A program made the translations under genes and the position numbers. Shown piece after piece: positions 1 to 64,000 of a DNA stretch of 64,000 bases; the stretch's first letter is position 1, and every line of letters begins with the position of its first letter. The notes under the pieces are model-generated. The model saw only the letters and a list, made by a program, of their open reading frames with translations, was not told the origin of the DNA and ran no database searches. This stretch comes from Neorhizobium galegae bv. orientalis str. HAMBI 540. Lineage in GTDB: Bacteria > Pseudomonadota > Alphaproteobacteria > Rhizobiales > Rhizobiaceae. The stretch lies in contig NZ_HG938354.1 in the NCBI RefSeq assembly GCF_000731315.1, forward strand, positions 1,364,001-1,428,000, given 5' to 3'.

Positions 1-261
1 GTGCTGAAGAAAGCGGAGATTGCTATCTCGATGGACGGCAAGGGCGCGTGGCGGGACAATGTCTTCGTCGAACGGCTTTGGCGGTCGATCAAATACGAGG
101 AAGTCTACCTCCACGCCTACAAGACCGTGTCCGAGGCCCGCGCGGGGATCGGTCGGTATCTGAACTTTTACAATACCCGACGTCCACATTCATCCCTTGA
201 CCGGCAAACGCCGGATCAGGCTTACTTCAACGCGCTGGCACCGATGATGGTGGCGGCATAA
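1..261 (+). mobile_element. IS3-family transposase OrfB, C-terminal fragment
   Basis: The 86 residues seen are the end of the DDE integrase core of an IS3-family OrfB. They contain the run DNVFVERLWRSIKYEEVYL, then a tail with NFYNTRRPHSSLDRQTPDQAY, the usual end of this family including the catalytic glutamate region. The reading frame is open to the first base of the window, so the apparent start is only the window edge. The element probably ends near base 295-320, where a sequence typical of such IS termini (CTGTTCAGACAAACCGAGCC) occurs, but the other end is not visible so the inverted repeat cannot be checked. Confidence 0.9.
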
Positions 262-302
262 TCAAGGCGGAAACCCACTTAGAAAAACGCCCGAAACTGT
301 TC

Positions 303-560
303 AGACAAACCGAGCCACCTCTCTACCTCAGCAGGACCAATGAGAAGGCTGCCTTCTGGGTCTTCCACGGGACAGAAGACGACATCATCCCCCTCTCAGA
401 TTCCGTCATCATGTACGAACGCCTCAAGGCTCTGAAACGTGATGCTCGACTTAGCGTCCTGGAAGGCGTGGACCATTCGAATATCGAAAGGGCAGCTCTA
501 AACGATCCAGAACTATGGGACTGGTTGTTGAAGCAACGTCTTGATGTTGCCCCCAAGTAG
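303..560 (+). pseudogene. alpha/beta-hydrolase remnant, C-terminal part only
   Basis: Read on the plus strand from about base 303, an open frame with no start codon gives a peptide with FHGTEDDIIPLSDS and, 28 residues later, GVDHSN, ending in a stop at 558-560. This is the classic C-terminal third of an alpha/beta-hydrolase of the dienelactone hydrolase or prolyl-oligopeptidase type: the acid in HGTEDD and the catalytic His in DHSN. The nucleophile elbow and everything upstream are missing, replaced by the IS3 end. I infer that the IS insertion or a deletion beside it removed the rest. The gene cannot make an active enzyme. Confidence 0.75.
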
Positions 561-680
561 CCGTTTCACGGTCCGCCGGAGTAATCGTGACACAGAAGCG
601 CCAGAGGCAGACAACGCGGTTTGCGAACTTTTCACCATCGTCTCCTAGTTTTACAAAACAACGAGTGAGCGGGGACGCCT

Positions 681-1001
681 GTGGATTGGATTGACGTCAA
701 ACCCTTGGGGTTGCTTCTGGCTGCGATTGCTTTGTTGAATTTCCCCCTCGCCTTGTTCCAGTTTTGGCGGGCCACCTTCCGATTTGACCGGATGATAACT
801 GCTCTCAAAGTGCTGGCGGCACTTATTTTCATTTGGATATTGCTGACTTTGATCCACCGCCTTCTCGATGAGTCGGCTTACGAGGGATGGCTTTTAACTG
901 CCGCGATTTTCAACAATCTGGCGCTTGCGGTCGCTGTTCCCTCGTGGGCAGGCGCACCGCTTGGACAGGCACTCGCGTGGTTTGTTTGGCGGCTGACCTG
1001 A
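681..1001 (+). CDS. small hypothetical membrane protein
   Basis: A 106-residue frame with three or four hydrophobic stretches (about residues 7-27, 36-60, 70-88 and 92-104) separated by short basic or polar loops such as FWRATFRFDR. The hydrophobic pattern and absence of low-complexity arginine or serine runs make it more believable than the frames overlapping it. I recognise no family. The last codons and stop lie inside the left arm of a near-perfect inverted repeat (994-1092), which could act on its transcript end or mark an element boundary. A GTG at 666 is another possible start. It could be a chance frame. Confidence 0.4.
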   Translation: MDWIDVKPLGLLLAAIALLNFPLALFQFWRATFRFDRMITALKVLAALIFIWILLTLIHRLLDESAYEGWLLTAAIFNNLALAVAVPSWAGAPLGQALAWFVWRLT

Positions 1002-1093
1002 TGTGGTGGACGCCTCTCCCGATGTGACTTCGACAGCCACACTTTGGCACATTGCGATGCCGGGAGCGGAGGCCGTCCACCACATCAGGTCAC
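992..1093. repeat. 19-bp perfect inverted repeat with a 61-base spacer
   Basis: Bases 994-1012 (TGACCTGATGTGGTGGACG) reappear as the exact reverse complement at 1074-1092. With one extra base allowed, the match extends by about four more bases inward (GAGGC/GAGGCC). The arms are too far apart and lack a T-run for a normal terminator. They may be the ends of a tiny non-coding mobile element or a structured RNA. Confidence 0.7.
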
Positions 1094-1298
1094 GCGAAGC
1101 GCCTATGGGCCGAGCTAGACCGCGGGGCCATGGCGAAGAATTCGGGCGGCCGTGGTTGCGATAAAAACCTAGCAAGAAGCGCCTCCATCTACCCAATCTG
1201 ACGGCAGGCCTAAAAAATCTAATGGCTCGCGCGAGATATTGTCGTTTGAGGCTGACGGTTCAAGTTCTTAGGTTGCTGTCGAATAGGAGACATATTTC

Positions 1299-2159
1299 GT
1301 GAAACAAATCATCTTTATGAGCATCGCCCTTTCTATCTCGTCGGCTCCAATATCGTCGGAGGTTTTCGCGCAGCAGCCAGCCGCCTGGAGCGAACCGGCA
1401 TCGCCTTTCAGGATCACCGACAACATATATTATGTCGGAACCAAAGGGCTCGCCTCCTATCTCATCATCTCGGGAAGAGAAGCCATCCTTCTGGACGCTA
1501 CGCTCGATGAAAATGTTGCGTCGATCGAGCGCAACATCCAATCACTAGAATTCGGCCTCCGGGACATAAAGATCATCATTAACAGTCACGCCCATTTCGA
1601 TCATGCGGCTGGGATCGGCCGCCTGAAGAAAAGCACCGGCGCAGAAGTGGCAGCGATGGCGGGTGACAAATCAGCACTAGAGAATGGTCGACAGGAAGGG
1701 GATACCGACTACGGTGGCGCCGTTTTCCCGGCAGTCAAGGTAGATCGAATTTTGAACGATGGCGACAAAGTAACGCTTGGGGATGTTACGTTGACGGCAT
1801 CCCTCACGGCCGGACACACCAAGGGATGCACGACATGGTCGATGACCTCGCCAGATCGGGGCTCTGTTCGCCGGGTGGTCTTTCCCTGCAGTATATCTGT
1901 CGCCGGCAACATTCTCGTAGACAACAAGAGCTACCCCACCATTGTCGAGGATTTTCGTCGAAGCTTCGGCCGGCTGGCCTCCATGAAGGCCGATGTCGTT
2001 CTGCCGGCCCATCCAGAAGTTGTTGGTCTTTTCAAGCGTAAGGAAAAGCTTGATGCCGGCGACAACCAGGCCTTTGTCGACAGTGGATTGTTGATCAAGA
2101 TCGTAGATCAATCGCGCGTAGCGTTCGACCGAGCCTTGGCATCAGCGCGAGCGAAGTGA
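1299..2159 (+). CDS. subclass B3 metallo-beta-lactamase-like hydrolase
   Basis: A 286-residue secreted MBL-fold protein. Residues 1-25 form a signal peptide ending in VFAQQ. The zinc motif HAHFDH at 97-102 gives H97, H99, D101 and H102; GHT gives H173; PAHPE gives H238, which fits the six-ligand pattern of subclass B3 enzymes (no cysteine ligand). The length is typical of B3 enzymes. It starts at GTG with AGGAG eleven bases upstream. Family knowledge says B3 enzymes act in the periplasm on penicillins, cephalosporins and carbapenems, but several environmental members are weak or use other substrates such as lactones, so drug resistance is not proven. It stands alone, with no AmpR-type regulator beside it. 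Confidence 0.85.
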   Translation: MKQIIFMSIALSISSAPISSEVFAQQPAAWSEPASPFRITDNIYYVGTKGLASYLIISGREAILLDATLDENVASIERNIQSLEFGLRDIKIIINSHAHFDHAAGIGRLKKSTGAEVAAMAGDKSALENGRQEGDTDYGGAVFPAVKVDRILNDGDKVTLGDVTLTASLTAGHTKGCTTWSMTSPDRGSVRRVVFPCSISVAGNILVDNKSYPTIVEDFRRSFGRLASMKADVVLPAHPEVVGLFKRKEKLDAGDNQAFVDSGLLIKIVDQSRVAFDRALASARAK

Positions 2160-2539
2160 CGGAATGGTAAAAGGGGAAGTCTTCGTTCAGTCTTTCATCC
2201 TCATGTCCTCTGCATTTGTCGCCGCGGCGCGGACTTCTCGTTTTCGTGAGGGCGCCGCGCCAATGACCCTATCGAACCTCGCAAAATGTCGCGTTCCGAG
2301 CGGGATATGGATGGTACCTCCTCAATGTGGTGTCTGGGTCGCACGGGTTATGCCGCATAGCAATGTAGCGACCGCCAACGTCCGCTTGTTCTTCCTCTTC
2401 GTCAAGCCGGGGCCGCCGATCTTCCGGATCGATGCGGCCGCTCTCTCTCGCCGCTGGTGAGAGAACTTATCATTGAGATGGCTGAACAGTCCGCAGTCGT
2501 GATGGCCGATGCTGAACTCTTCGCAACACTGCTTCTAAA
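2160..2539. other. intergenic stretch, no supported gene
   Basis: Between the lactamase-like gene and the tetR stop there are about 380 bases. An open frame of 98 codons exists at 2164-2460 on the plus strand, but its product has no recognisable domain, odd composition and no good ribosome site. I see no terminator or RNA gene. Confidence 0.5.
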
Positions 2540-3154
2540 TTAGGGCGCGCTCCCGCAGATCAGCTCGACGCCTGACCGGGCGATCGCTTCCAGCGTCTCG
2601 CGGCTGTCGCCGGCGCGGGCGCGGACGGCGAGCGAATGCATGACGGCGGAGGCGAGCCTGGCGAGCATCTGCGGATCGGCGCTTTGAGGAAGCTCGCCCC
2701 TTTCGACGCCGAGGCGCATACGCTTTTCGATCTCGTCGTCGAAATCGTTGAGGCTGCGGCCGAGCACCTCGCGGACCCGCTCATGCTGGACCGCCTCGGC
2801 CGATGCCGTGCCGATCAGGAGACAGCCGCGGGCAGCCGTTTCACCGTGCAGATAGATCGCCAGCGCACCGGCATAGACACGGGCGATATTATCGCGAAGC
2901 GACAGTGACGGGTCGAGCGCTTCGGCGAGCGTATTCATGCCGTCCTGCCGATAACCTTCCAGCGTATCGAGATAGAGATCCTCCTTGTCGCCGAAGGCGC
3001 CGTAGAGGCTCGGACGGTTGAGGTTGGTCGCAGCACTCAGATTGTCGAGCGAGGCGGCGGCAAACCCTCTGTCCCAGAAGACATCCCGCGCCTTGCCGAG
3101 CGCCGCCTTGGCGTCGAAGGCCCTCGGACGGCCACGCTTTTTCTCGTCTTTCAT
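2540..3154 (-). CDS. TetR/AcrR-family repressor
   Basis: A 204-residue regulator when read from the ATG at 3154. Residues 4-8 are KKRGRPR, a basic arm typical of the group, followed by a TetR helix-turn-helix (ASLDNLSAATNLNRPSLYGAFGDKE split over residues about 35-60) and an all-helical ligand domain with RGCLLIGTA near residue 110, as in the AcrR/NemR-like subgroup that often controls reductases or transferases. It is divergent from the glutathione S-transferase gene, and an 18-bp inverted repeat sits right between the two starts. Upstream in-frame starts at 3172 (ATG) and 3220 (TTG) lie inside or beyond that repeat, so I prefer 3154, though no clear ribosome site precedes any of them. Confidence 0.88.
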   Translation of the reverse strand: MKDEKKRGRPRAFDAKAALGKARDVFWDRGFAAASLDNLSAATNLNRPSLYGAFGDKEDLYLDTLEGYRQDGMNTLAEALDPSLSLRDNIARVYAGALAIYLHGETAARGCLLIGTASAEAVQHERVREVLGRSLNDFDDEIEKRMRLGVERGELPQSADPQMLARLASAVMHSLAVRARAGDSRETLEAIARSGVELICGSAP

Positions 3155-3214
3155 ATCTGTACCGTTTCGCATTAAATTCTTGACGAGAGTTATTTTATGC
3201 GAAACAGTACAGAT
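3155..3214. promoter_or_regulatory. TetR operator: 18-bp inverted repeat in the divergent promoter region
   Basis: ATCTGTACCGTTTCGCAT at 3155-3172 is mirrored by ATGCGAAACAGTACAGAT at 3197-3214, with one mismatch in 18. Each half also contains a GTAC-centred element. The left arm touches the tetR start codon, so binding would block its expression as well as that of the transferase gene. A TTGACG -35-like element lies between the arms at 3180-3185. Confidence 0.8.
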
Positions 3215-3270
3215 GTTCAAACGCTATCAACGGGCGGCATCGACCGCCTCCACAAGGAGAGGAAACCGCA

Positions 3271-3954
3271 ATGAAACTTTATATGCACGCCGCGGCCTGC
3301 TCGCTTTCGCCGCACATCATCTGCCGGGAGCTGGGGCTCGAAATCGAGCTGGTCCAGGTCGACCGGCAAACCCACAGGACGAGCAACGGCGAGGATTACC
3401 TCGCAATCAACGGCAACGGCTATGTGCCGGCGCTGATGCTCGACGATGGCAAGGTGCTGACCGAGGGGCCGGCGATCGTGCAGTTCCTCGCCGACAGCGT
3501 GCCCGAAGGGGCAGCCCTATTGCCTGAGGTCGGCAACATCCGCCGCAACGAGGTGCAATCCTATCTCAACTTCATCACCGCCGAGTTGCACAAGCCGATG
3601 GTGCTGCTCTTCAATCCGATTTATTCCAGCGTTCATGGAGAGGTCCGCGCGCTGATATCGAAGCGGCTGACATGGCTGAACGACCGTCTTGCCGGACGCT
3701 ATATCACCGGCGATACGTTCACGGTGGCGGATGCCTATCTCTTCGTCTGCCTGAACTGGTCGCCCTGGACAGACATCGATCTCAAGCAATGGCCGGCGCT
3801 GCACGGCTTCATGGCCCGGGTGGCAGCACGGCCGAAGGTGCGCGAGGCGCTGCAGGCCGAAGAGCTCGAAGCCTTCGATGCCGACGGCGTCTATTTCGCG
3901 CCGCATGCCTATCTCGCTTCATCAGGACGGACGGGCGAGCCGGTCAGGCCGTAA
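3271..3954 (+). CDS. gst: glutathione S-transferase family protein
   Basis: A 227-residue cytosolic protein. The N-terminal thioredoxin-like domain starts [16 protein letters not shown], where the cysteine-serine pair at residues 10-11 fits beta-class bacterial enzymes, and continues with GNGYVPAL and the glutathione-binding motif [13 protein letters not shown]. The C-terminal helical domain has [14 protein letters not shown], the usual N-capping and hydrophobic staple region. A good ribosome site (AAGGAGAGG) precedes the ATG. It lies divergent from the TetR gene with a shared palindromic operator, so it is probably induced by an electrophile or quinone sensed by that repressor. The natural substrate is unknown. 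Confidence 0.9.
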
Positions 3955-4680
3955 ACCGGGTCGCGCCCGCACGAATCCCGCGCTCGGGTGATCGACGATT
4001 TCCTCACCGACCGGCTTGCCTTCGAGGAAATCGTCGATCTCGTCATAGCTGACGCCGTAGGCCTCCTCGTCGGGGCGCAACGGCCGCTGGTCCTCGAGAT
4101 CGGCTGTGGGCACCTTGAACACCAGCTCGTCCGGGCGCTGACCCGCTTTGCCAGCAGGCGGACACGGCGCTTGTTGAGGCCGGCCTGTGGCACGATATCG
4201 GCTGCGCCATCGCCGATTTTCGTGAAGAAACCCATTACCGCCTCGGCCGCCTGATCGGTGTCGATGACGAGGCTGCCAAGCGCCCCGGTAAGGGCGAACT
4301 GGACAATGATCCGCTGACGCGCCTCGATATTGACGAGGATGAAATCCCGGCGGCCGGCATCGGCAAAGGCGAGGCCGCCGTCCTGTGCGGCGGCAAGCAT
4401 CGCATCTGCCGGCGCCTTGCTGTTGACGACCATTGCATGGCCGGCGCCGCTCGTTCCCAGCGCCTTCACCGCATTGGCCTCATCCGCCTGGACGCCAAAA
4501 GGAAAGCGCACGGCCATGAATTTGGCCGCATGGCCGCTTTCCTGCAGCTCGCGCACTGCCCTGCTGAGCCAGCAGCGCCGCCGTCAGCGGATCGACACCG
4601 CCGGCTGATGCCGACGACGTAGCCGCGCATGCCCGAGGCGGCGAGATAATCCTTGAGGGATGCGGCCAAGGCACTGAGTC
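3955..4680 (-). pseudogene. nadE: NAD synthetase remnant with several frameshifts
   Basis: Pieces of a short, ammonia-dependent-type NAD synthetase lie in order but in changing frames on the minus strand. SLKDYLAASGMRGYVVGIS (near 4660-4600) is followed in another frame by GGVDPLTAALLAQQ, then in a third by RELQESGHAAKFMAVRFPFG through [19 protein letters not shown] (about 4555-4190), and finally [20 protein letters not shown] and [15 protein letters not shown] (about 4115-3990) in a further frame. The expected SGGVDS ATP-pyrophosphatase loop reads GGVDP, and the C-terminus past EEIVD is lost. At least three frame changes rule out a simple sequencing slip. A working copy must exist elsewhere because the step is essential. 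Confidence 0.85.
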
Positions 4681-4905
4681 TTATCTAGACTCCCTGCTGA
4701 CGATGGAGCCGGGGACGGACATTCCCCCTCACCACGACCGGCAGATCGTCATCTTAGAGCGCAACGCCTGGACTGATTGACTCGACCCGACAATCTCTGC
4801 GAAGTCGCTCATCAGGCCCCTCCGGAAAGGGACGCTGGCGGTGGAGGAGGTCGGCTGACCGGAGGCAAGAGCGCCCGCGAACGCTTTCCTCAGTACTCTT
4901 TATGA

Positions 4906-5199
4906 TTAGACTGCCTTGGCGCCCACCGCGTTTGCGAGCCTCTGACGCAGCGCACGCGCTGGAGATGCCGAGGGCAAATGATGACTGACCGCACCGGCGA
5001 GTGAAAGGAGAAACGAACTTCCAACCGAAGGAGACAACACGCCGCTTGCCTTCGTAGCCATGAAATCGAAGGGCTTCAGCGGCATTTCCTTGATAAGGCG
5101 CACCAGATCAGCCTGCATGACCGCAGGAACCACATTTGGCGAATATCGGAAGCCGTCGGGAAAAGAGGGCGCCTGCTCCTTAAACAAATCTGCCTGCAT
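4906..5199 (-). pseudogene. AlkB-like 2-oxoglutarate dioxygenase, N-terminal remnant
   Basis: From an ATG at 5199 with an AAGGATGG-type ribosome site the peptide starts MQADLFKEQAPSFPDGFRYS and reaches LIKEMPLKPFDF, which resembles the N-terminus of rhizobial AlkB-type Fe(II)/2-oxoglutarate repair dioxygenases. After FDF the family motif HGYEGKRRVVSFGW is present only in another frame, so one base has been gained or lost. Nothing of the HxD...H iron site or the RxxxxxR part is present before the frame ends. I read this as a dead fragment, decaying together with the nadE remnant next to it. Confidence 0.65.
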
Positions 5200-5211
5200 G
5201 GGTATCACCAT

Positions 5212-5836
5212 CCTTCTTCGAAGCGAGTTTCTTTAGACACCTCTCGGCGGAGCCTGACTTATGACGATGATCTCGCCCGTCACGCCGGCGTCGTCTCGGA
5301 AGTCATCGTTTGCGTTGCGCACGGATGGATGGGCTGGTGCGGTCGGATCGGTTTCATCGCCTCCAAACCAAGGAAAATGTTCTCGGTTCCTGGAGCGTCT
5401 GCTCGCACAGTTTGTCGATTGAGCTAATGAAGCAAGAGCCGCATGTTCGACCTGTTTCGAATATTCCGGCCGATAAGATACGTCTTTCAGACCATTGCCC
5501 TCGCAGCTTAACCATAAGGGATGGATGAAGGGATCGGGCCATTACAAGGGATGGAACAGCGGACCCACCGTTTTGCCTGCCATTTCTGGGGCCCTCAAGC
5601 GAACTCGGCTTCTCCTTGATTCGAGGCTCCGGTAGGCCGGTTAGACGGCAACGCCGGAATCCGGGACCGACAGCCCCCGGCGCGCGGGTCCGCTCTTAAA
5701 CCAGCGACCGCTCTAGCGCCGCTTTTGGGCAGTTAAATGTGAAAGGTCTTGAACAAATTCCGACCCACGACCTGCGTTCTGTTTGCGCGCCGTTATAAGC
5801 TGCTTGTGAGCAATAGCCAGGTAAGCGGGAAAGCAA
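5212..5836. other. 625-base stretch with no supported gene
   Basis: Short open frames exist (for example 5310-5528 plus) but none shows a domain, ribosome site or credible composition. The last part, close to 5836, would hold the transcript end of the ABC operon coming from the right; no T-rich hairpin was seen. Confidence 0.5.
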
Positions 5837-6586
5837 CTAAGCCGCCAATCGGAGCTTGCTACTTTCGATCAGCTCGCGCGTATAGGGCTCGCTGACGTTT
5901 CCGCGTCGCAGATCTGTCGCGTTTAGTTCCTCCAGAATCTTGCCGCTCTGCATAACGGCGATACGGCTGCACATATGTGCCACGACAGCAAGATCGTGAC
6001 TGACCAAAAGGTAGGTCAGTCCGCGATCGTCGCTCAGATCGGCGAGCAGGTTGAGGATTTCGGCCTGGACAGAGACGTCGAGTGCGGATGTCGGCTCGTC
6101 GAGAAGAACGACATCCGGTTGAAGGATTAAGGCCCTTGCGATGGCCACGCGCTGCCGTTGCCCGCCCGAGAGCTGGTGAGGAAATCGTTCCGCGAAGGCC
6201 GGATTTAGCCCGACCGTCCGCAACGCGTCGGCAATCCTTGACTTTGAACGCTCCATACCCTGGGCACGCAGCGGTTCAGACAGGGCCATACCGATCGTGT
6301 GCCGCGGATGAAGAGTTCCGTAGGGATCCTGGAAGACCATTTGCACCGTTCGGCAGTCCACACCGTGGCGGACCCGCGGAGCACGCTTGCCCGCGATATT
6401 GATCGATCCCGTCCACCCCCGCTCCAAACCCGCGACACAGCGCAGCAGGCTGGACTTTCCGCAACCGCTTTCGCCGACAATTCCATAAGTCTCGCCCTTC
6501 TGCACTGAAAAGCTCAAACCGCCGAGCGGATGGACGCGGTTGTTTGCTGTGCCGAAGGACAGTTTCAGGTCGCGGATCTCGATCAT
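5837..6586 (-). CDS. peptide/nickel-type ABC importer ATPase, DppF/OppF-like
   Basis: A 249-residue ATPase of the ABC importer at the inner membrane face. Walker A is GESGCGKSS near residue 38-46, the signature is [15 protein letters not shown] near 140, Walker B is VVLLDEPTSALDVSVQ, and the switch is VSHDLAVV. The pairing with a second ATPase and the ALDV sequence place it in the peptide/opine/nickel (PepT) group. It is shorter than most DppF proteins because it lacks the usual C-terminal zinc-binding-like cysteine extension. It is the last gene of a minus-strand operon: its start overlaps the end of the preceding ATPase gene by four bases (ATGA). Confidence 0.92.
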   Translation of the reverse strand: MIEIRDLKLSFGTANNRVHPLGGLSFSVQKGETYGIVGESGCGKSSLLRCVAGLERGWTGSINIAGKRAPRVRHGVDCRTVQMVFQDPYGTLHPRHTIGMALSEPLRAQGMERSKSRIADALRTVGLNPAFAERFPHQLSGGQRQRVAIARALILQPDVVLLDEPTSALDVSVQAEILNLLADLSDDRGLTYLLVSHDLAVVAHMCSRIAVMQSGKILEELNATDLRRGNVSEPYTRELIESSKLRLAA

Positions 6587-7470
6587 AATATGCTGTGCTC
6601 CACGATAATGTCCTTGGCCCAGGATGCATCGCGCGCCATTACGGGAAGGCGCCGCAATTCGAGGTCGAGCCGGGGCAGGCTAGCAAGCAGCCCCTGGGTA
6701 TAGGGATGGCGGGCCTGCCGCAGGGCGGTGGCGGGCAGGCTTTCCACCACCTGTCCCGCATACATTATCAGCAGCCGATCGCAGAAATCCTGCGCCAGGT
6801 TCAGGTCATGGGTGATGAAGATCAGGCCGATCTGCTGCATCGTCACCAATCGGTCGAGCAGTTCCAGCAGCTTGCGACGCACCGTGACGTCCAGTGCCGA
6901 AGTCGGCTCATCGGCGATGATGATCCTGGGATTGGCTGCCAACGTTGCGGCGATCATGATGCGCTGGCCCATGCCGCCCGACACCTGGTGGGGATAGAGA
7001 TCGTAGACCCGTTCAGGACCGCGAATCTCCACGGCTTCCAGAAGTTCCAGAACTTTGTTGCGCCTCCCCCTTCCGCCAAGCTTGAGATGCAGGGCGACCG
7101 CCTCACCAATCTGGTCGCCGATCCGCATAGTCGGATCAAGCGCGTATTTCGGGTCCTGCATGATCATCGAGATGCGGCTGCCGCGAATGGCAAGCATCTG
7201 TTTTTCTGAGGCCCGGCCAAGATCCGTGGTTTCGAAGCGCATCTCGTCGGCCGAGACGTCGGCAACCGACGGCAGCAGCTTCAGGATCGCCCGGCCGAGC
7301 GTCGACTTGCCCGAACCCGATTCCCCGACGATGCCCAGCTTCTCTTGAGACAGATCGAAGCTGACATTGCGAAGAGCCCGAGTTGCGTCAGAGCACTGAC
7401 CGAACCTCACGCTGAGGTTTCTGACGCGCAGAAGCGGTGTGGTTTCGCGAGTGGGGTTGGGAATTGACAT
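6583..7470 (-). CDS. peptide/nickel-type ABC importer ATPase, DppD/OppD-like
   Basis: A 295-residue ATPase with Walker [12 protein letters not shown], the extended Q-loop IMQDPKYALDPTMRIG, the signature VSGGMGQRIMIA, Walker B RIIIADEPTSALDVTV and the switch ITHDLNLA, followed by HPYTQGLLASLP, which is diagnostic of the DppD/OppD group. The ATG at 7470 is chosen because it starts just past the stop of the upstream permease (7472), which gives tight coupling, and it removes a 13-residue non-homologous lead. With the other ATPase it forms the heterodimer that powers the two permeases. Confidence 0.92.
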   Translation of the reverse strand: MSIPNPTRETTPLLRVRNLSVRFGQCSDATRALRNVSFDLSQEKLGIVGESGSGKSTLGRAILKLLPSVADVSADEMRFETTDLGRASEKQMLAIRGSRISMIMQDPKYALDPTMRIGDQIGEAVALHLKLGGRGRRNKVLELLEAVEIRGPERVYDLYPHQVSGGMGQRIMIAATLAANPRIIIADEPTSALDVTVRRKLLELLDRLVTMQQIGLIFITHDLNLAQDFCDRLLIMYAGQVVESLPATALRQARHPYTQGLLASLPRLDLELRRLPVMARDASWAKDIIVEHSIL

Positions 7471-7471
7471 G

Positions 7472-8368
7472 TCAGCCTTTTCGCGGGTCGAGCGCATCAC
7501 GTAGCGCATCGCCGATCAGGTTGAAGGAAAGACTGGTGATCAGGATAGCCACACCCGGAAAGGCCGCGACCCACCAGTGGTCGATCATCACCTTGCGTCC
7601 GGTCGAGATCATCGTGCCCCATTCGGCGCTTGGCGGTTGCGCGCCGAGACCAAGAAATCCGAGGCCGGCCGCCGTCAGGATGACCGCGGCCATGCTCAGC
7701 GTGACCCTCACGACGATCGACGGCATGCAGAGCGGCACGACATGCGCGAGAATGATCCGGAACGACGTGGCGCCGTAGACGCGGGCGGCGGCGATGAAGT
7801 CGGAGTTGCGGATGGTCAGGGTCTCGGCCCGCGCAAGGCGCGCAATTGGCGGCCAGGCGGTAAGCGCGATCGCCAGCACCGCGTTTTCGGTGCCCGCGCC
7901 AAGTGCTGCGACAAAACCGAGCGCCAGTACCAGCGACGGCAATGCCAGAAAAATGTCGACAATGCGCATCAGCACCTTGTCGACCCAGCCACCGAAATAG
8001 CCGGCGCAGACGCCGATGATGAGACCGATTGGCGCGACGAGGACCGATACCGAAACGACGATCAGCAGCGTCATGCGGGCACCATAAAGCAACCGGCTGA
8101 AAACGTCGCGGCCAAGCTCGTCGGTTCCGGCGAGATGCGCGGCGCTCGGCGGCAGCAGTGTCGAGGTCAGCGACTGCAGGTAGGGATCGTAAGGAGCAAT
8201 CAGCGGTGCTAGCAGGGCCAGAACGATGAGGAGGCAAACAACGCCGAGCCCCAGCATGCCCGACAGGTCGGCGCGGAAGATGCGCCAGAATGACGGCAGG
8301 CGGCTGGTCTGCAGCGTCTCAGGCGGCACGGCGGCAGCGTCCGCCTTTTCGGCAATACCATGAAGCAT
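7472..8368 (-). CDS. peptide/nickel-type ABC importer permease, DppC-like
   Basis: A 298-residue inner-membrane subunit. A cytoplasmic N-terminus is followed by a first helix LGLGVVCLLIVLALLAPLIA, the family motif HLAGTDELGRDVFSRLLYGAR, and five more helices. The EAA loop for ATPase contact is DFIAAARVYGATSFRIILAH, and the family-typical GLGFLGLGAQPPSAEWG and LSFNLIGDALRDALDPR close the protein. The ATG at 8368 shares one base with the stop of the preceding permease (TGATG), so the longer upstream reading is unlikely. Confidence 0.92.
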   Translation of the reverse strand: MLHGIAEKADAAAVPPETLQTSRLPSFWRIFRADLSGMLGLGVVCLLIVLALLAPLIAPYDPYLQSLTSTLLPPSAAHLAGTDELGRDVFSRLLYGARMTLLIVVSVSVLVAPIGLIIGVCAGYFGGWVDKVLMRIVDIFLALPSLVLALGFVAALGAGTENAVLAIALTAWPPIARLARAETLTIRNSDFIAAARVYGATSFRIILAHVVPLCMPSIVVRVTLSMAAVILTAAGLGFLGLGAQPPSAEWGTMISTGRKVMIDHWWVAAFPGVAILITSLSFNLIGDALRDALDPRKG

Positions 8369-9426
8369 CAGCGTGTCCTTGGATCGAGAATCTTGTAGAG
8401 AATATCGCTCAGCAGGTTCAGCCCGAGGAAGATGGAACCAATCACCAGGGTGGCGGCCATGACGGCGTTCATGTCCCCAATCAGCAAGGCGTTGGTGAAA
8501 TACTGGCCAAGTCCCGGCCACGAAAACACCGACTCGATCAGCACCGTGCCTTCGAGCAGCCCGCCATAGGCGAGTGCCAGCACGGTCAGCAACTGTACCC
8601 GGATATTGCGGAACGCGTGGTTCCAGATCACCTGTCGACGCGATAGGCCTTTGACGCGCGCGGCGGTGATATATTCCTGGGTCAACTGGTCGAGCATGAA
8701 ACTGCGCGTCATCCGGCCGATGAATGCGGTCGAACTGTAGCCGAGAATGCCTGCGGGCAAGACGAGATGGCTGATCGCATCCCAGAAGATCTCCGTCTCG
8801 CCAGCCAACAGCGAGTCGATGGTGATGAAACCGGTTACCCGCTGTACGATATCCATGTTGTAAAGGCTGATCTGGCCTGACCCACCGACCCAGTGCAAGG
8901 CGGCGTAGAATACGATTAGCCCCATCAGGCCGAGCCAGAAGATCGGTGCGGAATGGCCCATCAGCATGACGATGCGCAAGATATGATCGAGTGGCTTGCC
9001 GCGGTTGACTGCGGCGGCGACACCAAGCGGAATTCCGAGCAACGCGCCGATGACGATCGCCGTCGTCGCCAGCTCAACCGTTGCCGGAAAAACATTGAGG
9101 ATATCGCTCCAGACCAAGTTACCTGTCAGTCGCGCCCGGCCGAAATCGCCCTGCAGCGCATCACCCATATAGATGAAGAACTGCTGGATCAGCGGCTTGT
9201 CATAACCCATTTCCCGGGCGACCTGCTGGTAGGTCGAAGCGTCCGCTTGATCGCCGACGATCAGCAGCACGGGATCGATTGGCAGGATGCGGCCCATGAA
9301 AAATATGATCACCAGCAGACCGACGAAGGCAATTGCGATGCTGACAATCGGACCACCCGCGGCGCTGGCCAGCTCTCGAAGGCGCTGGCCGCGCGATTCA
9401 CCGTGCGGAGAAGGGATAGCGGACAT
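8368..9426 (-). CDS. peptide/nickel-type ABC importer permease, DppB-like
   Basis: A 352-residue inner-membrane permease with a first helix near residues 27-47, the DppB-type segment TVELATTAIVIGALLGIPLG, and the EAA loop QEYITAARVKGLSRRQVIWNHAFRN. The C-terminus has ESVFSWPGLGQYFTNALL and NLLSDILYKILDPR, both typical of the family. AAAGGAG lies six bases before the ATG. It follows the binding-protein gene by 18 bases, so the five genes form one transcript running from 11049 to 5837. Confidence 0.92.
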   Translation of the reverse strand: MSAIPSPHGESRGQRLRELASAAGGPIVSIAIAFVGLLVIIFFMGRILPIDPVLLIVGDQADASTYQQVAREMGYDKPLIQQFFIYMGDALQGDFGRARLTGNLVWSDILNVFPATVELATTAIVIGALLGIPLGVAAAVNRGKPLDHILRIVMLMGHSAPIFWLGLMGLIVFYAALHWVGGSGQISLYNMDIVQRVTGFITIDSLLAGETEIFWDAISHLVLPAGILGYSSTAFIGRMTRSFMLDQLTQEYITAARVKGLSRRQVIWNHAFRNIRVQLLTVLALAYGGLLEGTVLIESVFSWPGLGQYFTNALLIGDMNAVMAATLVIGSIFLGLNLLSDILYKILDPRTR

Positions 9427-9444
9427 ATCCGCTCCTTTCGGCTG

Positions 9445-11049
9445 CTATTTCTGGCTCTTGCTGACGTTGTACCAGTACGGCGAGCGTGACTGCTGATCGG
9501 CAAGCCCCTCGACATTGGCGCGAATTGCGCTCGGCTGGGTGGCGGCCGCCACCGAGAAAAGCGGTGGCGACGAAGACAGGAATTTTTCTTGGATCTGCTG
9601 GTAGAGCGCCGTGCGTTTGGCTTGGTCGCCCTCGGAACGCGCTTCGGATGTCAGCTTCGTCAGCTCCGGAATATCCCAGGATGTGCGCCAGGCAAGGCTT
9701 GCCGTTTGCGTACTTTTCGGACTGTTGTCGAAATTGCTGGTATAGGCCTGGATGGCGCCGAGCACGTTTGGCATCTGGCCGCCGCTGCGGCCGACGATCA
9801 TCGAGAACTTGCGGTCCCGCATCTTGCCGTACACCTGGGTTCCGTTCCCCTGAACGATCTCGACCTTGATGCCTGCCTGTGCCAGCGTGCCCTGGATCGC
9901 CGTGGCGATATCGACAAAGGGGGAGTCCGAGAGGACCAGCATCTGGGTGCTGAAACCGTTCGGATATCCCGCTTTTGCCAACATTTCTTTTGCCTTAGGG
10001 ATGTCCAGCTTGTAACCTGGATCGGCGATCGCGCCCGGGTATTCCGCCGGCACCGGCACTTGCCGCTTGACGCCGTAATCTCCGACGACGGCAGTGCCGA
10101 TGCCATCATAGTCGATCAGGTAAGGCAGTACTGCGCGCACGTCGGATTTAGCAAAAATCTCGTCGGCAGTGCTCACGGCCAGATAATAGAACCCGCCGCT
10201 GCCGACCTTCTGAATTTTCATCTGCTCATTGGTAGCCATCGCCTTCAAATCCGGCGCCGACAGCGAACGGGCAACATCGATATCGCCATTCTCGATTTGC
10301 AGGCGCTGGCTCTGCGATTCCGGCATGTGGCGGATGACGATGCGGCGCATTTTCGGCTCGCCACGCCAATAGGCATCGTTGCGATCGAGGATGACGGCGT
10401 CATTGGCGCTCCAGCGACGCAAGATGAACGGCCCCGAACCGGCCGAATTGTTGGTGAGCCAAGCGCGCCCAAGGTCGTCGCCCTGCTGGTGTTCGATAAC
10501 CGTCTTGCTGTCGACGATATTGCCCACGGTGCGGGCCAACGTATAGAGGACGATTTCCGGGTTGATTTTGTCCGACTGTTTCAGCACCACAGTTTTTTCA
10601 TCGGGGGCGCTAAGCAACGTGTCCAGACTTTCGGCCGAATAGCCGATTTCGCGCATGAAAGATGCCGGACCGCGGTTGAGCTTCATCACCCGCTTCAACG
10701 ACCAGACCACGTCCGCGGACGTCACCGGATTACCGGACTGGAATTTTGCATTCTGCCGCAGCGTGAACGTCAAGGTACCATCTGCAGCCACGTCCCATTT
10801 CTCCGCAAGCCCGGGCACCAGCTTGCTGGGGGCCCGGGCGTCCATCTCGACCAGCCGGTCATAGAGGTTGTTGAGGACATCGAAGGATTCCGTCTCGACT
10901 GCCTCCGCAGGGTCGAGCGTCAGCAGATTGGTCATCGATAGGCCGATGACCAACTGGTCCTTCGGGGTATCGGCGAAAGCCGGAGACAGGGCCGAAGACA
11001 GCATGGCCGCAACGGCAAAAGATGCCAGGATGTGTGTACGCATTCTCAT
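9445..11049 (-). CDS. family 5 solute-binding protein (peptide/sugar-acid type)
   Basis: A 534-residue periplasmic binding protein with a Sec signal peptide (residues 1-26, ending PAFA). The family 5 core is clear: ETESFDVLNNLYDRLVEMD, LVPGLAEKW, LTFTLRQNAKFQSGNPVTSADVVWSLKRV and NSAGSGPFILRRW. Homologues bind peptides, nickel chelates, opines or sugar derivatives, so the ligand cannot be read from the sequence. Because the cluster is controlled by an FCD-type GntR gene and faces glucarate dehydratase, I infer an acidic sugar or its conjugate as the ligand. It is the first gene of the five-gene transport operon. Confidence 0.92.
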   Translation of the reverse strand: MRMRTHILASFAVAAMLSSALSPAFADTPKDQLVIGLSMTNLLTLDPAEAVETESFDVLNNLYDRLVEMDARAPSKLVPGLAEKWDVAADGTLTFTLRQNAKFQSGNPVTSADVVWSLKRVMKLNRGPASFMREIGYSAESLDTLLSAPDEKTVVLKQSDKINPEIVLYTLARTVGNIVDSKTVIEHQQGDDLGRAWLTNNSAGSGPFILRRWSANDAVILDRNDAYWRGEPKMRRIVIRHMPESQSQRLQIENGDIDVARSLSAPDLKAMATNEQMKIQKVGSGGFYYLAVSTADEIFAKSDVRAVLPYLIDYDGIGTAVVGDYGVKRQVPVPAEYPGAIADPGYKLDIPKAKEMLAKAGYPNGFSTQMLVLSDSPFVDIATAIQGTLAQAGIKVEIVQGNGTQVYGKMRDRKFSMIVGRSGGQMPNVLGAIQAYTSNFDNSPKSTQTASLAWRTSWDIPELTKLTSEARSEGDQAKRTALYQQIQEKFLSSSPPLFSVAAATQPSAIRANVEGLADQQSRSPYWYNVSKSQK

Positions 11050-11164
11050 TGATCCTCCCGAATGATGCTGGTGGATGGCGCCTCCACGCCATTGCCACAG
11101 TATTGTTCCGCGATCAGCGCCTTCAACGCGCCGACGGGAAGCTTTTTAGTCCATATTCTCGGCA

Positions 11165-11932
11165 TCAGCCGGCTATGCCGATCGACGAGCGAGGCGGCGT
11201 CTTGCTGACCGATGCTATGAAATTCCAGAGGACGTGGTCCTCGCCGAGCGCCCAGATGCGCTGGTCGACTTCACCCAGATGATCGCGGATGGCCTGCGCT
11301 GCGCGTCCTGGGTCACGGGCTGCGATGGCGGCGACAATCGCCTCGTGCTCACGAATGACGATTTCCGTCCGGCGCACGCCGAGGCGATTTTTAAGGCTGC
11401 GGATGCGATCGACCTCGACTTTGGCAGCCTCCATGATCGGGATCAGCCCCGGCAGGCCCGCCGCCTTCAGGATGAGTGCGTGAAACGTCTCGTCCAGCAG
11501 GAAAAAATCCCAATAGGCCTCGTTCTCCAGCGCTTCGCGTTGCTGCGATATATTGGCCTTCATCTGGATGATATGCTCATCGCTGCGCAACGTCGCGGCT
11601 TGGGCCACTGCTGCCACCTCTATATGCAAACGGGCAAAGCACCCCTCGCGAAACCTGTCGATATCGATCGGCGCGACGCGCGTGCCGCTCTTGGGCACCA
11701 CCGTCACCAGTCGTTCCTCAACCAGCCGGATCAGTGCTTCCCGGATCGGCGTTTTGCTGACATTGAGGCAGGCGGCGATTTCCTTTTCGGACAGCGCGCT
11801 GCCGGGCCGCACCCGGACCTCGACGATCGCCGCCCGCAGGGCACGATGGACTTGCTCGACCAGATTACCTTCCGGCACCAGTGACGCAGAGGTCAGCACT
11901 TCAGCAATGTCGGACGAAAATTCCAAAGCCAT
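11165..11932 (-). CDS. GntR-family regulator, FadR/FCD subgroup
   Basis: A 255-residue regulator read from the ATG at 11932, which has AGGAG nine bases upstream. The winged helix covers about residues 20-88, with GSALSEKEIAACLNVSKTPIREALIRL and a wing ending KSGTRVAPID. The C-terminal FCD domain has the metal/ligand-binding pattern LDETFHALI, then REHEAIVAAIAARD and AIRDHLGEV, giving the usual Asp and three His. FCD regulators commonly sense organic or sugar acids (gluconate, galacturonate, lactate). It lies between the transport operon, which has the same direction, and divergent glucarate dehydratase, and a palindrome between the two starts is the likely binding site. Confidence 0.92.
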   Translation of the reverse strand: MALEFSSDIAEVLTSASLVPEGNLVEQVHRALRAAIVEVRVRPGSALSEKEIAACLNVSKTPIREALIRLVEERLVTVVPKSGTRVAPIDIDRFREGCFARLHIEVAAVAQAATLRSDEHIIQMKANISQQREALENEAYWDFFLLDETFHALILKAAGLPGLIPIMEAAKVEVDRIRSLKNRLGVRRTEIVIREHEAIVAAIAARDPGRAAQAIRDHLGEVDQRIWALGEDHVLWNFIASVSKTPPRSSIGIAG

Positions 11933-11963
11933 CTGATATCTCCTAGAGAAATCTGAGATACCA

Positions 11964-11986
11964 CATTGCATTAAAAATATGCAAGT
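11964..11986. promoter_or_regulatory. candidate GntR/FCD operator
   Basis: TTGCAT at 11966-11971 is the exact inverted match of ATGCAA at 11979-11984, separated by seven A/T-rich bases. It lies in the 90-base gap between the gntR start and gudD start, which is where an autoregulating FCD regulator would bind. The AT-rich gap also holds the two promoters. Confidence 0.55.
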
Positions 11987-12022
11987 GACATAAAGCACAA
12001 TATCACGATTTTGGGAAACCTC

Positions 12023-13270
12023 ATGCGGATAGACTACGTAAAGCTCACGCCGGTCGCCATCCCGGACAAGCCGCTACTCAATTGCAAGGGTGTCCACCAG
12101 CCCTATGCATTGCGCACGGTGATCGAGATATTCTGTGACGATGGAACCGTCGGCATCGGAGAAAGCTATGGGAGCATCAAGGCTCTGGAGGGATTGCGGG
12201 AGGCGGCGCCGGCTCTGGTCGGGCTCGACCCTTTTCATCTCAACGAACTGAAGGCGCGCATCCTGAAGGCCCTACCGAATGGCGGCGGCATAAATGCCAA
12301 GACGGCCGTCGCCGACCATAAGGTCACCGACGTCGTCTATTCGGCCTTCGAGGTCCCCTGCCTCGATATCCAGGGCAAGGCTGTCGGTCGGCCGGTGGTC
12401 GATCTGCTTGGCGGGCCATTACGTCAGGAAGTGCCTTTCAGCGCCTACCTCTTCTTCAAGTTCGCGGGTCATTTCGGCGAGGATGCCGATGACTGGGGCG
12501 AGGTCATGTCGCCCGATGCCATGGTCGGCCAGGCGCGGCGTTTCGTGTCTGAACACGGCTTCGTGTCGCTCAAGCTCAAGGGCGGCGTGCTCGAGCCCGA
12601 TCTCGAGATCGAGACGATGATCAAGCTGCGCGAGGCTTTCCCCCATCATCCCCTGCGCATCGACCCGAATGGCGGCTGGACCGTCGAGACAGCGATCTAC
12701 ATCGCGCGGAAGCTGGAAGGCATCCTCGAGTATCTCGAAGACCCGGTGATCGGCATGGATGCGATGGCGCAGGTCGCTGCCGCGACTTCCATACCGCTTG
12801 CCACCAACATGGTGGTGCTCGAATTCGACCAGATTGCCGAAGCCGTTCGCAAGAATGCCGTAAAGATTGTGCTATCGGACCATCACTATTGGGGCGGAAT
12901 GCGCGCCTCTACCCATCTGGCCAAGCTCTGCGAGACGTTTGACCTTGGGCTTTCCATGCATTCCAACTCGCATCTCGGCATCACGCTAGCGGCAATGACC
13001 CATGTTGCGGCCGCCACCCCGAACCTCACTTATGCCTGCGATACCCATTATCCTTGGACCGGCGTAGACATCATCGAAGGAGCGCCTTTCCGCTTCGAGG
13101 ATGGCAGCCTGACCGTGCCCGACAAGCCCGGCCTCGGCGTTTCTATCGATCAGGAAAAACTCGGGAAATTCGCGGCGCTCTATGAGGTTGCCGGCGTCAG
13201 CGAGCGTAACGACACCGCCTACATGCAGCAGTTCGATCCGACCTACGAGCGGCGCGTGCCCCGCTGGTAA
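12023..13270 (+). CDS. gudD: glucarate dehydratase, enolase superfamily
   Basis: A 415-residue cytosolic enzyme that dehydrates D-glucarate (and often L-idarate) to 5-keto-4-deoxy-D-glucarate. Family features are in place: KLKGG giving the K184/K186 base pair, the metal ligand D214 in RIDPNGGW, E239 in LEDPV and N262 in ATNMVVLE, and the D286/H313 dyad in SDHHYWGG and MHSNSHLG. The C-terminal barrel ends DPTYERRVPRW. The ATG at 12023 is preferred over the in-frame TTG at 12011. No aldolase (garL-like or kdgD) gene is intact nearby; only an RraA-like remnant follows directly, so the downstream steps must be elsewhere. Confidence 0.93.
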   Translation: MRIDYVKLTPVAIPDKPLLNCKGVHQPYALRTVIEIFCDDGTVGIGESYGSIKALEGLREAAPALVGLDPFHLNELKARILKALPNGGGINAKTAVADHKVTDVVYSAFEVPCLDIQGKAVGRPVVDLLGGPLRQEVPFSAYLFFKFAGHFGEDADDWGEVMSPDAMVGQARRFVSEHGFVSLKLKGGVLEPDLEIETMIKLREAFPHHPLRIDPNGGWTVETAIYIARKLEGILEYLEDPVIGMDAMAQVAAATSIPLATNMVVLEFDQIAEAVRKNAVKIVLSDHHYWGGMRASTHLAKLCETFDLGLSMHSNSHLGITLAAMTHVAAATPNLTYACDTHYPWTGVDIIEGAPFRFEDGSLTVPDKPGLGVSIDQEKLGKFAALYEVAGVSERNDTAYMQQFDPTYERRVPRW

Positions 13271-13314
13271 TCGATCCCGAGACCAGGAATTTTGACAGTG
13301 ACAGCTAAACTTCC

Positions 13315-13850
13315 ACCGAGACCCGTGAGGAACTGCGCAATGTCAGCACCGCCACGCTGTGCACCGCGCTGTTCAAACGGGGGTTGCGCGACCAGTTCAT
13401 CCAGGACATCCATCCACTCGGTAAAATCGTTAGCAACATGGTCGGCGAGGCCTTTACTCTCCGCTATATCCCGCTCGCGAAGACCTGAACCCGTTATCCG
13501 TATTTCGTGATCGCGGCCATCCACAACGTAAAGCAGTTGAAGACTGCCCCGAAGGCGCAGTTCTTGTGATGGACAGCCGCAAGGATCCGCGCGCCGCTTC
13601 GGCGGGGTCGATCCTGGTGACACGTTTGATGGCTCGCGGCGTCGAGGGCGTCGTGACGGATGGCGGTTTCCGGGATTCCTCCGAGATCGCTGAATTGCCT
13701 TTCCCGGCCTATCATAATCGACCGTCGGCGCCGACCAACCTGACCCTAAACCAGGCCCTCGACATCAATGTGCCGATCGGCTGCGGTGATGTCGCAGTCT
13801 TCCCCGGCGATGTCATGGTCGGCGACGGCGGGATAGCCGCTTTGCCGCCC
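13315..13850 (+). pseudogene. RraA-like (HMG/CHA aldolase family) remnant, frameshifted
   Basis: Two overlapping frames make one protein. The first (13315-13488) reads LRNVSTATLCTALFKRGL and MVGEAFTLRYIP before a stop. The second (from 13479) continues LNPLSVFRDRGHPQRKAVE, then VMDSRKDPRAASAGSILVTR, GVEGVVTDGGFRDS and INVPIGCGDVAVFPGDVMVG. GGFRDS carries the family's substrate-binding Arg and metal-binding Asp. One base change in frame at about 13479-13488 breaks it, and the C-terminus is lost where the sequence runs into a reversed HxlR remnant near 13850. Intact relatives are class II pyruvate aldolases or inactive RNase E regulators. Its place right behind gudD suggests it once served the glucarate route. 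Confidence 0.75.
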
Positions 13851-13854
13851 ACGC

Positions 13855-14150
13855 AATGTCCTAAAAGCGCGCCTAGTTTTTCCACGAGCGCCGTGAAATC
13901 CGTAATTTCTCCTTTGACAGTAAGGCATTCCGCGAGGCAACCGCTCGCTACGGTCCGGGAAACGAAGCCAATTTCCTCCAGCTCCCGCAGTGTCAATGCG
14001 AGCGCCTTCTGGCTGATCTCGCCGATTTCGCGGCGCAGGGCGTTAAAGCGCAACGGTCCATAGCCCAAGCACACGAACAACCAGCAAGGTCCACTTGTCG
14101 CTGATCCGCGCGAGCACGCGGCTCGTGATCTATCAACGCAATCTTCTCTC
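13855..14150 (-). pseudogene. HxlR-family regulator remnant, frameshifted
   Basis: On the minus strand VLARISDKWTLLVVRVLG (about 14120-14067) and, one frame over, YGPLRFNALRREIGEISQKA and LTLRELEEIGFVSRTVA (to about 13930) make up the HxlR winged-helix domain. An extra base near 14066 separates them. Beyond SRTVA the expected conserved PRVEYxLT segment is scrambled over frames (SERLPRGMPYC and TVKGEI). I count at least two lesions, so it is not a working regulator. It points toward, and runs into, the truncated RraA-like gene. Confidence 0.7.
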
Positions 14151-14344
14151 TGAGAACGCAGCGTTTTCGCGACTTCCTGCGCTCTTGCATTCGTCAAAAG
14201 TGGCCCTGAGACGTTTGCAAGCGATCGGTTTGCCTTATCTAGTATGTGTGAAAATCCGCTAAATCCGCTCCGAAAATGTGGCCATCCAAATTCCCCCAGT
14301 CAGTTTCTGTAATGCTGTTCATCACCGTGCTTGATTTTGTAACG

Positions 14345-14376
14345 CTTGGGATATACATTTGGCATATACATAGGAG
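14345..14376. promoter_or_regulatory. vapBC promoter/operator with repeated TATACA
   Basis: GGGATATACATTTGGCATATACATAGGAGG contains two copies of ATATACAT, starting at about 14351 and 14364, immediately ahead of the ribosome site. Repeats at this position are the usual binding sites of the VapB-VapC complex, which represses its own promoter. The second copy also serves as a fair -10 element. Confidence 0.5.
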
Positions 14377-14385
14377 GCCATCACC

Positions 14386-14658
14386 GTGCCTATTCCATTG
14401 CCTTCATCCCGGCCGAAAGAAGTGAAGCTGTTCCGCAACAATCGCAGTCAAGCTGTGCGCATTCCAGCGGAGTTCGAGTTGCCGGGGGACCGCGTCTTGA
14501 TTCATCGTGAAGGAAACAAGCTCATCATTGAGCCTATAGCCAGGCCAGCCAACATCATTGAGCTTCTTGCCGAATGGAAGAAGGAGGATCTTCTCGGACC
14601 TGAAGACCAGTTCCCGGATATCGAGGATATGCCTGCCAAACCGGAGAACATTTTTTGA
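14386..14658 (+). CDS. vapB: VapB-type antitoxin, AbrB/MazE-like
   Basis: A 90-residue protein with an N-terminal swapped-hairpin AbrB/SpoVT domain, seen in KLFRNNRSQAVRIPAEFELP and DRVLIHREGNKLIIEP. The C-terminal tail from about residue 55 is acidic (ELLAEWKKEDLLGPEDQFPD) and would wrap the toxin active site. Start is GTG with AGGAGG nine bases upstream. It overlaps the toxin gene by four bases (TTGA), which couples their translation. It neutralises VapC and represses the operon, probably at the repeats just upstream. Confidence 0.92.
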   Translation: MPIPLPSSRPKEVKLFRNNRSQAVRIPAEFELPGDRVLIHREGNKLIIEPIARPANIIELLAEWKKEDLLGPEDQFPDIEDMPAKPENIF

Positions 14659-15059
14659 CCGGGTATTTGCTCGATACGAACATCATCAGCGACATCATAC
14701 GCAATCCGTTCGGATCGGCTGCGCGTCGCGTCGAAGAGATTGACCCCAAGGAGATCTGCACCAGTATCGTCGTCGCTGCTGAACTGCGATACGGCTGCGC
14801 GAAAAAAGGCTCAACCAAGCTATTGGCGAAAGTCGAAAGCATTCTTGAAACGATACCGATCATGCCCCTGGATATGCCCGCCGACATCAACTACGGAGGC
14901 ATCCGTGCGAAACTGGAAGCTGCGGGAGAAACTATCGGCCTCAACGATATGCTGATCGCCGCGCATGCTTGCGCGTTGAACCTGACGCTCGTGACGGACA
15001 ACACCCGTGAGTTCCAGCGCATTCGTGGTCTCGATCTGGAAAACTGGCTTGAGCGATAA
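14655..15059 (+). CDS. vapC: VapC-type PIN-domain toxin ribonuclease
   Basis: A 134-residue PIN-domain endoribonuclease that normally cuts initiator tRNA or rRNA. The four acidic residues that hold magnesium are present: D in YLLDTNIISD, E in VAAELRYG, D in GLNDMLIAAHA and D in VTDNTREF. The length and motif spacing are those of the FitB/VapC branch. It starts at TTG overlapping the antitoxin stop. It is intact in the middle of a decayed region, which fits a selfish stabilising role; the lesions around it start directly after its stop. Confidence 0.92.
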   Translation: MTGYLLDTNIISDIIRNPFGSAARRVEEIDPKEICTSIVVAAELRYGCAKKGSTKLLAKVESILETIPIMPLDMPADINYGGIRAKLEAAGETIGLNDMLIAAHACALNLTLVTDNTREFQRIRGLDLENWLER

Positions 15060-15301
15060 TCGGCGCGGCCGGCTGTAATTTCATCGTTCGGGAACATGCG
15101 TATGGTGCAGCGCGTGCACCGCCCGCCAATGGCAGCGTCAGAGCGAGCCAGCACCGCATCGATCGCGGCAAGCTCATCGTCAAGCAGACTGTTGCCCTCA
15201 TCGCCATCTCCACTCTCCCCTCCTCCAGCCGGATCGGCACGCACCACGCTGCTTCCTTCTCGACGCCGCCAGCGCCACCAAATGATGTTGCAGGCCACGC
15301 C

Positions 15302-15672
15302 TTGCCGACCATTTGTATCGAGACCCGCCACACCAAGGCCTTTCTCAAGACCCAGATCGACAAAACGGATCGCAACGATGCGCGCGGCATCGCGCAGATG
15401 ATGCGGGTCAATTTGTTTCGTCCCGTTCAGGTGGAGACCCTGACCAGCCAGAAGCGATGGGCGTTGCTGACGGCCCGCAAGCTGGTGCAGGAAAAGGCTA
15501 TTGCCATCGAGAATGACATTAGGGGGATGCTGCGCAATTTTGGGCTCAAGGTCGGCGTCGTCAGCGCCGCCGGCTTCGAGGTACGTATCCGTGAGCTGAT
15601 CGAAGACATGCCGGACCTGGCCAGCATCATAGAGCCACTACTGACCGTTCGGAAAAAGCTGCGTGAGACGTC
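15302..15672 (+). mobile_element. IS110-family transposase, internal fragment
   Basis: The frame reads PTICIETRHTKAFLKTQ, DKTDRNDARGIAQMMRVNLF and AIENDIRGMLRNFGLKVG, the middle of the DEDD transposase domain of the IS110 family (the DKTDRNDA motif carries one catalytic acid). The N-terminus with the first Asp is not found in frame in the 240 bases upstream, and the C-terminal serine-containing domain is gone. After about LRETS (15672) the sequence switches to a reversed IS3 fragment. It is dead and cannot move. Confidence 0.85.
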
Positions 15673-15830
15673 TACCGTCTCGAAGCTCGTCCACGGTCCG
15701 CGCCGATGGATGACCTCGGCCTTATAGAGACCGTTGATCGTTTCGGCGAGGGCGTTGTCGTAACTGTCGCCGACGCTTCCGACAGAAGGTTGATGCCAGC
15801 TGTGGATATGTTGGCGGTTACCTGACCCCG
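15673..15830 (-). mobile_element. IS3-family transposase OrfB, internal fragment
   Basis: On the minus strand, PSVGSVGDSYDNALAETING followed by LYKAEVIHRRGPWTSFETV is the DDE-core segment of an IS3 OrfB around its second Asp. A slightly different frame upstream gives TAGI, which belongs just before PSVG in the family, so there is a frame change too. About 45 codons remain, abutting the IS110 fragment at 15672. This is a nested insertion scar. Confidence 0.85.
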
Positions 15831-15904
15831 CCGACGAGATTGCTGGCCCGCTTCCAACGCAAATTGCCCGGAGACAGCTTTCATCAAAGGATCTACTGCC
15901 GTCC

Positions 15905-17086
15905 TCAGCGTATGACCTGTTGCCTCTGATACTCCCGGGGGCTGCAACCCAGCTCTCGTTTAAAGACTGCATGCATGTATTGATTACTGGTGAAGCCGCT
16001 CAATTCGGCAATCCTCTCAAGCGATCGCTCACCTTCCTCCAGCATTTCACGTGCGAGTTGAAGTCGAAATGCCAACATGTCGTCGTGGACGGTCCAGCCA
16101 AACGCGCGCCGGAAATGGGTTTCGAGGGTCGTCCTGGAAACGCCCACATACGCCGCAACTTGAGCAACTTTGATCCCCTGGCCCGCGAATTGGCGGATAT
16201 AATGTCTCGCGCGCATGACGTAGGGATCATAGATGGGTTGGTATCGCGAGGATATTTGCGGGTTGAGCCCGGCGGGCGGAATGATGATCCGCGGCTCATC
16301 CAGGATAGCGCCCTTCAAACGGCGGTGAAGCATTGACGCAGCGATCTGCCCCATCTTGCGCGTCCCCTGCCGCACGGAGCTAATCGGAATGCGCGTGAGC
16401 ATACGCAGAAGAGGATCGTCATCTATCCCCACGATCGATACTTCTTCCGGCACCGCTATGTCTGCAAGAATGCAAGCTTGCAAAATGTGGCGCGCGCGTG
16501 AATCGGTGACGGCGATAATGCCGATCGGCTTGGGAAGCTCCCTCAGCCAAGCAATGACGTCCGACAAAATCTCATCCCAGTCAGGACCGAACGTGCCTTT
16601 ACCGCGGAAGATCTCAGGCTTCGTCAAATCGCGGGCGCACAGCTTGAGATACACCTTTTCACGCTCGACGGCCCAACGGTAACGGTGGGCTTCCGGGGAT
16701 CCGTAGAACGCAAATCGCGGAAGCCCCATATCGACCAGATGGGTATAGGCTTCCGTTACGAGCTTCTCGTTGTCCGTCGCCACATAGGGCACGTTGCGTG
16801 GATAATCCGATTCACGCTGGTATGATCCGCCGACGCCGATAACCGGAATATTCAAATCCGACAATGTGGACTCGAAATCCGGATCATCAAAATCCGCTAT
16901 GATACCGTGTCCCGACCATTCGGAAATTCCATCGACGCTATCGCGAAAATCTTCATGCAGGAGCAGGTCCCATACCGACCGCGTGGATCGAACGTAATCG
17001 CACACGCCAGCGATGATCTCTCTGCCGTAGTCGCCTCGAGCCTTTAAAAACAGGGCAACCTGATAGCTGCTGGGCTTTGAGACCAA
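15905..17086 (-). CDS. xylR: XylR-type xylose-operon regulator (AraC-type HTH, LacI-type sensor)
   Basis: A 393-residue regulator, nearly the size of E. coli XylR (392). Residues about 8-275 form a LacI/PurR-like sugar-binding fold (ATDNEKLVTEAYTHLVDMG, GIIAVTDSRARHILQAC and VSIVGIDDDPLLRML). The C-terminal 100 residues are an AraC domain with KVAQVAAYVGVSRTTLETHF and a second helix-turn-helix in LERIAELSGFTSNQYMHAVF. The start is TTG with a strong GGAGGAG just upstream. It diverges from the xyloside transport operon, which it presumably activates with a pentose as signal. Confidence 0.92.
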   Translation of the reverse strand: MVSKPSSYQVALFLKARGDYGREIIAGVCDYVRSTRSVWDLLLHEDFRDSVDGISEWSGHGIIADFDDPDFESTLSDLNIPVIGVGGSYQRESDYPRNVPYVATDNEKLVTEAYTHLVDMGLPRFAFYGSPEAHRYRWAVEREKVYLKLCARDLTKPEIFRGKGTFGPDWDEILSDVIAWLRELPKPIGIIAVTDSRARHILQACILADIAVPEEVSIVGIDDDPLLRMLTRIPISSVRQGTRKMGQIAASMLHRRLKGAILDEPRIIIPPAGLNPQISSRYQPIYDPYVMRARHYIRQFAGQGIKVAQVAAYVGVSRTTLETHFRRAFGWTVHDDMLAFRLQLAREMLEEGERSLERIAELSGFTSNQYMHAVFKRELGCSPREYQRQQVIR

Positions 17087-17299
17087 AACTCTCCTCCTCC
17101 GGGGCCGGACTTTGAGTTCATATGATATCTGCCATTCTTATCAATATCGACGTATTGCAAGTGGAATACTGATTTTATGCCAACCTGTTAAAAATTATAA
17201 CGCCGGTTGAGAAATTGCTTCCTCTAAGGTGCCAGCAAGCCCGCAAGAACCGGGTCGGAGGAGCTGGCGTAACCGCCAGACCAGTTGGAGGAAAAGATT
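17087..17299. promoter_or_regulatory. divergent xyl promoter region
   Basis: This 213-base gap separates xylR from the transport operon and is AT-rich between 17110 and 17205. An inverted pair GTATT (17152-17156) and AATAC (17165-17169) spaced eight bases apart is a candidate regulator site. Bases 17220-17285 ahead of the binding-protein gene are GC-rich and may be transcribed leader. Confidence 0.4.
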
Positions 17300-18553
17300 A
17301 TGAGATCGCTTTGGCTTGGAGCCGCCACGGCTCTGGGGATGATTTTTGCTGGCCCGGCATGGGCCGAGACCGTTCGCATTCTGACGATTGAGACCAACAC
17401 ACCAGGGGCCCGCGACTATTACACGAACGCCATCAAGGCTTTCGAAGCCGCGAACCCGGACGTCAAGATCCAGTTCGATTACATGGACGACACGTCGTTC
17501 AAGGCAAAGCTCCCGACGTTGCTCCAATCTTCATCGCGTCCGGATGCGTTCTTCACCTGGACGGGCGGCGTATTTCACGAACAGGCAGAGGCCGGTGTCC
17601 TGAAGGATATTTCTGCGCAGATGGATGAGAATGCCCGCGCACAATATGCCCCCGCTGGTATCGCTGCGCATACATACAAGGGCAAGCTCTACGGCGTTCC
17701 GCTCTATGCTGCCGGCGTCGCCCTGTTCTACAACAAAGCGCTGTTAGCCAAAACCAATGTCGATCCGAAATCCATCAAGACCTGGGATGACTTCCTCGGA
17801 GCGGTCAAGAAGGTGAAGGCTGCTGGCATTACGCCCATCGTGCTCGGCGGCAAGGACAAGTGGCCGATCGCCTTCTATTATGGTTATCTCGCGACCCGCT
17901 TTGCTGGGACCGAAGGCATCGCCGCTGCCGACCGGGGTGAGAATGGCGGCTTCAACAATCCGGACTTCGTCAAGGCCGGTGGAGCCTTCAAGCAGCTCGT
18001 TGACCTCGAGCCCTTTCAGCCCGGCTTCATGGATACAACGCAGAACAAGGCGGCCGGTCTTTTCGGCGACGCCAAGGGCGCGTTCTATTTGATGGGCAAT
18101 TTCTTCATCGGCGTTCAGGCCAAAAATTCCACATCCGGCAAAGGCCTCGGCGATGATCTCGACTTCATTCCCTTTCCGACCGTCGCGGGCGGAAAGGGTG
18201 ATGCCAACGACACGTTCGGCGGGGTCAACGGCTGGCTGATCACAAAGGATGCCGCGCCGGCGACCGTTAAGTTCCTTCGGTTCCTGACCAGCAAGGAAAA
18301 TCAGCTCGAAGGCGGCAAGCTGGGGATCTGGCTTCCCATTGCGAAGGACGCTCAGGCCAGTATCCAGGACGCTCGCCTGCGCGGCATCGGAGAATTGCTC
18401 GCCAGGGCGCCGCACCACCAGCTCTATCTCGACCAGGCGCTCGGTGCGAGCGTCGGGGCCGCCCTGAACGATGCCGCCGCAGAGATTGCGACCGGCGACA
18501 TCAAGCCTGAAGAAGCTGCGCAGAAGGTCGAAGAAGCGCGCGAGATGCGCTGA
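17300..18553 (+). CDS. family 1 sugar-binding protein of the xyloside ABC importer
   Basis: A 417-residue periplasmic protein with a Sec signal (residues 1-22, ending PAWA). Family 1 features are VRILTIETNT at the mature N-terminus, AFEAANPDVKIQFDYMDDTS, PDAFFTWTGGVF, YGVPLYAAGVALFYNKALL and GGVNGWLIT. The ATG at 17300 has GGAGG nine bases upstream, better than an in-frame codon at 17285. Divergence from xylR and linkage to a GH43 xylosidase make xylo-oligosaccharides or xylosides the likely ligand. A GC hairpin follows the stop, often seen to keep binding protein mRNA abundant relative to the permease genes. Confidence 0.9.
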   Translation: MRSLWLGAATALGMIFAGPAWAETVRILTIETNTPGARDYYTNAIKAFEAANPDVKIQFDYMDDTSFKAKLPTLLQSSSRPDAFFTWTGGVFHEQAEAGVLKDISAQMDENARAQYAPAGIAAHTYKGKLYGVPLYAAGVALFYNKALLAKTNVDPKSIKTWDDFLGAVKKVKAAGITPIVLGGKDKWPIAFYYGYLATRFAGTEGIAAADRGENGGFNNPDFVKAGGAFKQLVDLEPFQPGFMDTTQNKAAGLFGDAKGAFYLMGNFFIGVQAKNSTSGKGLGDDLDFIPFPTVAGGKGDANDTFGGVNGWLITKDAAPATVKFLRFLTSKENQLEGGKLGIWLPIAKDAQASIQDARLRGIGELLARAPHHQLYLDQALGASVGAALNDAAAEIATGDIKPEEAAQKVEEAREMR

Positions 18554-18569
18554 GCTTTCTCCCAATTCA

Positions 18570-18592
18570 GACGGGCGGCCCCGCCGCCCGTC
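18570..18592 (+). promoter_or_regulatory. intercistronic hairpin behind the binding-protein gene
   Basis: GACGGGCGG (18570-18578) pairs perfectly with CCGCCCGTC (18584-18592) over a five-base loop. There is no T-run, so it is more likely an mRNA-stabilising or partial attenuation element between binding protein and permease genes than a full terminator. Confidence 0.6.
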
Positions 18593-18618
18593 CGCCGGTT
18601 GAACCAGCAAGGTTACTT

Positions 18619-19551
18619 ATGGACACTTTTACGAGAACACGCCCGGGGCGCAGCCGGATGGCGCGCTTATCGCGCATGCAAAAGGACGGGAAGCTGGCAA
18701 CAATCCTGCTCTTCCTGCCGCCAGCTTTGGTCCTTTTCACGATCTTCGTCATCTGGCCCATCATCAATGCCGCCCATCTGAGCTTCTTCAAATGGAGCGG
18801 CTATGGCGCCGTCACGAATTTCGTCGGCATGCAGAACTACCAGCGCCTGATCAACCACTCCGTCTTTCATCAGTCGATGTGGAATTCGCTCAAGCTGGTA
18901 TTGGCGTCGATCTTGATCCAGATACCGCTCGCTTTGGCCATGGCGCTGCTCATTTACAGGAAGACGCCGGTTAACACGGTGTTCCGGTTGATCTTTTTCG
19001 CACCTTACATTCTCGCTGAAATAGCCACCGGTTTGATATGGAGCTTCATCTTCGATGGCGACTACGGAGTATCCGGCCAGATCGCTGCGGCGCTCGGCAT
19101 CGAGCCGATCTACATCCTGGCCGATCGGCAATACGCTTTCATGGCCATCATCACGGTGATCGTGTGGAAGTATTTCGGCTACCACATGATGATTTTCATA
19201 GCCGCACTGCAGGCGGTTCCTTCGGATCTCATCGAAGCTGCGGATATTGACGGAGCAGGACCATGGCAAAAGGTCTTCTACGTCAAGCTGCCGCTGATCA
19301 GCCACGCGATCAAGCTATCCGCCTTTTTCGCGATCATCGGCGCCCTGCAGGTCTTCGACATCATCATCCCGCTAACAAACGGCGGGCCGTCGAACTCGAC
19401 CCACTCCATCGTCAGCTATCTCTATACCTATGGCCTCGCCCAGCTGAACGTGGGCTATGGTAGCGCCGTCGGCGTAGTGTTGTTCATCCTGTGCCTGGTC
19501 TCCGCATTTGGCTATCGGCGCCTAGCGCTTTCCAAGGGAGATGTGTTGTGA
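18619..19551 (+). CDS. sugar ABC importer permease, MalF/UgpA-like
   Basis: A 310-residue inner-membrane protein with six predicted helices, the first at about residues 32-55 (ATILLFLPPALVLFTIFVIW). The EAA loop that docks the ATPase is SDLIEAADIDGAGPWQKVFY followed by LPLI, as usual for MalF-type subunits. It follows the binding-protein gene by 65 bases and overlaps the next permease by four bases (GTGA). It provides half of the channel for the xyloside importer. Confidence 0.92.
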   Translation: MDTFTRTRPGRSRMARLSRMQKDGKLATILLFLPPALVLFTIFVIWPIINAAHLSFFKWSGYGAVTNFVGMQNYQRLINHSVFHQSMWNSLKLVLASILIQIPLALAMALLIYRKTPVNTVFRLIFFAPYILAEIATGLIWSFIFDGDYGVSGQIAAALGIEPIYILADRQYAFMAIITVIVWKYFGYHMMIFIAALQAVPSDLIEAADIDGAGPWQKVFYVKLPLISHAIKLSAFFAIIGALQVFDIIIPLTNGGPSNSTHSIVSYLYTYGLAQLNVGYGSAVGVVLFILCLVSAFGYRRLALSKGDVL

Positions 19552-20378
19552 TCCGTCCCGGTTTTTTCCCGGCGCTGTTGCGCGCAGCCGTGCTTTCCAT
19601 TGTTGCGGCCATTGTCATATTGCCCCTGCTTTCCACCTTCCTGGGTGGTTTCAAGTCCATGGGCGAATTGCGGTCGTCACCATTTGGCATCCCGAAAGTG
19701 TGGGACCTGAGCACCTATTCCGACATCCTGTTCAGTCCCCTGTTCTGGACCTACATGCGCAACTCGTTGGTGGTCTCGATTTCGGCCGTGATCCTGACGC
19801 TTCTATCCGCGTCGATGGCAGCCTATGTGTTTGCCCAGATCCGGTTCTTCGGTTCCCGATACATACAATCTTACCTGCTCCTGGGACTCATGTTCCCCTT
19901 TGCGACAGCCATCGTGCCTCTCTTCATCCAGATTCGCGATCTCGATCTGCTCGACAATCCACTGGGCATTATCCTGCCGCAGACGGCTTTCTCGATGGCC
20001 TTCGCCGTCGTTCTTCTGCGCAGTTTCTTCCAGCAATTGCCGAGGGAGCTGTTCGAGGCAGCCTATGTCGATGGCTGTGACTATATCGGCTTCTTCTTCC
20101 GGTTCACTCTGCCGCTTTCGACGCCAATCCTGGCGACCGTCGGCACCTTCGTTTTTGTGCAGAGCTGGAATAACTACCTGCTGCCACTGGTCGTGCTGAA
20201 CGAGCGCAGCCTCTACACCTGGCCGCTGGGCATCATGCAATTCCGCGGTGAGTTCCTGATCGAGTGGAACAAGATCCTTGCTTTCGTGTCGCTGACCATC
20301 CTGCCGGCACTCATCTTCTTCACCTTTACCCAGAAATACATCGTTGCCGGCCTCACCCGCGGCTCCGTGAAAGGTTAG
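19548..20378 (+). CDS. sugar ABC importer permease, MalG/UgpE-like
   Basis: A 276-residue inner-membrane protein read from a GTG at 19548 that overlaps the stop of the first permease, which is why I shorten the longer frame. It has six helices and the EAA loop RELFEAAYVDGCDYIGFFFR, and ends with FTQKYIVAGLTRGSVKG, the standard tail of MalG-type permeases. It pairs with the preceding permease and is followed two bases later by the xylosidase gene. Confidence 0.92.
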   Translation: MIRPGFFPALLRAAVLSIVAAIVILPLLSTFLGGFKSMGELRSSPFGIPKVWDLSTYSDILFSPLFWTYMRNSLVVSISAVILTLLSASMAAYVFAQIRFFGSRYIQSYLLLGLMFPFATAIVPLFIQIRDLDLLDNPLGIILPQTAFSMAFAVVLLRSFFQQLPRELFEAAYVDGCDYIGFFFRFTLPLSTPILATVGTFVFVQSWNNYLLPLVVLNERSLYTWPLGIMQFRGEFLIEWNKILAFVSLTILPALIFFTFTQKYIVAGLTRGSVKG

Positions 20379-20380
20379 TT

Positions 20381-22012
20381 ATGAATCGCGTCATGATCCA
20401 GAATCCGATCCTCCCTGGATTCAATCCTGATCCCTCCATCTGCCGCGTGGGCGGGGACTATTACATCGCCGTCTCGACCTTCGAATGGTATCCGGGCGTG
20501 CAGATCCATCACTCGCGCGATCTCGTGAACTGGCGCCTCGCAAGCCGGCCCCTCAACCGCGCCTCGCAACTCGACATGCGCGGCGATCCGGACAGCTGCG
20601 GCATCTGGGCCCCTTGCCTCACGTATGCAGATGGCCTGTTCTGGCTCATCTATACGGACGTGAAGCGAAAGAGCGGGGCCTTCAAGGACTGCCACAATTA
20701 TCTCGTCACCTCCCCGACCATCGAGGGACGATGGTCCGACCCGGTCTATCTCAACTCCTCGGGTTTCGATCCGTCCCTCTTCCATGACGACGACGGCCGC
20801 AAGTGGCACGTCAACCTGATCTGGGATCACCGCGGGCGCCCGTCACGTTTCGGCGGGATCCTTCTCCAGGAATACGATTCGGTCGAGAAGAAGCTCGTCG
20901 GTCCGATCACCAACATCTTTCGCGGCTCGCCGCTGGGCCTAGCGGAGGGACCACACCTCTACAAGCGGAACGGTTGGTATTATCTGATGGTCGCCGAGGG
21001 TGGCACAGGTTATTCCCACGCCGTGACCATGGCCCGGTCGCGCAACATCGCCGGTCCCTACGAGTTGCACCCCGACACTCATGTCGTCACGTCGCGCTTC
21101 CATCCTGATGCGACGCTGCAGCGCGGCGGCCACGGCGACTTCGTCGAGACGCCTGACGGCGATACCTACATGGTACATCTCTGCAGCCGGCCGCTCCCGG
21201 GTCTCTATCGTTCCGTGCTCGGTCGCGAGACGGCGATCCAGAAATGCGTTTGGGGCGATGACGGTTGGCTGAGGCTGGAAGGCGAGAAGTACGTGCCGAT
21301 GGACGAGGTGCCGGCTCCGGCCTTTCCTCCGCATCCCTTCCCGCCAGAGCCGGAGCGCTACGAATTCAATCCGGACATCGGCCTGCCCACCGCATTCCAG
21401 TGGTTGAGAACACCTCATCCGGAACGACTCTTTTCACTATCAGATCGCCCCGGCCATCTCCGCCTCTTCGGCCGCGAATCCATCGGGTCCTGGTTTGAGC
21501 AGTCTGTCGTTGCCCGCCGTCAGACGGGCTTCAATTACGATGCGGAAACAGAAGTCAACTGCGATCCGACTTCCTATCTGCAGATGGCGGGATTAATTGC
21601 CTACTACAACCGCTTCGCCTACCACTATCTCTGCCTTAGTCATGACGAAAACGCTGGCCGTTCGTTGCAGATCTTCTACTGCAACGGCCAATGGCCGAAC
21701 GGCATGACAATGCTTGGCCTTGCCGATCCGATCCCCGTTCCGGATGGGCCGGTGCGCATGCGCGTCGAGGTAAGGGGGGCGGCTCTCCGCTTCTTCTACT
21801 GGAAAGACGACGCGTGGACCCGCATCGGGCCGGTGCTCGACAATTCCGTCCTGTCCGACGAAAGCGGAGAAGGCGAGCAGAGCAAGATCACCGGATCGTT
21901 CGTCGGCATCGGCAATTTCACCGGCGCATTTGTCGGTATGGCCGCCCACGATGTGGGAGGGCTCGGAACGCCGGCGGACTTCTCGTATTTCGATTACAAA
22001 AACATCCCTTAG
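20381..22012 (+). CDS. GH43 beta-xylosidase (possibly also alpha-L-arabinofuranosidase)
   Basis: A 543-residue cytosolic enzyme without signal peptide that removes xylose from the non-reducing end of imported xylo-oligosaccharides. It has the five-bladed propeller residues of GH43: base D17 in GFNPDPS, D130 in GFDPSLF that tunes the acid, and acid E189 in LAEGPHL. The C-terminal 200 residues form the beta-sandwich found in the large XynB type (GH43 subfamily 11 by architecture). ATG 20381 directly follows the permease stop. The position inside the transport operon means hydrolysis happens after uptake. No xylA or xylB lies in the window, so xylose metabolism is encoded elsewhere. Confidence 0.93.
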
Positions 22013-22022
22013 GAATGAGCCC

Positions 22023-23039
22023 ATGTCCGTCCTCGAATATCGCAACATCAAGAAAACGTTTGGAGCGATAGACGTCATTCCGGACGTCTCGCTTCACATC
22101 CCGCACGGCTCGTTCACGGTCTTCGTCGGCCCCTCCGGCTGCGGCAAATCCACGCTTCTGCGGCTGACTGCAGGGCTCGAGGAAATCACCGACGGCCAGC
22201 TCTTTATCGATGGTCGCGACGTGACCGAAGAGCGTCCGACCGAGCGCGGTATCGCCATGGTTTTTCAGTCCTATGCACTTTATCCGCATATGGATGTCGA
22301 GGGGAATATTGGATTCGCACTCAAGATGGCGGGTGTGCCGAAAGCGCAAATCAAGAGCCAGGTCGCAGCGGCAGCCGAGGTTCTGCAACTGACGCCGTTG
22401 TTGAAGCGCAAGCCTGCCGAATTGTCCGGTGGCCAACGTCAGCGCGTGGCGATCGGCCGGGCCATCGTTCGTGAGCCTAAAGTATTCCTGTTGGACGAAC
22501 CGCTGTCCAACCTCGACGCGGCTCTTCGCACCCAGATGCGCGTCGAGCTCGCCCAGCTTCACCAACGGCTCGGCGCAACTATGATCTACGTCACGCACGA
22601 CCAGGTGGAGGCGATGACGCTTGCCGACCAGATCGTTGTGCTCAACAAGGGACGGATAGAGCAGGTGGGCGCACCGATCGACCTCTACAACGCGCCGAAG
22701 ACGCTATTCGTCGCCGGCTTCATCGGGTCCCCGAAGATGAACTTCTTCACCGGCGAAACCGCCAAGACTGCGGGTGCTCATACGCTCGGGGTCCGACCGG
22801 AGCATATAGAAATCACCCGCGAGGGCGGCACTTGGCGGGGCAAGGTGCAGTTCACCGAACGGCTGGGCAGCGACACCTTCCTGCATGTGCCATTGGAAGG
22901 CGCCGGGACCGTTATTGCTAGGGCCGTTGGTGATGTGAACTATGCAAGCGGTCAGGAGGTTGGGCTAACCTACCGACCGGAATTCGTACACCTGTTCGAT
23001 GAGAACGGATTGCGCAAACAAAACCGGCCCGATCGGTAA
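22023..23039 (+). CDS. sugar ABC importer ATPase, MalK/UgpC-like
   Basis: A 338-residue ATPase with Walker [13 protein letters not shown]-loop [11 protein letters not shown], signature [15 protein letters not shown], Walker [17 protein letters not shown] and switch VTHDQVEAM. The C-terminal regulatory OB-like domain (from about residue 235) holds GSPKMNFF and [10 protein letters not shown]. It completes the xyloside importer. The start at 22023 is ten bases after the xylosidase stop. The stop codon lies in the loop of a strong hairpin, the operon terminator. A similar but distinct ATPase is encoded at 31080-32150. Confidence 0.93.
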
Positions 23040-23060
23040 CGATCGGGCCGGTTTATTCAT
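23021..23060 (+). terminator. rho-independent terminator of the xyloside operon
   Basis: AAACCGGCCCGATCG (23021-23035) pairs perfectly with CGATCGGGCCGGTTT (23040-23054) over a four-base loop, 15 pairs, followed by ATTCAT. The flanking A and T tracts make it work in both directions. The stem includes the last codons of the ATPase gene and the TAA stop is in the loop. Confidence 0.9.
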
Positions 23061-23116
23061 TGCCTGGAGTTCAACTCGCCTTGGGTGCGTCCGGTACGTC
23101 GGGGAACGTCCCCTTT

Positions 23117-23250
23117 TTAGGTCAAAGGCTTATAAGCGTACCGCCACAGTCGGATGAAGGTGAGCTGGACGATGGCCGGGAAGTCGACGGCAAGCTTGTC
23201 GTCGGTGGCTCTTGGGCGGGTGTTGGAGTGGTGCCCTGGTCCTGGATCAG
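23117..23250 (-). mobile_element. IS5-like transposase C-terminal remnant
   Basis: The minus strand encodes DDKLAVDFPAIVQLTFIRLW followed by RYAYKPLT and a stop. The phrase FxAxVQLxxIRLWxRxYES is a standard end of IS5-family transposases, here degraded (RYAYKPLT). Only some 40 codons can be matched and nothing of the DDE core is seen. No inverted repeat end could be located. The rest of the gap to 23434 shows nothing. Confidence 0.55.
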
Positions 23251-23434
23251 CTCGCGGAAGATACCAGACTGCGAGACTCGCTAGTTGGCCCGAATCCCGG
23301 CGCTGTCCACAACTTCCTTCCTTGCAGAGTGATGTGGAGTTGGCCACGCCTATCGCCGGGCGTGAGGACGATGCGGTCGATCACCTCGCGCAGCGCGTCG
23401 GCGGCTTCGACCGCGTCGTCGCGATGGCTGAGGA

Positions 23435-24865
23435 TCAGGAGGGGTCATGCCGGAGCAGCAGCGAGGCGAGCGCCGAGACCGCGCTGATCGCTCCAGTCGC
23501 AATGAACGCCGCGTGGTAGCCGGCGAGCTGACCGAAGGTCTCAGAGCCTGTGCCGCTCTCTGCGACCGACACCGAATGCGCGAGCGTCACCAGGGCGGCG
23601 ATGCCCACGGCTCCGCCGAGCTGCCGGGCGGTGTTTTGCAGACCGGCGGCGAGACCGGATTGCGCATGGGGAATACCGGCAAGAACCGCGTGCGTCGCCG
23701 TCATGATCATCAGGCCGAGGCCGCCGCCGACAAGCAGTGACGGCCACAGGATATCGGCGACATAGACGGGCGCGGCAGGAACCCAAGCCAGCCAGACCAA
23801 TCCTGCCGCAGCCATCAACCCGCCGAAGAACGGCAGGCGGTCGAAGCCGGCATCGCGAAGATAACGCGACGAGATGGAGGTGATGGCCAGGAGCAGCGCC
23901 ATCGGCAGGATGGCAAGGCCAGTGTCCATCGGGCTGTAACCGGCGATCTGCTGGAGGACGAGCGAGATGAAGAACATGGACGCGGTCAAAGATGCGCCAA
24001 GGCCCATGACCATGACGATACCGACCGGGATGTTGCGATGCCGGAAGACGCTCAAACGGATCAGGGGCTGCTCGGTGCGGCTTTCGATGCCGACGAACAG
24101 CGCAAGAAGGCCAGCCGCGATGCCGAGGGCGCCAAGCACGACGGGCGATCCCCAGCCCAATGCGACCGATTGGGTGATACCGTAGATGAAGCTGCCGATC
24201 GCGAGCGTGATCGAGATCGCGCCCGGCATGTCGAGCTTCAGGCGATCTTCACCATGAGGCTGCGGCGCCAGGCAGGTCGCAACGACCAAGCTCAGAAGCG
24301 CACCGATCGGCGCGTTGACGAACATGACCCAGCGCCAGCTCAGAACGCTGACCAGCACACCACCGATGATGACGCCGAAGGCGGCGGCGATCGCCCCCGA
24401 TGCGGCCCAGAAGGAGATCGCCCGTTCGCGCCCGGCTCCCTTGGGATAGACGGAGATGATGACGGCCAGCGTCGAGGTTGCGAGCGCCGAAGCACCAAAA
24501 CCCTGAACCGCCCGTGCCGCCAGAAGCATAAGGCCGCTCGTCGCGAAGCCGCCTACCAAGCTCGCCAGAGTGAAGGTGACGAGACCCGCCTGAAGGATGG
24601 TGCGGCGACCGTAGATATCGCTCGCACGTGCCGCGAGCAGCATGAAGCCGCCGAGCGACAGCAGATAGGCATCGACAACCCATTGCTGACCAATGGTGGT
24701 CAGGCCGAGATCGGCGCGGATCGCCGGCAGCGCCACATTCACGATGGCTCCGTCCATGACGACCATGAACGAGCACAGGCAGGCAACCACTGCGGCAATC
24801 CACGCCGGAACACTGCTACGCAAAAGGGAAGATGGAACCACCGGGGCGGCGGAAACAGAAGACAT
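23435..24865 (-). CDS. MFS drug-type exporter, 14-helix DHA2 (EmrB/QacA) family
   Basis: A 476-residue inner-membrane protein with about 14 hydrophobic helices. Motif A is ASDIYGRRTIL in loop 2-3, motif D1-like DGAIVNVALPAI follows helix 1, and motif C is GVIIGGVLVSVLSWRWVMFVN in helix 5, a mark of proton-driven exporters. The start at 24865 is preferred because the upstream in-frame 100 codons have no homology-like character. It is divergent from an AraC gene with 136 bases between them, a pairing like NimT/NimR of E. coli, so it is probably induced by its own substrate. The substrate is unknown. Confidence 0.9.
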   Translation of the reverse strand: MSSVSAAPVVPSSLLRSSVPAWIAAVVACLCSFMVVMDGAIVNVALPAIRADLGLTTIGQQWVVDAYLLSLGGFMLLAARASDIYGRRTILQAGLVTFTLASLVGGFATSGLMLLAARAVQGFGASALATSTLAVIISVYPKGAGRERAISFWAASGAIAAAFGVIIGGVLVSVLSWRWVMFVNAPIGALLSLVVATCLAPQPHGEDRLKLDMPGAISITLAIGSFIYGITQSVALGWGSPVVLGALGIAAGLLALFVGIESRTEQPLIRLSVFRHRNIPVGIVMVMGLGASLTASMFFISLVLQQIAGYSPMDTGLAILPMALLLAITSISSRYLRDAGFDRLPFFGGLMAAAGLVWLAWVPAAPVYVADILWPSLLVGGGLGLMIMTATHAVLAGIPHAQSGLAAGLQNTARQLGGAVGIAALVTLAHSVSVAESGTGSETFGQLAGYHAAFIATGAISAVSALASLLLRHDPS

Positions 24866-25001
24866 CAAATGCACCTCGTCGGGTTGGATCACGGTGCATC
24901 CGTCTGGAAGACCGTTTGCGTCGCCTTCCAGGATCGACTGAGATGGGTTATGAGCGGTATCGATATATGGACATAAAATACTGAGAGATGGCCAAAACGG
25001 T

Positions 25002-25847
25002 ATGACAACAGCCTCGTCGATGCCCGTCGATCTCAGCGACCGGCTCGATGGCCCGTCGCTGATTGCCGTGTGGGGCAATGATGACCCCGGCACGGAGTAT
25101 CGGCTGGGAACGCGGGAATATGACTGGCACACGCACCGGCGCGGACAGGTGCTGTGCGTCGAAAGCGGCCTCATTCATGTTCGGACGGCGCATGGTTCCT
25201 GGCTGCTGCCGCCGCACCGCGCGGGCTGGATTCCGCCGGGCGTCGCTCATGCGGTCAGCGTCAGCGGCGCGCTGAGCGGGTGGAGCGTCTTTATTGCCCC
25301 CGACGCCGGATGCGATCTGCCCGACGCCCCCCGTGTGATCGGCATCGGGGAACTGATGCGCGCGCTGGTTCGGAAAGCCGTCACATGGAACACCATGGAC
25401 AGGCTGCAACCGGATCAGGATCGCGTCGTCGCCGTTCTACTCGACGAGATCGCACAGGCGCCGCAAGAGCGTCTGCATTTGCCGATGCCATCCGATCCGC
25501 GGCTGGTGCGCATCGCCAATGCGATCCTCGCCCGGCCCGAGAACGAGCGAACGCTCGACGAATGGGCGACATGGGCGGCGATGTCGTCGCGCACGCTGCG
25601 GCGTCTCATTCTATCCGAGACGGGGTTGAGCTTTGCCCAATGGCGACAGCAGGCACGTCTGACCCACGCCCTCGAAATGCTGGCCCGAGGTGATCCTGTC
25701 GGCATGGTCTCCGACGCTCTCGGCTATGCCGCGCCAAGCAACTTCATCACGATGTTTCGCCGCGCCTTTGGCGACTCCCCGGGTCACTATTTTGCCGTTA
25801 CCGAAAGGCGCGATGGTGTCCATTCCACTCAGAAGTCCGATCGCTAA
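25002..25847 (+). CDS. AraC-family regulator with cupin sensor
   Basis: A 281-residue regulator. The N-terminal cupin (residues about 25-110) has REYDWHTHRRGQVLCVESG and LLPPHRAGWIPPGVAHAV. The C-terminal pair of helix-turn-helix motifs reads RTLDEWATWAAMSSRTLRRL and PVGMVSDALGYAAPSNFITM followed by FRRAFGDSPGHYF. The layout and the WIPPGVAH motif resemble the NimR/YeaM subgroup. It is divergent from the MFS exporter and probably controls it and itself. Confidence 0.92.
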   Translation: MTTASSMPVDLSDRLDGPSLIAVWGNDDPGTEYRLGTREYDWHTHRRGQVLCVESGLIHVRTAHGSWLLPPHRAGWIPPGVAHAVSVSGALSGWSVFIAPDAGCDLPDAPRVIGIGELMRALVRKAVTWNTMDRLQPDQDRVVAVLLDEIAQAPQERLHLPMPSDPRLVRIANAILARPENERTLDEWATWAAMSSRTLRRLILSETGLSFAQWRQQARLTHALEMLARGDPVGMVSDALGYAAPSNFITMFRRAFGDSPGHYFAVTERRDGVHSTQKSDR

Positions 25848-26039
25848 TCCCGACAATCGCGGTGAAAACGCCGACTGTGTTGCCGAACGTTCGACAGGTG
25901 TTGGAAGCGAACGAAAGTCGCCGTTGATCACCTGGTAACGTCGCTTGGATAGCGTGCAGAAGTGAAAAGTGCAGACGAGAGGGGTCGCGATCATCAAAGC
26001 GCGAACGCATAGCTGTGCTGCACAAAAATTAGGTGCAAC
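25848..26039. other. intergenic stretch, no gene
   Basis: Nothing recognisable lies between the araC stop and the candidate small RNA. Composition drops slightly in GC, consistent with a boundary between the exporter module and the plasmid-like block. Confidence 0.4.
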
Positions 26040-26182
26040 GCGATGAAAATTCGTGCATACAGACTTCAGCTGATGCACATGGCGGCTTCCTCCCAGTTCC
26101 GCCGCAGCAGCTGTTCCCCTCTGGAGGTCCATGACCTTCATACTTTATGGGCCGCGGTTTTCCGTCGGCCCTTTTTTCTTTT
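26040..26182 (+). ncRNA. candidate small RNA ending in an orphan terminator
   Basis: GGGCCGCGG at 26149-26157 folds onto CCGTCGGCCC at 26162-26171 over TTTT, with one bulged T, and is followed by TTTTTTCTTTT (26172-26182). This is a textbook rho-independent terminator on the plus strand, but no plus-strand gene precedes it within 300 bases. The upstream 100 bases contain further pairing stretches (CAGCTGATG, GCAGCAGCTG) and a lone AGGAGGT-like run. A short regulatory RNA is my best reading; the 5' end is a guess. Confidence 0.4.
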
Positions 26183-26222
26183 CCGAACCATGTCGCAACG
26201 GCTTTTCGGACGCAGGAGAAAT

Positions 26223-26243
26223 GCGGGGCCGCAGCCCCGCCAT
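26223..26243 (-). terminator. hairpin behind the hypothetical gene at 26248
   Basis: GCGGGGC (26223-26229) pairs with GCCCCGC (26234-26240) over CGCA. Read on the minus strand it lies five bases past the stop codon of the gene at 26248 and is followed by ATTTCTCC. It may close that transcript. Confidence 0.55.
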
Positions 26244-26247
26244 CGTC

Positions 26248-26763
26248 CTATTCGAATGCTGCCATCTGAACCGTTGCGGCGTTTTGGTCGACCGAGTTGG
26301 CGGGCTGCTCGACCGTGCGCTCGTATGGCTTCCAGGTCTCGCCTGTGATCTCCTCGTAAGCCGAGACGGCGCCTTCGGCTGCTATGCGAAGCACATGGGC
26401 CTGCAGTCCCATGTCGGCTGCGAACTCGCGCTTGCGCTGGGCGCGGCTGTCGAAGCCTACCGGGCCGTCGAGGTCTTCATCCCTGAAGTCGTTGGAGAGT
26501 TTCGTGGTGAGATCGCGGGCTTCTGTGACCGCGCGGCTGTAGAATTGTCCGGCGCCGTAGGCTGAGCTGACGAAGGATCCGACGATGCGCTGCATGTGGA
26601 TCTGCATGGCCTTTTCGGCGAGGCCATCTTTGGGCGCATCAGCGCTTTCGATCAACTGGCCGCGATGGAGGTCGCGGATCCCGTCGCTGTCGATGAGGGC
26701 AAGGCCGAAGCTTTCGGAGATGCGCAGTGCCTGGGCTGTATCGGGGCAGGCGTGCCTGACCAT
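26248..26763 (-). CDS. hypothetical protein of the plasmid-like block
   Basis: A 171-residue soluble protein, rich in Glu, Ala and Arg and mostly helical by composition, with segments such as QIHMQRIVGSFVSSAYGAGQ and ARDLTTKLSNDFRDEDLDGP. The frame is open for about 20 more codons upstream (through RSWHRSTQKNRPAKS) without an ATG, so a GTG/TTG start further up is possible. I do not know the family. Proteins of this kind are often seen next to ParB-like and large helicase/methylase-like genes on rhizobial plasmids, and remnants of both follow in this window. A hairpin sits directly after its stop. Confidence 0.6.
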   Translation of the reverse strand: MVRHACPDTAQALRISESFGLALIDSDGIRDLHRGQLIESADAPKDGLAEKAMQIHMQRIVGSFVSSAYGAGQFYSRAVTEARDLTTKLSNDFRDEDLDGPVGFDSRAQRKREFAADMGLQAHVLRIAAEGAVSAYEEITGETWKPYERTVEQPANSVDQNAATVQMAAFE

Positions 26764-27521
26764 TTCGAGTGTGGTGGCGCGCTGGGATTTTGCAGGGCGG
26801 TTTTTCTGGGTGGAGCGGTGCCATGATCGGATCCTTTATGAGCGATGTTTCAGCGAAGCCCGGGGTGCCGGTTGTCGTCCGGCTCAGCCCCTCGGGTGCG
26901 GGCAAAAGGACATGGGCGTCAGCGGCCCGGCCCAAGGTCAGGGTATTGCCAGGAGGAGCGGGGTAGGTTTGCGGATGGTGCTGCCCGCCTTTAAGCGGGC
27001 TGCGCCAGACGCGGGCCTGCCTTGCGACGAGGCGATGATCCTGCCGCAACGCGGCGCGCCAGCGGCCTTTGACCGGGACGCGCCCATGTCAGACCGCAGC
27101 AAAACCGAGGTGCTGTGCCGGCCGACGATCTGGTTTACGGCAGCATGAGGCAATCGCCGTCCAGGATCCGACTTTGCAATGCCGCGTCACCCTCGAAGGG
27201 TACTGACAAATCTCGATCCCAGCACATTAGAGTGTAAGAGAGTGTAAGCCGGTTGCCCGTTCGCTGGCTCTGCATTTCGATCAAAGCTTTACCCCTCCCT
27301 CGATTGGTCGGGTTTACCGCTTTCGCCCGGCTCCGTTGATATGCGTGCCATGACTGGTGGCTAGCCATGCCGTACTTTGCATTTCCACCGAGCCTTCGTT
27401 TTTCGTGTCAGCTCTGCCCGCCGAGAGCGGCAATCGTGCTGCCGTGCCCAGATCCTGCGATGGAGTTCGATGAAATCGATCACCTGATTTCGGGGAGTGT
27501 CGCTGTCAGTGAACGTGACAG
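26764..27521. other. 758-base stretch without a supported gene
   Basis: Several open frames of 60-190 codons cross here on both strands, none with a domain or good ribosome site. A tandem GAGTGTAA/GAGTGTAA repeat sits at about 27229-27248. The frame on the minus strand at 27135-27368 (77 codons) is the least unlikely but I cannot support it. The stretch may once have held another gene of the plasmid-like block. Confidence 0.4.
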
Positions 27522-28570
27522 TCATCGTTGCGCCGCCCAGGTCACGAAGCTGGACGGACCATCATATGGCTCGCTTGATGGATTGATGACGAAGCCGTGC
27601 CGGCCGATCACGTAGTCGGAGCCTAGAACCAGAAACCGCCGTTCGCCGGTCTCGCTGCGGATCCCACCCAGTGTCGCGATGCACTCGACAAAGCCGGGCC
27701 TGTGATCGGAATTGAGGGCTGCGATCACCACCCAGTCGTTGCGATGTCGCTTTTCGAATTCCTGAGCGTCACGGGCGTGGGACTGGTCCTCCTGGAGAGT
27801 GACCGAACCACGCTTCGGCAGATTGTTGGAGAGCCACTCCTGCTGCGCCCCGGGAAACGCCTCGACGTCCGTGGTGTAGCGGTTGTCCTCGTCGGCGGGT
27901 GCAAACAGGTCCTCGACCCAGACGATGCCATAGGCCTGCGCCAGTTCGTCGCCGAAGCTTGCGTGCTTGGCGAGCATCCGGGTCGTGGTCAGTGCGCGAG
28001 CCACCTCCCACCACGACACCTGCGGATCCTGCTTCCTCGGCTTGTACTTCTTCCAGACCTCGGCCTGCTCGTCCTGGCCGGCGGCGGCGATCGTGCGCAG
28101 CTGCTGCTCGTTCGGCATGTCGCCTCGCGCCATCTGGTCGAGCATCGCGGGCAGGATGTTGGCAAGCAGCCGCAGCTTTCGGATCTGCCGGACCGGAAGC
28201 GCGATGGATTCCTCGGTCCAGCCGAGAGCGACGAGGCGTTCAATGGCGCGCCATTGATTGACTGGGTTCAGCAGCTCGCGGGCAATGTTTTCCGCGACTG
28301 CATGGCGCCGAGATCGTCGCTGGGTTCGGCGACCAGAACCGCGATCTCCGCGATATCCGCCGCCACGGCCTGAGCGGCACGGCGGTGACCGAAGACGATG
28401 ATATAGCTGTTGCCGCCGTCGGGATCGGGCTTGACCACCGGTGGCTGCACCACTCCGATCGCCTTGATCGACGCGCAAAGCAGTGCATCGGACTGGGGGG
28501 AGGATTTCGACTGGCGCGCCCTGTCGGGATTGTCCTTCAGGCTGCGCGGATCGACTGTCATCAGTTCCAT
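27522..28570 (-). pseudogene. ParB-like nuclease/partition-domain protein broken by one frameshift
   Basis: From an ATG at 28570 the N-terminal part reads MTVDPRSLKDNPDRAR and IKAIGVVQPPVVKPD, then FGHRRAAQAVAADI, the ParB N-terminal domain with its GHRR box. At about 28300 the frame ends (ARRSRKTLPASC-like tail). One base over, the same strand continues VAENIARELLNPVNQWRAIE and GWTEESIALPVRQIRKLRLL, the ENxxRxxLxPxxxxxA helix-turn-helix part of ParB, through to the stop at 27522. Joined, this would be about 348 residues. A single slip separates the halves, so this may be a recent mutation or a sequence error. Proteins like this are common on rhizobial plasmids beside, not inside, repABC, and are thought to act on plasmid DNA. 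Confidence 0.8.
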
Positions 28571-28920
28571 GAGAGAAGTCCTTTATCGGGTTACGGGCGG
28601 ACAGGCTGTCCTTGCCCTCTCGTCTTCTTCTCGAAGACATCCCCCGAAACGCGGGACCGGCCTGCGGCTGCAACTGCGCCGGAGCGGACCTGGCGTGCGA
28701 ACAAGCGAGGCACACCTGCCTTGCGAGACAAGCAGGCCCGGTCTCGGCGACCGGCGCGATTGAGGGAACCGGCAGCCGTTGGACCGTCCTTGCGAACCGG
28801 TTTCCTTCCTCTTCTTTCCCCTCCCCGTTTTACCCTCGCCTTAAATCTGCCCGACTCCGATTGGCCATTCGCACCAGGCGCTGTAGGATGTTGATCACGG
28901 ACACCGAAATAGAATCACCC
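28571..28920. other. 350-base gap between divergent ParB-like and higBA genes
   Basis: No gene is supported. Bases 28600-28800 have biased composition in all frames. The stretch should contain the ParB-like gene's promoter; I see no clear element. Confidence 0.4.
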
Positions 28921-28924
28921 AAAA

Positions 28925-28962
28925 CATATAACCTTGACAGCATATAACTCTGAGATCATATT
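28925..28962 (+). promoter_or_regulatory. higBA promoter and repeat operator
   Basis: TTGACA (28934-28939), 17 bases, then CATATT (28957-28962) makes a good sigma-70 promoter. Two copies of CATATAAC at 28925-28932 and 28941-28948 overlap the -35 on both sides and are spaced 16 bases, a fit for HigA-type autorepression. The -10 touches the annotated GTG of the toxin gene, so the message would be almost leaderless or the real start is a little further in. Confidence 0.6.
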
Positions 28963-29334
28963 GTGACGAAGGAATGGGCGGTTCTGCTCCACGACGAATT
29001 CGACCCGGAGTTTTCAGCACTGCCGGAAGAGGTGCAGGACGAAATCTTCGCGGCACTGCCGCTTCTGAAAGCTTATGGGCCGCAGCTTGGTCGTCCATAC
29101 GCCGATACGCTCAAGGGATCGGCACATGCGAATATGAAGGAATTGCGGTTCAAGGCTGCAGACGGTGTTTGGCGACTGGTCTATGCTTTCGATCCCGAGC
29201 GTCGGGCAATCCTTCTGGTCGCAGGCGACAAATCGGGCGGCAGTCAGACGCGGTTCTACAAAGTACTGATCGCAAAAGCTGATCAGCGATTGACACAGCA
29301 CCTCAACGCAATGAAGGAGAAAAAGAATGGCTAG
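28963..29334 (+). CDS. higB: HigB-type toxin, Gp49/RelE-like
   Basis: A 123-residue small basic protein of the phage-derived Gp49-like (HigB) branch of RelE-fold mRNA interferases. Family phrases are present: FDPEFSALPEEVQDEIFAAL, LGRPYADTLKGSAHANMKEL, RFKAADGVWRLVYAFDPERR and AILLVAGDKSG. Such toxins cut mRNA on the ribosome. The toxin gene comes first and overlaps the antitoxin by eight bases, the inverted order typical for HigBA. The GTG start is the only one that keeps the first strand of the domain. Confidence 0.9.
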   Translation: MTKEWAVLLHDEFDPEFSALPEEVQDEIFAALPLLKAYGPQLGRPYADTLKGSAHANMKELRFKAADGVWRLVYAFDPERRAILLVAGDKSGGSQTRFYKVLIAKADQRLTQHLNAMKEKKNG

Positions 29335-29716
29335 ATCATTGGATGACGTCCTTCAGGGCCTTCCTGCGGAACGTCGCGAACGGCTCGAACAACTGGGCAA
29401 TGAGCGGCTTGAAGAATACCGGACACTGCAGGATCTGCGCAAGGCGCGCGACCTCACCCAGGTCCGTATGGCCGAAACGCTCGGTGTAAAACAGGAAAAT
29501 ATTTCGCGCCTGGAGAAGCGGAGCGATCTGCTTCTGTCCACGTTGCGCAGTTATGTCGGGGCCATGGGCGGCACCCTGGAACTCGTGGCTCGTTTTCCGG
29601 ACCGGCATCCGGTCGTCCTGTCTTCCTTGTTCGATGATGATGCCGGGCCTGTCGCAAAAGAAAACCCGGCAAGATCTCGTACCAAAAAAGCACCGCTCCG
29701 CAGCCTGACGGGCTGA
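29327..29716 (+). CDS. higA: HigA-type antitoxin, XRE-family
   Basis: A 129-residue protein with an N-terminal helical part and an XRE helix-turn-helix at about residues 38-92 (LRKARDLTQVRMAETLGVKQ and NISRLEKRSDLLLSTLRSYV), then the strand phrase MGGTLELVARFPD found in HigA antitoxins that pair with Gp49-like toxins. It binds HigB and the repeats ahead of the operon. The C-terminal 25 residues are basic and probably disordered. A 12-bp hairpin follows 47 bases after the stop. Confidence 0.9.
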   Translation: MARSLDDVLQGLPAERRERLEQLGNERLEEYRTLQDLRKARDLTQVRMAETLGVKQENISRLEKRSDLLLSTLRSYVGAMGGTLELVARFPDRHPVVLSSLFDDDAGPVAKENPARSRTKKAPLRSLTG

Positions 29717-29762
29717 TAAAAAATCTGGATTCGATGGCAAAAGTGCTCGCGCACTTGAAAAC

Positions 29763-29800
29763 GAAAGGGCGCTCAACCCTTTCGGGGAGCGCCCTTTCCG
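29763..29800 (+). terminator. hairpin downstream of higBA
   Basis: GAAAGGGCGCTC (29763-29774) is the perfect reverse complement of GAGCGCCCTTTC (29787-29798), 12 pairs over a 12-base loop. The T-run is part of the stem, so termination efficiency is uncertain. Confidence 0.65.
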
Positions 29801-29917
29801 ACCCGGACAGTTTCAAACGCGCGGCAATCGCCACTGCAGGAAACTATCGAAACGGGTGATGACCGATAGATGTGTATGACACGATCCCGTTTCAAGTGAC
29901 CGCGGATATGCCGCTGT

Positions 29918-30258
29918 TTACGCGGCTTCCTGGCGATCCTCCTCTGGTTCGTCGGCGGTTGCCGCCAGATGCCTTTCGATCTCGTCCAGTTGGCTCAGCT
30001 TGAGTTCGAGCTTGGCTTCGAATGGGAAGCTTTCATCCAGACGCGGTGTGTAGGAGGCAAGGCGACGTTTCGCATCGGCGAGGCGAATGCGATGGCTCTC
30101 TCGCTCCTGTTCAAACCCGCCAAGCGCGTGCTCGAGCCGAGAGATGGCACCGATCGGCGTCGTTGTTATGGCCAAGTCGATCTCGTAGTCGCCACCTGTG
30201 CGTTGAAGCAGCGTGTCGTAGCGGTAGCCATCCTTGCCAAACCGTTCGCCATGGTATG
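29918..30258 (-). pseudogene. C-terminal stub of a large plasmid helicase/methylase-like protein
   Basis: On the minus strand the frame reads GERFGKDGYRYDTLLQRTGG followed by YEIDLAITTTPIGAISRLEH, then a coiled-coil-like tail ending DEIERHLAATADEPEEDRQE. This matches, from memory, the extreme C-terminus of the very long SNF2/strawberry-notch-type and adenine-methylase fusion proteins found on rhizobial plasmids. About 113 codons remain. Everything upstream (higher coordinates) is gone at about 30258, where unrelated sequence begins. A start at 30175 could give an 85-residue product, but I regard it as a truncated gene. Confidence 0.6.
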
Positions 30259-30473
30259 CGTGTGAATCAGCACCGAAGGTTGCCCCCTATGATCGGTCCC
30301 GTAAAACCTTGATCTACTGAGATGAAATCCAGATCGGGTGGGGTCACGATCGGCGCCGATGACGCCCCGCCCAAGTTGCAAATTTGCAAGTAAAGTCAGG
30401 TGCTTACCGCCTTTTCAAACGGGGTCAACCTTCGGTGCTGTTTCACAATCTATGTAAATTTCGCGCGCCTTGA

Positions 30474-31025
30474 CCCCCATCCCAGGTAGACGAAAGCTGG
30501 CGCAAGGATGCCGCCTTCGCGCTCGATCAATCGCTCGAGCAGGCTTACGCCTGCGTCCTCCTCACGCTCACGAATTACGGCCCGCCCTCGCACAACAACA
30601 AGTTCCTGCGCTCGCTCGCCGAGGAGCAGGACCGGCGTCTGGCCGAAGCCTTTCCCCGAGATCAGCACCGCGAACGCGCCTGGTTCAACACGCTCAACGA
30701 AGCCTATGGGAAGGCGCGGTATTCCAAACATTACGAAATCAGCGAGGAGGCCCTGTTATGGCTGGCAGAGCGAAGCAGTCTGCTGCTCGACCTGATCAAA
30801 TCGGTCTGCTCCGAGCATCTGGGATTTTTGGAAAGCAGCCTCGGCAAGTGCCGGATTGATTGCGGTCGATCCAGTTATCTGAGCACTGCAGGGCTGCTTG
30901 ACTGGTCCGCCCCCACCTCGAGGAGCTTTATCGGCCAAGAACAACATACTGGCTCTCCTGATCGAAGTGGACCGGACGGTAGATGCGTTCTCATTTGCGC
31001 TCAGCTGAGCCAGCCTTCTCCGTGA
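30474..31025 (+). pseudogene. HEPN-domain protein, 5'-truncated remnant
   Basis: In the frame that opens just after a stop at 30471-30473 there is no start codon, but the peptide is clear: AFALDQSLEQAYACVLLTLT, SHNNKFLRSLAEEQDRRLAE, RERAWFNTLNEAYGKARYSK and HYEISEEALLWLAERSSLLL. ARYSKHYEI is the R-x3-H style active-site helix of HEPN domains that often follow a minimal nucleotidyltransferase domain in a single long protein. That N-terminal half is missing, and the tail after about 30810 looks unrelated. HEPN proteins are frequently RNases in defence or toxin systems; this one is only a fragment. Confidence 0.65.
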
Positions 31026-31079
31026 ACCGGCACTCGGTTCTCGACGGCAATCGACACATACCATAACGCGCCGGCACGA

Positions 31080-32150
31080 TCATTTGAGGCTCTGTTCGGT
31101 CGCGGCGTCGAACAGATGGACATTGCTTACAGCAAACGTCAGCCGAATGGTTTCGCCCGCCGCCACTACGCTCCTGCCATTCAAGGCAACGACAATCTCA
31201 GGCGCGGTGGCGGTGGTAATGAACGTTGCCGCGCCGGTCGTTTCAACTGTCGCGACATCCACCTTGAAGCCGACGGCATCGGCCGCGGCGAGAGTAAGAT
31301 GCTCCGGGCGGATGCCGACGATCAAGGCACGTCCAGCTGGAAGCGGACAACCGAGATCGACGGTCTGCGGCTCGGCAAGGTCCAGAACCAGGGCTCTTCC
31401 GTCAGGCGTCGCTCGCGCCGGAATGAAGTTCATCGCCGGCGACCCGATGAAGCCGGCGACAAAGCGATTGGCCGGACGGTCATATAAATCGAGCGGCTTG
31501 CCCTGTTGCTCGATAATGCCATTGCGCATGACGACGACATGATCTGCCATCGTCATCGCCTCGACCTGATCGTGGGTCACATAGACCGAGGTCGCGCCGA
31601 GGCGGTCGTGGAGTGCCCTGATCTCCTTGCGCATGTGAACCCGCAATGCTGCGTCGAGGTTCGAGAGCGGTTCGTCGAAAAGGAAGGCTTGCGGGTTGCG
31701 GATGATGGCCCGGCTCATCGCGACGCGTTGACGCTGCCCCCCGGACAATTCCCGCGGATACCGGTGCAGCAGGTTCGACAATCCAGTGATCGCCGCCACA
31801 TCGGCCGCCGCCCTTTGCCTCTCTGCCTTTCTCACCCCGTTGATCTTCAGGCTATAGGTCAGGTTTTGTTCGACGGTCATATGCGGGTAGAGCGCATAAG
31901 ACTGGAACACCATGGCAAGATCGCGCTTTCGGGGCGGCACCCCGTTCATGCGTTTTCCGGCGATGACGAGATCGCCGCTCGATATGGTCTCGAGCCCCGC
32001 CAGCGAGCGCAGTAGCGTGGACTTGCCGCAGCCGGACGGGCCGACCAGCGCGACGAACGAGCCCTTGCGAATGGAAAGATCGATATCCTTCAGCGCGTGA
32101 TAGGCGCCATAATATTTGTTGACGGCCGAGAGTTCAATTTGGTGGGTCAT
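31080..32150 (-). CDS. sugar ABC importer ATPase, MalK/UgpC-like
   Basis: A 356-residue ATPase with Walker [23 protein letters not shown], signature [15 protein letters not shown], Walker [17 protein letters not shown] and switch VTHDQVEAM, then the regulatory domain with GSPAMNFIPAR and GIRPEHLTL. It is the last gene of the six-gene minus-strand operon; its ATG at 32150 overlaps the stop of the permease gene (ATGA). The 36 extra codons upstream in frame are therefore not used. It supplies energy to the importer encoded just before it. Confidence 0.93.
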   Translation of the reverse strand: MTHQIELSAVNKYYGAYHALKDIDLSIRKGSFVALVGPSGCGKSTLLRSLAGLETISSGDLVIAGKRMNGVPPRKRDLAMVFQSYALYPHMTVEQNLTYSLKINGVRKAERQRAAADVAAITGLSNLLHRYPRELSGGQRQRVAMSRAIIRNPQAFLFDEPLSNLDAALRVHMRKEIRALHDRLGATSVYVTHDQVEAMTMADHVVVMRNGIIEQQGKPLDLYDRPANRFVAGFIGSPAMNFIPARATPDGRALVLDLAEPQTVDLGCPLPAGRALIVGIRPEHLTLAAADAVGFKVDVATVETTGAATFITTATAPEIVVALNGRSVVAAGETIRLTFAVSNVHLFDAATEQSLK

Positions 32151-32974
32151 TTCAATGCTCCCGATGTGAGCCCGGACACGATACGGCGCTGCAACAGAAC
32201 GAAGATGGCAAGGATGGGCGTCACATACATGGTGGCGTAGGCCATGATGTTGTTCCACTCGCTGGTGTTCGGCCCCATGAAGGAGTTGAGTCCGACGCTG
32301 GCGGGCTGGAGCTGAATGTCCTGGATCATCGATTTGGAATAGACGAATTCGCCGAAGGCCTGCATGAAGATGAGAATGGCGCTAACCAGAATGCCGTTGC
32401 GCGCCAATGGCAGAACGATGTTGAAGAAGGCCCCGATGCGGGAGTTGCCATCCACCAGCGCCGCCTCCTCCAGCTCCATCGGCACGGCCATGAAGGTTGC
32501 GCGCACGAGCACGACGAAAAAGGGCATGCTTTTGGCGGTGATGGCCAGGATAACGGCAAAGCGCGGATATTCGAGCAGGCCCACTTGCGAAAAACCCACG
32601 AAGATCGGCGTTATCATCAGCGAGGCCGGCAGAACCTGAAACATCAGGATGAGGAAAAGCCCGATATCCACCCAGACATTGCGGTAGCGCGCCAGCACAT
32701 AGGCACAGCCGGTGCCCAGAAACGCGATCAGGGCCACCGCACCGAAGGCAATGACCGTGGAGTTCCACAGGTAGCGGCCCATGTTCCGGCTTTCCCAGAC
32801 ATAGGTGAAGGTGCGCCATTGGGCAGAGGAGGGCCAGAATGTCGGCGGTGTGGCGAACATTTCCGAGCCGCTTTTCAGCGCCGTCAGATACATCCAGTAA
32901 AGCGGGAAGAGATAAATAGCCGCCATGACGACGGACAGGGCAAGCAACAGCCGATTTCGTGCGATTTCACTCAT
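32147..32974 (-). CDS. sugar ABC importer permease, MalG-like
   Basis: A 275-residue inner-membrane protein with six helices, first at residues 9-29. The EAA loop is PMELEEAALVDGNSRIGAFF followed by NIVLPLA, and the tail is LLQRRIVSGLTSGALK. The start overlaps the preceding permease by four bases (ATGA). It forms the channel together with the gene at 32971. Confidence 0.92.
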   Translation of the reverse strand: MSEIARNRLLLALSVVMAAIYLFPLYWMYLTALKSGSEMFATPPTFWPSSAQWRTFTYVWESRNMGRYLWNSTVIAFGAVALIAFLGTGCAYVLARYRNVWVDIGLFLILMFQVLPASLMITPIFVGFSQVGLLEYPRFAVILAITAKSMPFFVVLVRATFMAVPMELEEAALVDGNSRIGAFFNIVLPLARNGILVSAILIFMQAFGEFVYSKSMIQDIQLQPASVGLNSFMGPNTSEWNNIMAYATMYVTPILAIFVLLQRRIVSGLTSGALK

Positions 32975-33873
32975 CCGCGCACCTCATGGCGTGTGGAACG
33001 GACATAAACGGTTGCGGCGAACATCACGAAGACGGTCATGATGACGGAAATGGTGGCGCCCTTGCCGAAGTCATACTGCCGGAAGGACAGATCCCAGGCC
33101 CAGTATTGCGCGACATTGGAGGAATTGTTCGGCCCGCCATCGGTAATCGCGGCAAACAGATCGAATTGCTGCAGGGTGAAGATCAGCCCGAGCGCGATGA
33201 TCGCGCCGATGGTGGAGCGCATCATCGGCAGGGTGATGGTCCAGAAGCGCTGCCAGGCATTGGCGCCATCCATTTCCGCCGCCTCGTAGAGATCTGCAGG
33301 AATGGCGGCAAGACCGGTGGCGAGCAGGATCATGTTGAAGGAGGTGCCGAGCCAGATATTGGCCAGAATAACCGCCCACAGCGAGAAATTCGGATCAGAC
33401 CTCCAGAAGATATTGCCGTTGACGAGGCCGGTTTGCTGCAACAGAAAATTGAGCACGCCGAAGTCCCCGGACAGGATCCAGTTCCAGATGGCGCCGACGA
33501 CGAGACCGGGCATGACCCAGGAAACCAGAAAGAGGCCGCGCAGCCAGGATGCTCCGGGAAAATTGATCCAGAAGAACAGGGCCAACGAGAAGCCGACCAG
33601 AAACTGCCCAGCGATCGATCCCACCACGAAGATGACCGTGTTCTTGAGGATGGATATGGTTTCAGGCTCGGTGAACAGGTCGACATAGTTTTTGAAGCCG
33701 ACAAAAGGCCGGATGACGCTGGCCAGGCTGAACATGTCCACTTCCTGAAAGCTCATCAGGATGTTGTAGAGCAGCGGAAGCCCTGCCAGTGCCAGGAGGA
33801 ACGTGAAGGGCACGCCGACCAGAACAAGGTCGAAACCGCGGCCATCCGTTACGCTGGAAAACACTCTTTTCAT
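32971..33873 (-). CDS. sugar ABC importer permease, MalF-like
   Basis: A 300-residue inner-membrane protein with six helices, first at residues 17-40. The EAA loop is ADLYEAAEMDGANAWQRFWT followed by ITLPMM. GFKNYVDLF near residue 75 is the periplasmic loop phrase of MalF-type subunits. It comes 75 bases after the binding-protein stop, with a GC hairpin between. Confidence 0.92.
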   Translation of the reverse strand: MKRVFSSVTDGRGFDLVLVGVPFTFLLALAGLPLLYNILMSFQEVDMFSLASVIRPFVGFKNYVDLFTEPETISILKNTVIFVVGSIAGQFLVGFSLALFFWINFPGASWLRGLFLVSWVMPGLVVGAIWNWILSGDFGVLNFLLQQTGLVNGNIFWRSDPNFSLWAVILANIWLGTSFNMILLATGLAAIPADLYEAAEMDGANAWQRFWTITLPMMRSTIGAIIALGLIFTLQQFDLFAAITDGGPNNSSNVAQYWAWDLSFRQYDFGKGATISVIMTVFVMFAATVYVRSTRHEVRG

Positions 33874-33896
33874 CGAAACCTCGCTGGAGCCTGCAG

Positions 33897-33927
33897 GACG
33901 GCCCGGCGGCTGGGGTGCCGGGCCGTC
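33897..33927 (-). promoter_or_regulatory. intercistronic hairpin behind the binding-protein gene
   Basis: GACGGCCCGGC (33897-33907) pairs perfectly with GCCGGGCCGTC (33917-33927) over nine bases. It has no T-run and sits between binding protein and permease, exactly as in the xyloside operon, where it probably protects the upstream message and lowers read-through. Confidence 0.6.
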
Positions 33928-33948
33928 GCTGCGGGAGGGGCGGCTGTC

Positions 33949-35181
33949 TCAGCCGTCGATCGACTTGATCTTCGCAGCCGCCTGATCGAGCGCGGCCTTC
34001 GGCGCCATCTGGCCTGTCAGGGCCGCCTGTATCGCGTCCTGGATGGCTTTCGAGATTTTCGGCCATTCCGGCGAAGGGCCGCGGGGTTGCGCATATTTCA
34101 GCTGCTCCACGAAGGTGGCGAGTGCTGAATCCTTCAGGGCATTGCCCGTGGGCGGAACCGGAAGGTCGGATCGGGCCGGAAGCTGGCCGAAATTCTTGTA
34201 CATGGTGGCATCCTTGGAAGCGAAGAATTCCAATGCCTTGAATGCCTCTTTCGGATGTTTGGTGCTGGAAAAGATCGCCCAGTTGAAATCACCCATGGCG
34301 GATGAACGCTGAGCGCCCTCGCCCGGCACCGGCAGAAGAGCGGTGCCCCATTGGAATTTGGCATCGCTCAACATCCGGTCGATTTCCCATGGACCGGAAA
34401 TCGCCATGGCCGCATTTCCGGCATTGAAGGTGGCGGTCGAATCCCATTGGCTTCGGGTGAGCGTGTCCGGCGAGGCTAGTTTTTCATCCAGCATCTGCTT
34501 CCAGACGGTAAGCGCGTTGACGGCACCTTCGCTGTTGATCGATTTATAGGTGGCGCCGCCCATCTGCGCCCAGGGCAGGAACTGGAAAGTGCCCTCCTCG
34601 TTGGCCTTGGCGGAAAAGGTGATGCCATAGATGTTCTTTGAAGGATTGGTGAGCTTTTTCGCCGTCGCCACCAGGTCGGTCCAGGTCTGCGGCGGCTTTT
34701 CGGGATCAAGACCTGCGGCCTTGAACAAATCCTTGTTGTAGTAAAGCGCAATCGTGTTGGTCGCCTTCGGCACCCCGTAATATTTGTTGTCCCACGTCGC
34801 CGATTTCAGCGGCCCGGGAAAGTAGTTTTCCGGCTTGATGACCTTGGATTGCTGGATCATGTCGGTGAGATCCAGAAAGGCTTTGCGGGAGGCGAACATC
34901 GCATGGTTGGGATTGTCGATGGCAATGATGTCGGGTGCCTTGCCCGTGGAATAGGCGCGCATGGCCTCGCTCACCACGTCGTCGAACTGAAGCTGGCGAT
35001 ATTCGATCTGGATGCCGTTATTCTGCGCGTTGAATTCCTTGATGAGGTTCGGCGCGGGCTGGATATCGCGGTCCAGCGACCAGAGGACGAGTTTCACATC
35101 CTCCGCTCTGGCGCTCATGCCGGCAAGTGACACACTGGCCAGAGCCAATGCAACGGAAATCATAGTCCTGCGGATACCCAT
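33949..35181 (-). CDS. family 1 sugar-binding protein
   Basis: A 410-residue periplasmic protein with a Sec signal (residues 1-26, ending SARA). Family 1 phrases include [60 protein letters not shown] and [14 protein letters not shown], with an aromatic-rich ligand pocket. GGAGGAG lies seven bases ahead of the ATG. It is third in the operon behind an oxidoreductase and an isomerase-like gene. The ligand is not readable; the partner enzymes suggest a sugar or cyclitol whose hydroxyl is oxidised. Confidence 0.92.
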
Positions 35182-35259
35182 GGTTCTCCTCCTTCTTGGT
35201 TATCCTCAATTCTCATCCGGCTGGCGCAGAGCTCCTTCTATGGCCAGCCGGCCGGCGCA

Positions 35260-36165
35260 TCAGACCGGATCGACGACGAATGTGCCGCCCCTTGCCTGTT
35301 TCAGATGGTTCAAGGCGTGGATCTGCCCCGTCATTTCCAATGCATCCCGATAGACAGGATCATGCCATCCCTCGATGTCGATGGAGCCCGACCAGCCGGC
35401 CAGCCGAAGTTCCGAAATAATGTCGGTCCAGTTGCTGTCGCCGAAACCGGGCGTGCGCATGAAAACGAAGGGATGTTTTCCGAAGATGCCGTGCTCGCGG
35501 ATCACATCCCAGCGGATGGTGGCATCCTTGCCGTGGACGTGGAAAATCCGCTGCGCCCATTTGCGGATCTGTGGCAAGGGCTCGATGAGATAGACCATCT
35601 GGTGGCAGGGTTCCCATTCAAGCCCGATATGCTCGTCGGGCGTTTCGTTGAAAATGAGTTCCCAGGCATCTGGGTTATGGGCGATATTCCAGTCGCCGGT
35701 TGCCCAGTTGCCGTCCATGGCGCAATTTTCAAAGGCGATGCGGACGCCGTTGTCGGCGGCGCGGCGGGCAAGCTCGCTCCAGATCTGCCGGTAACGCGGC
35801 AGGCTTTCTGTCAACGGCCTGTTGCGGATGCGCCCGGTGAAGCCGGCAACGCAGGTGGCGCCGAAATGATGGGCGTTGTCGATGCAGTCCTTCCAGCCCT
35901 GAAGCGTCTGGAGATCGAGCTCCGTTTCTTCCAGGGGATTGCCGAACATGCCGACGGTCGAAATGGTAATGTCCCGCTCGCCGATGGCCTCGCGGCAACG
36001 TTTGCCAAGCTCGGCGATATCCTGGCCGTTGGTGGTCTGCCAGAAAAAGGGCTGGAAGCTTTCAAAGCCCATATCGGCGATCTGGGAAATTCGCTCGGCC
36101 GCCTGGCCCTTGGTGGCGCTGATCATAGTGCCGATGCGGATGGAATGGTTTCGCTGTCCGGTCAT
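35260..36165 (-). CDS. sugar phosphate isomerase/epimerase-like TIM barrel (AP-endonuclease 2 fold)
   Basis: A 301-residue cytosolic enzyme of the xylose-isomerase-like TIM-barrel superfamily. Strand ends carry metal-type residues: VRIAFENCAMDGNW (Glu), GLEWEPCHQ (Glu), IFHVHGKDATI (His-His-Asp) and SIDIEGWHDP (Glu). Members isomerise or epimerise keto-sugars, dehydrate inosose, or cleave 3-keto glycosides. The start is ATG 36165, eleven bases after the stop of the oxidoreductase gene. The oxidoreductase pairing suggests that it acts on a keto product. The exact reaction is unknown. Confidence 0.88.
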   Translation of the reverse strand: MTGQRNHSIRIGTMISATKGQAAERISQIADMGFESFQPFFWQTTNGQDIAELGKRCREAIGERDITISTVGMFGNPLEETELDLQTLQGWKDCIDNAHHFGATCVAGFTGRIRNRPLTESLPRYRQIWSELARRAADNGVRIAFENCAMDGNWATGDWNIAHNPDAWELIFNETPDEHIGLEWEPCHQMVYLIEPLPQIRKWAQRIFHVHGKDATIRWDVIREHGIFGKHPFVFMRTPGFGDSNWTDIISELRLAGWSGSIDIEGWHDPVYRDALEMTGQIHALNHLKQARGGTFVVDPV

Positions 36166-36176
36166 AGTGCTGGCCC

Positions 36177-37211
36177 TTATGCTGCAAGGTCGATGGTTTG
36201 CCGGGATCTGGCGCTTTCGATCGCGCCAAACACCATGGCAAGGCTCTTGATGTTGTCCCACCCCACTGTTTCCGGCACGCCGCCGGTTTCGATGGCCGAG
36301 AGGAAATCGGCAATGACGCTGGCATGGCCGTGGGTTTCCTCTTCACGGGCTGGCGGCAGAACCTCGATCGGCGTCGCGCCCCGCAGCAGCCCGCTATCGC
36401 TTCCTGCAACGGAGGCGCGGAAGGTGTCTTCTCCGTCCCAGGTCAGCATTCCGTTCGAGCCGACAATACGCCATTCGCTTTCCCAACTCGTGCGCTGGCC
36501 TTCCGCGCACCAGGAGCCGCGATAGGTGAAAACCACGTCGTCGGTGAGCTGAAACACCGCATTGGCGCTGGCGCCGTGGGCATACCAGGATCCGGGTGGG
36601 TTTGTTTCCAGGCAGTAGACGGAAAGCGGTGTCTTGCCGGAGACGAAACGGGCCGCATCGAAAGTGTGAATCGCCATGTCCAGAAGCAGGACATTGTCCA
36701 TCTGCTCCCGGAAGCCGCCGAAATGCGGGGCGATGAAGAAATCGCAATGGATTGCGGTGATCGCGCCAATCACGCCGCTTTCGACAAACCGCCGCATCCG
36801 CCGCACACCCGAAATAAACCGCCGGTTCTGCACGATGGAATGAATGCGCCCCGCAGCCTTCGCGGCGCGGATCAGATCTTCCGCCTCTTCCATCGAGGTT
36901 GCCATGGGTTTTTCGCTCAACACATGGCATCCGTGGGAAAGCGCGGTCTTGACGACGGAATAGCGGGCGACGGGAATGACGACATCGAACACAATGTCCG
37001 CGCCGGTTTCGCCCAGCACCGTGGCGAGATCGGATCCGATGGAGATTGGCTGAAGAGAAAATTCGGCGGCCAGCGCCTGTGCAGCCGAGAGGTCGAGATC
37101 GACCAGACCCACGACGGTCAGCGCCTGCTTCAGCGCCGGCGTGGACTGAAGCGCGCGCAGCCATCCTTTGGCCATTGCTCCGCAGCCACACAAAACGACC
37201 TTGTATGTCAC
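36177..37211 (-). CDS. Gfo/Idh/MocA-family oxidoreductase
   Basis: A 344-residue NAD(P)-dependent dehydrogenase. The N-terminal Rossmann motif is VVLCGCGAMAKGW, with VGLVDLD ending strand 2, and the family's HVLSEKPMATS carries the catalytic lysine. The C-terminal domain has the DMAIHTFDAARF phrase with the catalytic-type Asp/His. The start is GTG 37211, with GGAGG six bases before it, rather than a TTG at 37229. It is the first gene of the operon. Relatives oxidise myo-inositol, levoglucosan or sugar hydroxyls at C3. Confidence 0.9.
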   Translation of the reverse strand: MTYKVVLCGCGAMAKGWLRALQSTPALKQALTVVGLVDLDLSAAQALAAEFSLQPISIGSDLATVLGETGADIVFDVVIPVARYSVVKTALSHGCHVLSEKPMATSMEEAEDLIRAAKAAGRIHSIVQNRRFISGVRRMRRFVESGVIGAITAIHCDFFIAPHFGGFREQMDNVLLLDMAIHTFDAARFVSGKTPLSVYCLETNPPGSWYAHGASANAVFQLTDDVVFTYRGSWCAEGQRTSWESEWRIVGSNGMLTWDGEDTFRASVAGSDSGLLRGATPIEVLPPAREEETHGHASVIADFLSAIETGGVPETVGWDNIKSLAMVFGAIESARSRQTIDLAA

Positions 37212-37257
37212 CAATTTCCTCCCATGCAATGTTTACGGCACGACACCTCCCGTGCAT

Positions 37258-37273
37258 CCGTAAACGTTTACGG
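37258..37273. promoter_or_regulatory. LacI-family operator 1
   Basis: CCGTAAACGTTTACGG is a perfect 16-bp palindrome with the central CG that LacI-type regulators favour. It lies 47 bases ahead of the oxidoreductase start. A further half-site GTTTACGG occurs at 37231-37238. Confidence 0.85.
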
Positions 37274-37310
37274 TACTATGAACGCATCGATTTTTTTGTC
37301 AATACTGCTT

Positions 37311-37326
37311 CCGAAAACGATTACGG
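37311..37326. promoter_or_regulatory. LacI-family operator 2
   Basis: CCGAAAACGATTACGG differs from operator 1 at only two of 16 positions. The centres are 53 bp apart, close to five helical turns, so one tetramer or two dimers could hold a small loop. It lies 30 bases ahead of the lacI-type start, fitting autoregulation. Confidence 0.75.
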
Positions 37327-37355
37327 TCTTATACCGAACCCTCAAGAGGCTCCCT

Positions 37356-38372
37356 GTGACAGGCATCCGCCAACTTGCCGATTATCTGGATATTTCCATT
37401 GGCACCGTGTCCCGCGCGCTCAATGGAAAGGCGGATGTGAATGCGGAAACCCGCAGGCGCGTCCTGGAGGCGGCGGAGAAGCTGGGATACGTCCCTAACC
37501 AGTCGGGCCGCTCGCTGCGCAAGGGCTCGACCGGCGTCGTGGGCTTCATGATGCAGACCGGGCCGGAAATCAACAGCCAGGGGGATGCCTTCTTCATGAG
37601 CGTTTTCGACGGGGTGCAGACTGTGCTTAGCCGACACAAGCTGGATCTCGTCGCCCTGCTCTGCTCTTCCAATGAAGATCCCTATGCCTATTTGCAACGC
37701 ACCGTGGCGCGCGGCTTTGCCGATGCCATCATTCTCTCGGCCACCCGGCGCAACGATGCACGGTTCGAACTGCTGCACCGGCACAACATTCCGTTCATCT
37801 CGCTTGGCCGCAGCCTGACCGATGTCGGCCAGCCCTGGATCGATCTGGATTTCGAAGGAATGGCGGAGATCGCGATCGAACGGCTGGTCAAGGCGGGCCA
37901 CAGAGATATCGGGATCATCTGGCCCCATGGCGATCTCAACCTGGGTTACGTGTTCGCCGATCGATGCCGCGAGGTGCTCGCAGAACATGGGCTTACCCTC
38001 AGGGAGGATCATATCTTCCGGGCAAAACCGAGCGAAGCGGGGGGCTATGCCGTAGCCCACGAGATCGCATCCAGATCTCCACGCCCGTCGGCAATCGTCC
38101 TGGTCAATGAGATCCTGGTTACAGGGCTCTACAAAGGGTTTGAGGACGCTGGCGTTAAGCCGGGCAAGGACATTGCGATCATCGGTCGCTACAGTCCCCA
38201 GGCTCAGTACCTCTCTCCGGCCTTGACCTGCTTTACGTTGTCTCTTCGTGACCTGGGGATCAGCCTGGCGGAGCATCTGCTGTCAGTCATACCCGACTAC
38301 CAGTCCCATTACGTCGGACAGACACCCCGCGTGATCTGGCCTATGACGTTGATCGAGGGCACAAGCGGCTGA
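37356..38372 (+). CDS. LacI-family repressor of the oxidoreductase/ABC operon
   Basis: A 338-residue regulator with an N-terminal helix-turn-helix (GIRQLADYLDISIGTVSRAL then NGKADVNAETRRRVLEAAEK) and hinge, followed by a periplasmic-binding-like domain (VVGFMMQTGPEINSQGDAFF, and later IAIIGRYSPQAQYLSPALT). The GTG at 37356 with an AAGAGG site seven bases upstream gives the normal start; a longer in-frame reading upstream has no homology character. It diverges from the operon it most likely controls; two matching operators lie between. Confidence 0.92.
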   Translation: MTGIRQLADYLDISIGTVSRALNGKADVNAETRRRVLEAAEKLGYVPNQSGRSLRKGSTGVVGFMMQTGPEINSQGDAFFMSVFDGVQTVLSRHKLDLVALLCSSNEDPYAYLQRTVARGFADAIILSATRRNDARFELLHRHNIPFISLGRSLTDVGQPWIDLDFEGMAEIAIERLVKAGHRDIGIIWPHGDLNLGYVFADRCREVLAEHGLTLREDHIFRAKPSEAGGYAVAHEIASRSPRPSAIVLVNEILVTGLYKGFEDAGVKPGKDIAIIGRYSPQAQYLSPALTCFTLSLRDLGISLAEHLLSVIPDYQSHYVGQTPRVIWPMTLIEGTSG

Positions 38373-38436
38373 ACGGCCTCAGTCTGCGCCGCGGTCTCCA
38401 ACCATTGCCGACCAAGTGCGTTCAGGCCGATTCTGC

Positions 38437-38880
38437 TTACTCGTCGTCAGCAGATGCCAATGGCATCTTTTCGAGTTGAGAGAGCAGCGCCACCAGCTTC
38501 GGTGTCATCTCGCGGATTTCCACGATATGCGCTTTGCTTAGGCGGCCGAGCAGCTCCTCGGCCTTGTCCGTTAGTTGAACGGTCTGGCGCCGTCGATCTT
38601 CCTGATCCACCTGCCGTGCTGCGAGCCCCCCGTCAACAAGCCGATTGATCAGTTCCGTTGCAGTATGAGGGGCGATGAGGAGCCGTTCGGCGAGCATTCC
38701 GACCGTCATCGGTTTGCCGTTGCGATTGCCTTTTATCGCCAGAAGCGCCTGGTGCTGCTGGGGCGGCAATCCTTCTACCTGTGCAGCAGATGCACTGAAA
38801 TCCATGAACTGCCGAAGCGCATAACGAAGGTCGGCGAGCGTTTCGTAGTCTACCTGCCTGAGGCTGCTGAGCTTCTTCAT
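38437..38880 (-). CDS. MarR-like regulator, second of a tandem pair
   Basis: A 147-residue winged-helix protein. The family pattern is LPPQQHQALLAIKGNRNGKP then MTVGMLAERLLIAPHTATEL (recognition helix) and the wing RQVDQEDRRRQTVQLT. The ATG at 38880 has GGAG six bases before it. An earlier ATG at 38919 overlaps the upstream gene. It shares much sequence with the gene just before it (PPQQHQALLAIKG against KPQQHQALLAIKG), so the pair arose by duplication. It retains a conserved DxRR wing that its sister has altered. It possibly regulates the CLC gene. Confidence 0.88.
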   Translation of the reverse strand: MKKLSSLRQVDYETLADLRYALRQFMDFSASAAQVEGLPPQQHQALLAIKGNRNGKPMTVGMLAERLLIAPHTATELINRLVDGGLAARQVDQEDRRRQTVQLTDKAEELLGRLSKAHIVEIREMTPKLVALLSQLEKMPLASADDE

Positions 38881-38906
38881 CTGCTCTCCGTTTTCGTCAC
38901 CGGCAG

Positions 38907-39356
38907 TCAAAGCATCCATGTCATGTGCTGCATCTTCTGGCGGTCCTGCAGGACCCGAAGCGACTGCATCAATTCCGGCGCCATCTTCCGGATCTCGAAT
39001 AGATGGGCACTTGCCAGTCGGTCAAGTGCATCCTCCGCCTTGGGCGTGAGACGAATGACGTGTTTGGCGCGACCCACCGTTGACGGCCCTGGCTCGACAT
39101 AACCTTCGTCGATCAGTTGCTGAATAAGGTCATCCACCAGTCTTCCGGTCATCAGGAGGCGCTCGGCCAGCATCCGTGCGGTCATCTGTCTGCTGCTCGG
39201 CAAGCCCTTTATCGCCAGCAGCGCCTGATGTTGCTGCGGCTTGAGACCAAGCTTATCCGCCTCTTTCGCGCTGAACTGGCGGAAGCGGCGGATGCTATAA
39301 CGCAAGTCAGCGAGTGCTTCGTAGTCTCCCGCGGTGAGGCGTTCCTGATGCTTCAT
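38907..39356 (-). CDS. MarR-like regulator, first of a tandem pair
   Basis: A 149-residue winged-helix protein with KPQQHQALLAIKGLPSSRQM, MLAERLLMTGRLVDDLIQQL and a wing that reads VEPGPSTVGRAKHVIRLT, so the usual DxRR has become VGRAKH. ATG 39356 is preferred over a TTG six bases earlier, though GGGAG would suit either. It lies 98 bases from and divergent to the CLC transporter gene, so it is a candidate regulator of it. The second copy follows at once, in the same transcript. Tandem MarR paralogues may form heterodimers. Confidence 0.88.
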   Translation of the reverse strand: MKHQERLTAGDYEALADLRYSIRRFRQFSAKEADKLGLKPQQHQALLAIKGLPSSRQMTARMLAERLLMTGRLVDDLIQQLIDEGYVEPGPSTVGRAKHVIRLTPKAEDALDRLASAHLFEIRKMAPELMQSLRVLQDRQKMQHMTWML

Positions 39357-39454
39357 AGCCAAATCTGCTCCCGGATTTACGGCTTGATTTACATCGTATC
39401 ACGATATATTCGACGTACTCAAGCCACGCCCGCCCGACCCGCCAAAGGAAAGCC

Positions 39455-41320
39455 ATGTCGCAGCATCAACCCGGCAACCGACCGCACGACTTCACCGGAG
39501 GGCTTTCAAGGCGCGAGGCAGGAGACTTCACCACCGACAGGCGCGTTCTCGTCCTGGTCGGGATGTCGATTGTCGTGGGCACCGGCGGCGCGTTCGCGGC
39601 ATGGTGTCTTGTGAGCCTGATTGCGCTGGTCACCAATATCGTCTGGTTCGGCCATATCGGCATAGAACCGGCCTCGCTCGCAGGCGTGCCGCGATCCCCC
39701 AGGATCTTGCTGATTCCTCCTTTGGGAGGATTTGTCATCGGCCTGATGGCCCGCTTCGGATCAGAGAAGATCCGCGGTCACGGCATTCCCGAGGCGATCG
39801 AGGCGATCCTTATCGGTGGCAGCCGGATGTCGCCCAAGGTCGCGGTACTGAAGCCGCTGTCGTCGGCGATTTCGATCGGCACAGGTGGCCCGTTCGGCGC
39901 GGAAGGTCCGATCATCATGACGGGCGGAGCAATCGGATCGTTATTCGCGCAATTCTTCCATATGAGCGCCGCCGAACGCAAGACCCTGCTGGTGGCGGGG
40001 GCAGCGGCTGGCATGACGGCTATTTTCGGTTCGCCGATTGCAGCGCTCATGCTCGCCGTCGAACTCCTTCTGTTTGAATGGAAACCTCGCAGCTTCATCC
40101 CCGTTGCCGTTGCAGCGTGCGTCTCGATATGCTGGCGGCCGATACTGTTCGGCACGGGGCCGCTGTTTCCCACGCACTTTGACATCGCTCTGCCGTGGTG
40201 GGGAATTTTCGCCTGCGCCGCGATCGGCGTCGTATCAGGTCTGCAATCCGGGCTACTCACCACTCTGCTCTACAAGATCGAGGATCTCTTCGAAGAGCTT
40301 CCGATACACTGGATGTGGTGGCCGATGCTCGGCGGCATCGTGATTGGCGTCGGGGGGTTGATCGAACCTCGCAGCTTGGGCGTCGGCTACGACATTATCG
40401 ACGGCCTGCTCAACAACAGGCTGCTCGCCTCGACCGTCCTGACCATCCTCGTGGTCAAGACCTGTATCTGGCTATTTGCGTTGTCCTCCGGGACCTCCGG
40501 CGGGGTTCTCGCCCCTCTCCTGATTTTCGGCGGCGCCTTGGGCTGGCTTGTCGGTCTGGTAATGCCGGGTCATGATCCCGGCTTCTGGGCGTTGCTCGGA
40601 ATGGCGGCGATGATGGGCGGGACGATGCGCGCGCCGCTGACCGGCACGTTCTTCGCGGTCGAGATCACGGGGGATATAAGCACCTTGGTGCCGCTTCTGG
40701 CAGCGACGGTGGTCGCCTATGCCGTGACGGTCCTGCTCCTGCGACGTTCGATCCTTACCGAGAAGATTGCGCGAAGGGGGCAACACATCACCCGCGAATA
40801 CGGCATCGATCCGTTCGAATTCACAAGGGCCGGTGAGATCATGATCAAGGAGGTGGACACGCTACCGGCGACAATGACGGTAAGGGACGCCTGTGACCTC
40901 TTTGCGTCTCCGCAAAAAACCCACCGCATTTACCCCGTGATCGACAGCGCCGGGCGCTTGGCGGGGGTTGTTTCCCGAGGCGACGTACTTGCCTGGCAAG
41001 GGAAGGCCGAACTGGCGGAGCAAACGCTTGCCGAACAGGTTTCGGACGCTTCGGTCCCGGTTTGCCATCCACAAGATACGGTCGGTTTCGTCGCAGATGT
41101 AATGCTTTCGACCGATACCGGACGGGTTCCGATCGTCGATCCCGGCAGCGGAAAATTGTGCGGGCTCATTGCGCGAAAAGACCTTCTGCGCCTGAGAAGT
41201 CTGCTGCGAACCTCGGAATTCGAGCGACGGCCATATCTTTCGAAGAAGACGCGAGATTACTCGAGCATGGGCAAAGAGACCGGTGTTGGACAAGCCGCGC
41301 AACGAACAGAAATTGATTGA
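39455..41320 (+). CDS. CLC-family chloride/proton exchanger with CBS pair
   Basis: A 621-residue inner-membrane protein. The CLC filter motifs are GHGIPE (the usual GSGIP with His for Ser), GTGGPFGAEGP, where the gating glutamate is kept but the preceding Arg/Lys is Ala, and GTSGGVLAPLL. GSPIAALMLAVELLLFEW is another typical helix. The gating Glu argues for exchange rather than a channel. From about residue 455 a pair of CBS domains follows (TMTVRDACDLFASPQKTHRI and DTGRVPIVDPGSGKLCGLIA), which bind adenine nucleotides. AAAGGA precedes the ATG. It may serve acid or osmotic tolerance, or export fluoride less likely. Confidence 0.92.
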   Translation: MSQHQPGNRPHDFTGGLSRREAGDFTTDRRVLVLVGMSIVVGTGGAFAAWCLVSLIALVTNIVWFGHIGIEPASLAGVPRSPRILLIPPLGGFVIGLMARFGSEKIRGHGIPEAIEAILIGGSRMSPKVAVLKPLSSAISIGTGGPFGAEGPIIMTGGAIGSLFAQFFHMSAAERKTLLVAGAAAGMTAIFGSPIAALMLAVELLLFEWKPRSFIPVAVAACVSICWRPILFGTGPLFPTHFDIALPWWGIFACAAIGVVSGLQSGLLTTLLYKIEDLFEELPIHWMWWPMLGGIVIGVGGLIEPRSLGVGYDIIDGLLNNRLLASTVLTILVVKTCIWLFALSSGTSGGVLAPLLIFGGALGWLVGLVMPGHDPGFWALLGMAAMMGGTMRAPLTGTFFAVEITGDISTLVPLLAATVVAYAVTVLLLRRSILTEKIARRGQHITREYGIDPFEFTRAGEIMIKEVDTLPATMTVRDACDLFASPQKTHRIYPVIDSAGRLAGVVSRGDVLAWQGKAELAEQTLAEQVSDASVPVCHPQDTVGFVADVMLSTDTGRVPIVDPGSGKLCGLIARKDLLRLRSLLRTSEFERRPYLSKKTRDYSSMGKETGVGQAAQRTEID

Positions 41321-41482
41321 ACCGTTGGCCACTTCGGCCTGATCAATGCCGCGTTCGTGTACATGTCCGCTCGTGAATTTCTTGATATACATCGCCTCAC
41401 GACATACATTCGATGGGTGAGGAGAACGCCACGTTTTCGCAGCCTCCTCCTCCCCGGCATCCATTGATGAGGAGCATAAGGT

Positions 41483-41746
41483 ATGAGCGACCACAGGAAT
41501 GTGCCCAGTGTTTTGCAACGAATGACTGAAGATGTTGAGGCCGGCTACGGCTCCACCGTCCTATCTTCGCCGACCGCAAAGATGGATTTCCTTCGTGCCC
41601 AACTTGCTCAGCGAGGTCTGGCTTCAGAACGCATGAGCTGGAGACTGCTTCTGCTCGAATGGCAATACGATCTCGCCGTTCTCTTCGGGAACGTCGGTGA
41701 TTGGATAAGGTATATCGATCGGCGCTTCAATCGGACTGACGTATAG
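41483..41746 (+). CDS. small hypothetical protein
   Basis: An 87-residue, probably soluble protein with a C-terminal aromatic helix (RMSWRLLLLEWQYDLAVLFG then NVGDWIRYIDRRF). GAGGAG lies eight bases upstream of the ATG, which makes translation credible. I recognise no domain. It lies alone between the CLC gene and the histidine kinase, 162 bases from the former, with its own leader. Confidence 0.65.
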   Translation: MSDHRNVPSVLQRMTEDVEAGYGSTVLSSPTAKMDFLRAQLAQRGLASERMSWRLLLLEWQYDLAVLFGNVGDWIRYIDRRFNRTDV

Positions 41747-42012
41747 AAATCTCCGGCCTGATTTTCGAGCTTGCCATATCGATCTCCGCCCCGACGGAAA
41801 CCGCGCGCAGATGCGGCGGATTTCGGCAATAAGCTGTTAAGCCTAAGGATATCGCGACACGCCTGCATAAGCTCTCCTTAATAGTCGATACGTATTGTAG
41901 GCCTGCGACAGATCAGCGGCGGAATGGTAGGCGATCTTCATTGGCGACAGCATTTCCCCCACAGTTACACTCATCTTCGCTGCCCGCGGCCCCGGACGGA
42001 GATGCTGTTTCG

Positions 42013-44439
42013 ATGGCAATTGCCCGAAACATCGCTCACCGACGGACGACAGTTTTTGTTATCGGCGCGGATGCAGCCAAGCTGGATCTCAGTCAGCTGC
42101 CAGTGGAAAACATTGAGATTTCGGTTGTCTCCGCGTGCGACCGCCCGGAGAACCTGCAAACAGTCGTCGAGGCGTCACAACCTCACCTTATCCTGCTCGA
42201 CATCACGTTTGCAGACCTGTGCGGCGTCCAGATCTGCCGCAACCTGAAGCTCAGTTCGGGGACGTCTGAAATACCGGTGATCCTGGTCGCTTCTCAGGGC
42301 GATATCGAAGGACGGATCGCCGGTTTTGAGGCCGGTGCGGCTGACTGTGTCTCAAGCATGATCGACAGCAGGGAACTTGGCGCGCGCGTGAATACTCAAC
42401 TGGCATCAAGCCGTAGCCGCAAGCAGATTCTTGGCCACGAACAACAGCTCCGCACCGCACTCGCCAGCATGAGCCAAGGGGTTTGTCTCTTCAACGGCGA
42501 CGGCACGTTGGCGCTGTCCAACAGTCGCTACGCCGAGGTTTACGGCGTGGACCCAGCCTTGATCCACCCTGGGCAGTCGCTCGAAGACATTATAAAGCTG
42601 AGAGACGAAGTCGGCGCCGTCCCGACGATGTCCACAGAGGAATATCTCGCATGGGCGGAAGACACGAACACTGCCGATGCTTCGCAAGTCTGGATAAAAG
42701 AACTTAAAACCGGAAAAGTCATACGAGGCTGCCATCAGCGCACCGCCGACGGGGGATGGGTGTCGACGCATGAGGACGTTACCGAGGCGCGACTAGCCGA
42801 ACGATCCCTTGCTCAAGCTCATGCTCAGGCCGAACACGCAGAGCAGGAGGCGCGGGCAGCCCATGCGCGCCTGCTGGCCGCCTTCGAAGTCGTCCCCGAA
42901 GGCTTGGCACTGTTCGATGAAGACGATCGATTTGTGATGTGGAACCGCCGCTACGAGCAACTTTACGCCGATAGCGGCGCCCCCCTGGTCAAGGGCATGG
43001 GTTTCGAGGATAGACTTCGCAGCGGGTTGCAGCGTGGCCAGTATCCCGAGGCGATCGGCCGTGAGGAAGAATGGTTGGCCGATCGGTTGGCCCGTCACGC
43101 AGAGCCGAAGAGTGCTCATGAGCAGCGCCTGCCGGGGAACCGCTGGGTGCGGATCGAGGAAAGACGCGTTTCAGGTGGCGGAAGCGTAGGGATTCGCGTC
43201 GACATCACCGATCTCAAGATGCGCGAGGCTTCCTTCCGGCTATTGTTCGAAGGAAACCCTCTGCCGATGTGGGTTCAAGACCGTGAGAGTCTCCAGTTTC
43301 TCGACGTCAACCAGGCGGCTCTTGATCATTACGGCTATGATCGTGACCTTTTTCTTTCCATGACACTTCTGGACATCCTTCCGCCGGAAGATTGGGGAAG
43401 AATGAGAGTCGCGGCCACTGCTGCGGGGCATGGCAGCGAAACCAATCGGTCTCAGCGGCATCGGACCGCTCGCGGAGCCGAAATCGAGGTCTTTATCTAT
43501 TCAAGCCAACTTGCCTTCGACAGTCGTCCGGCATCGCTGATTGCCGCTGTCGACGTCACCGAGCGGAAACGGGCGGAAAGGGCGCTGCTTCAGCACCGCG
43601 ATGATCTCGAGGAAACAGTGCGCAGCAGAACCGCAGAAATTGCGCGTCAGGCTGCGGAGCTTGAACGGATGCTTGATCAAGAGCGGCAGGTCAACGAGTT
43701 GCAGCGGCAATTCGTCTCGATGGCGTCTCACGAATTCCGGACGCCGCTTTCGATCATCGACGGTGCGGCGCAGCGTCTCGTTCGCCGCAAGAACGCGGTC
43801 ACGTCGGAATTCATCGGTGAGAAGACGGAGCAGATCCGCGGTGCGGTCTCGCGAATGCTTGAGTTGATGGAAAGCATTCTGGCGGTCGGGCGCTTGGATC
43901 ACGGCTACATCGATATCGTTCGCAAGCCGTGCGCACTGGGCGACATCATTGGGACCTGCAGTGCGCGGCAAGAGAGCATACGCAAATCGCACCGGTTCCT
44001 GCTCGATCTGGAGCGGCTTCCCTCGACTATTTATGGCGACGGTGCGGCGCTGGAGCAAGTGTTCACCAATCTCTTCTCAAATGCCGTGAAATACGCGCCG
44101 GACGCTCCGAACGTCTATGTCACGGGGTGGCAGCAAAACGACTGTGTCCAGATTACCGTTCGCGACGAAGGCATTGGCATCGACGCGGATGATTTGCCGA
44201 AGATGTTTGGGCGCTATTTCCGGGCGAGAAGTTCGTCCGGCATCGCTGGCACGGGTATCGGCCTGAACCTGGTGAAGCAGATCGTCCAGTTGCATGGCGG
44301 CGAAATTCACGTCGACAGCGCGAAGGGCGAGGGAACGGTGTTTACAGTCAATCTGCCGATCGCGCGGCCTGAGCACATGGAGGCGGACACGGCCGGGACG
44401 ATCGACCGGATAAACCTGCCGATCGAGGCCCAGGCGTAA
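42013..44439 (+). CDS. sensor histidine kinase: degenerate receiver, PAS domains, HisKA, HATPase
   Basis: An 808-residue protein without transmembrane segments. Residues about 12-130 are a receiver-like domain that keeps the phospho-Asp (LILLDITF) but lacks the acid pair after strand 1 (VFVIGAD) and the Lys near strand 5 (ADCVSSMID for usual DYxTKP), so phosphotransfer is doubtful. Then come PAS domains: a PAS-7-like one with SMSQGVCLFNGDGTLALSNS, a second with VVPEGLALFDEDDRFVMWNR, and a third with NPLPMWVQDRESLQFLDVNQ. A coiled coil leads to the H-box FVSMASHEFRTPLSII, N-box NLFSNAVKYAPD, and G boxes DEGIGID and GTGIGLNLV. A TTG at 41941 would add 24 residues. No response regulator is adjacent; the diguanylate cyclase follows. 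Confidence 0.9.
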   Translation: MAIARNIAHRRTTVFVIGADAAKLDLSQLPVENIEISVVSACDRPENLQTVVEASQPHLILLDITFADLCGVQICRNLKLSSGTSEIPVILVASQGDIEGRIAGFEAGAADCVSSMIDSRELGARVNTQLASSRSRKQILGHEQQLRTALASMSQGVCLFNGDGTLALSNSRYAEVYGVDPALIHPGQSLEDIIKLRDEVGAVPTMSTEEYLAWAEDTNTADASQVWIKELKTGKVIRGCHQRTADGGWVSTHEDVTEARLAERSLAQAHAQAEHAEQEARAAHARLLAAFEVVPEGLALFDEDDRFVMWNRRYEQLYADSGAPLVKGMGFEDRLRSGLQRGQYPEAIGREEEWLADRLARHAEPKSAHEQRLPGNRWVRIEERRVSGGGSVGIRVDITDLKMREASFRLLFEGNPLPMWVQDRESLQFLDVNQAALDHYGYDRDLFLSMTLLDILPPEDWGRMRVAATAAGHGSETNRSQRHRTARGAEIEVFIYSSQLAFDSRPASLIAAVDVTERKRAERALLQHRDDLEETVRSRTAEIARQAAELERMLDQERQVNELQRQFVSMASHEFRTPLSIIDGAAQRLVRRKNAVTSEFIGEKTEQIRGAVSRMLELMESILAVGRLDHGYIDIVRKPCALGDIIGTCSARQESIRKSHRFLLDLERLPSTIYGDGAALEQVFTNLFSNAVKYAPDAPNVYVTGWQQNDCVQITVRDEGIGIDADDLPKMFGRYFRARSSSGIAGTGIGLNLVKQIVQLHGGEIHVDSAKGEGTVFTVNLPIARPEHMEADTAGTIDRINLPIEAQA

Positions 44440-44517
44440 AAGTAAAACTGGCGACCCGAGTCCGGTCGGCTCGCTAGCCCGTCTTGTCCCCAGTCATCTG
44501 CACCCTAGATCCGGCGC

Positions 44518-45804
44518 ATGGACGCCAAGCGAATTACAGGTTCTACCAAATCGGTAACAGCGTCTTCGCGGAAACCTCTGCCGAGGCTGAGCCCAGCCAT
44601 TGTGGAACAGGTCGAGCGCCTTCTAGGCGGACGCACGCGGGATATCCGGCTCAATGGGGACCTGGCCCGGCTTTTTCGCGAACGTTCCTGGCCGCAGACC
44701 GCCAAGATCATCCGCGCGTGGATGATCTGGGTTATCGTGCTCGATGTCCTGACGTTGGGCCTCTACGCGATCCTGCTCCCGACCCAAACCGTGGTGACGA
44801 TGCTGTGGCCGGCATCCCTCCTTCCGCCCGCAGCTCTTGTCGCCGCGATGGTCTTCCTGCGACCGCACGCCTTGTGGCTGCAGGGAGTTATCATTCTCTC
44901 GGCAGTCTTTCTCATTCTCCTGTCCGTCGCTTTGGTAGGTGTTCACGCCGGTGGCGAGTTCTACGAACGCCATCTGACTATCATGCTTTTTGTGGCGGTC
45001 ACCGCCATCATTATATTTCCCATTCCGCTTGGTTGGGCGATAGCGATCAGTGCTTTTGCTCTCGGTATCTATTTTGTTTTTCAACTGCACAATCCGAACA
45101 TCGAGGTGGGAAGTGCTCTGGCCGGAACGCTGTTTTTCGCGAGCGGTGTGGTAGCAACCATCGTTGCCCGACGCACCGCAACGATCCTGGCTCACAAGAC
45201 TTTCCTGCTCGAGTTACGAGATCGAAGTCGCCTCGCGGAGCTAACTGACGCCAATTCCCAGCTGGAACTGCTTGCACGAACCGACCCGCTGACTGGCGTC
45301 GCCAACCGGCGTTCGATGATGGAGACGCTCCATCATTTCTGGAACGCCGACCTTAAACAAACGAGCGGTGCGGCGATGCTGATGTGCGATGTCGACGACT
45401 TCAAACGCCTCAACGATAATCTCGGGCATGCCGAAGGCGACCGATGCCTTGTGAAAGTCGCCGGCATCATCCAAAGCAGTATGAGGGACGAGCGAGACCA
45501 GGTCGCCCGTTATGGAGGCGAAGAGTTTCTTGTCTTCCTCCCGGGCGCCGACGAACAGGAGGCCAGGGTGATCGCCGAGAGGATCCGCAACCGAGTAGAA
45601 GCTGCGTCTCTTCCAAACCCCACCTCTCGCGTCGTTCCTTATGTGACTGTCAGTATTGGAGTGGCGATATTGATGCAAGACTGCGGACTGGTGTCGGCAG
45701 AGCAGCTTCAGCGCCAAGCGGATGCGGCGCTCTACCTTGCCAAAAAGGCCGGTCGCAACTGCCTGGTGGTCCATACTCCAGAGACCGACCAGGCCCCCGA
45801 TTGA
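44518..45804 (+). CDS. membrane-bound diguanylate cyclase (GGDEF)
   Basis: A 428-residue protein. Residues about 65-225 contain six hydrophobic helices (IWVIVLDVLTLGLYAILLPT to GTLFFASGVVATIVA), a MASE-type sensor region. A short coiled coil leads to the GGDEF domain: DPLTGVANRRS, MLMCDVDDFKRLNDNLGHAE, and active-site YGGEEF. The feedback I-site, normally RxxD five residues before GGEEF, reads DERD, so product inhibition is probably lost. It makes cyclic di-GMP at the membrane. It follows the kinase gene by 78 bases in the same direction, so the two may share input or transcript. The ribosome site is weak. Confidence 0.92.
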   Translation: MDAKRITGSTKSVTASSRKPLPRLSPAIVEQVERLLGGRTRDIRLNGDLARLFRERSWPQTAKIIRAWMIWVIVLDVLTLGLYAILLPTQTVVTMLWPASLLPPAALVAAMVFLRPHALWLQGVIILSAVFLILLSVALVGVHAGGEFYERHLTIMLFVAVTAIIIFPIPLGWAIAISAFALGIYFVFQLHNPNIEVGSALAGTLFFASGVVATIVARRTATILAHKTFLLELRDRSRLAELTDANSQLELLARTDPLTGVANRRSMMETLHHFWNADLKQTSGAAMLMCDVDDFKRLNDNLGHAEGDRCLVKVAGIIQSSMRDERDQVARYGGEEFLVFLPGADEQEARVIAERIRNRVEAASLPNPTSRVVPYVTVSIGVAILMQDCGLVSAEQLQRQADAALYLAKKAGRNCLVVHTPETDQAPD

Positions 45805-45894
45805 CCTGCCGGCTCCCGTATCGGGTCTTCATGTCCAAAGACCATGAAGCACGATCGGCGCCGCCCCGACGGCAGCCTGCGGTTCCGGATTTAG

Positions 45895-48093
45895 CTATGC
45901 CGGATCAAAGTCCATAACGGCGACTTCGTGATCCGCGACGGCCGACACCTCGAAAACAAGCTCGGTGCCCTGCTTTATGGCCGGAACAGAGCGGCCGCTT
46001 ACGGTCAGGCGAATGTTAGAGGATACTATTCTCGAGCCGATGCGCAGGCGGACCGTGATCGGACCGACGGGCAGAAGTTCGTCCTGTCGTCCCGGCATTT
46101 TCGCCATGATCAGGCGGTTGTTGAGATGCAGGATATAGCGACCTTGCTGCTCGTAAAGCGCCGGGCTTATGACACCGTGCCCACCTTCGAGCGACACCAG
46201 TTGTCGATCAGCGAGAGCCCAACGGACAGCGTTGGCGATGATCGTCGCATGTTCCGGATGCTCGTCCCGGGCAAAACACCGGTCGAGATCGCCAACCAGC
46301 CAGATTAGCTTGCTGCCGCCAGCCGGCTCGCGGAGCGTGATCATCGGCAGATCCGACCGGGGCTGGCGCATCCAGGAGGTTTCCGGCGGGTAGATCGGGA
46401 AATCGGGAACGAAGGTTGCCAGGACCGCCACGTCATCATCGACGCTGACGACGGGAAGGAAGCCGCCGAACGGGATCGTGTCCGTTTCCTCCAGACCGCT
46501 TAACAGCGGATGGCGTATTCCGACGGCAGCCGGCGCCGTGTTATCCGTCGGGCCATAAAGGGCAGCCCGCAGTTCCGGGACAAGGCGGAGATAGGTATGT
46601 CTTGCGGCGGCCTCGATATCCGGGTTGGCGAGCTCCTGCCCGCCCCGTGACCCGCTGCCGCGGTGCACGCCAAAAAGATCCGCCAGTCCAAAATCTCGCC
46701 TTTGATCGCCTGAACCATCATAGAGGCTGGTTTCGGACGTGGCGATTACCGAGCCACCCGCTTGCGCGAATGCCTTTACGGCGTTCACCTGATCGTCTGA
46801 CATCGCGCCGAGATTGGGCAGAATGAGGACACCCACGCGGCCGATCGCACCAGCCACGTCTTCGGCGTGGATCGGCAAATAGGTGATCCCGGCGCGGTCG
46901 AGAGCACGGATCGCTCCCCTGTAGGGATTCATCGTGCGGTCGTTGGCTTTGTCCTGGCCATGGAAGTCGTGGTTGTCCTGCGACCACACCACGCCCACGT
47001 CGGCCAGCGGCCTGCGATTGAGAAGAATATCCTCATTGGCTTCATGCCAAGAAAAGATCGGTTCTGCGCTTTTATACTGGCGCCGGTCTTCGTGGAGTGA
47101 GCCGATATGGTGCCACCACGGCTGGATGCCCCCGGCAAAGCCGGCCGACGACCATAACCTCACCTCTGCAGCGGGCATGCTTGCGAGCCGGAAGGCCGGG
47201 CTTCCGAGCTGGTATTGCGGCATGCTTTCCGGAATGAGCTTTTCCCAACCGCCCACTTCATGCAACCGCTTGCCCGCTTCCGTATTGTCGGCAAACCCAT
47301 CCACGGGATTGCGGCGCTGGTGGTCGAGCATGACGATTTCGGTGCGCGCGAGAATGGCTTTCAGATCGATGAAACGCGAACTATTGTTCAGCACGTCGCC
47401 GCTGATCATGCCCATCCACCGGCAATGTTTGCCGCCGGCTTTCATCGTGACGGAGTTGTTGAGTTCCCAGATGTCGGTGCGGCGCTGATAGTTCCAGCGC
47501 ACCCATCGCCGATAACGCTCGTCGGACCAGTCTTGAGCAGACGGCAGGTCGATGCCGGCATGAGCGCGGAACTGCTCTGCGCAATGCCGGCAATGGCAGA
47601 TGTTCTTGCGCGGAATACCGGCCCAGCTGTTGTCGGCAAAACCGTCCGGATTGCTGTGTTCTATAATTTCCCGCATGACCTGCGGCAGATATTCCCAGTA
47701 GTAGGGCGAATTGATGCAGGTGACATATTTGTCCGCCTGACGATATGGTTTTCCGGTCGCGTCGACGCAGATCCAATCTGGATGAGCGCGGTAAAAGTCC
47801 TCCGCGACCCGGTTCGAATCCATGCGGGCTATCACCTTCAGCCCCGCTTCCCGTGCATCCTTGACGATTTCGCCGTAGAGGTCCCTTTCCCCAAGCGTGT
47901 GAGCGCGATGATGAAGCGGGAAAACGGAAGGATAGTAGGCAACAATGCCGCCGGCATTGACGATCACGCCTTGGATGCGCGTCCTTTTCCAGTGAGCCCG
48001 CCACCAGGCGCCATCGTAGCGATCGGGATCGATCTCGACCAGGTTGGTCTGTCCCCAACGTGTTGCGGTTCTGTACCAGGGTTCTTCAGCCAT
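45895..48093 (-). CDS. predicted glycoside hydrolase (GHL6-like TIM barrel plus beta-galactosidase trimerisation-like domain)
   Basis: A 732-residue cytosolic protein, no signal peptide. The N-terminal half is a TIM barrel of the hypothetical glycosyl hydrolase 6 kind: IQGVIVNAGGIVAYYPSVFP, LKVIARMDSNRVAEDFYRAH, GFADNSWAGIPRKNICHCRH and RFIDLKAILARTEIVMLDHQ. CHCRHC is a conserved cysteine knot in these proteins. The middle (about residues 395-450) is a class I amidotransferase-like fold as in beta-galactosidase trimerisation domains (VGVLILPNLGAMSDDQVNAV). The C-terminus is a beta sandwich. ATG 48093 has AGGGAGG seven bases ahead. The divergent neighbour is lacI's far end. Substrate not known; alpha- or beta-galactoside or fucoside possible. 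Confidence 0.8.
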   Translation of the reverse strand: MAEEPWYRTATRWGQTNLVEIDPDRYDGAWWRAHWKRTRIQGVIVNAGGIVAYYPSVFPLHHRAHTLGERDLYGEIVKDAREAGLKVIARMDSNRVAEDFYRAHPDWICVDATGKPYRQADKYVTCINSPYYWEYLPQVMREIIEHSNPDGFADNSWAGIPRKNICHCRHCAEQFRAHAGIDLPSAQDWSDERYRRWVRWNYQRRTDIWELNNSVTMKAGGKHCRWMGMISGDVLNNSSRFIDLKAILARTEIVMLDHQRRNPVDGFADNTEAGKRLHEVGGWEKLIPESMPQYQLGSPAFRLASMPAAEVRLWSSAGFAGGIQPWWHHIGSLHEDRRQYKSAEPIFSWHEANEDILLNRRPLADVGVVWSQDNHDFHGQDKANDRTMNPYRGAIRALDRAGITYLPIHAEDVAGAIGRVGVLILPNLGAMSDDQVNAVKAFAQAGGSVIATSETSLYDGSGDQRRDFGLADLFGVHRGSGSRGGQELANPDIEAAARHTYLRLVPELRAALYGPTDNTAPAAVGIRHPLLSGLEETDTIPFGGFLPVVSVDDDVAVLATFVPDFPIYPPETSWMRQPRSDLPMITLREPAGGSKLIWLVGDLDRCFARDEHPEHATIIANAVRWALADRQLVSLEGGHGVISPALYEQQGRYILHLNNRLIMAKMPGRQDELLPVGPITVRLRIGSRIVSSNIRLTVSGRSVPAIKQGTELVFEVSAVADHEVAVMDFDPA

Positions 48094-48224
48094 TAAGTAT
48101 CCTCCCTTGGCCTGCCGGCTTCTTCTGCGATCAACCTCTTGTCTGCCGATCCGCACGGCGCCTCCTCGACGCGCTTGCTCAGATCATGTCCGTCTACCCA
48201 ACAGGTCTTTCGCGCGGCAAGGGT

Positions 48225-49367
48225 TCAGCGATCGTCGCCTGCGGCACGCGTCTGTTGGAGCGCCACGGCCGGAGCCGCAGCATCGTCATCCCGCAGCGGT
48301 TGTGCCCTGCGATCGGTGCTGGCGCGCTTGACGATATCGAAGCCGACGTCAACGATGCGCTCATCGTCCGGCTCGCCGTCCAGCTGTCGGCGCAGGGCAA
48401 TCACCGCGTCGTGTCCGACGGTCCAGCGATGTGTTCTGACACTCGACATGGCGGGCGACGCCGCCTCCATGAAATCCTCGTCGTTGAACCCGGCGATGCC
48501 GAAATCATTCGGAACCGACAAATCGCGGGCCTGGCACTCGAAGAGGGCGCCAAGCGCCAGCACGTCGTTGTTGCAGAAAACCGCATCCATACGGGGCTCC
48601 CTGTTCCAGAGCTCGCTAATCAGTTCCCGACCCATTGCAGGTGTCGAATATTGATGCTTGTCCCAACTGCCCCGCAGCGCGAGCGCGCCAAGATCACCGG
48701 CTGCGTTCGTCAATCGCGGATCGAATATCCCGGCTTCCTCGAGCGCTTCGACGTAACCCGACAGACGCCCTTTCGAACGGCTGTTCATCCAACCGCTGAG
48801 AAAACCGATACGGCGATATCCGACTTCGATGAGATGTCGGGTCATCGCCTTGGCGGCGTTGTGGTGGGAAAATCCGATGATCTTGTTGACCGGATTGTCG
48901 GACAGATCCATGATCTGGATCACCGGGCAGTTGGCTTTTTCCAGCATCCGCCGGGAAGCGGCATTCTGATCAATGCCCGAGACGATCAGGCCGGCCGGCT
49001 TGTGCCGGAGAAGCTCAGCCAGAAGTCGTTCCTCCTCGTCCAGATCGTAACGGGTGTTGCCGACCTGGATGTGCAGCCTCGTATGGCCTATCCCGTCATA
49101 GATGCCGCGCAGTACATCCGCGAAGATGTGCTGAGTCAGGGAGGGAACGAGGACGCCGACCACATCGCTGCGGGTGGATGCCAGGGCCCTCGCATTGAGA
49201 TTAGGCACATAGCCAAGCTCGCGGACAGCGATATCGATCTTTTCGCGCAGCATATCGGAAACCAGCGATGGATCGCGCAAGGCCCGGGAGACGGTAATCG
49301 CTCCCACACCCGCCAGTGCGGCCACATCGGCTATCGTGGGTCTACCGTCCGTCCGGCGTTTCGACAT
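48225..49367 (-). CDS. LacI-family regulator of the glycoside/CoA block
   Basis: A 380-residue regulator with helix-turn-helix PTIADVAALAGVGAITVSRA, a hinge ending NARALAS and a ligand domain (VVGVLVPSLTQHIFADVLRG, IGFLSGWMNSRSKGRLSGY and NDFGIAGFNDEDFMEAASPA), closest in style to gluconate GntR-type LacI members. It has a 30-residue charged C-terminal extension. ATG 49367 has GGAG eight bases upstream. It reads towards the GHL6-like gene and is divergent from the binding-protein gene at 49645, so it probably controls both directions. Confidence 0.92.
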   Translation of the reverse strand: MSKRRTDGRPTIADVAALAGVGAITVSRALRDPSLVSDMLREKIDIAVRELGYVPNLNARALASTRSDVVGVLVPSLTQHIFADVLRGIYDGIGHTRLHIQVGNTRYDLDEEERLLAELLRHKPAGLIVSGIDQNAASRRMLEKANCPVIQIMDLSDNPVNKIIGFSHHNAAKAMTRHLIEVGYRRIGFLSGWMNSRSKGRLSGYVEALEEAGIFDPRLTNAAGDLGALALRGSWDKHQYSTPAMGRELISELWNREPRMDAVFCNNDVLALGALFECQARDLSVPNDFGIAGFNDEDFMEAASPAMSSVRTHRWTVGHDAVIALRRQLDGEPDDERIVDVGFDIVKRASTDRRAQPLRDDDAAAPAVALQQTRAAGDDR

Positions 49368-49644
49368 CTAAGGCTCCATCAAGTGGATGTCCGACGGCGT
49401 CGCATCTGCAGAGATGTTTGCCGCACGGCCATGTTTGCGATGGCTGGAATGATATCCGCCTTGCCCCAGCTAATCCATTTTCTCTGCCGGGCCTTTCGGC
49501 CTTTGTCTCCGCTCATGCTAAAAAATCGCTCTTCAGTGCTTGACGATCCGTCGATGGCAGCGCTACCATCGGATTGCATTGTTCGTCAACCGTCTTGTGC
49601 CGTGGAGGCGGAACAGGGTTCGGTACGCCCAGGGAGGGAGTGAC

Positions 49645-51261
49645 ATGGCAATATCTCGGCGCATGTTTATCGGCAGCACGGCTGCAACTATTGCTGGTGC
49701 AAGCATAGCGACCAGTTTGGGCGGATCTGCTTTCGCACAGGCACCAGACACGCTGCGGCTGGCCTTTGCCGCCCGCGGCGTACGCACCATAGATCCGGCA
49801 CGTTCGATTCAGGGCGCCGACGAATGGGCCATCATTCATATCTTCGACAAACTGGTCGAAGTGCCCCTTGGGCATTTCCCGACCAGCGTCGCCGAGGTCC
49901 AGCCAAGCCTTTCGACCAGCTGGTCGGTGACACCGGACGCCAAGAGTTGGACATTCCAGCTTCGCCAGGGCGTGAAATTCCACAAGGGCTACGGCAACCT
50001 GACGTCAGACGACGTGAAATTCACGTTCGATCGCCTGCGTAACGACAAGGCACTGGGCGGCAACCGCGTCCTGTTCGACAATATCGCGGACGTCAAGGTG
50101 GACGGTCCGACGACGGTGATCTTCACCCTCAACCTGCCGGACCCGCTGTTCATCATGGGTCCGCTCAGCCATTATTCGTCGAGCATCATTTCCCGCAAGG
50201 CGCTCGAGGAAAAGGGTGCGCCGGCCTTCGAAAAGGATCCGATCGGAACCGGGCCTTACCAGCTGGCCAGTGTCGAAAGCGATCCCTCACAGGGCGTGAA
50301 GCTGACCGTCAACAGGGATTATTTTGGAGACGCGCCAGCAACTCCCAATCTTCAGATCCGCTATATCGCCGATACAACGGCCCGGACGCTGGCCCTGTTG
50401 TCCGGCGACGTCCACATGATCGAAGGGGTGCGCGCGCCGGGCTGGGTGCCGTCGATCCAGCAGCGGAATGCCAAGCTGCACTTCGACGTGGCTTCACCGG
50501 GCAGCTTCTTCACAGTGTCGATGAACCTGACTGTCAAACCTTTCGACGATATCCGCGTTCGACAGGCGATTGCCTATCTGATCAATCGCGACGAACTCGC
50601 GAGCGCCATGGCACCGGTCAGCCAGCGCACGTATGGCCTCAATCCGCCGTCGTTTCTCGGCGGTTTCACCGCCGATACCATACCGGCGGCCGTGCGCTAC
50701 GACCACGATCCGAAAAAGGCCAAGCAACTGCTGGCCGAAGCAGGCTTTCCGAACGGGTTGTCTTTCAACGCCTATACCTCGCAGCGAGAAGACTATTCCT
50801 CGGTGATGCTGATCATCCAGGAACAGCTTCGCGCCGGCGGCATGGATATGAAGCTGGACATCAAGGACCACACGGCCTTCCATGCTGACCAGGCGAAGGG
50901 CACCAATACGATGTTCCAGCGCTCGGCAGCCTATCCTCCGGTACCGACCCAGGCGATCATCGAGCAGCTGACGGCCGCCGCTGAGGTCAAATCCGACGGC
51001 TCGGGCGGTCCGAATTTCAGCCACTACGGCGTCGCCATTCCCGGCATCGACGACATGCTGAAGAAAGCGATGCAGGAACCCAATCTCGAGAAGCGTGTGA
51101 AGCTGGTCCAGGAGATCGAGGTCAAGTTCCTGACCGACATGCCGCTCCTGCCGATCAGCGACAACGGCTATCTGGTCGTGCGCGCCGCCAATGTCGACCT
51201 CGGTTACGAACTCAAGTCGGGTTACGCCCACTGGCGTCTGACAAGAGCGAAAATCGGCTGA
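49645..51261 (+). CDS. family 5 solute-binding protein, Tat-exported
   Basis: A 538-residue periplasmic protein with a twin-arginine signal (ISRRMFIGSTAA, cleavage near AFAQAP at residue 34). Family 5 features include PSLSTSWSVTPDAKSWTFQL, DDVKFTFDRLRN, and DTTARTLALLSGDVHMIEGV. A clear paralogue (58070-59671, opposite strand) shares stretches such as IADTTARTLALLSG and MIE.VRAPGWV. AGGGAGG lies six bases before the ATG 49645. It heads a plus-strand run that leads through an unassigned enzyme to DppBCDF. The ligand is probably not a peptide, given the catabolic neighbours. Confidence 0.92.
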   Translation: MAISRRMFIGSTAATIAGASIATSLGGSAFAQAPDTLRLAFAARGVRTIDPARSIQGADEWAIIHIFDKLVEVPLGHFPTSVAEVQPSLSTSWSVTPDAKSWTFQLRQGVKFHKGYGNLTSDDVKFTFDRLRNDKALGGNRVLFDNIADVKVDGPTTVIFTLNLPDPLFIMGPLSHYSSSIISRKALEEKGAPAFEKDPIGTGPYQLASVESDPSQGVKLTVNRDYFGDAPATPNLQIRYIADTTARTLALLSGDVHMIEGVRAPGWVPSIQQRNAKLHFDVASPGSFFTVSMNLTVKPFDDIRVRQAIAYLINRDELASAMAPVSQRTYGLNPPSFLGGFTADTIPAAVRYDHDPKKAKQLLAEAGFPNGLSFNAYTSQREDYSSVMLIIQEQLRAGGMDMKLDIKDHTAFHADQAKGTNTMFQRSAAYPPVPTQAIIEQLTAAAEVKSDGSGGPNFSHYGVAIPGIDDMLKKAMQEPNLEKRVKLVQEIEVKFLTDMPLLPISDNGYLVVRAANVDLGYELKSGYAHWRLTRAKIG

Positions 51262-51427
51262 TCGACGTCGCGTGACTTCCAAACGACGACGCCGACCGGG
51301 AACCCTTCCCGGTTGGTCCGACCACGGCCAATTCAAGACATTCGTTTGCCGGGGGCGAAGGCCGCGGAGCGCAGGTAATCGCCGCCGCATGCAACGACGA
51401 ATGGTTTCATATTCTAAGGATGACGTT

Positions 51428-54007
51428 ATGACTGCACCGACTTCGGTCACCATTGTTCTGCCTGATGCGGATGACGCAGCGTTTCATCCGGTCCGTTGGG
51501 CGGCGACCGAACTGCAGGCGGCCCTTGCCCGCCGCAATGTGCAGGCTCAAATCGCGAGCGCCGCACAATCGGGAACGATCATCACCGTCTCCGGAGCCGG
51601 TCTCCCCGGGAACCCCGACATGGCGGTCGACCTGCCGGAGACACCGGAGAGCTTCGTTCTTACCCGTCAGGGCGATCGCATCTCGGCCTGGGGCTCCGAC
51701 ATCCTCGGACTGGTCTTCGCTTTGACTGAACTCGCCGACCGTGTGCAGTTTGCGTCCGGAGTGGATCTCTTCGAGGGAACCTACCCGCTTCTCGAGCGGC
51801 CATCCGCCCGCGTGCGCAGCATGAGCCGGATGTTTTGCAGCGAACAGGAAGACAAGGTCTGGTTTTACGACCGCCAGCAGTGGCGCGACTATCTCTCGAT
51901 GCTCGCGGCAAATCGGTTCAACCGCTTCTCGCTCGCACTCGGCTTCGGATATAACTATCCCTATCACAACCCCTGGATCACCGACGTCTACTTCTATTTC
52001 CCCTATCCATATCTGCTCGACCTTCCAGGCCATGACGTGACGGTGGTGGAGCTGCCGGAGGACGAGCGCGAGCGGAACCTCGAAATGCTCAAGTTCATCG
52101 GCCGGGAAGCCGCCAGGCGCGGCCTTGAATTCCAGCTTGCGCTGTGGACCCAGCGATATGATTTCGATGATGTGCCACGCGCCAATTATACCGTCCGCGG
52201 CGTCACCAAGGACAATCTCGCACCCTATTGCCGCGAAGCAATCACCACGCTTCTAAAGGAAATACCGGAGATCACCGGCCTTACCTTCCGGGTGCATGTG
52301 GAAGGTGGCATCGCGGAAGGCGAATACGGATTTTGGGAAGACGCGTTCGCGGGCGTTGCGGCTGCCGGCCGGCCCGTTGAAATCGACATGCACGGCAAGG
52401 GTCTCGACCACAAGATGATCGGGATTGCCCGTGACAGCGGCATGCCGATCGCCGCCTCGCCAAAATATCTCGCAGAGCATATGGGGCCGCCCTACCACCA
52501 ATCGGCAATCCGCGAGAAGGAATACCCGCCGGAGGTTGCTCGCAGCGAACGGGAGCAACTGAGCGAGGGGTCGCGAAAATTCCTGCGCTACTCCTATGGC
52601 GATCTGCTGACGGCCGACAAGGACTACAAGGTCATCTACCGCATCTGGCCGGGCACGCAGCGCGTGCTCCTGTGGGGAGATCCCGAATTTGCAGCGGGTT
52701 ACGGCCGCAGCTCGATGTTTGCCGGGTCGGACGGCGTGGAATGGTGCGAGCCGCTGGGCTTCAAGGGCCGCATGGGGACCGGCATTCCGGGCGGACGCTT
52801 CAACTATCAGAAGCAGGGCTATGCCACGCGGTACGACTGGCAGAAATACGACTATCAGTATCGGGTCTGGGGCCGGTTGCTCTACAACCCCGCCGCGCCG
52901 CGCGAAAGCTGGATGCGCTATCTCCAACAGGTCTGCGGCGATGCCGCCGAGGAATGCGAAAAAGGAATGTCCTGGGCAAGCCGTGTTCTGCCGCTGGTTA
53001 CTCTCGCGCATGGGCCATCCGCCTCGAATAACCACTATTGGCCGGAGGTCTACACCAATCTTGCACTCGTCGAAGGCTCCGGTCGACGCGCCTATGGGTT
53101 CGACATGGAAGGTCCGGTTCGGTTCGGCAATGCACCGACATTCGATCCGACGCTGTTTGCCAACGCGCGTGAATATGCCGAACTGCTGCTCGCCGGAGAA
53201 CCATCGCATCGCTTTACGCCGCTGGATGTCGCCGATTGGCTGGATGAGATGGCAAATGGCTGCGAAAGCGAAGTCCTGAAAGCCAACAGCGCGTCCAGCT
53301 TCGGCAGTATTGCCGTCCAGAGAATGCTCATCGATATCCGGATCTGCGCCGGACTGGCGCGGTTTTTTGCAGAACGCTTCCGGGCAGCATGCTGGGCTGA
53401 ACTGTTCGTCGCCACCAAGGTCACGCCGTTGATGGACCGCGTTATCGACCATGCAAGACGTTCGCTGATGGCATGGGAAAAGATTGCCGATATCTCGCGC
53501 GATCTTTACGCCGATGACCTCACCTATGGTCCGCAATCATGGCTGCGTGGATCCTGGCATTCGAGGTTGCCGGAAATGCAGGCGGAAGTGGCAGATCTGG
53601 AGTCGCTCCGCGGCGGCGGTTGCTATGAGAGCGTTGAGGCGAGCCCGAAGGCCGCAGCGGCAATCGCCGCGCTGGAGGCACGTTTTCCGGTTCTGTCCCA
53701 CCCCTCCGGCGTGACCGGTGCGCCGACCTTCAAGCCGGGCGCCGATTTCGAAGTCCTATTCGATGGAAAGGCGGAAGGTGAACCGACCCTGCATTACCGA
53801 CACATCAACCAGGCAGAGCGGTGGAAGTCGCTTCCGATGAAGGACCAGGCCGGAGGTTTTGCCGCCACGGTGCCGGGCAGCTACACCCAGTCGCGATATC
53901 ATCTGCAATATTTCGTCAGCTTCCGGCAAAATGGGCGCTCTTGTCTGTCGCCGGGATTGCAGCCCAACCTGTCCAACGAGCCTTATTTCACGTCGTTACA
54001 AAATTGA
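51428..54007 (+). CDS. large unassigned protein, glycoside-hydrolase-like architecture
   Basis: An 859-residue soluble protein without signal peptide. Residues 1-110 look like the alpha/beta domain that precedes the barrel in GH20, GH67 and GH84 enzymes (HPVRWAATELQAALARRNVQ and WGSDILGLVFALTELADRVQ). A barrel-like region follows (LSMLAANRFNRFSLALGFGY, AARRGLEFQLALWTQRYDFD, ITGLTFRVHVEGGIAEGEYG and PVEIDMHGKGLDHKMIGIAR), then an all-helical part and a C-terminal beta domain. Candidate acids are in RVHVEGG and EYGFWED, but I cannot assign a family. It sits between the binding protein and DppB, implying it acts on the imported compound. ATG 51428 has AGGATG nearby; upstream in-frame codons look non-coding. 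Confidence 0.75.
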   Translation: MTAPTSVTIVLPDADDAAFHPVRWAATELQAALARRNVQAQIASAAQSGTIITVSGAGLPGNPDMAVDLPETPESFVLTRQGDRISAWGSDILGLVFALTELADRVQFASGVDLFEGTYPLLERPSARVRSMSRMFCSEQEDKVWFYDRQQWRDYLSMLAANRFNRFSLALGFGYNYPYHNPWITDVYFYFPYPYLLDLPGHDVTVVELPEDERERNLEMLKFIGREAARRGLEFQLALWTQRYDFDDVPRANYTVRGVTKDNLAPYCREAITTLLKEIPEITGLTFRVHVEGGIAEGEYGFWEDAFAGVAAAGRPVEIDMHGKGLDHKMIGIARDSGMPIAASPKYLAEHMGPPYHQSAIREKEYPPEVARSEREQLSEGSRKFLRYSYGDLLTADKDYKVIYRIWPGTQRVLLWGDPEFAAGYGRSSMFAGSDGVEWCEPLGFKGRMGTGIPGGRFNYQKQGYATRYDWQKYDYQYRVWGRLLYNPAAPRESWMRYLQQVCGDAAEECEKGMSWASRVLPLVTLAHGPSASNNHYWPEVYTNLALVEGSGRRAYGFDMEGPVRFGNAPTFDPTLFANAREYAELLLAGEPSHRFTPLDVADWLDEMANGCESEVLKANSASSFGSIAVQRMLIDIRICAGLARFFAERFRAACWAELFVATKVTPLMDRVIDHARRSLMAWEKIADISRDLYADDLTYGPQSWLRGSWHSRLPEMQAEVADLESLRGGGCYESVEASPKAAAAIAALEARFPVLSHPSGVTGAPTFKPGADFEVLFDGKAEGEPTLHYRHINQAERWKSLPMKDQAGGFAATVPGSYTQSRYHLQYFVSFRQNGRSCLSPGLQPNLSNEPYFTSLQN

Positions 54008-54100
54008 GATTGGCTGTCGGCGGTTTGCTGCGTGAAAATAGCGTGTTCCGGAATGCGAGGAGGCAGGATCGGAACCGCGACCAGGGAGGAGGAACACACC

Positions 54101-55036
54101 ATGGCGCGATATTTGCTGCTGAGACTGGCCGATGCCATTCCCACGGTTCTGCTTGTGCTGACGCTCGTCTTCATCGCCATGCGCATCTTGCCCGGCGACC
54201 CGGCGATCGCGGCCCTGGGGGACATGGCAACACCCGAACAGCTGGAAATCTTCCGCGAGCGGATGGGGCTCAACGCCCCGCTGTGGATGCAATATTTCAG
54301 TTTCCTGTGGGGGATGCTGACACTCGACTTCGGCACGTCGCTGATGAACAATCAGTCGGTGCTCAGGCTGATTGCCTATAACCTGCCCTATACGATCGAG
54401 TTGACTATTGTCGCCATGATCATGGGGGTCGGCGTCGGGATTCCACTCGGCGTGCTGGCCGCGACACACAGGAACAAGGCACCGGACGCCGCCGTTCGCG
54501 GATTCTCGCTACTGGGCTACGCCGTCCCGGACTTTTACCTCGGCGCCCTGCTGCTGATCACCTTTTCGCTGAACATGGGGTTATTTCCGATCAATGGCGG
54601 CGGCGAAGGTTTTGTCGACCGCATGCATCACGTCTTCCTGCCGGCCTTAACGCTTGCCATGGTCAAGGCCGCGTTCATCGGACGACTGACGCGAACCTCT
54701 CTGCTGGAGGTGTTCGGCAAGGACTATATTCGCACCGCACGTGCCAAGGGCGCTCGGGAACGCCGGGTCATTTACCGGCACGGCCTGCGAAACGCGATGC
54801 TTCCGCTCACCACAGGCATCGGCCTCAGCATGCTTGCGACCCTGTCCGGGTCGGTCGCGATCGAACTGGTTTTCAACCGGCCGGGGATCGGCAAGCTGCT
54901 CATCAGCGCCATTGCTGAACGTGACTACGCGGTCATCCAGGGCGGTGTTGTGATTTTCGCGCTGTTTGTCGTGCTCATCAACCTCCTGATGGATCTCGTT
55001 TACATCGTCGTCGATCCCAGAATCCGGGTGCAGTAA
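54101..55036 (+). CDS. peptide/nickel-type ABC importer permease, DppB-like
   Basis: A 311-residue inner-membrane protein with six helices. Marks of DppB are MARYLLLRLADAIPTVLLVL at the start, RILPGDPA, ERMGLNAPLW, the EAA loop KDYIRTARAKGARERRVIYR and LVFNRPGIGKLLISAI. GGAGGAGG lies nine bases upstream of ATG 54101. It comes 93 bases after the 859-residue gene in the same direction and ends one base before the next permease gene. Confidence 0.93.
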   Translation: MARYLLLRLADAIPTVLLVLTLVFIAMRILPGDPAIAALGDMATPEQLEIFRERMGLNAPLWMQYFSFLWGMLTLDFGTSLMNNQSVLRLIAYNLPYTIELTIVAMIMGVGVGIPLGVLAATHRNKAPDAAVRGFSLLGYAVPDFYLGALLLITFSLNMGLFPINGGGEGFVDRMHHVFLPALTLAMVKAAFIGRLTRTSLLEVFGKDYIRTARAKGARERRVIYRHGLRNAMLPLTTGIGLSMLATLSGSVAIELVFNRPGIGKLLISAIAERDYAVIQGGVVIFALFVVLINLLMDLVYIVVDPRIRVQ

Positions 55037-55930
55037 ATGGTCGTCACCACCGAAAACTCCCAGCTCTCCTCACCCTTGCTCGCCCCGGAACCGAAGCCGC
55101 TTAGCCAGATCGGTTATACGTTGTTCTCGCGCCCCTCGACCATCATAGCGTTCGTGGTCGTGCTGATCTTTATTGTAGTGGCGATCTTCGCGCCGCTCCT
55201 CGCGCCATACGATCCGCTTGCCCAGAGCATCCTCAAGATCAACCGGCTCCCCTCGGCCAGCAACTGGCTCGGCACCGACCAGTTCGGACGCGACGTACTC
55301 TCGAGAATGATCCACGGCTCCCGCAATTCGTTGATTTTCGGCCTGATTTCTCCGGTACTGGCGGCGATCTGCGGGACTGTCCTCGGCGTCGTCGCAGGGT
55401 ATTTCGGCGGCATAATCGATCGGGTGATCTCGCGCCTGATCGACCTGCTGCTGGCTTTCCCCGAACTGCTGCTCGCCATCATGATTGCGGCGGTGCTGGG
55501 TGGTGGCTTCTGGAACGTCATAGCAGTTATCACCGTCGCCTTCATTCCCGGCTTCGCCCGCGTGGCGCGCGCCTCGACGCTCGCGGTCAAGCAAGAGCCC
55601 TATATCGAGGCGGCCACGGCGATCGGCCTGCGCACGCCGGTCATCATCTTCCGTCACGTCATTCCCAATATCGCAGCACCGATCGTGGTCCTGATGACGC
55701 TCTGGGTCGCCTCCGCGATCCGCCTTGAGGCGTCGCTGAGCTTCCTTGGCATCGGCACCCAGCCGCCGAACCCGAGCTGGGGCAATATTATCCGCGACGG
55801 CCTCAACAATCTCTTCGGTTCGCCATGGCCGATCATCGGCGCCGGCTTCGCTATCACCTGCGTCGTCCTCTCGTTCAACCTTCTGGGCGACGTTGTGCGA
55901 GACGTGCTCGATCCGGAGATCTCCGAATGA
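55037..55930 (+). CDS. peptide/nickel-type ABC importer permease, DppC-like
   Basis: A 297-residue inner-membrane protein. DppC marks are IFAPLLAPYDP after helix 1, NWLGTDQFGRDVLSRMIHGS, the EAA loop EPYIEAATAIGLRTPVIIFR, SLSFLGIGTQPPNPSWG and LLGDVVRDVLDPE. The start directly follows the DppB stop, and the end overlaps the DppD start by four bases (ATGA). Confidence 0.93.
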   Translation: MVVTTENSQLSSPLLAPEPKPLSQIGYTLFSRPSTIIAFVVVLIFIVVAIFAPLLAPYDPLAQSILKINRLPSASNWLGTDQFGRDVLSRMIHGSRNSLIFGLISPVLAAICGTVLGVVAGYFGGIIDRVISRLIDLLLAFPELLLAIMIAAVLGGGFWNVIAVITVAFIPGFARVARASTLAVKQEPYIEAATAIGLRTPVIIFRHVIPNIAAPIVVLMTLWVASAIRLEASLSFLGIGTQPPNPSWGNIIRDGLNNLFGSPWPIIGAGFAITCVVLSFNLLGDVVRDVLDPEISE

Positions 55931-56934
55931 CGGTGCCGCTCCTGAAGGTCGATAATCTTGCCGTCGAATTCGGCCCGAAGGCCAACCCGATCCGGGTGGT
56001 CGATGGCGTGAGTTTCGAAATCCCACCCGGAGGGGCGGTCGGAATCGTCGGGGAATCCGGATCCGGCAAGTCGATCACCTCGCTCTCCATCCTGCGGCTG
56101 ATCTCCGAACCGCCCGGACGCATCGTGCAAGGCCGTATCGAATTCAACGGGGTCAACCTGCTCGACCTCCCACGCTCGAAAATGCCCGAAATCCGCGGCC
56201 GGGACATCGCGATGATCTTCCAGGAGCCGATGAGTTCGCTGAACCCGGTCATGAAGATCGGCGACCAGATCGGCGAGGCGGTCATGCTCCACGAAGCAAT
56301 GACCGGCGAGCAAAGGCGCGCGCGTGTCATCGAAATGCTGGGGCTGGTCGGCATACCGGATCCGGCCGGACGCGTGGATTCCTATCCGCATCAGTTCTCC
56401 GGCGGAATGCGTCAACGCGTGATGATCGCCATGGCATTGGCCTGCAACCCGAAACTACTGATCGCCGACGAACCGACGACGGCGCTCGACGTAACCATCC
56501 AAGCACAGGTTCTCGACCTGATGCACAAGCTGCGTCGCACGCTGAACACTGCGGTACTGCTGATTTCGCACGATCTCGGCGTTATTGCGGATGTCTGCGA
56601 GCGGGTGGTGGTGATGTATGCCGGCAGGGTTGTCGAGGAAGCGGATGTCCTTTCGATTTTCCGCACGCCCTGTCACCCCTATACGCGGGGATTGTTGCAA
56701 TCAATCCCGCGGCTCGACGACGACCGCGATCGTCTCTACCAGATCCCGGGATCGGTGCCGCTGGCCGGATCGATCAAGACAGGCTGTCCTTTCTACGAGC
56801 GATGTTCCTTGCGCATCGAAAAATGCGCCAGGGAAATGCCGCCGATGTTCTCCTTCGGACCGGACCAACGGGCGGCATGCTGGGTGACAGCCGGACAGGC
56901 GGATGCAAAAAAGAAGGAGGCATCCCTGCAATGA
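55927..56934 (+). CDS. peptide/nickel-type ABC importer ATPase, DppD-like
   Basis: A 335-residue ATPase with Walker [29 protein letters not shown], signature [15 protein letters not shown], Walker [17 protein letters not shown] and switch ISHDLGVI. The C-terminal extension carries [14 protein letters not shown], cysteines of the kind seen in full-length Dpp/Opp ATPases. The ATG at 55927 overlaps the permease stop, so the longer frame from 55825 is not used. Confidence 0.93.
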
Positions 56935-57950
56935 CCGATCCCATCCTTCGCGTCGAAGATCTCGGCAAGACGTTCGGTTCCGGCCTCGGCTTCAGCCTCG
57001 GGAAGCGGTCCGACGATGTGCGTGCCGTCGACGGCTGTTCCTTCTCGGTCAATCACAGCGAGACGCTGGCGCTTGTCGGCGAATCCGGTTGCGGGAAATC
57101 CACCCTCGGTCGCCTTCTGCTGCGGCTGATCGATCCCACGGCTGGCAGGGTCCATTTCGACAATACCGAGTTGACCGGGCTGGCGCCCGCACAGATGCGC
57201 GACATGCGCCGCCACCTGCAGATGATCTTTCAGGACCCTTACGGCTCGCTCAGCCCCCGTCGCACGGTGGCCCAGATCATTGCCGAGCCGTTGGATGTGT
57301 TCGGCCTGGTCAGGTCCCGGCGCGACCGGCGGGAACGCGTTGCGGACCTGATGAACCAGGTGGGGCTCTCTCCGAGCTTCATGGACCGCAACCCGCGGCA
57401 GTTTTCCGGCGGCCAGCGCCAGCGCATCGGCATTGCACGCGCGATCGCGGTCGATCCGAAATTCATCGTGGCCGACGAACCCGTCTCCGCTCTCGATGTC
57501 TCCGTCCAGGCGCAGATCATCAACCTGATGCAGGACCTTCAAAGGAAGAAGAACTTCTCCTTCCTGTTCATCGCCCATGACCTTGCTGTCGTTCGCCACA
57601 TCGCCGATCGCGTGGCGGTCATGTATCTTGGTCGGATCGTCGAGATCGGGCCAAAGAAACAGATCTACGGGATGCCGCAGCATCCCTATACGCAGGCGCT
57701 GTTATCGGCAGCGCCTGAACCGGATCCCGAACGCAAGGGCAAGCGCATCATTCTGGAAGGCGACGTCCCGAGCCCCAAACGCGTGCCGCCAGGCTGCAGT
57801 TTCCATACCCGGTGCCCAATCCGGCAGGAGATCTGCAGCATCGAGCGACCGCCGCTGCGCGAAGTCGCACCGGGCCAATTGGCGGCATGTCATTTCGCAA
57901 AGCCGTTTCCCATCCCGCTCGCCAGACCGTCTCCGGCGATCCCGGCCTGA
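56931..57950 (+). CDS. peptide/nickel-type ABC importer ATPase, DppF-like
   Basis: A 339-residue ATPase with Walker [27 protein letters not shown], signature FSGGQRQRIGIARAI, Walker B FIVADEPVSALDVSVQ and switch IAHDLAVV, then HPYTQALLSAAP and the cysteine tail PGCSFHTRCPIRQEIC. ATG 56931 overlaps the DppD stop by four bases. It is the last gene of the plus-strand run; a strong hairpin follows, facing the converging gene at 58070. Confidence 0.93.
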   Translation: MTDPILRVEDLGKTFGSGLGFSLGKRSDDVRAVDGCSFSVNHSETLALVGESGCGKSTLGRLLLRLIDPTAGRVHFDNTELTGLAPAQMRDMRRHLQMIFQDPYGSLSPRRTVAQIIAEPLDVFGLVRSRRDRRERVADLMNQVGLSPSFMDRNPRQFSGGQRQRIGIARAIAVDPKFIVADEPVSALDVSVQAQIINLMQDLQRKKNFSFLFIAHDLAVVRHIADRVAVMYLGRIVEIGPKKQIYGMPQHPYTQALLSAAPEPDPERKGKRIILEGDVPSPKRVPPGCSFHTRCPIRQEICSIERPPLREVAPGQLAACHFAKPFPIPLARPSPAIPA

Positions 57951-58001
57951 CGGCGCCTCACGGCAAACCTCAAGACGGATTGCCGTCATTTTCCGAGCAA
58001 C

Positions 58002-58045
58002 AAAAAGCCATCCCCCGCAAGTGCGACGCGCTTGCGGGGGATGGC
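58002..58045 (-). terminator. strong terminator between converging genes
   Basis: GCCATCCCCCGCAAG (58007-58021) pairs perfectly with CTTGCGGGGGATGGC (58031-58045), 15 pairs over nine bases. On the minus strand it is followed by TTTTTG, so it mainly ends transcripts of the binding-protein gene at 58070; on the plus strand it may also end the dpp-type operon. Confidence 0.9.
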
Positions 58046-58069
58046 GGATTTGGAACTCGATCGACGACG

Positions 58070-59671
58070 TCAGGCGGTCTTGGTGGCGCGATGGAAACGC
58101 CAGCGGGCGTAACCGCTCTTGACCGGATAGCCGAGGTTGACGCGCTTGTTGCGAGCCACGGTGAAGGAAAGGCTCGAAAGCGCGATCAGCGGCAGATCAC
58201 GCAGGACCTGCAGCTCGATCTTCTTGCAGAGTTCGAGATAGGTGTTGTAGTCGGTCGCCTGCAGAGCCTGGCTGAGCAAATCATCGATACCCGGCATAAC
58301 CACACCGTAGTGGCTATAGGCACCGCCGCCCTTGCCATCCGGCTTGGCTTCCGATTTCGACGAAAGCTGCTGGAAATAGAGCTGGGTCGGGATCGGCGGA
58401 TAACTGGACGAGTGCATCGCAAGCGTGTTTTTGTCGCTGCGATTGTCGGCGTGATAGGCGGTATGATCGCCGATCTTCAGGTTCATGCGCATGCCGACAC
58501 CGCGTAGCTGTTCCTGCACGATCAGCATCGTCGATGAATAGTCTTCGCGCTGGCTGCAATTGCTGTCGAAATCGAAGCCGTTGGGGAAGCCCGCTTCCGC
58601 CAGCAGCGCCTTCGCCTTTGCCGGATCGGGCTTGTACTGCAATTCCGGCGGCAGGTCCTCCGTCTTGAAACCGGCCGGGAAAAAGTCCGGCTGCAGACCG
58701 GCCATGAACCCGCCCATCGGCTTCAGCGCGTCGGCGACAGCGTGACGGTCGATCGCATACATCAACGCCTGGCGGACCTTGAGGTTGTCGAAAGGCTTGC
58801 GTTTCAGGTTGATGTGGAGCGTGTTGAACGACCCCGGCTGCGTCATGTCGAATTGCAGGGTCGGATCACGCTGAAGCATCGAATCCACCCAGCCAGGCGC
58901 GCGGACGGCCTCGATCATGTCGACATTGCCGGAGAGAAGCGCCAGTGTCCGGGCTGTGGTATCGGCAATGAAAACACATTCGACGCCGGCGATCTTCGCC
59001 TTGGTTCCCCAATAGCCCTCGTGGCGCTTCATGGCTTCGCCCCACTCGCTGTCAAAACGGGTGAGTTCATAGGGACCGGTTCCCACCGCATCCGTCATGA
59101 ATTTCTCGGCACCGATCTTGTCGAAGGCTTTCTTCGAAACGATCGAGGTATTGTTGGAAAAGATCGTCGTACCCAGCAGGTTCACGTCCGGCGTCTTCAG
59201 GACGACGTCGACCTCGTACAGCCCCTTGGCGACCACATCCGCGACATTCGACATGATGGTCTTATTGGTGCCATCGGCAATGGCGCGCTTGTAGGAGAAG
59301 ACGACATCCTCCGACGTCATCTCTCCGTAACCCTTGTGGAACTGCACGCCCTGACGCAGCTTGAAGGTCCAGGTCTTGGCGTCTGACGACGATTTCCATT
59401 CGGTCGCGAGCGTCGGCACGTATTTGTCGGGCGTCGTGGCGAAATCGCCATCTTCCGGCCGGACGAGCTGTTCGTACATCTGCTCCGTCGCCCAGTTGTC
59501 GGAACCCTGTGTGGTGAAGTTGGGGTCGCTGGTGCGAGGGCCGCCCGCAGCAATGCCGATGCGAATGACATCGGTGCTCTTCTGGGCATTGGCGGTGCTG
59601 GGGATACCTGTCGCGCTCAGCGCCGTGGCGGCTGCCGCCAGTTCAAGAAATTCTCTTCTGTTCAAGCTCAT
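58070..59671 (-). CDS. family 5 solute-binding protein, Tat-exported, paralogue of 49645-51261
   Basis: A 533-residue periplasmic protein with the twin-arginine signal LNRREFLELAAAA, cleavage near TANAQ at residue 30. Family 5 phrases are RTSDPNFTTQGSDNWATEQM, KTWTFKLRQGVQFHKGYGEM, SYKRAIADG, and VGTGPYELTRFDSEWGEAMK. The C-terminus ends YPVKSGYARWRFHR, and its paralogue also ends with SGYAHWRL. It has no permease genes of its own on this strand, so it probably feeds the DppBCDF complex encoded next to it, giving one importer two binding proteins. It lies downstream of the dehydratase, hotdog and CoA-transferase genes in one direction. Confidence 0.92.
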   Translation of the reverse strand: MSLNRREFLELAAAATALSATGIPSTANAQKSTDVIRIGIAAGGPRTSDPNFTTQGSDNWATEQMYEQLVRPEDGDFATTPDKYVPTLATEWKSSSDAKTWTFKLRQGVQFHKGYGEMTSEDVVFSYKRAIADGTNKTIMSNVADVVAKGLYEVDVVLKTPDVNLLGTTIFSNNTSIVSKKAFDKIGAEKFMTDAVGTGPYELTRFDSEWGEAMKRHEGYWGTKAKIAGVECVFIADTTARTLALLSGNVDMIEAVRAPGWVDSMLQRDPTLQFDMTQPGSFNTLHINLKRKPFDNLKVRQALMYAIDRHAVADALKPMGGFMAGLQPDFFPAGFKTEDLPPELQYKPDPAKAKALLAEAGFPNGFDFDSNCSQREDYSSTMLIVQEQLRGVGMRMNLKIGDHTAYHADNRSDKNTLAMHSSSYPPIPTQLYFQQLSSKSEAKPDGKGGGAYSHYGVVMPGIDDLLSQALQATDYNTYLELCKKIELQVLRDLPLIALSSLSFTVARNKRVNLGYPVKSGYARWRFHRATKTA

Positions 59672-59700
59672 TATCTCCTCCCAAAGACAAGTTTCGCTTT

Positions 59701-60813
59701 TCAGCTTCGCCGTTTGTCCAATTCGGCGTCGTGGATCACCAGACCGAGACCCGGACCGCTCGGAACTTCGAATTTTCCATTTGACGGTTTTGGCGGATTG
59801 GCAAACGCGCCATGCATGCGCGTCGACGGATCGGCGAATTCCGCCGGCTTCGTCAGATGCATGATGGTCGCCAGAACGTGCAGGTTAGCAGCATGTGCAA
59901 TGGTCGGCTGGGTCTGATGCGGCACCAGTTCGACGCCGTGTGCGTAACAGACCGCAGCGCATTGCATGAGCCCGGTGATGCCGCCCATCTTGATGATGTC
60001 CGGCTGCACCATGCGGACACCGGCATTGATGATGTCGATCAGTGCCTGGGTGGTGTAGGTCTGTTCCGCCGCCGACACGGTGATGTCCAGACGCTGCGCG
60101 ACCTCTCCCATCGCGCGCACGTTATAGTGTTGGACCGGTTCCTCGAACCAGAGGTAACCGAGCTCCTCCAAAGCTCGGCCCACCCGGATCGCTCCGCCGA
60201 CCGAATATTGATTGTTGGCGTCGAAGGCGAGCGGGAAATCGTCGCCCACCAGCTTGCGCACTGCCTTGGCTTTGGCGATATCGCCCGGAACGTCATAGTC
60301 CTGCCGAGTGCGATCGCCGTCCCAGCGGACCTTGATAGCGGCAGGCGTCTCGGATTTCCAGCGCGCCTCGACCGCCTTCACGGTCTCGTCGACGGTGCGT
60401 CCGGCATTCCCCCCGATCGAGGCATAGAACGGTATTTCCGTGCGCCAACCGCCGCCGAGCAGCTTGAAGATCGGCTGGTCGAAATATTTGCCCTTGATGT
60501 CCCACAGCGCAATATCGAGGGCCGCAAGCGCGCCCGTGACGGCCCCTTCCGGGCCAAGCTTCACATATTTATGCAGCAGCTTGTCGTAGAGGACCGCATG
60601 GTCCAAAGCATCAACCCCAACCAGGGAAGATGCAAAGTCACGAACCACCCCGAGCGAGTGCTCGCCACCCATCATCGGCGAGGCCTCTCCATGTCCGACA
60701 ATGCCGTCGGTGGTCGTCACGCGGACGATGGCGCTACGGCGACCCGGCGGCTCGTTCGGTTCCCAGCTAACCTGAAAAGCCTCGATGGATTTGATCGTCG
60801 TCGCCGTCGCCAC
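59701..60813 (-). CDS. enolase-superfamily dehydratase or cycloisomerase, mandelate-racemase type
   Basis: A 370-residue cytosolic enzyme. The N-terminal lid is followed by a barrel with the metal ligands D in LAFDANNQY, E in YLWFEEPVQ, E in SAAEQTY, and the acid-base dyad D in VQPDIIKMGG with H in ELVPHQTQP. The second-strand base motif is IKVRW, so KxK has become KxR, typical of the mandelate-racemase subgroup that dehydrates sugar acids but with the second Lys replaced. Start GTG 60813 has GAGG six bases upstream; ATG 60825 is an alternative. The likely reaction is dehydration of an acid sugar. It lies between the CoA genes and the binding protein. Confidence 0.88.
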   Translation of the reverse strand: MATATTIKSIEAFQVSWEPNEPPGRRSAIVRVTTTDGIVGHGEASPMMGGEHSLGVVRDFASSLVGVDALDHAVLYDKLLHKYVKLGPEGAVTGALAALDIALWDIKGKYFDQPIFKLLGGGWRTEIPFYASIGGNAGRTVDETVKAVEARWKSETPAAIKVRWDGDRTRQDYDVPGDIAKAKAVRKLVGDDFPLAFDANNQYSVGGAIRVGRALEELGYLWFEEPVQHYNVRAMGEVAQRLDITVSAAEQTYTTQALIDIINAGVRMVQPDIIKMGGITGLMQCAAVCYAHGVELVPHQTQPTIAHAANLHVLATIMHLTKPAEFADPSTRMHGAFANPPKPSNGKFEVPSGPGLGLVIHDAELDKRRS

Positions 60814-61057
60814 TGCGCACCTCATTAAGACGAAATCACCCGGCCAAAGCCGATCCCAAAATCTCGATAGGAGCCATGTCCGTCCATAGTGGCCGTTAGC
60901 CCGATGCCGACATGCAGTTCGCTGACCTCGTACGACTCTCCCCGGCCGCATCGATCATGTGACCGACTTGATGCCGTCACCCTCTTCCATCCTTGCAGCA
61001 TTGCGCAGTTTGCATCCGTATGCAAGCGCTGCTTTTCGAAAAATATGGCTGAGGCAA

Positions 61058-61897
61058 TCATGGGCCGGGAGTGTCATAGGCATAGATCTGGGTGCGCCGA
61101 AAGCGCGCGACGAGAAGCCCATCCGCCAGCAGGAATTCCTCGGTCCCCAGATAATGCTTGCCCTTGCGCTGATAGACCTGGGCGACCTGCCCTACCGTTG
61201 CAAGCCGCTGGCCGGGCCTGACCTGCGCAAAGTGCTCGGTCTCGATCTCCGTCAAGACGACCGGCGAGGGAAACCGGAAACTATTATGCGCATCTCCCAT
61301 CGCAAGACGCATGGCGCAGCCGGAGTGGACGATGCCCTCACGCTTGTAGAAAGGTTCGCCCTCTCCGAAGGCGCGCAGAGATGCCTCGAAATCACCCTGG
61401 GTCAGCACCCGGTTGGCCGTGGTCAGTGACATGCCCGGCTGGAGGCTTCCTACGTCGCCTTTCGAGGGAACCTCCGGTCTCGGAATGGGCGCAAATGCCG
61501 ATATATCGGGCACGACCGGAGCCGCGTCAGGCAGGCCGACCCAGCCGCTGGCCACCTCTTCGCCCCCCTCGTTGGTCACCGAAACCTGCGCACGGCGCAT
61601 GGCTGCGTCGCCCTCCAGCATTCCGGCGCGAATGAGGAGACGACCGCCGTTATAAACGGGCCGGCGAAAGCGAGCACCCATGGCGCCGCGTCTCGTCCAG
61701 GCCTCTCCCCAGGCCTGCAGTGCAACGCGACTTATGTGACCGTAAACGAAAGCCCCCGGAATGAGCGCAGCCTTGTAACCCCGCGCCCGGGCGATGGCAT
61801 CATCGTGGATCGTGCCGACATAACGCGGATCGTTGTCGAGCTGGATATCGCCAGTCAGATCTCTGGGGAAAACTAGGGGCATATCGTCCTGATCCAT
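61058..61897 (-). CDS. MaoC-like (hotdog-fold) acyl-CoA hydratase/dehydratase
   Basis: A 279-residue cytosolic protein, about the size of a double-hotdog hydratase. The N-terminal half includes TIHDDAIARARGYKAALIPG followed by AFVYGHISRVALQAW, which matches the hydratase-2 kind of motif (A-xx-G-xx-xP-G/H). The C-terminal half has EPFYKREGIVHSGCAMRLAM and VLTEIETEHFAQVRPGQRL. Such enzymes add or remove water at a 2-enoyl-CoA, for example mesaconyl-CoA or crotonyl-CoA. It starts three bases after the stop of the CoA-transferase gene, so the two are co-expressed and probably act in sequence. Confidence 0.8.
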   Translation of the reverse strand: MDQDDMPLVFPRDLTGDIQLDNDPRYVGTIHDDAIARARGYKAALIPGAFVYGHISRVALQAWGEAWTRRGAMGARFRRPVYNGGRLLIRAGMLEGDAAMRRAQVSVTNEGGEEVASGWVGLPDAAPVVPDISAFAPIPRPEVPSKGDVGSLQPGMSLTTANRVLTQGDFEASLRAFGEGEPFYKREGIVHSGCAMRLAMGDAHNSFRFPSPVVLTEIETEHFAQVRPGQRLATVGQVAQVYQRKGKHYLGTEEFLLADGLLVARFRRTQIYAYDTPGP

Positions 61898-61900
61898 CTA

Positions 61901-64000
61901 TCAACCATCCGGAAAAGGGACCGTGGCCATAACATCGCCTGCCGAAACGCGGGCGATTTCAAGGGCAGGCAGGGCGAGGATATCTTCGAGGACATACCTA
62001 TTGTCTCCGCCGAACTGCGGGGCCGGGCGGCGCTGGCTGCCCGGCGTCCGACTGAGGTGGATCGGCAGGCCCGGATAACGATGCCGCCCGGCATCCGGAT
62101 GATCAAGCTCCGTGAAGAACCCCCGATGGGCAAGATAGGTGCTGGAGGCGACATCGGCGGCATTGGCAACCGGGGCGGCGGCCACCCCGGCATATTGAAG
62201 AAGCCTTGCGACCGCGTGCTTGTTTCGCACAGCAGTCCACTCGGACAGTATCGCAGTCAGTTCCGTTTCATGGCGCTTGCGTGCTGCAAGATCGGAGAAC
62301 CGCGGGTCGGTTGCGAGCCCAGGATGCCCGATGGCGGAACAGAGCGCCTGCCATTGCACCTGGTTTTCGGCAGCGATGACCACCCATTGGTCTTCGCCCC
62401 TTGCCGGAAAAGCGTCATGCGGCGACATGTTCGCAACGCGGTTGCCATCCGGGAGGGGGTCGACCCCGCTCTCGGCCGCCAGCAGGAGTTCCGCGCCGAT
62501 GAACTGCATCGCCGCTTCGACCTGGGGCACCTCGACATACTGGCCCCTGCCCGTCCGGTCCCGATCATGAAGCGCCGTCAAGATCGCAGCAGCCGCGTTG
62601 AAGCCGCCGATCGGGTCTAGGTAGGAAGGCCCGCTGTTTTCCGGCTGCCCGCCCGGATAGGCCATCATTGCCGACATTCCGGTTGCCATCTCCATGGTCG
62701 GGCCCAGCGCTGCGTATCCCGACATCGGTCCGCTGCCTCCGAAAGCAGGGAGCTCCGCAACGATGATGTCCGGCTTGATTGCTGTGAGGCTTTCGTAGTC
62801 GAGCCCGAGTTTTGCGAGCGTGCCGGGCCTGAAATTGCAGATTAATATATCGGCGACGGCAACGAGTCGGCGCAGCGTACTGCGCCCCTCCTCCGTCTTC
62901 AGGTTGAGGATGCAGGAGAGTTTGTTGACATTCTGCGAGTTGAAGAGAAAGGACCGGTCGAATGGCCGGGAGCCCGGTTCGCCATCCGGAAAATTGATCG
63001 GGTTCGGCCTCTCCTTGTTGAGCCGCCAGGAATTCACGCGGTTCGGTGATTCCACATGGATTGACTGCGCACCGAAATAGGCAAGGACCCGGCCCGCCAT
63101 CGGGCCCGCCCAGGCCGTGGTGATCTCGATCACTCTCAGACCATCGAGCGGCGGCAGTTGAGAAGATCTCGACGATTGCCGCGGCTGCCGGCTTTTGGCC
63201 TCCCAGACCGCGGGATCGATCTTCAGCGCCCCAAGTGCGGGCGCGCCGGATCTGACCACGCGCGGTGTGGCGCTCAAGCGGAACGGCGGGCCAAGGATCA
63301 GCCGGTCCTCGACCTTTTCCCAATAGTGTCGGCCGTTCAGGTGGCGGTTATGGATCTGCTCGGATGGACGATAGGCTTTTGCGGCAATGACCTGGGCTTT
63401 CTGCAGCCGATCCACCAGGTCCTCAGCAGGCCAGTTCGCGACCTTGTCCTGAATGATCTCGTAAAGGGTATCCCAATTTGCCCGCCGCACCTGGGGATCG
63501 GAAAAGCGCGGGTCGGTTTCCAGAGGGAGCAGATCGAGCGCGGTGCAGACCGCGCGCCAACGGTGATTGTAGATCCAGATGCAAACCCAACCATCGCGGC
63601 ACTTCACTTGCCCTGCCGGGATCGTCTGGTCCTGCCTCGTGTGGATCGAACCGTTATAGATGTGTCGCATGACATAAGGGAAACACATGGCCGCAGCGGT
63701 TTCGGCGGCATCGATCGCCACGATCTGGCCGAGACCGCTGGAATGGCGCTCGTGCAAAGCCGTCATGATGCCGATATAGGCCGCCTGCCCTGCGGCAAAC
63801 GATGCACGCTCGCCGACGCCATAGAGAGGTTCCCGCCCATAGGCGCCATTGTTGTTCATCATCCCGGACAGGGCCTGAAGAACGATCTCCGGCCCGCGCC
63901 ACTCCTTCAGCGGTCCGTCGCAACCAAAGGCGGAGATACAGACCGCGATGCAGGCGGGATTGAGGTGCATGACCTTCTCGGGATCCAAATCCTCCGGCAG
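61901..64000 (-). CDS. tandem-domain class III CoA-transferase (CaiB/BaiF family), partial at window edge
   Basis: About 700 codons are visible and the frame is open through the window edge; the real start lies outside. The N-terminal visible half has CISAFGCDGPLKEWRGPEIV and GIMTALHERHSSGLGQIVAI, then a small domain with DPRFSDPQVRRANWD, which is the second half of a CaiB-type domain. A second full domain follows from about residue 282 (PLDGLRVIEITTAWAGPMAG, LILNFRPG-like ICNFRPGTLAKLGL, YLDPIGGFNAAAAILTALHD and DPRFSDLAARKRHE). Class III transferases move CoA between acids through a catalytic Asp. The catalytic Asp is expected in each domain near the NLKTEEGR-linked region; I did not locate it with certainty. 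Two domains in one chain are unusual. Confidence 0.85.
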   Translation of the reverse strand: MPEDLDPEKVMHLNPACIAVCISAFGCDGPLKEWRGPEIVLQALSGMMNNNGAYGREPLYGVGERASFAAGQAAYIGIMTALHERHSSGLGQIVAIDAAETAAAMCFPYVMRHIYNGSIHTRQDQTIPAGQVKCRDGWVCIWIYNHRWRAVCTALDLLPLETDPRFSDPQVRRANWDTLYEIIQDKVANWPAEDLVDRLQKAQVIAAKAYRPSEQIHNRHLNGRHYWEKVEDRLILGPPFRLSATPRVVRSGAPALGALKIDPAVWEAKSRQPRQSSRSSQLPPLDGLRVIEITTAWAGPMAGRVLAYFGAQSIHVESPNRVNSWRLNKERPNPINFPDGEPGSRPFDRSFLFNSQNVNKLSCILNLKTEEGRSTLRRLVAVADILICNFRPGTLAKLGLDYESLTAIKPDIIVAELPAFGGSGPMSGYAALGPTMEMATGMSAMMAYPGGQPENSGPSYLDPIGGFNAAAAILTALHDRDRTGRGQYVEVPQVEAAMQFIGAELLLAAESGVDPLPDGNRVANMSPHDAFPARGEDQWVVIAAENQVQWQALCSAIGHPGLATDPRFSDLAARKRHETELTAILSEWTAVRNKHAVARLLQYAGVAAAPVANAADVASSTYLAHRGFFTELDHPDAGRHRYPGLPIHLSRTPGSQRRPAPQFGGDNRYVLEDILALPALEIARVSAGDVMATVPFPDG

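Follow-up and report, generated by a model that had tools for sequence, protein, structure and literature searches.

The right-hand part of the window, by which we mean the whole 64,000-nucleotide stretch of DNA analyzed here, brings together genes resembling those for glycoside uptake and cleavage and genes resembling those for CoA thioester chemistry, and the question is whether they form one pathway, as the first-pass annotation supposed, or more than one. We read the locus, which lies on the second replicon of a Neorhizobium relative, as two neighboring catabolic regulons under separate control, module A and module B, and consider this explanation as a whole slightly more probable than its negation. 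The genes named in that annotation were all recovered as open frames in the same places, from the window ORFs and from profile matches.

Module A begins with a reverse-strand gene for a 732-aa GHL6 protein (45895..48093). Upstream of it on the same strand is the gene for LacI1 (48225..49367; PF00356, 55.8 bits, and PF13377), a LacI-family regulator of the gluconate-GntR type that scored 365 bits with NF052440, below the cut-off of 400. Site A (ATGGCAGCGCTACCAT, 49554..49569) precedes a run of forward-strand genes for the family 5 solute-binding protein SBP1 (49639..51261; PF00496, 247.8 bits), an 859-aa enzyme-like protein of a GH138-related family (51428..54007), permeases of the DppB (54098..55036; PF00528, 143.9 bits) and DppC types (55037..55930; PF00528, 108 bits), and ATPases of the DppD (55924..56934) and DppF types (56931..57950), both with PF00005 and PF08352. 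The genes of module B are on the reverse strand and encode a second family 5 solute-binding protein, SBP2 (58070..59671; PF00496, 238.7 bits), an enolase-superfamily enzyme of the mandelate racemase subgroup (59701..60825; MR_MLE_C, 175.8 bits), a 279-aa double-hotdog, MaoC-like protein (61058..61897) and a tandem class III CoA-transferase (61901..64000, running past the window). One copy of site B (TTGCATCCGTATGCAA, 61010..61025) precedes the enolase gene. The first 285–300 nt of the CoA-transferase gene are outside the window, its start being near C2:1428285-1428300, and past this start come a second site B and then a divergent LacI2 gene, both beyond the window edge.

The 859-aa protein had no Pfam match, and no signal peptide was seen by eye. 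It is predicted to adopt the GH138 fold over its N-terminal and catalytic domains, and the profile match was also to GH138, with lower-ranked folds (GH67, GH115, GH84, and GH20) reaching a Z about half that of GH138; against the curated alpha-galacturonidase model NF049878 it scored 36.8 bits, below the cut-off of 1300. The GH138 alpha-D-galacturonidase BPa0997 (6HZE, 6HZF, and 6HZG), which acts on rhamnogalacturonan II, is only 17–18% identical to the 859-aa protein, which differs further in lacking a visible signal peptide and in having its gene beside an oligopeptide-type importer. In a two-step profile alignment through an intermediate family, the invariant E292 (the Glu of RVHVEGG) aligned with residue 294 of BPa0997, which we take to be the first catalytic glutamate of that enzyme. 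The profile matches end before E361, presumably its second catalytic residue (the PDB entry name carries ‘E361S’), and the invariant E350 is no more than a candidate for the corresponding position in the 859-aa protein. We predict a GH138-related enzyme and put the chance that it is an alpha-uronosidase at about even. The family, found in Alphaproteobacteria, Acidobacteria, Bacteroidota, Paenibacillus, and Haloarchaea, has 2,238 or more members in the database at E 1e-20. Conservation around its gene was slight in the more distant loci (L048–L096, L011, and L013). The exceptions were SusC/SusD-like pairs with a second copy of the 859-aa gene, named by length and a look at the sequence, in L057, L065, L070, and L076, and a GH42-type gene in five loci (two Marinovum, one Devosia, and two Paenibacillus, one of them profile-scanned).

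The GHL6 protein matched PF14871 at 75.8 bits (cut-off 35) and GH42 at 25.3 bits, had no match in the NCBIfam search, and showed no signal peptide by eye. Its predicted fold resembles that of the GH151 alpha-L-fucosidase 6TVK across the full length, and a phmmer search of the PDB gave E 4.2e-5 to the same entry. The closest known systems are the GH151-type 6TVK and the GHL6-type Mfuc3, which is reported to be an active alpha-L-fucosidase with the same Pfam pair (PMC4723247). We predict that the protein is a glycoside hydrolase akin to GH42 and GH151 enzymes, and assign it only tentatively as an alpha-L-fucosidase-like exo-glycosidase.

The importer has the composition of a DppABCDF-type system, with SBP_bac_5, two BPD_transp_1 permeases (DppB and DppC), and two ATPases carrying ABC_tran and oligo_HPY (DppD and DppF). 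The earlier call of two twin-arginine-type binding proteins held, as SBP1 and SBP2 both belong to PF00496 and both start with an RRxF signal read in the sequence. Their nearest solved relatives are 6TFQ, 6TFS, and 6TFX (6TFQ being the best for SBP2), the last of which is listed as MoaA of Rhizobium radiobacter. The two proteins are 45–46% identical to each other. MoaA presumably binds a mannityl opine, and the likeness does not allow the ligand of SBP1 or SBP2 to be deduced. Module B has no importer of its own in the window lineage, where SBP2 most likely docks on the DppBCDF of module A; it looks like two transport regulons were joined and one importer was lost, leaving two binding proteins for one permease.

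The CoA-transferase matched PF02515 (497 bits) in two stretches, which makes it a tandem class III enzyme with both halves in one chain. The Asp of SYLDPIGG in the C-terminal half (D552 of A7), which we take to be the catalytic aspartate of class III CoA-transferases, was invariant in six orthologues, while no Asp was seen by eye at the matching position of their N-terminal halves. The best solved relative was the benzylsuccinate CoA-transferase BbsEF (9FN0; E 4.7e-54), from which the window protein differs in that its halves are fused and one is without the Asp; no aromatic-degradation genes were seen near the CoA-transferase. We rejected the known CoA operons for carnitine, mesaconate, and oxalate, since all the curated models that matched, among which there was no itaconate model, scored under their cut-offs (in bits, with cut-offs: L-carnitine CoA-transferase 121/413, succinyl-CoA:mesaconate 279/700, 2-methylfumaryl-CoA isomerase 92/725, CoA:oxalate 248/522, and formyl-CoA transferase 278/442), including the best, succinate-glutarate CoA-transferase (308/750).

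The hotdog protein had been called a hydratase, a call that stands in weakened form. The only domain to pass was 4HBT (21.6 bits, cut-off 20.6), with PF01575 (19.9 of 27) and PF13452 (20.6 of 22) both under their cut-offs, whereas the orthologue in locus L119 exceeded both (35.1 of 27 and 26.2 of 22). The closest known systems are the MaoC-like/FAS1_DH hotdog hydratases; unlike these, the hotdog protein belongs to a small family, with 139 proteins found at E 1e-20, and had no match in the NCBIfam search.

The enolase-superfamily enzyme scored 512.7 bits with 3N4E/4DWD, which are named just as mandelate racemase/muconate lactonizing enzyme C-terminal domain proteins; a literature search on these two codes returned unrelated papers only. 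Residues K166/R168, D203, E229, E255, D277, and H304, which we take to be the KxK/KxR motif, three acidic metal ligands, and the Asp-His dyad, were invariant across eight orthologues. The enzyme has the KxR, D/E/E, and D-H residues that mark the mandelate racemase subgroup, as do the acid-sugar dehydratases of that subgroup, but it is unlike talarate/galactarate dehydratase, its best NCBIfam model, in falling far under the cut-off (155 versus 500 bits). The sugar dehydrogenase and aldolase needed for a 2-keto-3-deoxy route are absent from the locus. A local 2-keto-3-deoxy aldolase was accordingly rejected, the nearest of the 20 DHDPS-family genes in the host genome being ∼28 kb from the window end.

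Two site families speak for separate control. At no more than one mismatch, site A has a single copy in the 6.46-Mb genome and site B has two, the second at C2:1428351-1428366 (window position 64351) between LacI2 and the CoA-transferase; the reversed-pattern control gave 0. The end of site A coincides with a sigma-70-like -10 hexamer, part of a promoter-like match (49540–49569), the region having six such matches against a mean of 5.6 in shuffles. In the fetched loci, which overlap in part and total 1,153,691 bases (reversed control 0), site B lay between LacI2 and the CoA-transferase, between LacI2 and the enolase, or before the enolase gene or a thioesterase gene preceding it. The LacI2/CoA-transferase pairs of L014 and L123 were without site B, as were the 65–68% enolases of L030, L044, L045, L153, L154, and L155. 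LacI1 was absent next to module A in L038, L042, and L043, where site A before SBP1 was absent too; in L039, L040, L041, and L049 LacI1 was present and the exact site A absent, with variants in three. No paper printing the site sequences was found in the literature search. We infer that module A is probably under LacI1 and module B under LacI2, and because the two sites differ, the modules need not be co-induced in the window genome.

The neighborhood search was run on 33 alphaproteobacterial loci with the 859-aa gene (L017–L049; each match with up to 10 kb on either side), and the GHL6 gene (at least 45% identity) was present in 27, the enolase gene in 11, and the hotdog and CoA-transferase genes in six each. 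This association is above chance, since the five genes flanking the window locus were present in 1, 1, 0, 0, and 0 of the same loci. A single linear pathway, in which both hydrolases act on one imported acidic glycoside, the enolase enzyme carries out a dehydration, and the product is CoA-activated and hydrated, has some points in its favor. With the hotdog gene as marker, A and B co-occurred in 12 of the 34 genomes that carry the 859-aa gene against 1 of 385 (Fisher value 1.3e-13, which is too small because the 34 genomes are related), and the contrast weakened to 12/34 versus 6/397 (1e-10) against a closer comparison set, 397 genomes from the order, seven of which have the CoA-transferase at ≥54% identity, one a fragment that was left out. 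In L038 module A is downstream of B's sites with LacI1 missing, and an enolase of the same type stands beside A, with the CoA-transferase absent, in 5 of the 33 loci (L026, L028, L030, L044, and L045) and in L012, accompanied by SBP2 in L012, L026, and L028.

Against a linear pathway, the site families differ, the hotdog marker is absent from the other 22 of the 34 genomes, and module B is a conserved operon of its own (LacI2, CoA-transferase, hotdog, enolase, SBP2, and usually its own Dpp genes), with the enolase gene inside it in all B loci seen except the fragmentary L123. Five genomes or records had B and not A (Bosea L014, in which the plasmid alone was searched, G369, G259, G230, and G381), and in six further genomes B was on a different contig from the 859-aa gene; B with its own Dpp genes was found with A absent in L014 and L118–L121 and on another contig in L174–L178 (DppF is cut by the stretch edge in L121, L177, and L178). 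Among 10 genomes or records that carry the enolase gene, three had the 859-aa gene, which was not found in G369, G259, G230, or G381. The occurrence of B without A, and the 22 genomes without the hotdog marker, count against the preferred reading as well. We regard the linear pathway as unlikely, and a single operon was rejected on the strands, the two site families, and the separability of the modules. The first-pass reading is thus upheld in that its two glycosidase-like proteins, importer with two binding proteins, acid-sugar-type enolase enzyme, and CoA-transferase/hotdog pair recur together in other lineages, and set aside in that they are not one unit: the pair does sit in a separate conserved operon with its own palindromic site, which is half of what that annotation had named as refuting its idea, but the transferase matches no curated carnitine, mesaconate, or oxalate model at cut-off. 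Its remark that it knew of no described pathway with this set agrees with the literature searches, where none of the papers listed describes it.

Two unrelated regulons, neighbors by chance, with co-occurrence due to shared descent and a plant-associated life style, would explain the separate sites and separable modules, and many of the 12 co-occurring genomes come from taxa related to one another. However, the modules are joined in two different layouts, convergent in Neorhizobium and same-strand in L038, L042, and L043, with one importer in each, and in the latter three loci they are joined also without LacI1 and site A. The flanking control genes do not travel along, and the enolase tree requires three changes of the A+B label, although a single origin may hold. 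Chance proximity appears improbable, and co-occurrence together with the L038 layout says that modules A and B are used together.

The analysis shows the gene content, the predicted folds, the two conserved site families with their genomic copies, and the separability and co-occurrence of the modules; on the preferred reading of two jointly used regulons, we infer substrates and reactions as follows. SBP1 and DppBCDF would import a small acidic oligosaccharide or glycoside bearing a uronic acid or deoxysugar, which the GH138-related and GHL6 proteins, as two exo-glycosidases, would cut in the cytoplasm. SBP2 would take up a hydroxy acid, free or as the acid part of that glycoside, that the C-terminal half of the CoA-transferase would convert to a CoA thioester for hydration or dehydration by the double-hotdog protein, while the enolase enzyme might perform alpha-proton chemistry (dehydration or epimerization) on the free acid. 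We know of no family member that has been assayed, except distant relatives. Some relatives carry, within the B operon, a further MaoC hydratase and a 4HBT thioesterase. Genes for a lactate-type dehydrogenase (Ldh_2), an iron alcohol dehydrogenase (Fe-ADH), and an aldehyde dehydrogenase (Aldedh) adjoin B in L119 and L178 and precede the enolase in L154; together these would fit a three-carbon end product such as lactaldehyde, lactate, or the like. LutB/LutC-type genes in L057 and L065, the latter also with a lactate permease, count in favor of the preferred reading too. All NCBIfam scores of the dehydrogenases were below cut-offs, with sulfolactate dehydrogenase the best model for Ldh_2 (225.6/500) and Fe-ADH near its best with sulfoacetaldehyde reductase (244–254/700). 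A sulfoquinovose/sulfolactate route was not preferred, as lactaldehyde reductase scored nearly equally (219–251/523).

Scavenging of pectin or rhamnogalacturonan II by module A, with a GH138-like galacturonidase and a GH151-like fucosidase freeing galacturonate and fucose and the enolase acting as a galactarate- or fuconate-type dehydratase, seems no likelier than chance proximity: it draws on the nearest folds, on the best enolase model, under cut-off as it is, and on an additional, closer GH138 relative in the Spirosoma locus L057 and a gene annotated GH88 in the haloarchaeal locus L013.

A bolder version of the two-module reading, which we find doubtful, is that the 859-aa protein founds a new GH138-related glycoside hydrolase family and that module B is the first route to handle a sugar-derived acid as a CoA thioester, in which the CoA-transferase, the double-hotdog hydratase (joined in relatives by MaoC2 and thioesterase), and the enolase enzyme would rework the hydroxy acid part of module A's glycoside. 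If the explanation is right, the locus would open a large enzyme family without a Pfam model to direct testing, and would do the same for a compact regulon, with two sites genome-wide, since finding its inducer would identify the substrate. The use of CoA chemistry on a sugar-type acid would, if true, be a combination new to plant-associated bacteria.

The window lies at C2:1364001-1428000 in a genome (G000) of 6.46 Mb and two contigs. Every gene named in the first-pass annotation was found there, and its observation was right, though the window edge cuts the locus short. The gene for the tandem class III CoA-transferase extends 285-300 nt past this edge; beyond it lies a second LacI-family regulator gene (LacI2), in the opposite direction, followed by unscanned genes that by look are sterol desaturase-, polysaccharide polymerase-, GH16 enzyme- and glycosyltransferase-like. 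The 859-residue GH138-related protein had 97.9% identity to its counterpart in Neorhizobium galegae HAMBI 1141, the nearest plasmid record. Both family 5 solute-binding proteins (SBP1 and SBP2) start with an RRxF motif. No signal peptide was evident by eye in the 859-residue or GHL6 proteins, so that glycoside cleavage would be cytoplasmic. With 24 enolase-superfamily (PF13378) matches, 23 above the cut-off, and 20 DHDPS-family matches, the whole genome is rich in sugar-acid enzymes.

Loci of the 859-residue family were fetched for the best 80 of 108 relatives, as were regions of at most 20 kb surrounding CoA-transferase, enolase-superfamily and hotdog orthologues. GHL6 (at least 45% identity) was present in 27 of 33 alphaproteobacterial loci of the 859-residue gene (L017-L049), hotdog and CoA-transferase in 6/33 each. 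The first LacI gene (LacI1) occurred in 27/33, SBP1 in 32/33, DppB, DppC, DppD and DppF in 29, 30, 29 and 28, and the enolase in 11/33; some loci were short, so absences are upper bounds. Of five flanking control genes, three were absent from all 33 loci and two occurred in one of them only, L017, a near-identical strain. On these counts, LacI1, GHL6, SBP1, the 859-residue protein and DppBCDF make up module A. Module B consists of LacI2, the CoA-transferase, the hotdog protein, the enolase and SBP2.

The GHL6 gene (window 45895-48093) has an orthologue at L012:22468-24657, annotated in R. leguminosarum as an alpha-amylase family protein; the nearest folds of the GHL6 protein were GH151 and GH42, and the alpha-amylase match was weak (4GKL, E 0.0078). 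Four distant loci (L057, L065, L070, L076) each carried two copies of the 859-residue family behind SusC/SusD-like genes, and L057 also held a closer GH138 relative. In a Haladaptatus (haloarchaeon) plasmid (L013), two relatives of the 859-residue protein had as neighbours a sugar ABC importer, three enolase-superfamily genes and a gene with a GH88 annotation.

In the CoA-transferase two halves are fused in tandem; its closest solved relative is BbsEF. The Asp of SYLDPIGG was invariant in the C-half of six sequences, and the N-half had no counterpart of it by eye. Across eight orthologues, the enolase-superfamily enzyme kept KxR, three acidic ligands and an Asp-His dyad; it matched 3N4E/4DWD at 512.7 bits, and a literature search for these codes gave unrelated papers only. 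In L118, L119, L121 and L178 the B operon also encodes a 4HBT thioesterase and another MaoC protein; neither lies between hotdog and enolase in the window, L014 or L120. Module B of L121 includes a HisD-like dehydrogenase gene (L121:11738-13045); genes 62-63% identical occur in 859-residue loci of Marinovum and an acidobacterium (L011:1516, L063:8617). Ldh_2, Fe-ADH and Aldedh genes adjoin B in L119 and L178 and precede an enolase of 67% identity in L154, while Ldh_2 and Aldedh (L153) or Fe-ADH and Aldedh (L030) stand in front of the enolase elsewhere. LutB/LutC-type genes were present in both L057 and L065, the two scanned of the four SusC/SusD-type loci, and L065 had a lactate permease and a malate-synthase-barrel gene. 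These neighbours suggest, and no more, a lactate- or lactaldehyde-like three-carbon piece as end product. In two genomes of one family (L124, L125), DppDF, an SBP and DppBC accompany a distantly related (28-30%) tandem CoA-transferase, perhaps as a further unit for CoA-linked acid uptake; no B-type enolase lay beside this transferase, a 22% relative being 7.5 kb off in L124.

The single system proposed at first was half right: glycoside and CoA-acid modules exist and are joined, but they are separable. Bosea (L014) and genomes G369, G259, G230 and G381 (L118-L121) had module B with its own Dpp genes but no A; those four genomes lack the 859-residue gene, as does Bosea in a search covering one plasmid. 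R. populisoli, R. mayense, Rhizobium sp. BK313 and Inquilinus had A-type loci, the last with GHL6 at only 31% identity, and B on another contig with its own Dpp genes. Devosia nitrariae had only a 51% relative of the 859-residue gene and B on a different contig, again with Dpp genes; in R. terrae, B was unlinked, with no Dpp genes beside it. These six stretches (L173-L178) come from draft assemblies, and in Inquilinus, where both contigs are short, the modules may be linked. DppF is cut off by the stretch edge in L121, L177 and L178.

Upstream regions of the CoA-transferase genes share the palindrome TTGCATCCGGATGCAA, and those of SBP1 share ATGGTAGCGCTACCAT. At up to one mismatch genome-wide, TTGCATNCGNATGCAA (site B) had exactly two copies, at C2:1428351 between LacI2 and the CoA-transferase gene and at C2:1425010 (window 61010) upstream of the enolase gene; ATGGYAGCGCTRCCAT (site A) had one, at window 49554 between LacI1 and SBP1. 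Reversed-pattern controls of both gave 0 across the genome. In the fetched loci (1,153,691 bases, some overlapping; reversed control 0), site B lay in the LacI2/CoA-transferase or LacI2/enolase gap, before the enolase, or before a thioesterase gene preceding it. It was absent from L014, from the fragmentary L123 and from the 65-68% enolases of L030, L044, L045, L153, L154 and L155. The R. leguminosarum type (L012, L026, L028) keeps LacI2, enolase and SBP2 and is missing the CoA-transferase; site B precedes its enolase and site A its SBP1.

Among the 36 loci that bear A (window, L010, L012, L017-L049), 26 had an exact site A by LacI1 or SBP1; L153, outside this count, had none. LacI1 was likewise missing from L038, L042, L043, L044, L048 and the short L033, which lack an exact site, and present without one in L039, L040, L041 and L049, three of which have a variant. 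From position and joint absence, we infer that LacI1 binds site A and LacI2 site B.

Joined modules occur in the Neorhizobium group (window, L016, L017, L019, L021), one alphaproteobacterial MAG (L038; L122 of G183 looks alike) and two Aureimonas genomes (L042, L043), with two binding-protein genes and a single Dpp set. The hotdog protein is a good marker of B, as a search brought up few relatives (139 at E 1e-20). At E 1e-40 it occurred in 12/34 genomes having the 859-residue gene, six linked (L017, L019, L021, L038, L042, L043) and six on other contigs, versus 1/385 sampled genomes of the class, the window's own (Fisher 1.3e-13, kinship not corrected for); seven further genomes of that sample had matches at 28-31% identity. 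The CoA-transferase at ≥54% identity was found in 7/397 genomes of the order, one a fragment, and the nearer, order-level comparison (12/34 vs 6/397) gave 1e-10, a weaker contrast. Against joint use, the marker is absent from 22 of the 34 genomes, and only 3/10 enolase-bearing genomes or records yielded the 859-residue gene. In the enolase tree (19 rows) the label 'A and B' changes three times, which still allows a single origin.

The strongest sign of functional union is the placement of A genes downstream of B sites. In L038, all A genes bar GHL6 are so placed, on the same strand, with GHL6 beyond them on the opposite strand; neither LacI1 nor a site A precedes SBP1, the sole A-like match lying within the 859-residue gene. 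L042 and L043 share this gene order. Modules A and B are apparently under separate control and are probably used together.
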